From: a virus
Length of the DNA: 26,374 nt
Reading direction: 5' to 3' (one strand)
Virus record (IMG/VR): IMGVR_UViG_3300028553_000141
Location: 1-26,374 of that record
The position numbers were made by a program, and so were the translations under genes. Under the pieces are notes generated by a model. It was not told the origin of the DNA, made no database searches, and was given only the letters and a program-made list of their open reading frames with translations. Shown in pieces: positions 1 to 26,374 of this stretch. Numbering within the stretch: the first letter of the stretch is position 1; each line of letters starts with the position of its first letter.

Positions 1-455
1 CTTACATCACCAGAAACTTCAGTTTCACCGGTGGTTTCTACATCAGCTTGATCCCCTTCAGGACCGGCTGTGATACCCAAATCAAGGGCGTCATCTTTCA
101 TTACATCTTCAAAAAGTTTATCGAATACTGATTTGCTCATAAAAGTATTTATATTCTCTTTAACGCTTTTTCCAGTGTTTTGTGAAAATTTCCTGGGTTC
201 AAACGCATTATTTTCTTTTGCCGTCTTTGGATCCAATATCTCTTTAACACCTTCTGCATGCTCAGGCCCTGAATCTTTATGAAAAAACGCTTTGGCTTCG
301 GTGCCATCCTTCTTAATTACAATCTTCTTATCCTTGGCCTCTGGAAAGGAATGTAAGTCTTTAACTGCTTTCTCTACAACAACTTCAGAATTTTTATTCA
401 TGAATTGCTCTCGGTAAATTACAGATATGTCTTTGATATAGTTTTTGTCGCTCAT
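1..455 (-). CDS. Partial hypothetical protein, possibly an acidic capsid-assembly/core protein
   Basis: The frame is open on the minus strand from an ATG at 455 to the left edge, so the C-terminus is missing; 151 codons are visible. It begins MSDKNYIKDISVIYRE. I chose this start because a perfect TATAAATA (467-460) lies 4 bases upstream; another in-frame Met lies at 401. The first ~105 residues are Lys/Glu-rich and hydrophilic. From the Met at 140 the sequence reads MSKSVFDKLFEDVM and then becomes acidic and Gly/Thr-rich. No signal peptide, membrane segment or Cys is seen. I do not recognise the family with certainty. An acidic protein beside the terminase and tail genes could be a prohead core/scaffold component (T4 gp67/gp68 type), but that is inference. 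An internal start at 140 may give a second, shorter product. Confidence 0.7.
   Translation of the reverse strand, partial: MSDKNYIKDISVIYREQFMNKNSEVVVEKAVKDLHSFPEAKDKKIVIKKDGTEAKAFFHKDSGPEHAEGVKEILDPKTAKENNAFEPRKFSQNTGKSVKENINTFMSKSVFDKLFEDVMKDDALDLGITAGPEGDQADVETTGETEVSGDV
146..153 (-). promoter_or_regulatory. Perfect late-promoter motif inside the minus-strand gene
   Basis: The minus strand reads TATAAATA, then CTTTT, then an in-frame ATG (140-138). The spacing matches the other start-adjacent late motifs here, so it may drive a shorter nested product beginning MSKSVFDK. It lies within coding sequence, so chance cannot be excluded. Confidence 0.5.
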
Positions 456-459
456 GTGT

Positions 460-467
460 TATTTATA
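460..467 (-). promoter_or_regulatory. T4-type late promoter for the 1-455 gene
   Basis: The minus strand reads TATAAATA, then ACAC, then ATG at 455. With the T4 late geometry (motif at about -13 to -6) transcription would begin at the ATG, giving a leaderless message. Confidence 0.75.
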
Positions 468-472
468 TCTTT

Positions 473-480
473 ACTAAGTA
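473..480 (+). promoter_or_regulatory. Weak late-promoter variant before the terminase gene
   Basis: ACTAAGTA matches TATAAATA at 5 of 8 positions and lies exactly 5 bases before the chosen terminase ATG at 486. The same spacing is seen at the stronger sites. It is a tentative call that rests mainly on position. Confidence 0.35.
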
Positions 481-485
481 TTATT

Positions 486-2207
486 ATGGAAGACAAGGAG
501 AAGTATTATCTCGGCAACAACAAACTGCCTACTAGGGAAACAAAACACGAGTATACCCCCGAGATGATCAATGAGTTGAAGAAATGCAGAAAAAATATTT
601 TACATTTTGCGGAAAATCATTTTTACATTGTTAATCTAGACAGGGGAAAGGAAAAAATAAACCTACACCCTTGCCAGAAGAGAGTGCTCAGAGGTTTGAG
701 AGATAACCGATTCGTAATCTTGTTATCATCGCGTCAAGCTGGAAAAACTACCATGATGACAATCTATGCACTCTGGATTGCATGTTTCTCAGAAGATCAA
801 AGATTGTTGATTGTAGCTAACAAAGAGCAAACTGCTAAAAACATTTTCAAAAGAATTAGAACTGCCTATGAGATGTTGCCTAATTTCTTGAAACCTGGTG
901 TGGTTGAATATGGACAGACCAGCATGACACTCACAAATGGCAGCAGCATTGGCATCAGCACTACCAGCAGTGATGCAGGCAGAGGAGAATCTGTAAATGT
1001 GACCGTGCTTGATGAGTTGGCATTTATTGACAATCATATTGTGGAAAAATTCTGGGAATCAGTTTACCCAATTATTAGTAGCTCAAAAAAGAGCAAAATA
1101 TTCATAGCAAGCACTCCCAATGGTACAGAGAATTTATTCTACAGGCTGTACCAAGGTGCAATAGATAGTACCAATAATTGGAAAGCTGAAAGGATTGATT
1201 GGTGGGAGATACCCGGGAGAGATGAGGCATGGAAACAAGACACAATCAGAACCCTGGGCAGCACAGAAGCATTTGCGCAAGAATTTGGTAATGAATTCAT
1301 AGCAAGTGGTGAAACGTCGCTCAATGAAGAACATTACAATGAAATGCTGAAAGGTATAAAAGACCCTGAATATGTTTTCGATGAAGGTCATTACAAAATA
1401 TGGGAAGAGCCAAAAGATGGGAGAATATATACAGTTGGCGTGGACATTTGTGAAGGTGTGGGTGAAGCTGCTAGTGTGGTGCAAATTCTAGATATAACTG
1501 ATTTGTCCAACATAGAGCAAGTTGCAACATACCATAACAAAGACATTATCCCATATCAATTCACTGCAAAATTATTAGAAATTCTAGCTCAGTGGGGCAA
1601 TCCTCCTGTATTAATAGAAAGGAACAATTGTGGTGCCCAGGTTGTGGAACAGTTGAAATTTACTCACGGTTATGAAAATATTGTAACTTGGGGTGCCAAA
1701 GCTGCACACATTGTAGAGAAGAAGAAAGTTGGTATTCTTGCACATACTAACACAAAGTATAGAGGTGTTACCAATATGAGATATTGGACCAATGAAATAA
1801 AAGTGGTTAAATTGAGAGACATAGACACTCTTCGCGAATTAAAAAACTTTGTAAGATTTCCTAACAACACTTGGGGTGCAAGACCTGGTACAGACAGTTG
1901 GGATGACAGGGTGATGTCATTAATATGGGCATTGATAATTTTAGAGAATGAAATTTGTACCAGATATTTTGATATTGAAAAACTGGATGATTATAACAAA
2001 CCTATGATCATAAGACAATTGGACTATAATTCCTCCAGAGTCATAAGCCCGGTAGGTAGCTATTTGAATGAAAGAGATCCAACACCTAGTGCGTTACCAG
2101 CTGTGTTTGACAACAAGACCATGGATGAGGTGAACACCACACCAATGCTGCAAGATATTTCTGACCTTACCAATATGGGGTATGTACCTTTGGACCATTA
2201 TAAATAA
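486..2207 (+). CDS. 17: Terminase large subunit (T4 gp17-like)
   Basis: This is the ATP-driven DNA packaging motor and headful nuclease, which docks on the portal. The product is 573 aa; T4 gp17 is 610. N-terminal ATPase: Walker A SRQAGKTT at residues 82-89, Walker B with VLDE ending at D176-E177, and coupling motif ASTPNG at 208-213. C-terminal RNase H-like nuclease: acidic residues D320 (GVDICEG), E378 (LIERNN) and D473/D474 (SWDDR). I chose the start at 486 rather than the in-frame ATG at 405, because the extra 27 residues are hydrophobic, unlike gp17, and would overlap the divergent gene and its promoter. A weak late motif sits 5 bases upstream. The stop codon TAA is part of the TATAAATA that serves the next gene. 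Confidence 0.96.
   Translation: MEDKEKYYLGNNKLPTRETKHEYTPEMINELKKCRKNILHFAENHFYIVNLDRGKEKINLHPCQKRVLRGLRDNRFVILLSSRQAGKTTMMTIYALWIACFSEDQRLLIVANKEQTAKNIFKRIRTAYEMLPNFLKPGVVEYGQTSMTLTNGSSIGISTTSSDAGRGESVNVTVLDELAFIDNHIVEKFWESVYPIISSSKKSKIFIASTPNGTENLFYRLYQGAIDSTNNWKAERIDWWEIPGRDEAWKQDTIRTLGSTEAFAQEFGNEFIASGETSLNEEHYNEMLKGIKDPEYVFDEGHYKIWEEPKDGRIYTVGVDICEGVGEAASVVQILDITDLSNIEQVATYHNKDIIPYQFTAKLLEILAQWGNPPVLIERNNCGAQVVEQLKFTHGYENIVTWGAKAAHIVEKKKVGILAHTNTKYRGVTNMRYWTNEIKVVKLRDIDTLRELKNFVRFPNNTWGARPGTDSWDDRVMSLIWALIILENEICTRYFDIEKLDDYNKPMIIRQLDYNSSRVISPVGSYLNERDPTPSALPAVFDNKTMDEVNTTPMLQDISDLTNMGYVPLDHYK
2199..2206 (+). promoter_or_regulatory. T4-type late promoter overlapping the terminase stop codon
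   Basis: A perfect TATAAATA is followed by AACT and the ATG at 2211. It shares bases with the terminase's final codons (TAT AAA TAA). The predicted transcription start falls at the ATG. Confidence 0.75.
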
Positions 2208-2210
2208 ACT

Positions 2211-2810
2211 ATGGTCACACCAACAGATCAAACACCAGTAAATCAGACACCTGTAATACAGAGTCCTTTTAATAAGCAGCGCAAAGATAAGTTTTTATTG
2301 GTTTTAACTATACCAGAAATATTAAGAGATGATATTAATAAACTAGGTAAAAAGTATGGAACAGTAAATTTTGATTCATTGCAGTTCAGTGTTTATGGTG
2401 CAGTGGTACCAGCATTGGTAGTGCCTTCTGTCTCCTTATCATATGCCGGTCAAACAACCAAAATAACTTCTTACGCCAGACCGGAATGTCCTTGTTTGGT
2501 TGTTAATTTTACTGTTGATAATATGTTTAATAATTATTTTGTCATTTACAAATGGCTAGATATACTTAATAATGAAACACAAAGCTTTTATAATGCCAAT
2601 AAGCCTGGAGATGAGGGCAAATTAAACAGATATCAGACCAACGTAACAATATATGGTTTGGACGAATATAATAACAAGGTAGCAAGATTTAATTATCTAA
2701 AAGCATTCCCAGTTAGATTGGATGGAATAACTTATAATGAACGCGATCCTAGTGAAATGCAATCAACTTTTGAATTCGGTTACTCTCAGTGGACAATGGA
2801 ATTGCTATAA
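2211..2810 (+). CDS. Tail-tube-fold virion protein (gp19 superfamily-like paralog)
   Basis: A 199 aa protein with a Pro/Gln/Thr-rich N-terminal tail (about 1-25) and then a beta-rich domain. The pattern of a VPALVVPSVSL strand, a FTVDNMF strand, an IYKWLDIL helix, and a terminal STFEFGYSQW strand resembles the gp19/gp54 tail-tube fold. It sits between the terminase and the sheath, whereas the more typical gp19 lies just after the sheath. It could be a second tube subunit, a tube-end or adaptor ring, or a tail terminator; the sequence alone does not decide. The gene starts 3 bases after the terminase stop, 4 bases past a perfect late motif, with no Shine-Dalgarno site. Its own stop codon TAA is embedded in another TATAAATA (2806-2813). 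Confidence 0.65.
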   Translation: MVTPTDQTPVNQTPVIQSPFNKQRKDKFLLVLTIPEILRDDINKLGKKYGTVNFDSLQFSVYGAVVPALVVPSVSLSYAGQTTKITSYARPECPCLVVNFTVDNMFNNYFVIYKWLDILNNETQSFYNANKPGDEGKLNRYQTNVTIYGLDEYNNKVARFNYLKAFPVRLDGITYNERDPSEMQSTFEFGYSQWTMELL

Positions 2811-2813
2811 ATA
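2806..2813 (+). promoter_or_regulatory. T4-type late promoter for the sheath gene, with leader
   Basis: A perfect TATAAATA overlaps the TAA stop of the preceding gene. Transcription would start near 2819, leaving about 83 bases before the sheath ATG at 2902. Unlike most sites here, it makes a real 5' leader. Confidence 0.65.
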
Positions 2814-2848
2814 CTTTGACAAGTCTGTACAAAAGTATGCCAAGGAAC

Positions 2849-2856
2849 AATAAATA
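2849..2856 (+). promoter_or_regulatory. Second late-promoter-like motif before the sheath
   Basis: AATAAATA (7 of 8 matches to TATAAATA) lies 8 bases before the ATG of a 10-codon micro-ORF at 2865. The predicted start is near 2862. Confidence 0.45.
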
Positions 2857-2864
2857 AAACTGAT

Positions 2865-2897
2865 ATGACTACCAATTTTTCGGAGGTTTCAAAGTAA
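2865..2897 (+). CDS. Possible 10-codon leader peptide before the sheath gene
   Basis: ATG at 2865 opens MTTNFSEVSK and stops with TAA at 2895-2897, four bases before the sheath ATG at 2902. A late-like AATAAATA lies 8 bases upstream. The micro-ORF contains a strong GGAGG (2882-2886), which is 15 bases from the sheath ATG, too far for ideal direct use. Translating the micro-ORF could deliver ribosomes to the sheath start by coupling. It is too short for homology support, so it may be chance. Confidence 0.3.
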   Translation: MTTNFSEVSK

Positions 2898-2901
2898 TTT
2901 T

Positions 2902-5766
2902 ATGGCAAGAACAATTCAAAGCCCCGGAGTAGAGATACGTGAGGTTGATTTGTCGCTCAGAGGAGTCACTAGTCAGGGCACATCCATTCTTATCACCGGT
3001 TTCTCCAATCAAGGCCCCATAGATGAAATCATTCAACCAACAAGTCTGAGTGAGTTTGAACAAATTTATGGTTCACCAACCAACGCTGCAGAGAGATATT
3101 TTTACCACACAGTAAAGGCTGCATTTCAATCCCCTTCACAACTGTTAGTATCTCGTTTACCTTATGGTGTGGCATTGGGAGAAGGATTTGATCAATGGAA
3201 ATATAGTGCATTAGTTTATCCAGTTGTATCTTACAATAATGCCAGTGATACTGCAGCAGTATCTGCAGGCAAGCAAGTTGTAACCCTTACCAACACCATT
3301 GGTGATTATTCTGCATATGGTGTGTCTCTTGCATCAACACTTTCTGGCTCTGGTTTCCTCATTGGATTGGCCAGTGGCACTGTTTATGATTTCGGATATG
3401 CCATCAATGGCAACACTCCAGTATTTCACGGTATTGCATCATCCTTGAGTGCTACCATTGTTATTGACGATAGCATGACACCGCAACAGCTGTTATCACG
3501 CACTCTGAGTGCCATTGACAACACCATCAACGGTGGCTTGACATCAATAGGCACATACAACACCACAACCTCTGCATTCAATGTGCAGATCACCAACACG
3601 GTGGGTGGTGCAGTTGCGACAGCACCAGTAACATATGCAGCATATGCAGGTGTAGGGTCAACACAATTTGCCATATCATACACACCAGGCACAAATGCCA
3701 TTGCCGCAGTTTCTGGTGGTGTTGTTAGCAGTCTGTCGGCAGCAACAACTTATTTCTTTGGCACACCAACGCACATAGAATTGAGCGTCGAACAATATCA
3801 AGAGTTGCTCAATAACAATGTCAATTGGTCTGCTACACCATCAGTAACAAGCAAGAACACACCATATACCTACAACACATTGGGCGAGTCTGGGTTCATT
3901 GTTCTCAACAAATCTCAGACCACAATCAATTCCAAGTTTGAAGGATATTATATTGGTATAACAGATAACAATAACAATAATCCTGCAACACCATTTGATG
4001 GCATTCTCAATATAAACACACTTGCTTCTAATGCAGATTCAAACAGCTATATTGAAATTCCGCGTGCCAGGTTGAACTTCCCACTCAGTGCATCAAAGTT
4101 TGGTGATGGCTCCAGTATCAGTGAAGTGCAAGAGAATATATCCAAGTTTGATATCAGTTCACGCATATTTGATGATACAGTGTTATTTGGATTGTACAAG
4201 TTGCGTCAAAGTGTTTTCTCACCTGATGTGATTGCTCTTGATTATATTGCATCTGAAACTTATGCAGGTTCACTTGATTTTCATCGTCAAATTGCTGATC
4301 AGAATGGTGGCCCAGCAATTAGCTTCTACTTGGGCCAGCAGCAAGCCAGCTCGCCCAATGTCAATACAATTGTGAATCCTTTCTTGAATGATCGCTATGA
4401 CAATACATGGCTCAATGATGATGGTGTGCCTTCTAGGAAAGTAAGATTCCTTTCAGATAGATTGGCGTTGCCGTTCAATGTGCAGGGCTTCACAGATAAT
4501 GCCACGTCTTATAGCACAAGAGTTGGTGCACCATCAGCAGTAGTGGGCACATTACTGACCCAAATGGGCACAACAAATGCATTGTTCCCAATTGGTGTGT
4601 ACAATGACACTGTGGCAACCAACAAAGACATTGGAAACTTGCCTGATAAGCTTGAGAGAGTGTTTGAGCTGGTAGAAAATCCTGATCTGTATCCCATCAG
4701 TGTTGCATGTGAAGCAGGTCTTGGAACCATCTATGTTAATGCAGTTGAAAGAACATTGGCTGGTGGTCTTCCGCTTTCTGGCACAGGTCCATTCATTGAT
4801 TCAGAACCTTTAAATGCCCTCAGTGCATGGTACACCACCAACAGTGAAGAGCTGTCTGATGAAGGTCTGCGCTTAAGAGCCAATTACAATGCAGTTGCTA
4901 GTGTGTTTGTAAACCAAGCACAAAACCAACGCAAAGACTTCATGGTAATATTGGATCCTATCAGAAACATATTTGTGCAGGGTGATAATGCCAAGGTGAT
5001 AAACAGCAAGAAACTTTTTGGACCTAATGCTGGTGAGGCACCCAATCCAACTGCTCCTGGATTTGTTTCAACTAATTTCAGTCAGCACATCTACTGGCCA
5101 TTGAGACATCAGTTTGGCATAACAGATACTAGCTATGCAGCAATATATGCAAACTGTGCACAAGTACTTGACAATGTGACAAATCGTCAAATATGGGTGC
5201 CGTTCAGCGGCTTTGCAGCGGCAGCAATGGGCAACACTGATGCTAACTTCCAACCATGGTTTGCACCAGCAGGCTTTACACGTGGTGTGTTGTTGGGTGT
5301 GAATGATCTGGGTGTATATCCCAAGCAGAAGCAACGCGATCAACTTTACAAGATCAGTCTCAACCCAGTCACATTCTTCCCTGTGGAAGGGTTTGTAATA
5401 TATGGTCAAAAGACTGCCCTCAAGAAACCCAGCGCATTTGATCGCATCAATGTGCGTAGATTGTTCTTGACTCTGGAGACATTGACTCGCAATACAGTGA
5501 AATACTTTGTATTCGAACCAAACACACTCTTCACACGCACACAGGTTATCAACACATTGACACCCATCTTTGAGAATGCTAAAAATACAGATGGCGTCTA
5601 TGATTACTTGATCATATGCGATGAACGCAATAACACACCTGATGTTATTGATAATAATGAGCTCAAAGTGGATCTGTACCTGAAACCAGTACGTACTGCT
5701 GAGTTCATCTTGGTGAGCTTTTATGCAACCCGCACTAGTCAAAACTTCCAGGAGCTCCTAGCGTAA
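2902..5766 (+). CDS. 18: Contractile tail sheath protein (T4 gp18-like)
   Basis: Subunit of the contractile sheath around the tail tube. The N-terminus (MARTIQSPGVEIREVD) is the classic sheath opening, and the C-terminal domain from about residue 790 has the conserved NPVTFFPVEGFVIYGQKT and INVRRLFLTLE segments. At 954 aa it is much longer than T4 gp18 (659). The extra length includes a Ser/Thr/Gly/Ala/Val-rich beta-type stretch at about residues 107-287, probably a surface-exposed domain. Base composition differs from the neighbours: sampled lines run at about 43-53% GC against mid-30s elsewhere, across the gene and not only in the insertion, which suits codon selection in a very highly expressed gene. 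The start is fixed by the conserved N-terminus; two upstream late motifs and a micro-ORF may control it. Confidence 0.96.
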   Translation: MARTIQSPGVEIREVDLSLRGVTSQGTSILITGFSNQGPIDEIIQPTSLSEFEQIYGSPTNAAERYFYHTVKAAFQSPSQLLVSRLPYGVALGEGFDQWKYSALVYPVVSYNNASDTAAVSAGKQVVTLTNTIGDYSAYGVSLASTLSGSGFLIGLASGTVYDFGYAINGNTPVFHGIASSLSATIVIDDSMTPQQLLSRTLSAIDNTINGGLTSIGTYNTTTSAFNVQITNTVGGAVATAPVTYAAYAGVGSTQFAISYTPGTNAIAAVSGGVVSSLSAATTYFFGTPTHIELSVEQYQELLNNNVNWSATPSVTSKNTPYTYNTLGESGFIVLNKSQTTINSKFEGYYIGITDNNNNNPATPFDGILNINTLASNADSNSYIEIPRARLNFPLSASKFGDGSSISEVQENISKFDISSRIFDDTVLFGLYKLRQSVFSPDVIALDYIASETYAGSLDFHRQIADQNGGPAISFYLGQQQASSPNVNTIVNPFLNDRYDNTWLNDDGVPSRKVRFLSDRLALPFNVQGFTDNATSYSTRVGAPSAVVGTLLTQMGTTNALFPIGVYNDTVATNKDIGNLPDKLERVFELVENPDLYPISVACEAGLGTIYVNAVERTLAGGLPLSGTGPFIDSEPLNALSAWYTTNSEELSDEGLRLRANYNAVASVFVNQAQNQRKDFMVILDPIRNIFVQGDNAKVINSKKLFGPNAGEAPNPTAPGFVSTNFSQHIYWPLRHQFGITDTSYAAIYANCAQVLDNVTNRQIWVPFSGFAAAAMGNTDANFQPWFAPAGFTRGVLLGVNDLGVYPKQKQRDQLYKISLNPVTFFPVEGFVIYGQKTALKKPSAFDRINVRRLFLTLETLTRNTVKYFVFEPNTLFTRTQVINTLTPIFENAKNTDGVYDYLIICDERNNTPDVIDNNELKVDLYLKPVRTAEFILVSFYATRTSQNFQELLA

Positions 5767-5769
5767 AGG

Positions 5770-5781
5770 AATAAATAAATA
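5770..5781 (+). promoter_or_regulatory. Late-promoter-like motif before the tube gene
   Basis: Two overlapping AATAAATA copies (5770-5777 and 5774-5781) lie 7 and 3 bases before the ATG at 5785. The predicted start is at or within a few bases of the ATG, and there is no Shine-Dalgarno site at usable spacing. Confidence 0.5.
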
Positions 5782-5784
5782 ACC

Positions 5785-6327
5785 ATGCCCGCCATAAAAC
5801 AAACCATAGCAGACTTTTATAGAATAGCAGCAGCACGCGACTTCCAGCGTGATATTCACTTCAGAGTGCTTAGCATCTCTCCTGGCGGCTCAACTGTAAC
5901 GTTTGATGAAAACGATTTAGTATATGCAAGAGCAGCTACTCTACCAGCAAGAGCCATCAACATAAACGAGGTGAAATACATGGGATTAAACTTTAATATC
6001 CCTGGTGTTGCAACTTATCCTAATAGTAGCAATTACTCTTTGCAATTCTTTAATGATGCAAAGAACAACATTAGAACCAAGTTTGAAACTTGGACAAGAG
6101 ATACTTTCAATGATACCAATAGCACCGGCAATTACTTTACCCCCACACAATCCAGCACAATTGATTTGATTCAACTAGATAATCAATTGGAAAAAGTTGC
6201 ACAGTATCAATTGGTAGGTGTTAGTATAAAAGAAGTTGGTGACATCAAGTATGACTTCACCGGAGCCGGTGCACCAGTGAACTTCAATGTGGCCATGTCT
6301 TATCATTATTTTGTTAAGAAAGCTTAA
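5785..6327 (+). CDS. 19: Tail tube protein (T4 gp19-like)
   Basis: Major subunit of the inner tail tube through which DNA leaves. The product is 180 aa; T4 gp19 is 163. An N-terminal helix (IADFYRIAAARDFQRD) is followed by strand RVLSI, a LVYARAATLPARAI segment typical of the gp19 loop, GLNFNIPG, a NYSLQFFND strand, a KFETWTRDTF helix, and C-terminal strands ending NVAMSYHYF. It directly follows the sheath gene, as 19 follows 18 in T4. A late-like AATAAATA motif sits just upstream. High copy number is expected from its role. Confidence 0.9.
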   Translation: MPAIKQTIADFYRIAAARDFQRDIHFRVLSISPGGSTVTFDENDLVYARAATLPARAININEVKYMGLNFNIPGVATYPNSSNYSLQFFNDAKNNIRTKFETWTRDTFNDTNSTGNYFTPTQSSTIDLIQLDNQLEKVAQYQLVGVSIKEVGDIKYDFTGAGAPVNFNVAMSYHYFVKKA

Positions 6328-6346
6328 CTGTAATTTTGTAGTTTCT

Positions 6347-6354
6347 ATTAAATA
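6347..6354 (+). promoter_or_regulatory. Late-promoter variant before the gp54-like gene
   Basis: ATTAAATA (6 of 8) lies 5 bases before the ATG at 6360, the same spacing as the stronger sites. Confidence 0.45.
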
Positions 6355-6359
6355 TATAC

Positions 6360-7307
6360 ATGCCTGGTGGTCTAGGAAACCCTCTCACTGATGCCTTTAC
6401 TGGATTAACAAATAATCTTGTAGATATAGGCAGAGGCACCAATTCATTAACACAGCCTCAAATTACCGATTTATTTGGATTCAATATCCCTGGTGTACCA
6501 CTAATATCTACCAGAGACTACTTTTTGCTGCAAATGGAGAGTTGGCTGACTTCCATACCCACGCAAAGTCAATGGATAGCTATCATAGATTCATACCCTG
6601 CAGCACTAAACAATACATTGCTCCAAAATTTAGAAAGAACTGATGGTGCAAGAAAAGGTTACAATATAGACCAAGCTAAAACTGTCTTGACAAGCTTCCC
6701 TCTGCAAAAAGTAATAGGTTGTGTATTTGCCCAAGGTGTTGATATACCGCAAGAAGGCTTTGAAGTTAACAACATCAACATTGACAACAACAGAGGTTTC
6801 ATTCAAGGTGTTGCCGCAGGGGATAGATATGCATACAATCAAAACAGGCTCACTCTTACCTTTCTAGAAACCAATACCAGTTTCATAGATTTTGTTATAA
6901 GACCGTGGGTCATAATGGCCAGTCATTTTGGATTGGTGGCTCGCCCTGGAGATGTGCCTGGATCCAAAGATAAACTAAACATGAAATCGATAATTACTCT
7001 CATGTGTTATACCAGAAGTTATCAAAACATAAGCCAAATACCCAGAAAAGTATTTACATTTTACAATTGCGTACCACACGCCATAGTAGATCAGCCCTAT
7101 ACCTATGATAATGACAAAATAGCTAGTTACTCAACATATTGGACATATACCAATTATACTATTCAAAACAGCTTATACTTTCCATTGCCAGATATTATTA
7201 ATAGAGTTCAAGGAATAGTAAATGGTTCTAATATACCGCAAGTTTCACCTCTGCAAAATGCTGCACAAAATGGAACAAATATCTTTAATGCGGCTGGGTT
7301 CTTTTGA
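6360..7307 (+). CDS. 54: Baseplate tail-tube initiator-like protein (gp54-like)
   Basis: A 315 aa protein, close to T4 gp54 (320 aa), the baseplate protein on which tube polymerisation begins. The C-terminal half has the tube-like fold: LTLTFLETNTSF, FVIRPWVIMASHFG, KSIITLMCYTRSY, then VFTFYNCVPHAIVDQPYTYD and SYSTYWTYTNYTI. This matches the order in gp54 of a conserved in-plane strand, a substituted helix, and a 'gC.P' loop before the final strands. The N-terminal ~60 residues are Asn/Thr/Gly-rich. It follows the tube gene. The stop TGA (7305-7307) overlaps the next gene's ATG by one base. The gp54 call rests on remembered family pattern and context; a gp48-type assignment is the alternative. 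Confidence 0.7.
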   Translation: MPGGLGNPLTDAFTGLTNNLVDIGRGTNSLTQPQITDLFGFNIPGVPLISTRDYFLLQMESWLTSIPTQSQWIAIIDSYPAALNNTLLQNLERTDGARKGYNIDQAKTVLTSFPLQKVIGCVFAQGVDIPQEGFEVNNINIDNNRGFIQGVAAGDRYAYNQNRLTLTFLETNTSFIDFVIRPWVIMASHFGLVARPGDVPGSKDKLNMKSIITLMCYTRSYQNISQIPRKVFTFYNCVPHAIVDQPYTYDNDKIASYSTYWTYTNYTIQNSLYFPLPDIINRVQGIVNGSNIPQVSPLQNAAQNGTNIFNAAGFF

Positions 7308-8125
7308 TGAATAGTTTTAATTTTCTCTGCTGGATTCCAAGTCAAAAAAATTATTTTAGATTGAAGGAATTAAATTTTTACCAGTATGAACTCATATTAA
7401 AATATATTCTCAATAATGATGATGAAGGGCTAGAGAAATGCTTCGATGAAGTGTTAATCAAAAATTTACCTGATAAAATTGAAATCAATAAATTTGATAA
7501 ATGGTTTGTTTTGTGTTTTTTAAGAGCGGTATGCATTTCACCGGTAAGTGTATATAAAGTAAAAACTAAGGAAAATAATACTGCTGCAGCTGATATCTCT
7601 ATATTGGAGATGCTAGAAAAAATTTCAGATAAAACATTAAAGGATAGAATTTTTATTAACATACAAGATGCTGAGCTTGTATTTACAGTGCCACGCAGTC
7701 TTGCTACACAGGACATATTGAAGGAGAGTTTGATTGCAGCTGTGATCAACAAAGAGGAAGTAATTTTAAGAGAAAAAGAGAAGGATATTATTCTGGGCAA
7801 AATGTCTGCTACATTAAAGCAGCTGGCCAAATCCAATATATCTAATGAATTGGATGATTATAGTTTTAAGTTATTATCCAGATTGGAGGAATTCGGTGTC
7901 AAGAGCCCGTCATTCAGGATTACCGATAACACTTTGTTCGAACATGTGAAACGATTGTATTCACTCTGGTCAAATGTGTTTCATGAGAAAAAATACATTT
8001 TGATCAATAAAGTTGGTTTCAATGTTAAAGATATTATGGATATGACGCCTCTTGAGTGTGATGTGTATATCAATCATTATAAACAAGAACAAAGAGCTAT
8101 TTCTAAGAAATTAAAAACCTCATAA
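7307..8125 (+). CDS. Putative baseplate hub assembly chaperone (gp26/gp51-like)
   Basis: A 272 aa protein, mostly helical, rich in Lys, Glu, Ile and Leu. It begins MNSFNFLCWIPSQKNYFRLKEL, with a conserved-looking segment NFYQYELILKYILNND at about 24-39 and a helical C-terminus MTPLECDVYINHYKQEQ. T4 gp26 and gp51, the hub assembly factors, have the same opening theme: a short strand describing the target protein, then a helical bundle. Position also fits, between gp54 and the presumed tape-measure slot. The ATG at 7307 overlaps the previous stop by one base (TGATG). No membrane segment or enzymatic motif is seen. The assignment is moderate, resting on context and architecture. Confidence 0.5.
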   Translation: MNSFNFLCWIPSQKNYFRLKELNFYQYELILKYILNNDDEGLEKCFDEVLIKNLPDKIEINKFDKWFVLCFLRAVCISPVSVYKVKTKENNTAAADISILEMLEKISDKTLKDRIFINIQDAELVFTVPRSLATQDILKESLIAAVINKEEVILREKEKDIILGKMSATLKQLAKSNISNELDDYSFKLLSRLEEFGVKSPSFRITDNTLFEHVKRLYSLWSNVFHEKKYILINKVGFNVKDIMDMTPLECDVYINHYKQEQRAISKKLKTS

Positions 8126-8136
8126 CAAAAATACAG

Positions 8137-8144
8137 TATAAATA
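8137..8144 (+). promoter_or_regulatory. T4-type late promoter for the hub operon
   Basis: A perfect TATAAATA is followed by 6 bases and the ATG at 8151. It heads a run of five overlapping genes ending at 13732. Confidence 0.75.
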
Positions 8145-8150
8145 TAACAT

Positions 8151-9593
8151 ATGGATCTAGAAACCCAACAAGAGCAGTTTGATGAGACTATTAAGCTTAA
8201 TAGCATATTGAGCTCCATAGAAAAACAAAATACTCTTTTGGATGAAATTTCAAAAAATAATCAAGCTGCCAAGCCCACTAATAGCATTGTATTGGACAAA
8301 CCGGTACTTGGTACAGATAATAAAAATAAGGATTCAGATAAAAATTCAAATGCTACCAAGCAAGATGAAAGCAATATTACCAGCATAAGCATAAAGGAAG
8401 ATCCAATTAAGAGTGATGTTAATGATGATGCTGAGCAAGCCGAAGAAGATAATGTTATAAACAAAGAGACAGACATATTGCAGGATAGGCCTGAGACCAA
8501 TACTAAGACTCAAACAAAAGAAGACAAGCCAACTGATAACATGCCTGATTGGTTTAACATTGTAAAAAACCAAATAAGCGAATTAGTAGACAGTAAAGAC
8601 AGTAAGGATATTGTTGAGTTTAGTGGACCTAGTAGTGTTGACAAAGGCGAAGCTACTGTAGAGGAGAAAATTAATACAGTAACAGAGCCTGAGGTTTCAA
8701 GCAAAGCAAATGTCTCAGAGGCTGTTTCTGTGGATGAGATTAATGAAAATACTGATGAAAAGAGTCTAGAGAATGTTGAACCGGTTGTTAGTATTAATAG
8801 CGTAACAGAGAAAATTTCTGAAAAATCTCAAGATAATTTTTATAAAATTTCTGATTTGAAAGAAGATTCTGAATCTTTAGTAGAACCAGTACAGGAGACT
8901 GAACAGCAAGAAATAGGTCCAGAGAAAGAACCCCCAGTAATTAATGTGGTTAGTAAAAACAAGAGCAGCTCTATAGATTCTTCAGATGTAAAAGTTAATC
9001 CCGAGACTGAACCAGCTGAGATCAATGAAAGTGCACAAGAAATTGCTCAAATTAATTCTGAAGAAATATCTGAACCAACTACAGTAGCATTACCTGAGCA
9101 AGAATCACCAGAAAGCATAGATAATGGTCAAGAATTTAGTGAAAATACAGATAACTCAAAAGTAGAGAACAACCAACCTTCACCTGCTGAATCTATACCT
9201 GGGGTAGCTCAATCAGAATATAGATTTATGCCTGAAGAAGCTACAGAATCTCCTGAATCTGTAAATTCCCTAGAGACCTTAGTATCTGAAATATCTAAAC
9301 AAATAGTAAACCTTTCACAGAACAACGATAAGAATTTTTTAAATATAGCTAATATTATGATAGGTATTAGCAACACTCTCAGAGCAATGAACAACAATTT
9401 AAGTAATCTTGGCGGTAATAACACATTTGTTAATCAAGGAGAGGGTGGTGCCGGAAATAAAAATGGCTCCTATAATGACACTTACAATCAATTAAATCTG
9501 GCCAGATACAGACAGCAAATGAGAAACCCTGGTACAGCTAACGATGTTGCAACAAGAGTGCTTAGACACAGTACACCAGGAGTCACATTATGA
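8151..9593 (+). CDS. Long acidic, probably disordered tail protein in the tape-measure position
   Basis: A 480 aa protein of unknown family. Residues 1-42 look like a coiled coil (IKLNSILSSIEKQNTLLDEI). About 60-390 are dominated by Glu, Asp, Ser, Asn, Pro and Val with no Cys and almost no aromatics, so they are probably disordered. About 395-480 look more ordered: a helical segment ISKQIVNLSQNN, a hydrophobic NIANIMIGISNTL stretch, then a Gly/Asn-rich linker and a basic end with NLARYRQQMRNPG. T4 places the tape measure gp29 (590 aa) just before gp48, and this gene holds that place before a gp48-like gene. If it is the tape measure, it is compositionally unusual. It could instead be a scaffold-like or tail-assembly protein. 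It starts a leaderless-type operon, and its stop overlaps the next ATG (ATGA). Confidence 0.6.
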   Translation: MDLETQQEQFDETIKLNSILSSIEKQNTLLDEISKNNQAAKPTNSIVLDKPVLGTDNKNKDSDKNSNATKQDESNITSISIKEDPIKSDVNDDAEQAEEDNVINKETDILQDRPETNTKTQTKEDKPTDNMPDWFNIVKNQISELVDSKDSKDIVEFSGPSSVDKGEATVEEKINTVTEPEVSSKANVSEAVSVDEINENTDEKSLENVEPVVSINSVTEKISEKSQDNFYKISDLKEDSESLVEPVQETEQQEIGPEKEPPVINVVSKNKSSSIDSSDVKVNPETEPAEINESAQEIAQINSEEISEPTTVALPEQESPESIDNGQEFSENTDNSKVENNQPSPAESIPGVAQSEYRFMPEEATESPESVNSLETLVSEISKQIVNLSQNNDKNFLNIANIMIGISNTLRAMNNNLSNLGGNNTFVNQGEGGAGNKNGSYNDTYNQLNLARYRQQMRNPGTANDVATRVLRHSTPGVTL

Positions 9594-10954
9594 TTTTGTA
9601 CGATTTCGAAACAACACCTGCACCACAATCACAACCTAATAAATTTTATAGCGGTGCACCTAGGCTTGTGCCTCCAGGTGCTGGAGGTGGTAATTTTAAC
9701 AATATTACTGGTGGTTTGTTTTCTGGTAGCAATAATTTCATTGCACAGCAAACAGGTGTAGGATCAACTGTGGATGTAATTTATGATTTTCAATGGACCA
9801 CAACACCCAAGAGCGGCAGGTATGAAGTTCCAGAGATACAATTGAGAGAAAAGAGATTGAAAACAAATGCACTTATTGCCCAGGCTCTTTACTATACTGG
9901 CACGGTTGCAGGTGCATTGCAATCAGGCATTAATGCTTTTGGCAATTTGACTCAAGGACAGGCACAAGCATTGGGGTTTGCCACTGGTGCATCAGCTGGT
10001 GGTGCATTTGGTGCAGCTTTAGGACCATTAGGAAGATTACTCACTGGCGCTACAGGCGGCTTTGCTGCAGGAGGTATTTTAGGCAATCTCAGTCAAAATG
10101 GAAGCATAGGCGCAGCAACAGATATTTTCCAAGGAGCTTTGAATGGAATATCTAATCTGGCAGGAGGTCTATTGAGTCAACTACCTGCAAATATTAACAT
10201 TGAAGGGTTAGGAAGTGATGTGTTGCAAGCCTACGAAGGGTTGTATATAACTGAGGATACTAGATTTTTCTATAGAATGCCATATTTTAATAAAAACCAA
10301 AACCAGGTAGGCAATAGTTTTGGTGAGAATGATAAAATTTTAAATTCTTCATCTTTTGACTATGAATATGGACCATATGGATTTTTTAGTAATATAAGAG
10401 ATATGGCGTACCAAGGTGCCGTTTCAACATCTAGAAACGTAAATATTTTCGAGCCAGGAATTTATATAGAAAAACCAAAATTTTATGAATTTCCCTCTGG
10501 TGGTACACCAATAAACTTCACGTTCCCTCTGATTAATTCCGGGCATTCAACATTTGAAGATGTACTAAACAATTGGCAACTTCTGTTCATGCTCACCTAT
10601 CAAAACAGACCAAATAGAAAGACTAGGGATTTAATAGATCCACCAGTCATTTATGAGGTTACAATACCAGGCGTAAAATATTTTCCTTTTGCATACATAA
10701 GTAAAATGACAATAGATTACATAGGTAACAGGAGAAAGATGTTTCTAACTGTGCCTGTGCAAGGTGGAGGTGTGCCCATTGACACCATAGTTCCTGATGC
10801 TTATGAGGTGTCTATAACTTTAACACCTCTAGTAGCTGAATCTCAAAACTTTTTATATGCCATGCTTACTGATAAACAGCAGTTAATAAATGTTTCCAGT
10901 ACCAGAAGACCATCTGACGACATTAGAAACTTTGTAGGTAACCCATCCATATGA
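9590..10954 (+). CDS. 48: Baseplate tail-tube cap-like protein (gp48-like)
   Basis: A 454 aa protein; T4 gp48 is 364. It has an N-terminal Gly/Pro/Asn-rich region, a segment YDFQWTTTPKSGRYEVPE, then a Gly/Ala-rich, weakly hydrophobic stretch at about 138-170 (GAFGAALGPLGRLL, then GGFAAGGILG), which looks like a glycine zipper. The C-terminal domain has tube-like features: INFTFPLINSG, WQLLFMLTYQNRPNRK, PPVIYEVTIPGVKYFPFAYISKM, IGNRRKM, and YEVSITLTPLVAES. gp48 caps the baseplate and joins the hub to the tube, consistent with the neighbours gp53 and gp27-like. It overlaps both adjacent genes by 4 bases (ATGA) and has no clear Shine-Dalgarno site, suggesting translational coupling. Confidence 0.7.
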   Translation: MILYDFETTPAPQSQPNKFYSGAPRLVPPGAGGGNFNNITGGLFSGSNNFIAQQTGVGSTVDVIYDFQWTTTPKSGRYEVPEIQLREKRLKTNALIAQALYYTGTVAGALQSGINAFGNLTQGQAQALGFATGASAGGAFGAALGPLGRLLTGATGGFAAGGILGNLSQNGSIGAATDIFQGALNGISNLAGGLLSQLPANINIEGLGSDVLQAYEGLYITEDTRFFYRMPYFNKNQNQVGNSFGENDKILNSSSFDYEYGPYGFFSNIRDMAYQGAVSTSRNVNIFEPGIYIEKPKFYEFPSGGTPINFTFPLINSGHSTFEDVLNNWQLLFMLTYQNRPNRKTRDLIDPPVIYEVTIPGVKYFPFAYISKMTIDYIGNRRKMFLTVPVQGGGVPIDTIVPDAYEVSITLTPLVAESQNFLYAMLTDKQQLINVSSTRRPSDDIRNFVGNPSI

Positions 10955-11343
10955 GTACGTTATTCGACGGCTCTTCAGCGCTGGGGTTATTTCGCAATGA
11001 TATAAACAATCTATTGAATGTGTCTGAAAACTGTTACGAGAATATTTTCAGGATGTATACTACTAATGACAACCAGTATTTTTACAATCTTCTGAATAAT
11101 GTGTGCCTTCCTGTAGATATATCACCATCCTATTTTTATGTGGTAAAAATATCACGTAAAACAGCATGGACTGTAATTAGTTACAATGAATATAAAACAA
11201 TGAATTTGTGGTGGTTAATTTGCATAGTTAACAATATTCAAAACCCTATTGATTACCCAGTCCCCGGCACACAACTTAAAATAATTTATCCTCAATATGT
11301 TAAAACTATTTTAGATGAAATTAATTCTAAGATCAATTTATGA
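10951..11343 (+). CDS. 53: Baseplate wedge protein (gp53-like) with LysM-like end
   Basis: A 130 aa protein, shorter than T4 gp53 (196 aa). The diagnostic pattern is in the C-terminal half: WTVISYNEYKTMNLWWLICIVNNI, then NPIDYPVPGTQLKIIYPQ, the 'W..i..N.i.nP......G..L.i' run of gp53 proteins, with the last part resembling a LysM repeat. gp53 clamps adjacent wedges to the hub and triggers baseplate closure. It overlaps the upstream and downstream genes by 4 bases each, inside the hub operon. Confidence 0.8.
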   Translation: MSTLFDGSSALGLFRNDINNLLNVSENCYENIFRMYTTNDNQYFYNLLNNVCLPVDISPSYFYVVKISRKTAWTVISYNEYKTMNLWWLICIVNNIQNPIDYPVPGTQLKIIYPQYVKTILDEINSKINL

Positions 11344-12881
11344 GCATAAACCTTTACAATAACCTTACAAACAACCAGTCACCACCTATAGCACGATTGC
11401 AGGATACTGATTATAGTTTTGAAGCAATAATTTTTAATTCGGATGGAATAGAGTTTAAGATTAATCCTAATGCCATCTCCGACTTTAAGATAGTAGATGA
11501 ATTGGAGAAATTTTACCATTATGGGTTCATAATATTTAAGAATGATCAAGATGTACTGGAATCTATTGAAACCATAGATTCTGATAACAGTACTAAGATG
11601 TTTAATCCTTATGTGTTTAGGGGTGATGGTAGAGATTTCTTGAGAGTAAAAATCAAACCAACTAAAAACGAAGGTGACTTAATTACAGGTGATTCTTCCA
11701 AGACCGATGAGTTTGAATTGAATTTTATTTTTAGCATCTACGATTATGAAGATTTGCACGGTGAAAATAAATCAGAAAAATTTAAAAAATTATATTTCTG
11801 GGATTATACCTATCAGATATTAAATGAAAGAAATTCAAACTTTACAACAAGTAAATATTCCAAAGGTTTATCAGATTCAGACAGGAGTATACATACCGGT
11901 GATGCAATAAGAAACCTACTTACTGAAATCTTTAAAGATGAAATTCAAGGTAAAATTAATTTTGACACAGATTTTGACAAAGGTAGTTCAAAAATATTTT
12001 ACTCCTCGCCAGCTGGCTACAAAGCAATTGATGATTTAAACTACCTATTGGACAGACATGTGAGTTCAAAAGATTCAGATTTTTCACCATGTTTTTTCAA
12101 AAAAGAACGAAACAGTAGCTTTTCTTTGAGGCCAATAACTACATACTTCAAAGGTGCTTACTATAAGGGCAATGAGAGCGTGGGCAATTTGGGTGGCGGG
12201 TTTTTAATAGAAAATTTTGTCATGGGCAAGCAAGACAGTAGTGACCGAGGTAACAACAATTCACCATTGAGAGCACCTGGCATATCTCTGTTTTCTTCTA
12301 ATTTAGCAGATTATTCTTATGTAGAAAATTTCAGTGTTTCTAATATGGCGGCAGATGATACTCAGAATAGCATAGTATCTTACAATGTGCATAACTACGA
12401 TCATAACACCAAGCTATTTACTGTGGATTCAAATGAGAATAATTTTGAAACCAATAATAAAATTTACAATAAAAATCTTGTCAATTATATGAAAGGCCGC
12501 TCTGGCAAAAGCCCTTCTTCTAACATGAGTGCCAATCTATTTAGAAAGGAAAATAAAAATCTTAAGCATGTTTTTAACAGCAGTAAAACTCCTGAACAGA
12601 GATTAAATTCCGGCAGAAATCAGTTTCTGATGAACTCCATTTTCATGAATACTGCTATTTCATTCAGAACTAATGGCAGTGTGAGACGTCAAACAGGCAG
12701 ATTCATAACCATTCAAAGAAATAATTCTCAAGCCGATAGTAGCTTTGACAATAAAATCATGGGAATTTATATGATAACAAACATAACACATTCATTTATT
12801 AAAGGTAGCTATCAGAATTATATTATTTGTACCAAGGTATACAATATGGATAATAACAAACTAACAAGTAAAGTATTATGA
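11340..12881 (+). CDS. 27: Baseplate central hub protein (gp27-like)
   Basis: A 513 aa protein; T4 gp27 is 391. An N-terminal beta domain (DYSFEAIIFNSDGIEFKINP, IVDELEKFYHYGFIIFKND) is followed by a region with KIFYSSPAGYKAIDDLNYLL at about residues 218-237. That segment and the following CFFKKERN and FSLRP strand are typical of the gp27/VgrG-type hub, whose two barrels connect the spike to the tube. The C-terminus (GRFITIQRN, GIYMITNITHSFIKGSYQN) has the conserved closing strand of phage hubs. Asn/Ser-rich loops account for the greater length. It is coupled to gp53 and to the downstream unknown by ATGA overlaps. Confidence 0.8.
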   Translation: MSINLYNNLTNNQSPPIARLQDTDYSFEAIIFNSDGIEFKINPNAISDFKIVDELEKFYHYGFIIFKNDQDVLESIETIDSDNSTKMFNPYVFRGDGRDFLRVKIKPTKNEGDLITGDSSKTDEFELNFIFSIYDYEDLHGENKSEKFKKLYFWDYTYQILNERNSNFTTSKYSKGLSDSDRSIHTGDAIRNLLTEIFKDEIQGKINFDTDFDKGSSKIFYSSPAGYKAIDDLNYLLDRHVSSKDSDFSPCFFKKERNSSFSLRPITTYFKGAYYKGNESVGNLGGGFLIENFVMGKQDSSDRGNNNSPLRAPGISLFSSNLADYSYVENFSVSNMAADDTQNSIVSYNVHNYDHNTKLFTVDSNENNFETNNKIYNKNLVNYMKGRSGKSPSSNMSANLFRKENKNLKHVFNSSKTPEQRLNSGRNQFLMNSIFMNTAISFRTNGSVRRQTGRFITIQRNNSQADSSFDNKIMGIYMITNITHSFIKGSYQNYIICTKVYNMDNNKLTSKVL

Positions 12882-13732
12882 ACAAACAGAAAACATTAGA
12901 TCCGGAGATATTAAGTTTAAATTTATTTTATAAGAAGGATTTTTACAACAAAGCTAGTAATTTCCTGAATGCTGTTAGTAATTACACAAAACAGCTACAA
13001 ACTGCAGTTGACTATCAAAAAACATTAGTATCTAATGATGTTATAACTTCTCAAGCAGAGTTTTTCAACAAATTAAACAAAGATCTAGATGGTTACGATG
13101 CACAGTTTGCAGCCTATTGGGTTAGAAAGTACAATTCTACTCTCAATCAGATCAAAACCGAATTAGCCATTAAGGGTGGTAACAACAAATATTTTAAGGT
13201 ATTGAGCGATAGTGTTGGTTCCATAGGCAGAATAGAAAACTATTATGATGATAGTACCAGTTTGGTAAGCGATGTTGATAGTAGCAACAAAGTTTCTCCG
13301 CTTAGATATGGTTCTTCGTTATTTAATAAAATTAATCCTAATTCTTTGATGCTGCATGCAGAGATGAGCAAAAAATTAAATATATTATTCAATAAGAACA
13401 TAAACAATATACAGCCAGCTATTGCTGAAAATACTACTGCACATGGTGATAACTTAATACCAGACATTGCACATTTTCAACGCATTCAATCCAATATTAG
13501 CACAATAAATCAAAAAATACAATCCAGTTTTGGTGTTGTGTACAAATTAATAGAGCATTATTGCTTCTATAATCCCCAAAATTCAACAAGCAATTTGCAG
13601 TTTGCACCTAATATAAACATTACTGTTGATGTTGAAGGCAACCCTATAAATCAAGATCTATTATTCAACCAGCTACAACAGGTAAAGAGCAATCTGACTA
13701 CGATGAAAGTGCTGGGAGTTGAGAAACAGTAA
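12878..13732 (+). CDS. Unknown protein after the hub gene
   Basis: A 284 aa protein I do not recognise. It is largely helical, rich in Asn, Gln, Lys and Tyr, with segments such as FLNAVSNYTKQLQTAVDYQK (about 29-48) and FFNKLNKDLDGYDAQFAAYW, and a helical patch MSKKLNILFNKNINNIQP in the middle. There is no Cys-rich, signal or membrane pattern; one Cys lies in HYCFYNP. It is the last gene of the ATGA-coupled hub operon, so a baseplate or hub-accessory role is likely by association only. Its 3' end overlaps the convergent minus-strand gene by 35 bases (13698-13732). Confidence 0.7.
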   Translation: MNKQKTLDPEILSLNLFYKKDFYNKASNFLNAVSNYTKQLQTAVDYQKTLVSNDVITSQAEFFNKLNKDLDGYDAQFAAYWVRKYNSTLNQIKTELAIKGGNNKYFKVLSDSVGSIGRIENYYDDSTSLVSDVDSSNKVSPLRYGSSLFNKINPNSLMLHAEMSKKLNILFNKNINNIQPAIAENTTAHGDNLIPDIAHFQRIQSNISTINQKIQSSFGVVYKLIEHYCFYNPQNSTSNLQFAPNINITVDVEGNPINQDLLFNQLQQVKSNLTTMKVLGVEKQ

Positions 13733-14174
13733 CTGCTTCTGCCTCTATGACCTTGGCATCTTCTAAAATTTTCTTAAACACCTCATCTCTGCTCAGCAAT
13801 ACCTTGGTTTTACTTTCTTCCGCTTTTAAGACTTTTCTAGATTCTATTTCCATTATCTTTATTTCTTTTAAATTGTCCTTCTTCAAGTGAGTAATATGTA
13901 TATCCTTAATAACGTTCAGCGCGCTTGCAACAGCCTTCAGAGCTTCAGATAAAGATGCTACTTCTCTACTTTCCGGATTATTCATCACATAATCTTTGAC
14001 ATTGTCAATAATGTCCAATCCTTGGGTCACAAGTTTACCTGTGCTGTTTAATACAAAATTCTCCAGCTTATCTCTATCCAAGTGCTGATCCACATTTTCA
14101 CTGGTGTTCTTGACAACAGCATTTGTTTGTTTGATCTGTTCTATTAGATCGTTTACATTTAGTTCTTTTTCCAT
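13698..14174 (-). CDS. Helical coiled-coil protein; candidate small terminase subunit (gp16-like)
   Basis: A 158 aa protein, almost all helical. I chose the ATG at 14174 because an AGGA lies about 8-11 bases upstream and a late-like TATAAATT is 19 bases away; the longer start at 14225 would cover the opposite gene's start and that motif. Central residues (LVTQGLDIIDNVKDYVMNNP, then EALKAVASALNVIKDIHIT) resemble the paired helices of T4-type gp16 (164 aa), followed by a charged linker and a helical tail. The small terminase is otherwise missing next to the large terminase, but it lies 12 kb away here, unlike T4, so the assignment is tentative. A coiled-coil structural or assembly protein is the alternative. 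It overlaps the upstream convergent gene by 35 bases. Confidence 0.55.
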   Translation of the reverse strand: MEKELNVNDLIEQIKQTNAVVKNTSENVDQHLDRDKLENFVLNSTGKLVTQGLDIIDNVKDYVMNNPESREVASLSEALKAVASALNVIKDIHITHLKKDNLKEIKIMEIESRKVLKAEESKTKVLLSRDEVFKKILEDAKVIEAEAVTVSQLPALSS

Positions 14175-14193
14175 CTTGATATCCTGTGTATAT

Positions 14194-14201
14194 AATTTAT
14201 A
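14194..14201 (-). promoter_or_regulatory. Late-promoter-like motif with a leader and Shine-Dalgarno
   Basis: The minus strand reads TATAAATT (7 of 8), then 19 bases including AGGA, then ATG at 14174. This is the conventional arrangement with a ribosome binding site, unlike the start-adjacent motifs elsewhere. Confidence 0.45.
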
Positions 14202-14209
14202 TTGATAAT

Positions 14210-14653
14210 ATGAATTTACCAGCATACGAGCCTTCTATGCGGTTTGAAAAGACCCACACAGATGCCAAATTACCAGAAAAAAACTATGAGACTGATGCTG
14301 GGTGGGATTTATTCTCAGTAGACAACTGTGTCATACCACCCAAAGGCAGATACACTGTGCCTGTTGGTTTGAAGTTAGCGTACTTGGAACCAGGTTACTG
14401 GATTAAGGTTGCATCCAGATCTGGTTTGAGTTTCAAGCATGGTATCTTGGCGCACCCAGGTGTTGTTGATCAGAATTATAGAGGCGATCTGGGTGTTCTA
14501 TTGTATAATCATAGTGATGTGCCTTATACAGTTGTCAAGGGTGACAGGGTAGCGCAGCTGGTATTGCATTTCAATATTCAAATGAAAGTGGATTGGGGCA
14601 CTGTGCAACAAACAGATCGTGGTGAAAAAGGGATTGGTAGCAGTGGAAAATAA
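14210..14653 (+). CDS. dut: dUTPase (dUTP diphosphatase, trimeric type)
   Basis: Hydrolyses dUTP to dUMP and pyrophosphate, limiting uracil in DNA and supplying dUMP for thymidylate. The product is 147 aa with all five trimeric dUTPase motifs: DAGWDLFS (29-36), RSGLS (70-74), GVVDQNYRGDL (84-94; D87 is the expected catalytic Asp), GDRVAQLV (111-118), and RGEKGIGSSG (137-146). In motif 5 the usual aromatic before GS is replaced by Ile (GIGSSG). I chose the ATG at 14210; an in-frame ATG at 14186 would add 8 residues overlapping the minus gene's leader. No late motif precedes it, consistent with early or middle expression. Its 3' end overlaps the clamp-loader gene. Confidence 0.93.
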   Translation: MNLPAYEPSMRFEKTHTDAKLPEKNYETDAGWDLFSVDNCVIPPKGRYTVPVGLKLAYLEPGYWIKVASRSGLSFKHGILAHPGVVDQNYRGDLGVLLYNHSDVPYTVVKGDRVAQLVLHFNIQMKVDWGTVQQTDRGEKGIGSSGK

Positions 14654-15596
14654 AATTGGTGTAGATAATTTTTGGGTGGAGAAGTATAGACCTTCCACCT
14701 TGGATGACATGGTACTGGTGGAAAATAACAGAACTATATTATCTTCCTTTGTTAAGAATAAGGAAATACCCAACCTATTGTTTTCAGGCCATGCAGGCAT
14801 AGGCAAAACATCCACTGCAAAAGTGTTAATCAATGAACTAGATGCTGAAAGCATTTATAAGAATTGCTCCGAGGTAGGCATAGAAGAGGTTCGCACTGTC
14901 ATCACCAATTTTAGTAGAACCAAAAGTTTCAATGGCAATAGAAAGATTGTATTTTTGGATGAGGTGGATGGCATGGCGTCTATTGAAGCACAGAGGTCGT
15001 TGCGCAATGTGATGGAGGAATATGCTTCTCATTGTAGATTCATTCTGACTTGTAACTATATTCACAGAGTAATTGAGCCTCTGCAGAGCAGATGTCAGTC
15101 CATGGATCTTACACCACCTTTGCCTGAAGTACTCAAGAGATGTTATAGTATCTTAAAAAGAGAGCAGGTCAATCTGGATGACAGCAATAAAACCAAGCTA
15201 GTTACATTGGTGCGCAAGTTTTACCCAGACATTAGAAAATGCATTAACGAGATGCAGAAATTTAGTGTTGAGGGCAATCTCAACATACCAGATACAACCA
15301 GCACAGATGAATTTGTAGATAAAGTAATGAGATGTATTCTTGATAAAAAGATTTTAAATGGAAGAAAACTCATCATTGAGAATGAGGCATCATTCCGGGG
15401 TGACTATGCCATGTTGATGAAGGGTGTTTTTGATGCAGTTTGCTCAGGCAATTACCCTATAAATGAAAATCAGAGAAAATTTTGGCTAATTTGCATTGGT
15501 GAATACATGTATCGGAGCGCCCTAGTACTTGACCAGGAAATAAACTTTTATTGTATGATGTTAGCTCTGAGTGATATCAACCCTATTACTTCTTAG
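14643..15596 (+). CDS. 44: Clamp-loader AAA+ ATPase large subunit (T4 gp44-like)
   Basis: Loads the sliding clamp onto primed DNA during phage replication. Domains: EKYRPSTLDDMVL near the N-terminus, Walker A GHAGIGKT, Walker B IVFLDEVD, a CNY sensor-1 segment, and the SRC motif (LQSRCQS) with the arginine finger, then a helical collar domain. I chose the GTG at 14643 because it puts the first YRP 15-17 residues in, as in T4 gp44 (319 aa), giving 317 aa; GTGs at 14619 and 14622 are alternatives and would give up to 35 bases of overlap with dUTPase. There is no ATG near. Neighbouring gp62 and gp45 are not in the window. The 3' end overlaps the convergent gene by 11 bases, so no room exists for a terminator. 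Confidence 0.92.
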   Translation: MENKIGVDNFWVEKYRPSTLDDMVLVENNRTILSSFVKNKEIPNLLFSGHAGIGKTSTAKVLINELDAESIYKNCSEVGIEEVRTVITNFSRTKSFNGNRKIVFLDEVDGMASIEAQRSLRNVMEEYASHCRFILTCNYIHRVIEPLQSRCQSMDLTPPLPEVLKRCYSILKREQVNLDDSNKTKLVTLVRKFYPDIRKCINEMQKFSVEGNLNIPDTTSTDEFVDKVMRCILDKKILNGRKLIIENEASFRGDYAMLMKGVFDAVCSGNYPINENQRKFWLICIGEYMYRSALVLDQEINFYCMMLALSDINPITS

Positions 15597-16185
15597 GCAG
15601 ATATATTGCTGTGCCATTCTTTACGCTGGGGTCTCTGGCACCTTTGGCTGGGCTGCTAGGTATTTGCACATTGGTATTGTTTAATGTCCTATCACCTTCA
15701 CTATCCTTCTTATTGCCCACATCACTTGTGTGAGTCTGTCTTAGAGGTGTGAGAAAATCTGCACCTTTTTCGGTTTCTTCTTCCTCTGGTTTTATTTGAG
15801 TGTTATCTTTTCTTTTGAGATCATCAGGCACTGGTGCCAGATTTATGCCTGTGTCAACATGTTGAACTAAATGTGCAGGTATAGTTATGAATTCTTTGTA
15901 TAAACCTGGTGCAAGTTCTAAGACAATATCCAGAAGAAAATTCTCCGCTTCATTTTGTACATCTCCAGAATGTATTGTTGGTCTCACTGCCTTGACTGCA
16001 CTAACTCTTATGTTTCTGCCGCTTGTAGCAAAAGATTTGGCCTTCTCAATATAATTGGAAGCTTGTTGCTTGAAGAAATCATCCTTAAAAGCATCATCCT
16101 TAAACTTAACAAGATCACCAGTTAAGAAGCCACCCCTGGTGAAGCGTTGTATTGCCGATTCGTAAAGTGCAGTAAATCTACCCAT
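15586..16185 (-). CDS. Hypothetical, probably virion-associated protein
   Basis: A 199 aa protein of unknown function. The N-terminal ~120 residues look folded: MGRFTALYESAIQRFTRGGF, GDLVKFKDDAFKDDFF, NIRVSAVKAVRP, ENFLLDIVLELAPGLYKEFI, and a conserved-looking VDTGINLAPVPDDLKR. The C-terminal ~75 residues are acidic then Ser/Thr/Lys-rich and probably disordered. I believe I have seen similar sequences in other T4-like genomes near structural genes but cannot name a family. A CATAAGTA motif lies 5 bases before its ATG, which fits late expression. It is divergent from gp25 and convergent with gp44 (11-base overlap). Confidence 0.75.
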   Translation of the reverse strand: MGRFTALYESAIQRFTRGGFLTGDLVKFKDDAFKDDFFKQQASNYIEKAKSFATSGRNIRVSAVKAVRPTIHSGDVQNEAENFLLDIVLELAPGLYKEFITIPAHLVQHVDTGINLAPVPDDLKRKDNTQIKPEEEETEKGADFLTPLRQTHTSDVGNKKDSEGDRTLNNTNVQIPSSPAKGARDPSVKNGTAIYLPKK

Positions 16186-16190
16186 ATATA

Positions 16191-16198
16191 TACTTATG
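16191..16198 (-). promoter_or_regulatory. Late-promoter variant for the 199 aa gene
   Basis: The minus strand reads CATAAGTA, then TATAT, then ATG at 16185. It differs from TATAAATA at two positions and keeps the 5-base spacing. Confidence 0.5.
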
Positions 16199-16232
16199 TT
16201 ATTATTATTTATTTTCAGAAATGTTAATAATC

Positions 16233-16240
16233 CATAAATA
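16233..16240 (+). promoter_or_regulatory. T4-type late promoter for the gp25 operon
   Basis: CATAAATA (7 of 8; the NATAAATA form known from T4-like cyanophages) is followed by ATTCA and the ATG at 16246. The predicted start falls exactly on the A of the ATG. It heads the gp25-gp6-gp7-like unit. Confidence 0.7.
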
Positions 16241-16245
16241 ATTCA

Positions 16246-16716
16246 ATGGCTGCTATTAGAATAACATCTTTATCACCAACACTTAGTTCTAGGGTGTTAT
16301 TTAATGATATTAGATTGGATCTGGAAACCAATTACACCAAGAATACACAACTTCTTAAAAAGAGAGAGATTAAAGACATACAGAATTCAGAAAACATAGG
16401 AGCCATACAAAACAGTATTTTTAACCTGTTCACTACCATGCCAGGTCAAAAGATATTGAACCCAGTTTTTGGGTTGAACCTACAACAATTCATTTTCACT
16501 GGTTTATCCGAATTGAATGGCAAATTGATGGCCGAAACTATTCTGAAAGGACTGAACAAATATGAGCCAAGAGTTAAAGTTAAGAACGTGAATGTGGAGG
16601 TGGATTATGATAATAATCAATACAATATTTACCTTCTATTAAATGTTCCAGCTTTAAATAATACGGTGATATCCCTGAAAGGAACATTATCTGAATCAGG
16701 ATATTATTTCAACTAA
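16246..16716 (+). CDS. 25: Baseplate wedge protein gp25 (lysozyme-like fold)
   Basis: A 156 aa protein; T4 gp25 is 132. The diagnostic block is FTTMPGQKILNPVFGLNLQQ at about 64-83, the 'pGe.l..P.fG.....' signature of gp25-type wedge proteins, followed by a helix GLSELNGKLMAETILKGLNK and the closing strands YNIYLLLNVPALNNTVI. gp25 joins gp6 and gp53 in the wedge and nucleates sheath assembly. It sits immediately before gp6 (2 bases apart) and is driven by a leaderless-type late promoter. Confidence 0.9.
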   Translation: MAAIRITSLSPTLSSRVLFNDIRLDLETNYTKNTQLLKKREIKDIQNSENIGAIQNSIFNLFTTMPGQKILNPVFGLNLQQFIFTGLSELNGKLMAETILKGLNKYEPRVKVKNVNVEVDYDNNQYNIYLLLNVPALNNTVISLKGTLSESGYYFN

Positions 16717-16718
16717 AA

Positions 16719-18599
16719 ATGAGTATTAACAATCAAATAGTAGGCAATCAGTTCACTTTACCATTCAATGCATATGCAGCATTTGATGCTGTTTCTTTGA
16801 AGCAATTGATGCAACAAAGATTGAATGAAGGTGGTGTTTTTACTGATCAAGTTTTTGAAGGTAGCAATTTTAATAGTCTATTGGATGTTATAGCATATAG
16901 TTATCACGTGCTGTTGTTTTATTTGAACAAAACCGGTAGCGAGAGCCTGTTTTCACAAGCCCAGTTGTATGAAAACATGAACAAAATAGTCAAGACACTT
17001 GGGTATAATCCTATTGGTAATCAAACCAGTATTTTACCCTTTAATTGCAGTGCTGATGCAGAATTGCCCAAAGGTGTATACACAATACCAAGATATTCAT
17101 ATCTGACAGTCAACGGTATAAACTATAGTTTTCAAAGAGATGCCACTTTTATAAAAAATACTGATTCTCTTGAGACCCTGGACCAATTGACCGATTCTAA
17201 TTTACTATATCAAGGTGTTTTCAAGGAATACCCACTGTATGCAGCAACTGGTGAGCCGTTTGAAGAGATTCCGCTTGCTGTAGTAGATGAAAATGGTACT
17301 AATGAGATAATAGATCATTCATCAATTGATGTTTATGTGTTCAATTCAAAAACATCGCAATGGAACCAATACAGTAGAGTTGAAACTTTGTACCTTGAAG
17401 CACCACCTAGTCTTAGTTTTGAATGCAGAATGAATGAGAGTCAGAGATATGTGTTAAAGTTTGGAGATGATGTGACTGGTAAGAAACTGCAAAATGGTGA
17501 CATCGTGGCCGTATATTATTTGAAGAGTAATGGTAGTGCTGGTGAGATTGGTCCCAACACAATTGATGGCAACTCTTTATTCACATACAACACAGTTCAG
17601 TTCAATCAAATTTATCCTACCATTTCCCGCACTTTAAATGTCATGGATACCAACCAGATAAGTCTGCTTAACTTTAGCAATGAAGTTGCAAGTACAGCAT
17701 ACAGAACAGTTGAGAATGTGGAAAGTATGAGAAAAAATTCTGCAAATACATTCAAATCTCAATTCCGGCTTATAACTTCAGAAGATTTCACCAATTACGT
17801 GAATGCAAATTTTAGCAATATTATAAATGACGTAAAAGTGGTCAATAATTGGGAGTATCTAGCAGAGCATGTGAGATATTTGTATAATTTAGGATTAAAA
17901 TCTCCCAATCAAGATTCTAGAGTAGCATTCAACCAGCTAAACTTTGCCGATAGCTGTGATTTTAATAATGTGTACATTTATATTGTGCCAAAATTACAAA
18001 AAACCAACAGCTTGCAAACCAATACCAATTTTCTTGCCACAGGGCTGAAGACCAATATTATAAATGCACTACAAGATGTAAAGATGATGACAGCGGAGAT
18101 CATAGTAATGGATCCAGTTTATATAGCTGTTGGTCTGGGCGTAGGTACTGCACAAGAAATAAATAGTAAGTTATTGACTACAGAAATAGCAAACGAAACA
18201 TACCTTGTAGTGGGCAGATCTCCAAACAGTAGATTCAATGAGATAGAAATACAGCAAAAAGTATATGCCATATTTAACGATTATTTTAATGTTCAAAACA
18301 ATAGACTGGGTCAAAGTATTGATGTGGATTTATTAACTAGAAGTATATTGGATATAGAAGGAGTAACTTCTGTTGTAACTAGCAGAACTGTAAACAACCA
18401 AGCAATTACTTCTTCTGGCTTGAGCCTTTTAATGTGGAACCCGGTTTATAGCAATTCAAAGGAAGACATTGCCATTACTACGCAGCCTGTAACGTTATCA
18501 TATTTTAAAATACCATATTTTTACAATCTAACTAATTTATTAAATTATATAAAAGTAGTGACACCTGATGCACAAGAAGCCAGCTTAAGAGAGTATTAA
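16719..18599 (+). CDS. 6: Baseplate wedge protein gp6 (baseplate J family)
   Basis: A 626 aa protein; T4 gp6 is 660. gp6 forms the dimeric ring that links the six wedges. The N-terminal domain SLKQLMQQRLNEGGVFTDQ, SNFNSLLDVIAYSYHVLLFYL and KTLGYNP is the gp6 signature, followed by a core with RYVLKFGDDVTGKKLQNGD (about residues 242-260), typical of baseplate J proteins, and RLITSEDFTNYV (about residues 347-358). The C-terminus has a domain with DVDLLTRSILDIEGV. It lies between gp25 and the gp7-like gene, with a 1-base gap to the latter. There is no convincing Shine-Dalgarno site, so translation is probably coupled. Confidence 0.9.
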   Translation: MSINNQIVGNQFTLPFNAYAAFDAVSLKQLMQQRLNEGGVFTDQVFEGSNFNSLLDVIAYSYHVLLFYLNKTGSESLFSQAQLYENMNKIVKTLGYNPIGNQTSILPFNCSADAELPKGVYTIPRYSYLTVNGINYSFQRDATFIKNTDSLETLDQLTDSNLLYQGVFKEYPLYAATGEPFEEIPLAVVDENGTNEIIDHSSIDVYVFNSKTSQWNQYSRVETLYLEAPPSLSFECRMNESQRYVLKFGDDVTGKKLQNGDIVAVYYLKSNGSAGEIGPNTIDGNSLFTYNTVQFNQIYPTISRTLNVMDTNQISLLNFSNEVASTAYRTVENVESMRKNSANTFKSQFRLITSEDFTNYVNANFSNIINDVKVVNNWEYLAEHVRYLYNLGLKSPNQDSRVAFNQLNFADSCDFNNVYIYIVPKLQKTNSLQTNTNFLATGLKTNIINALQDVKMMTAEIIVMDPVYIAVGLGVGTAQEINSKLLTTEIANETYLVVGRSPNSRFNEIEIQQKVYAIFNDYFNVQNNRLGQSIDVDLLTRSILDIEGVTSVVTSRTVNNQAITSSGLSLLMWNPVYSNSKEDIAITTQPVTLSYFKIPYFYNLTNLLNYIKVVTPDAQEASLREY

Positions 18600-18600
18600 G

Positions 18601-21600
18601 ATGACTTCAATTACCGCTGTAAATATCAAAGTTACAGTCTTTGATGACGCAAACGCAAGTACTAAATTTGTTAGCTATACTCTCCCTAATACTCCATTTT
18701 ATTTCACTTTGAATTTGCAGGATCCAAATTTCAACATAACCAATTACAGCCAATATCAAATATATTGGGATCTGGGTGACGGTACCAGGATAGTAGGCCC
18801 CAGTGCTTCTCATTATTACAAATGTCCAGGTGAGTACCAAGTAACTGCTTCAGTTTATGATAACACAGGTAATGTTTCTCTGCTCAGTACTTTCAAGGAC
18901 ACATTTACTAATACTGTCACTGCATTAAATGTGCTACCTGATATGGTTTTGTTTGAAGATTTGACTACTAGTGAAGAGGGCATATATTTGCTACCTGCTG
19001 GTAAGTTGAGCAAACCTCTGACCATAAAAAGATTAAATTCTTGGCAATTTGATCAATATCTACCTGATAATCAATATACAATTAATCTGTATGCTTCTGG
19101 TTGCAGAAGTGATTTTCTTTCCCCTATATCTTACTATTCCAACAAATATAGTCACTTAAAAAACTTCTTTAGTTTTGTGGAAATGCAGGAAACTGATGAG
19201 GATGTCTTTAATACAAAGTTAGTAGACAGAACAACTACCAGCTCTGTTAGTGTTTTTGCTGAGAAAATAAGAATTAACAATTCTTGGGATTATACTTTGC
19301 AATTGTACAATTATAATAAAGCAGGCACCGTGTTTGCTGGTACATCAGGCGAGACAGGAACAAATCAAACCCTGCACTTTGTTGACCAGACGCCTTCAAC
19401 GCTTGACACGAATTCAGTAATATTTCTATATGCTTCACTAGATACCAGAAGATTTGTAGATAGGTTCAATATTGAAAATAGCTTATACCCTAGTGTTGAT
19501 TTTCCTGCTTATGGTGTTTTTAATACAAGGCCAGATGTAAGGGTGATAAAGAGTGTGTTTAATCCTGCAGAAGTATTAGAGATTACTAGCAATGGAATAA
19601 CTGTTGAAGGAAATAGCCAGGTCATTGGTCCTTTGTCAGCTCAAAATATCTTTTCTTTCAATATATATCCTATAAAATGGGCCAAAACAAAAATCCCTTT
19701 CATAGTGACTCTAAAAGATAGAGATTATTTCACTACAAAATGTTATCCACCAGTAACAGCATTTAAATTTGATGGTTCAGAGCCTACTCAAGTGGGTGAC
19801 TTGAGTTTGGATTTAGTAACTTATGTGCGCAATGATAGCTACACCCTGACACCTTCTTACAGCACTGTGAGAGTTACAAATGCAATGTTTTATAAGGACA
19901 GCAGTGTACCTCAATATAGAGGTGGTAGTTATTTTGCAGGACTGCTAGAAGTTCCAACTGAAACAAAAACTGTACAACTGTGTGCAACATTATGTGTGCT
20001 GGATAAACCTGCATATAATTCAGGATTTGGGTTTGGTTATGTGAGTCAACCCGGTATACCCAGCATAAGGAGAGTGACCAAGCAGACAATATTTAATAAT
20101 TGTGACTATGATTCAGTTACTATCAATTTTGAAGGCATTGTTGATAGTTATACTGTTTCTTTATGCTCCCCAATACCCATAAGTGTTTCACCAATACACT
20201 ACAATAGACCATTAGAAAAGGACAAGGTATGGGTAGCAGATGCTGATTTGGATAGAGTATTGGTGATGAGTATTTCTGGTGAAACCTTAAATGAATTTTC
20301 CCTCTCTGCAATGCCAGTTTACAACGGTAGTGTTATTTTGCCTAATATAGTAAACTTTTTGGGAGATTTAAACAGTGCAGCGCCTTCTTATATTACCACA
20401 GATGGGAGTGGTAATGCGTGGATCACCTTGTATGATGCAGTCAAGACCATAAAAATTGATCAATCATTAATGATGGTAACAGCTAGTGCAGTTCCTAATT
20501 TACAAAATATTGAATTTTTAAATAGTGATTTATACATGAGCTTGAGAGACACTATGAGTGGATACGTTGGGGAAAATTCTCTACTACCCACTTGTGTGGA
20601 TGCTGATACTACAAACAATATATGGGTTAGTTACTCTCACCCGGTCAGTGGTTTCATGATGAAATATGATACTGTAGGTGTTCTGCTGAGTGCCTTTCCA
20701 ATTACACCTTTGCATTCAATACAAGAAATTTTAATAGATAAATTAAACAACATATGGGCTGTAGCCACCAATTTAACGGATAAAGATGATGAATTGAGCG
20801 AAAGAAATGATGTGGTTTACCGATGGGATAAAGATTTTAATTTAACACCTGGTTTTCCTATATATGGGTTTAAGTCTGTGGGCAATATCACCATAGATCT
20901 GACTCAGAGTTTATGGCTTAGCGAGAATTCTAAAACTATAACTCAAATATCCACCGAGGGTATTGTAAGAAGAAGAGATTTCTCACAAAACATAGTTACA
21001 AACAATTATGTGCAGCAAATAGGTGCTGTTGCTTGTGATTCTGGTGGTTGTGTTTGGGTTATGGATAATTTTGAAGGTAAGATGTTCTTTATACCCATAG
21101 AAACACTCTTCACAACACCTGTCAGTGCCATAGATTATGCCACAATGCCTGAAATTGCCACATATTTACAAGATGGTTCACAAGCGTTTTACAACACAAT
21201 AGGTGATTGGACAAGCATAAGATGGACCAACAAGTACATTGCAAGTATAAATCCAATTAAACGACTAGTGAGCGGGTCGAGCAATTTGTTTGATATAGTT
21301 TCCGGTGACTACATTATTAATAAGAAAAATGAAGACTTTGACATGTCGTCACAATACAAGAGCTACATCTTGCAGGAAAGTCTATTTGATAGGAGCAATT
21401 TGTGGGATAATTTTATAGGTAGAATTGTGGGTGACAAAGATAGCAGTCCAAATTCTCTAGGTAAGAAAATTTATGAGAGAATATCGAATTTTGTTAGTAA
21501 TAATTCCGACCCTGATGTTTGCACATTGAATGCATTGAAGAGCTTGTTTGAACAAAATGGCATAACATTTTACGATTTTGCAACAGAATACCCTGCTGAT

Positions 21601-22131
21601 CTTGCAAGAATAATGAACATCTTGAGTATCAAGCAAAGAAAATTATGGGGATCACTGAACAACTATCTAGAGAACTTTAAAAACACCAATGGCACTGTGG
21701 GTAGAAATTTAGGTGAAGAAATAGATATTAGTACAGGTCATTTTATTGTTGGCAGACCAGTGGTAGCATATGAAAAATTTAGTGAACGCTATTCACTCAT
21801 AACCAACACCATAGTCCCCTCTGGTGAGGATATGATATCTGTTGTTGTTAATGACAGGTACCCTTTATCAGGCATAAACTATGATTGGGGTTGGAATTTG
21901 GTTACTGGTACCAGAGAGCAAAGTGGGGCAGAAATAAAACCATATTATTCGTTCTACAACTATTTGCCAAATAAATCCAATGTTATATATGATTCAGTTA
22001 TAGATTTTACCAATCCGTTGACTACATTATCTTATAGTGAGAGCTCGTACAAGGATTGGACCAAATTCGGAGGCACAATGGAGAGAATACTCAGTTATAC
22101 TTTCTACAACGGGTTAGGGTTGTTTAAATGA
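18601..22131 (+). CDS. 7: Baseplate wedge protein (gp7-like) with PKD and beta-propeller domains
   Basis: An 1176 aa protein; T4 gp7 is 1032. It follows gp6 as gene 7 does in T4. Residues about 5-95 form a PKD-type domain (WDLGDGT at 56-62, YKCPGEYQVTASVYDNTGN). About 540-835 contain six W-centred repeats (KVWVADADLDRVLVM, NAWITLYD, NNIWVSYS, NNIWAVA, SLWLSEN, CVWVMDN) at intervals of about 45-67, as in NHL/Vgb-type beta-propellers. The C-terminal part from about 870 looks like the wedge-scaffold domain, with SLGKKIYERISNFVSNNSD and a DLARIMNILSIKQRKLWG block. The wedge role is inferred from context and C-terminal pattern. The added domains look adhesive and could bind host glycans. Its stop overlaps the next ATG (ATGA). 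Confidence 0.75.
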   Translation: MTSITAVNIKVTVFDDANASTKFVSYTLPNTPFYFTLNLQDPNFNITNYSQYQIYWDLGDGTRIVGPSASHYYKCPGEYQVTASVYDNTGNVSLLSTFKDTFTNTVTALNVLPDMVLFEDLTTSEEGIYLLPAGKLSKPLTIKRLNSWQFDQYLPDNQYTINLYASGCRSDFLSPISYYSNKYSHLKNFFSFVEMQETDEDVFNTKLVDRTTTSSVSVFAEKIRINNSWDYTLQLYNYNKAGTVFAGTSGETGTNQTLHFVDQTPSTLDTNSVIFLYASLDTRRFVDRFNIENSLYPSVDFPAYGVFNTRPDVRVIKSVFNPAEVLEITSNGITVEGNSQVIGPLSAQNIFSFNIYPIKWAKTKIPFIVTLKDRDYFTTKCYPPVTAFKFDGSEPTQVGDLSLDLVTYVRNDSYTLTPSYSTVRVTNAMFYKDSSVPQYRGGSYFAGLLEVPTETKTVQLCATLCVLDKPAYNSGFGFGYVSQPGIPSIRRVTKQTIFNNCDYDSVTINFEGIVDSYTVSLCSPIPISVSPIHYNRPLEKDKVWVADADLDRVLVMSISGETLNEFSLSAMPVYNGSVILPNIVNFLGDLNSAAPSYITTDGSGNAWITLYDAVKTIKIDQSLMMVTASAVPNLQNIEFLNSDLYMSLRDTMSGYVGENSLLPTCVDADTTNNIWVSYSHPVSGFMMKYDTVGVLLSAFPITPLHSIQEILIDKLNNIWAVATNLTDKDDELSERNDVVYRWDKDFNLTPGFPIYGFKSVGNITIDLTQSLWLSENSKTITQISTEGIVRRRDFSQNIVTNNYVQQIGAVACDSGGCVWVMDNFEGKMFFIPIETLFTTPVSAIDYATMPEIATYLQDGSQAFYNTIGDWTSIRWTNKYIASINPIKRLVSGSSNLFDIVSGDYIINKKNEDFDMSSQYKSYILQESLFDRSNLWDNFIGRIVGDKDSSPNSLGKKIYERISNFVSNNSDPDVCTLNALKSLFEQNGITFYDFATEYPADLARIMNILSIKQRKLWGSLNNYLENFKNTNGTVGRNLGEEIDISTGHFIVGRPVVAYEKFSERYSLITNTIVPSGEDMISVVVNDRYPLSGINYDWGWNLVTGTREQSGAEIKPYYSFYNYLPNKSNVIYDSVIDFTNPLTTLSYSESSYKDWTKFGGTMERILSYTFYNGLGLFK

Positions 22132-25100
22132 GCTTTATCACTTCTAACTTATCGTTTGAAAAGAGCATTCTAAATGATAGCACTGAAGCTTTGGATGTAT
22201 TTGCCCCGCTATCATTTTTGGATTGGTACAATCAAAAATCTTTTACTGATATTGATTTAAACAAATTATTTGATGTTTACAGACAATATATTATTGCATG
22301 GGGGCAAAGAAAGAATAAAAGTAAAGAAGATTCTACAGATATCATAAGAGATTCATATGTGCAGGTTTTGAGAGATGTTACTTTAAATTTTTCTACAGAA
22401 GAAGAAAAGAGATATATCTTAAATTCTAATTTTAATGATCCACAAGACCTAGATATTATCCTGCCTTTTTTTATTAAAAAGATAAAAGCTGTTTGTTTAT
22501 TTTACAACAAGCAAAGAGAGCTAGTGAAGTCTGCACCCTTGCAGCACAACATGAAAGGCAGTACATTGGGAGTTAAGAATTTAATTAAAAGAGTAATTTA
22601 TGATGCTATAGATACTAATACTTTGGATGTGGGTGTGAACACATGCTCTTTCCCTCCTATCACAGCAGTAGCACAGAACTTATCCATCTATGTGGAAGAG
22701 CTATACGACACATATGACAAATATTTTAATATTGATCCAAATAGTAGTTATGTTGATGTAACGAGCGGTACATCCATAAGAAACAATCTAAGTTCCTCTA
22801 ATATTAATGCAGTTGATTCATATCTATATATTGATTTTAAAAATAGTGTCATAGCAGCTATTAAACAATATCCTTTTGTGCTTGAAGGTTTGGGTACTAA
22901 TAACTTCACAATTAATCCTATATTATCAGGGACTGAATACAATTACCTGAGAAACAGAGACTTTATAGATTATCTGAGCGGTGGAGAAGATTCCTTGAAG
23001 TTGAATTTATTTAAAAAATTAGCACCCAAATACATGGGCAATACCTTTTACTATCTTAGTACAAACAATACAAATACCTCTTATGTGTCTGGTGTGTTAT
23101 TCAGTGTAAGGCCGTTGTCTGGTGCTGCCACTTTAAATCTGTTGAACAGACAGTTTCCAACCACTGCAACTGTTCCAAGTGTTAGCTCTTTATTCGCCTC
23201 CTATGAGATAGGTAAATTCTTTTTGCCACAGCATCTTGGCATGCTAATTCATAGTACACCTAATAAAAGAAACTTTTTGGATATTAAAAATTTAGAACCA
23301 AATTCTGTGTATGCCTTTCCTGATCCAGATGTAATTGGCAACACCTCATACAATAGTGAGTTTGATCAGAATTTATCGCCATTTTTCTATCTAATAGATG
23401 TTACCAGTTCTAAGGTTTCTAAATCTAATCAATTTGCTTTTGGCAATGTTTTGAGCAATAGTTACAGTCAACTTTATTATGGGTATCAGAGCTTATCTCA
23501 AGATTTGAACATAGATTCTACTGGATTGAGCAGAACAGTAGATAATGTTCAATTCTGGACAGGTAAATTTCAAGATCAATGGGCCAATCCAGATATCTGG
23601 CCTGGATTAGAGAGCAAAGAATCACTACCATTAGAACAAAGACAAGAATCTTTATTAATTGATTATGGTGTCATGACTGATTGGAGTTCTGATAAATTTG
23701 GAAATGAATTTGGTCTGTATAAAAATGTTGTGCCTTTATTAGATCCAGGTTCTCCTCCAATAGATGAGAGTTTATTTCCTGGTAGTAACACCGCTTACCG
23801 GAGTGTCCCTAGCATAGAGAGAAAAGGAATTTATGACAAAAGCAATACCAAAGGCATTTTATATTTCAGAGACGGGCTAACTAACATAGTCAAGCCTGCC
23901 TTTGATGCGCTCAGTGCAGTGTTTTTCAAATATCCATCAACCGTCACAAATGAGTTGAGCTCTAAGATATTAAAATTTAATCTCTACTATGATACTTTTG
24001 TAATAGAAACCGAGAATTTTGTTGTAATAGATAGTTTTAGCTATAGTTACGACAGTTTAGTTTTAAAGAGTAACGACAATGTAGGCACTTACTTTGAGAA
24101 AAGTAATTTTATCGGTAATTATCTAGAAAAATATGCTAATCACTTTTACACGGAAGATGAAAATGTAATATATTTTGCATTTTTATCACTGCACCCACAT
24201 TTGAGTTGCTCCAACTATCGAATTTTATACCCAAAGATCTACAGGACTGAGTTAACTTTTATTAATCCAAAGCTTTTGTACCCCTCACAAGATGTGAATT
24301 TAGCAGGTGTTTATTCATTAAGTGCAGATTTAATTGATCCTCCGCAAATAGATTTATTTAAAATAGAAGGAATAAGTTTGTCTAAGACTGCTAAAACTGA
24401 TTTATACAATATAACATATTTGGCTAAGAATAAGAATGATATACCATTCTTAATAAATGAACAATTCAGAAGAAATGAGCCATATTTACAGAGTTTTAAT
24501 CCGCTGTTGTTTAAACCTTTTTATTATGTCTGTGACAATAATTATGCAAATGATGTGTGCTCCTTTTTAGTAATGTACAAAGGCGATGTATCTGGACTTG
24601 TGGGCACTCATAATTTTAATACTCGAGTAGAATTTGTAAGCACTGCTTATGTTGCAGTTACAAACTACGCACCACCGCTCACATCTGCCTCTGCGACCAT
24701 TCTTTCTGGTGCTCTTCTCAATACTTACAGTGCCGGTACTTCAAGTATTATTGTCAATGATGTTTCACCTACACTTGCATCTGTACCGGTGTTGCCATAT
24801 TTTACAGACTATATTCTGAGTCTAAGGGGTACTAATTATGTGGTGCTGTCTTCTTATGTGGACAACACCTACAAGCTGAGAGGATTAATTGCGCCACCTC
24901 TTGTGGTGAGTTGTGCGAGTGGTAGTGAAATAAAAATATTTGAATATTATAAGAATAACCTTTCCACTACACCATTACTAACAGGCACAGTATTGTTTAC
25001 TATGGTTAGCGGTACCAATAATGTCGAGATTACTAATTTGAGTGTACCAATAGTAGATACATACCTGCCACCCAACCAAAGATATGTGAGCTTTTTCGGA

Positions 25101-26374
25101 AATGAAAATCTTCAAAGCAATACTCTTTATTATGGTGTTTCAGGTAGTGTCACATCAAATGGCATTTCTATTAACTTTGTACCGTCATTAACTAGACAAT
25201 TGAGCTCTGGTACAGAGGTTAGCATTTACCTGTATACAGAACAAGTTTCATTGACAGCAACTAGAGAATACCTTCAAAAGCCTCAAGATAATAATATATT
25301 TTCTACTTGTAGAACCATCTCGTCAGAGATAATGTATCTTTACAATGATGGTGTTACCCCATGCATTATAAATAGAGTTGGACGCTATTATATCAATTTT
25401 GATTGGTCTAGCTACAGTGTTGCTAATGTGTTTTTAGGTTGCAACTCTATTCTTGTTAAGAATGCTGGCAAGGACTTGATATGGAATTTTTCCTCTAATG
25501 ATGCAATATTGTTGGATAGTTACAATGTGCCTGTGACTGGTTTTAGCCAGGAAATTGAACTACGCACAATTGCAGTTTCGTCATATTCTAACACTTATGT
25601 ATTGACTGGCACCATCTTGAACTATGCTAGCAATTTGAAGCAAAATTTTATAGTTACCAATACCTCCAACCCCCTCTCATCCATTGATAATTTAAATTTT
25701 TCTTCAAATCTTCTGGCAGCTTATATCAATTCAACAGAAGTCAGAGTCATTTCAACAACACAGCTCACCCCATCAGAGATATATTGCAGCATTGATACTG
25801 GTGAATTGCTTGGTGTTAATTTATCTGCAGGTCAAGACATTAAATTTAGATTGTTTACTTTTAGCAGAGCCCTATCTGCAAATATTAATGCAATAGTGAA
25901 GAGGCCTATTTACCCAGACCCAAGTATTTTATCTGTAGAAGTTGTACCACCAGCTGCATATTGGGATGAACCGTTTTGTGCCAATACCAACAGTGTGGTG
26001 AGTGAAGTAGAAGTGGTAAAATCTGGTACAGGTGTTGGACAGGTTTTTGCTGATCCTATTTGCTTGGATTGTGGTAATTCGTGTGCTGGTAATTTTATTA
26101 ATGGCACTACAGTCACTTTGATTGCTTCTGCATCATATGATAGTACATTTTCACGATGGGAAGCACCTGCAGGTGTAGTTTCGTTATTAGATTATAGTTT
26201 TGTTGTTTCAAACAATCAAACCATCACTGCAGTGTTTGACGCTTTGCCTTACTATACTCTCAGTCTGTTCACACCTGGACCTACGGTGGCCACAAGTGAT
26301 GGTTACATAAGCTGCCCAGGTGTGTGTGATCATACATACTTGACCAACACCTTGGTTTATATTTCATGTGTACC
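22128..26374 (+). CDS. Partial giant wedge/fibre-like virion protein with InlB-like repeats
   Basis: The frame opens at ATG 22128 (overlapping the previous stop as ATGA) and stays open to the right edge: 1415 complete codons, C-terminus missing. The N-terminus contains FLDWYNQKSF, YRQYIIAWGQRKN, DSYVQVLRDVTLNFSTEEE, ILPFFIKKIKAVCLFYNKQR and HNMKGSTLGVKNLIKRVIYD, a pattern I associate with large wedge structural proteins of marine T4-like phages (gp7/gp8 neighbourhood). A long Ser/Asn/Tyr-rich beta region follows. From about residue 1295 come two Cys-containing repeats: KSGTGVGQVF, C1312, C1315, C1319, GTTVTLIASASYDSTFSRWE, ITAVFDA, then YYTLSLF with C1396 and C1400. They resemble divergent InlB/Listeria-Bacteroides repeats of adhesins. 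It may be a host-binding fibre; T4 gp8 (334 aa) is far shorter. Confidence 0.8.
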   Translation, partial: MSFITSNLSFEKSILNDSTEALDVFAPLSFLDWYNQKSFTDIDLNKLFDVYRQYIIAWGQRKNKSKEDSTDIIRDSYVQVLRDVTLNFSTEEEKRYILNSNFNDPQDLDIILPFFIKKIKAVCLFYNKQRELVKSAPLQHNMKGSTLGVKNLIKRVIYDAIDTNTLDVGVNTCSFPPITAVAQNLSIYVEELYDTYDKYFNIDPNSSYVDVTSGTSIRNNLSSSNINAVDSYLYIDFKNSVIAAIKQYPFVLEGLGTNNFTINPILSGTEYNYLRNRDFIDYLSGGEDSLKLNLFKKLAPKYMGNTFYYLSTNNTNTSYVSGVLFSVRPLSGAATLNLLNRQFPTTATVPSVSSLFASYEIGKFFLPQHLGMLIHSTPNKRNFLDIKNLEPNSVYAFPDPDVIGNTSYNSEFDQNLSPFFYLIDVTSSKVSKSNQFAFGNVLSNSYSQLYYGYQSLSQDLNIDSTGLSRTVDNVQFWTGKFQDQWANPDIWPGLESKESLPLEQRQESLLIDYGVMTDWSSDKFGNEFGLYKNVVPLLDPGSPPIDESLFPGSNTAYRSVPSIERKGIYDKSNTKGILYFRDGLTNIVKPAFDALSAVFFKYPSTVTNELSSKILKFNLYYDTFVIETENFVVIDSFSYSYDSLVLKSNDNVGTYFEKSNFIGNYLEKYANHFYTEDENVIYFAFLSLHPHLSCSNYRILYPKIYRTELTFINPKLLYPSQDVNLAGVYSLSADLIDPPQIDLFKIEGISLSKTAKTDLYNITYLAKNKNDIPFLINEQFRRNEPYLQSFNPLLFKPFYYVCDNNYANDVCSFLVMYKGDVSGLVGTHNFNTRVEFVSTAYVAVTNYAPPLTSASATILSGALLNTYSAGTSSIIVNDVSPTLASVPVLPYFTDYILSLRGTNYVVLSSYVDNTYKLRGLIAPPLVVSCASGSEIKIFEYYKNNLSTTPLLTGTVLFTMVSGTNNVEITNLSVPIVDTYLPPNQRYVSFFGNENLQSNTLYYGVSGSVTSNGISINFVPSLTRQLSSGTEVSIYLYTEQVSLTATREYLQKPQDNNIFSTCRTISSEIMYLYNDGVTPCIINRVGRYYINFDWSSYSVANVFLGCNSILVKNAGKDLIWNFSSNDAILLDSYNVPVTGFSQEIELRTIAVSSYSNTYVLTGTILNYASNLKQNFIVTNTSNPLSSIDNLNFSSNLLAAYINSTEVRVISTTQLTPSEIYCSIDTGELLGVNLSAGQDIKFRLFTFSRALSANINAIVKRPIYPDPSILSVEVVPPAAYWDEPFCANTNSVVSEVEVVKSGTGVGQVFADPICLDCGNSCAGNFINGTTVTLIASASYDSTFSRWEAPAGVVSLLDYSFVVSNNQTITAVFDALPYYTLSLFTPGPTVATSDGYISCPGVCDHTYLTNTLVYISCV

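Follow-up and report, generated by a model that had tools for sequence, protein, structure and literature searches.

Late transcription in bacteriophage T4 is a textbook system, in which the mRNAs carry leaders and ribosome-binding sites. The T4 late promoter, TATAAATA, spans positions -13 to -6 (PMC1524935), and in pelagimyophages the prediction of late promoters failed (PMC7029224). In the Deinococcus-Thermus group of bacteria a -10 element lies a few nucleotides upstream of the open reading frame and gives rise to leaderless mRNA (PMC12340547), and leaderless genes are reported in mycobacteria (PMC3898074, PMC4633059). Both systems are bacterial, and neither is described there as extending to phages or to a phage late sigma factor. 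A search of the open-access literature turned up no account of T4-like phages with leaderless late mRNAs. Here we describe a group of T4-like viruses in which, judging from sequence, T4-type late promoters have probably been shifted to the start codon, leaving the first cistrons leaderless or nearly so, with host-type promoters placed likewise.

The DNA analyzed, hereafter the window, is the complete viral contig record IMGVR_UViG_3300028553_000141 (26,374 bp; G+C about 0.36). It is a fragment of a T4-type phage, as seen from homologous virion genes with PHROG matches (gp17, gp18, gp19, gp25 and gp6). PHROG matches also place two tube-like proteins, tail and baseplate genes, dUTPase and the clamp loader gp44 in the window. 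Among the best matches listed, the terminases of named phages share no more than 38% identity with that of the window, and the group to which it belongs consists of uncultured T4-like bacterial viruses. For comparison we took 80 loci from viral contigs with terminases 46-100% identical to that of the window, and scanned in full six near-complete or large relatives of 105-230 kb (G001, G009, G010, G019, G020 and G021).

Position of the late motif

The putative late promoters of the window and two of the genes they precede are as follows, where N5 denotes five nucleotides between motif and ATG.

138-153, minus strand: putative nested late promoter, TATAAATA at 146-153, N5, in-frame internal ATG at 140; conserved in homologues
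453-467, minus strand: putative late promoter, exact TATAAATA at 460-467, N4, ATG at 455; start-adjacent in orthologues at 52-57% identity
473-488, plus strand: degenerate candidate late promoter seen in the sequence, ACTAAGTA, N5, terminase ATG at 486
486-2207, plus strand: terminase gp17 (PHROG match)
2199-2213, plus strand: putative late promoter, exact TATAAATA, N4, ATG of a tube-like protein at 2211; kept in several relatives
2849-2904, plus strand: putative late promoter AATAAATA at 2849-2856, N8, mini-ORF at 2865-2897, sheath ATG at 2902; from the sequence and relatives
2902-5766, plus strand: sheath gp18 (PHROG match)
5770-5787, plus strand: putative late promoter or promoters, AATAAATA at 5770 and 5774, N7 and N3, tail tube gp19 ATG at 5785; from the motif, orthologues and shuffles
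6347-6362, plus strand: putative variant late promoter seen in the sequence, ATTAAATA, N5, ATG at 6360; ATAAATA in most orthologues
8137-8153, plus strand: putative late promoter, exact TATAAATA, N6, ATG at 8151
16183-16198, minus strand: putative variant late promoter seen in the sequence, CATAAGTA, N5, ATG at 16185
16233-16248, plus strand: putative late promoter, CATAAATA, N5, baseplate wedge gp25 ATG at 16246; from the motif and orthologues

Exact TATAAATA occurs six times in the window (146-, 460-, 2199+, 2806+, 8137+ and 25367+). A recount thus bears out a preliminary description of this DNA, which had reported six perfect copies, of which five fall at a gene start or gap, and had correctly placed the motif at N4 before 455(-), N5 before 140(-), N4 before 2211, N3/N7 before 5785, N6 before 8151 and N5 before 16246. 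The weak or variant sites it had included, ATTAAATA-N5 at 6360, CATAAGTA-N5 at 16185(-) and a poor ACTAAGTA-N5 at 486, have counterparts in orthologues, several of which carry the canonical motif at each of the three positions; at the terminase ATAAATA lies 4-6 nt from the ATG in several of them, and at 16185(-) it lies 5-6 nt away in G009 and G010, while G001 has CATAAGTA. The motif at gene 2211 overlaps the terminase stop codon. For gene 8151 no orthologue was found among the relatives with which to examine conservation. The copy at 2806 is followed, after 23 nt, by an ATG with a frame of only six codons, and it is absent from the close relatives L003 and L004. The gene at 13698-14174 on the minus strand has an AGGA and no start-adjacent late motif. 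The gene starting at 455(-) is divergent from the terminase and contains the second putative promoter, at 146-153.

The pattern ATAAATA-N3-8-ATG occurs eight times in the window against 1.67 +/- 1.24 in shuffled sequence, and none of 100 shuffles reaches eight. TATAAATA-like words as a whole are ordinary in number (84 against 72 expected), so the signal is positional: it is the placement of the motif that is unusual and not its abundance. Across 1031 ORFs of the window and the relatives' loci, TATAAATA was counted 110 times at a distance of 2-9 nt upstream of the start, and 56 permutations of its letters have a median count of 5. The arrangements with higher or the next-highest counts mostly overlap this site or are shifted versions of it, TAAATAAT being an example. 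Summed over 22 large relatives, ATAAATA-N3-7-ATG is found about 390 times and the reversed pattern 86 times. The preliminary description had staked its claim on genome-wide motif-to-ATG distances compared with a control, and in the six relatives these show a sharp peak at 4-6 nt, unlike letter-permuted motifs. Every relative has its mode at or near 5 nt, and the window's nearest clade has a broad spacing of 4-7 nt.

An artefact of AT-richness, or of taking the first ATG after a stop, might be suspected, as the window is AT-rich and the motif contains TAA. At N5 the TAA and the ATG are in different frames (as they are for TATAAT at N6), so the stop does not generate the start; the effect is absent from shuffles and from permuted or reversed motifs, and starts deposited in GenBank for the phage HTVC008M agree with the motif. 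We regard this explanation as extremely improbable.

The late motif is found at 155 of 798 unit-leading genes and at 15 of 434 coupled genes in the six relatives (P=3e-17, an indicative value, as the relatives are related to one another and the counts are not independent), and the TAAATA core alone at 96 further unit-leading ORFs. The earlier view that the motif precedes genes leading transcription units needs a correction at 140(-), whose ATG is internal to, and in frame with, the ORF beginning at 455(-). No TTGA peak, and hence no -35 element, accompanies the 155 late sites. A homologue of the late sigma factor gp55 is encoded by all six large relatives, though not on the 26-kb window itself; that of G010 matches the PHROG late sigma family with E=2e-24. 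The sliding clamp gp45 is encoded by nine of ten relatives tested and was not found in G020, and a search for the co-activator gp33, run with no working positive control, gave no match.

Putative start-adjacent sigma-70-like promoters

Among unit-leading genes without the late motif, TATAAT-like hexamers peak exactly 6 nt before the ATG. In the six relatives such a hexamer precedes 143 of 643 of these genes, 91 of the 143 at N6, and 23 of 419 coupled genes. A TTGA lies 17-19 nt upstream of the hexamer at 73 of the 143, against three coupled genes. In the window the dUTPase gene shows this layout:

14176-14212, plus strand: putative sigma-70-like promoter, TTGA at 14176-14179, N18, TATATT at 14198-14203, N6, dUTPase ATG at 14210; from the sequence and relatives

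The same layout is present in G001, G009, G010, G019 and G021 and in most orthologues. The dUTPase gene had been offered as an internal control on the ground that it lacks the late motif; that absence is real, but the control misleads, as a start-adjacent promoter of the other class is present. The host-type class extends genome-wide, so early genes look leaderless too.

Promoter class follows gene function. Virion genes have 21 late and 2 sigma-70-like sites, whereas the genes for dUTPase, gp32, gp46, gp47 and gp55 have none and 13, respectively; phoH and nrdB, which we had filed beforehand as early, have five late sites. A strict motif of either class is found at only 298 of the 798 unit-leading ORFs; the remainder may have leaders, weaker motifs or wrong starts, or be false ORFs, the ORFs having been called with a simple caller that may have set some starts wrongly and included some false ones.

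The AT-rich words could instead be a Kozak-like translation signal, as proposed for Bacteroidetes that lack Shine-Dalgarno (SD) sites, with the real promoters and leaders further upstream. These phages do lack SD sites, and such sequences are reported in Flavobacterium (PMC6847099). However, the signal goes with unit-leading genes and is rare at coupled ones, and its late form is the consensus for gp55 in phages that encode gp55; T4 late genes carry the same word mostly 14-35 nt upstream. The SD-less phage pT24 has no peak, whereas the SD-using HTVC008M has one. The second class has a -35 box at promoter spacing, and this, together with the sorting by function, disfavors a purely translational signal, which we consider very unlikely.

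The nested start, the sheath mini-ORF and ribosome sites

The ATG at 140(-) lies in frame within the ORF starting at 455(-). The 30 homologue sequences listed are 49-100% identical to the window protein over the aligned part, and several come from near-identical contigs; every one of them has [T/C]ATAAATA-N5-ATG in frame. In 20 sequences, with most duplicates removed, the codon for Ile102 is always ATA (31% in the rest of these genes) and the following Asn is always AAT; codon identity of this kind is seen in just 11 of the 79 conserved degenerate columns. These invariant codons mean that the DNA, and not the protein alone, is conserved at the nested site. The conserved site is a candidate late promoter from which a second, shorter product of the terminase-divergent gene would be made. 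The protein is acidic, and a PHROG search gave it no identity; that it is the prohead scaffold is a guess.

The sheath gene is served by the AATAAATA at 2849-2856, 8 nt before the mini-ORF, and not by the TATAAATA at 2806. The mini-ORF (2865-2897) has ten codons, MTTNFSEVSK*, with a GGAGG inside. Nearly all close relatives listed have a mini-ORF of 10-11 codons, mostly with GGAG(G), whose stop lies 1-5 nt before the sheath ATG. G021 has a different mini-ORF of seven codons at this position, and L008 and more distant relatives have none, the late motif there abutting the sheath start. In the clade of G001, G009 and G010 the capsid gene gp23 retains a GGAG, preceded by a conserved stretch resembling a hairpin. 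At unit-leading genes in the relatives SD words are no commoner than background, and at coupled genes they are slightly enriched. The absence of SD sites, first noted for the motif-bearing genes of the window, extends genome-wide in the relatives, with the sheath and capsid genes and their GGAG as exceptions.

Proposed mechanism and comparison with known systems

A 5-nt gap in the T4 register of -13 to -6 puts +1 on the A of the AUG. The -10 hexamer of sigma-70 promoters occupies -12 to -7, and N6 puts +1 on the same base. Since the spacing is 4-7 nt in the window's nearest clade, the transcript might carry 0-3 nt of leader or begin just inside the codon. The late promoters might be real and transcription nevertheless begin elsewhere or downstream, with a later ATG used, or leadered mRNAs from upstream might dominate; the spacing in the window ranges from 3 to 8 nt, and the start positions given here are predictions. 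Against this, the modes of the two classes (N5 and N6) each fit the known register of their own class, and the residues directly after the proposed ATGs are conserved (gp25 MAA/MAT, sheath MAR, nested product MSKS/MKS). We think this account unlikely and prefer initiation at the start codon.

From the positions, spacing and conservation of the motifs, the division of classes by function, the -35 box and the gp55 and gp45 homologues, we infer promoter use and the exact transcription start. The gp55-dependent late promoters would have moved downstream until transcription began at the first base of the start codon, and the first cistron of each late unit would be translated from an mRNA with a leader of 0-3 nt, presumably by 70S ribosomes initiating on the 5'-terminal AUG. 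Downstream cistrons would be reached through stop-start coupling. The host-type promoters of early genes (TTGA...TATAAT) would likewise have been joined to their start codons, and at the sheath gene the leaderless mini-ORF would load ribosomes and hand them to the start beside the GGAGG.

The prediction of leaderless late mRNAs from start-adjacent late promoters, made in the preliminary description, is supported by spacing and register; it was incomplete, as the arrangement also takes in host-type promoters and a nested start, while the genes for sheath and capsid appear to be handled differently. The original observation is partly confirmed and is larger than first noted. New here are the sigma-70-like start-adjacent class, the conserved nested start, the sheath mini-ORF and the N5 layout in the phages HTVC008M and Mosig. 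More broadly, we lean towards a lytic T4-type lineage in which most translation units would be leaderless, both promoter classes locked to the AUG and output tuned by mini-ORFs and nested promoters, the pelagimyophages having evolved or kept the late half. In such an arrangement promoter and start codon are merged, so that promoter spacing and start choice are tied to each other. If this is right, translation of leaderless mRNAs is widespread in aquatic T4-like phages, and gene callers could use the motif to fix starts.

The host was sought by several routes. Terminase relatives in GTDB MAGs are scattered inconsistently over phyla, and the best of them, Verrucomicrobia MAG contig L144, looks chimeric, with an AT-rich phage end and a G+C-rich remainder, and was discarded as evidence on the host. 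Searched as host clues in the relatives, WhiB was absent and bS21 was found only in G010. Some Verrucomicrobiota have an excess of TATAAT-N6-ATG (36 versus 0 in one example), and Bacteroidota and Actinobacteriota have a mild one; with an excess in several phyla, the pattern permits no host call.

The late class resembles T4 late promoters, which depend on gp55, gp33 and gp45 and use TATAAATA, in its 8-bp motif, the lack of a -35 element, the encoded gp55 and gp45 and its virion genes; the late motif of cyanophages S-PM2 and Syn9 is NATAAATA. It differs in position. In T4 the motif mostly lies 20-39 nt before the ATG, or 14-35 nt when late genes are taken by themselves, followed by a leader and SD site, whereas in the window it lies at 3-8 nt and no leader is predicted; Syn9 and phiM9, with the motif mostly 20-39 nt before the ATG, are likewise unlike the window lineage. 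The nested start recalls T4 genes 17 and 21, whose record notes give nested in-frame shorter products, and for gene 17 internal transcription; the nested case here is in another gene, with a start-adjacent promoter conserved in the lineage.

In a scan of 14 named T4-like phages the count for HTVC008M was conspicuous (15 versus 4), most of its sites being at exactly N5 and seven coinciding with CDS starts deposited in GenBank; RM378 has 6 matches versus 1. The Tenacibaculum phage pT24, SD-less and AT-rich (27 versus 10), was considered as a case of the same layout and rejected, a full reading showing no positional peak. The Pelagibacter phages HTVC008M and Mosig EXVC030M (Kyanoviridae) have ATAAATA at exactly N5 in eight and six genes, respectively, like the window lineage. 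They differ from it in using SD sites at other genes (45-47%) and in having almost no start-adjacent TATAAT, and Mosig also has motifs 10-32 nt upstream. Such a start-adjacent location may explain why late-promoter prediction failed in pelagimyophages (PMC7029224), and with the late half present in two cultured Pelagibacter phages the arrangement is testable.

Promoter-like patterns in Verrucomicrobiota genomes

In four genomes from the same phylum as the Verrucomicrobia MAG (G050, G059, G084 and G117), the sigma-70-like pattern TATAAT-N6-ATG was found 23-36 times, against 0-2 for the reversed control pattern; this strong excess suggests that some Verrucomicrobiota have leaderless genes. The MAG contig L144 (CAIYYI010000011.1) is apparently chimeric, with AT-rich T4-like phage DNA fused to G+C-rich DNA.

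Acidic protein, capsid and ribosomal protein genes

Window 3-455, minus strand: acidic protein gene; internal ATG at 140 with a nested in-frame predicted late promoter, conserved
G010:C1:39344-39463, minus strand: bS21, a phage-encoded ribosomal protein (68-aa frame), in one relative

The acidic protein, 294 aa in its full-length version at the relative's locus L002, carries ELPDSKG repeats near the C-terminus, and had no PHROG family match. A hairpin-like GAGGC...GCCTGA or similar stretch lies 5' of the major capsid gene gp23 in six large relatives (G001, G009, G010, G019, G020 and G021); in the clade of G001, G009 and G010, a GGAG comes after it.

The sheath gene and its surroundings

Window 2865-2897 and the equivalent site in relatives: conserved mini-ORF of 10-11 codons, between late promoter and sheath gene
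Window 2902-5766: sheath gene, 954 aa

The mini-ORF contains GGAG(G) in most cases across the window and relatives; G021 has a different one, of 7 codons, at this site, and the relative's locus L008 and more distant relatives lack the mini-ORF. Two distinct tail-tube-family proteins (window 2211-2810 and 5785-6327) flank the sheath gene. Tail-sheath family matches cluster toward the C-terminal end of the window sheath, which, compared with the 659 aa of T4 gp18, has a large additional region.
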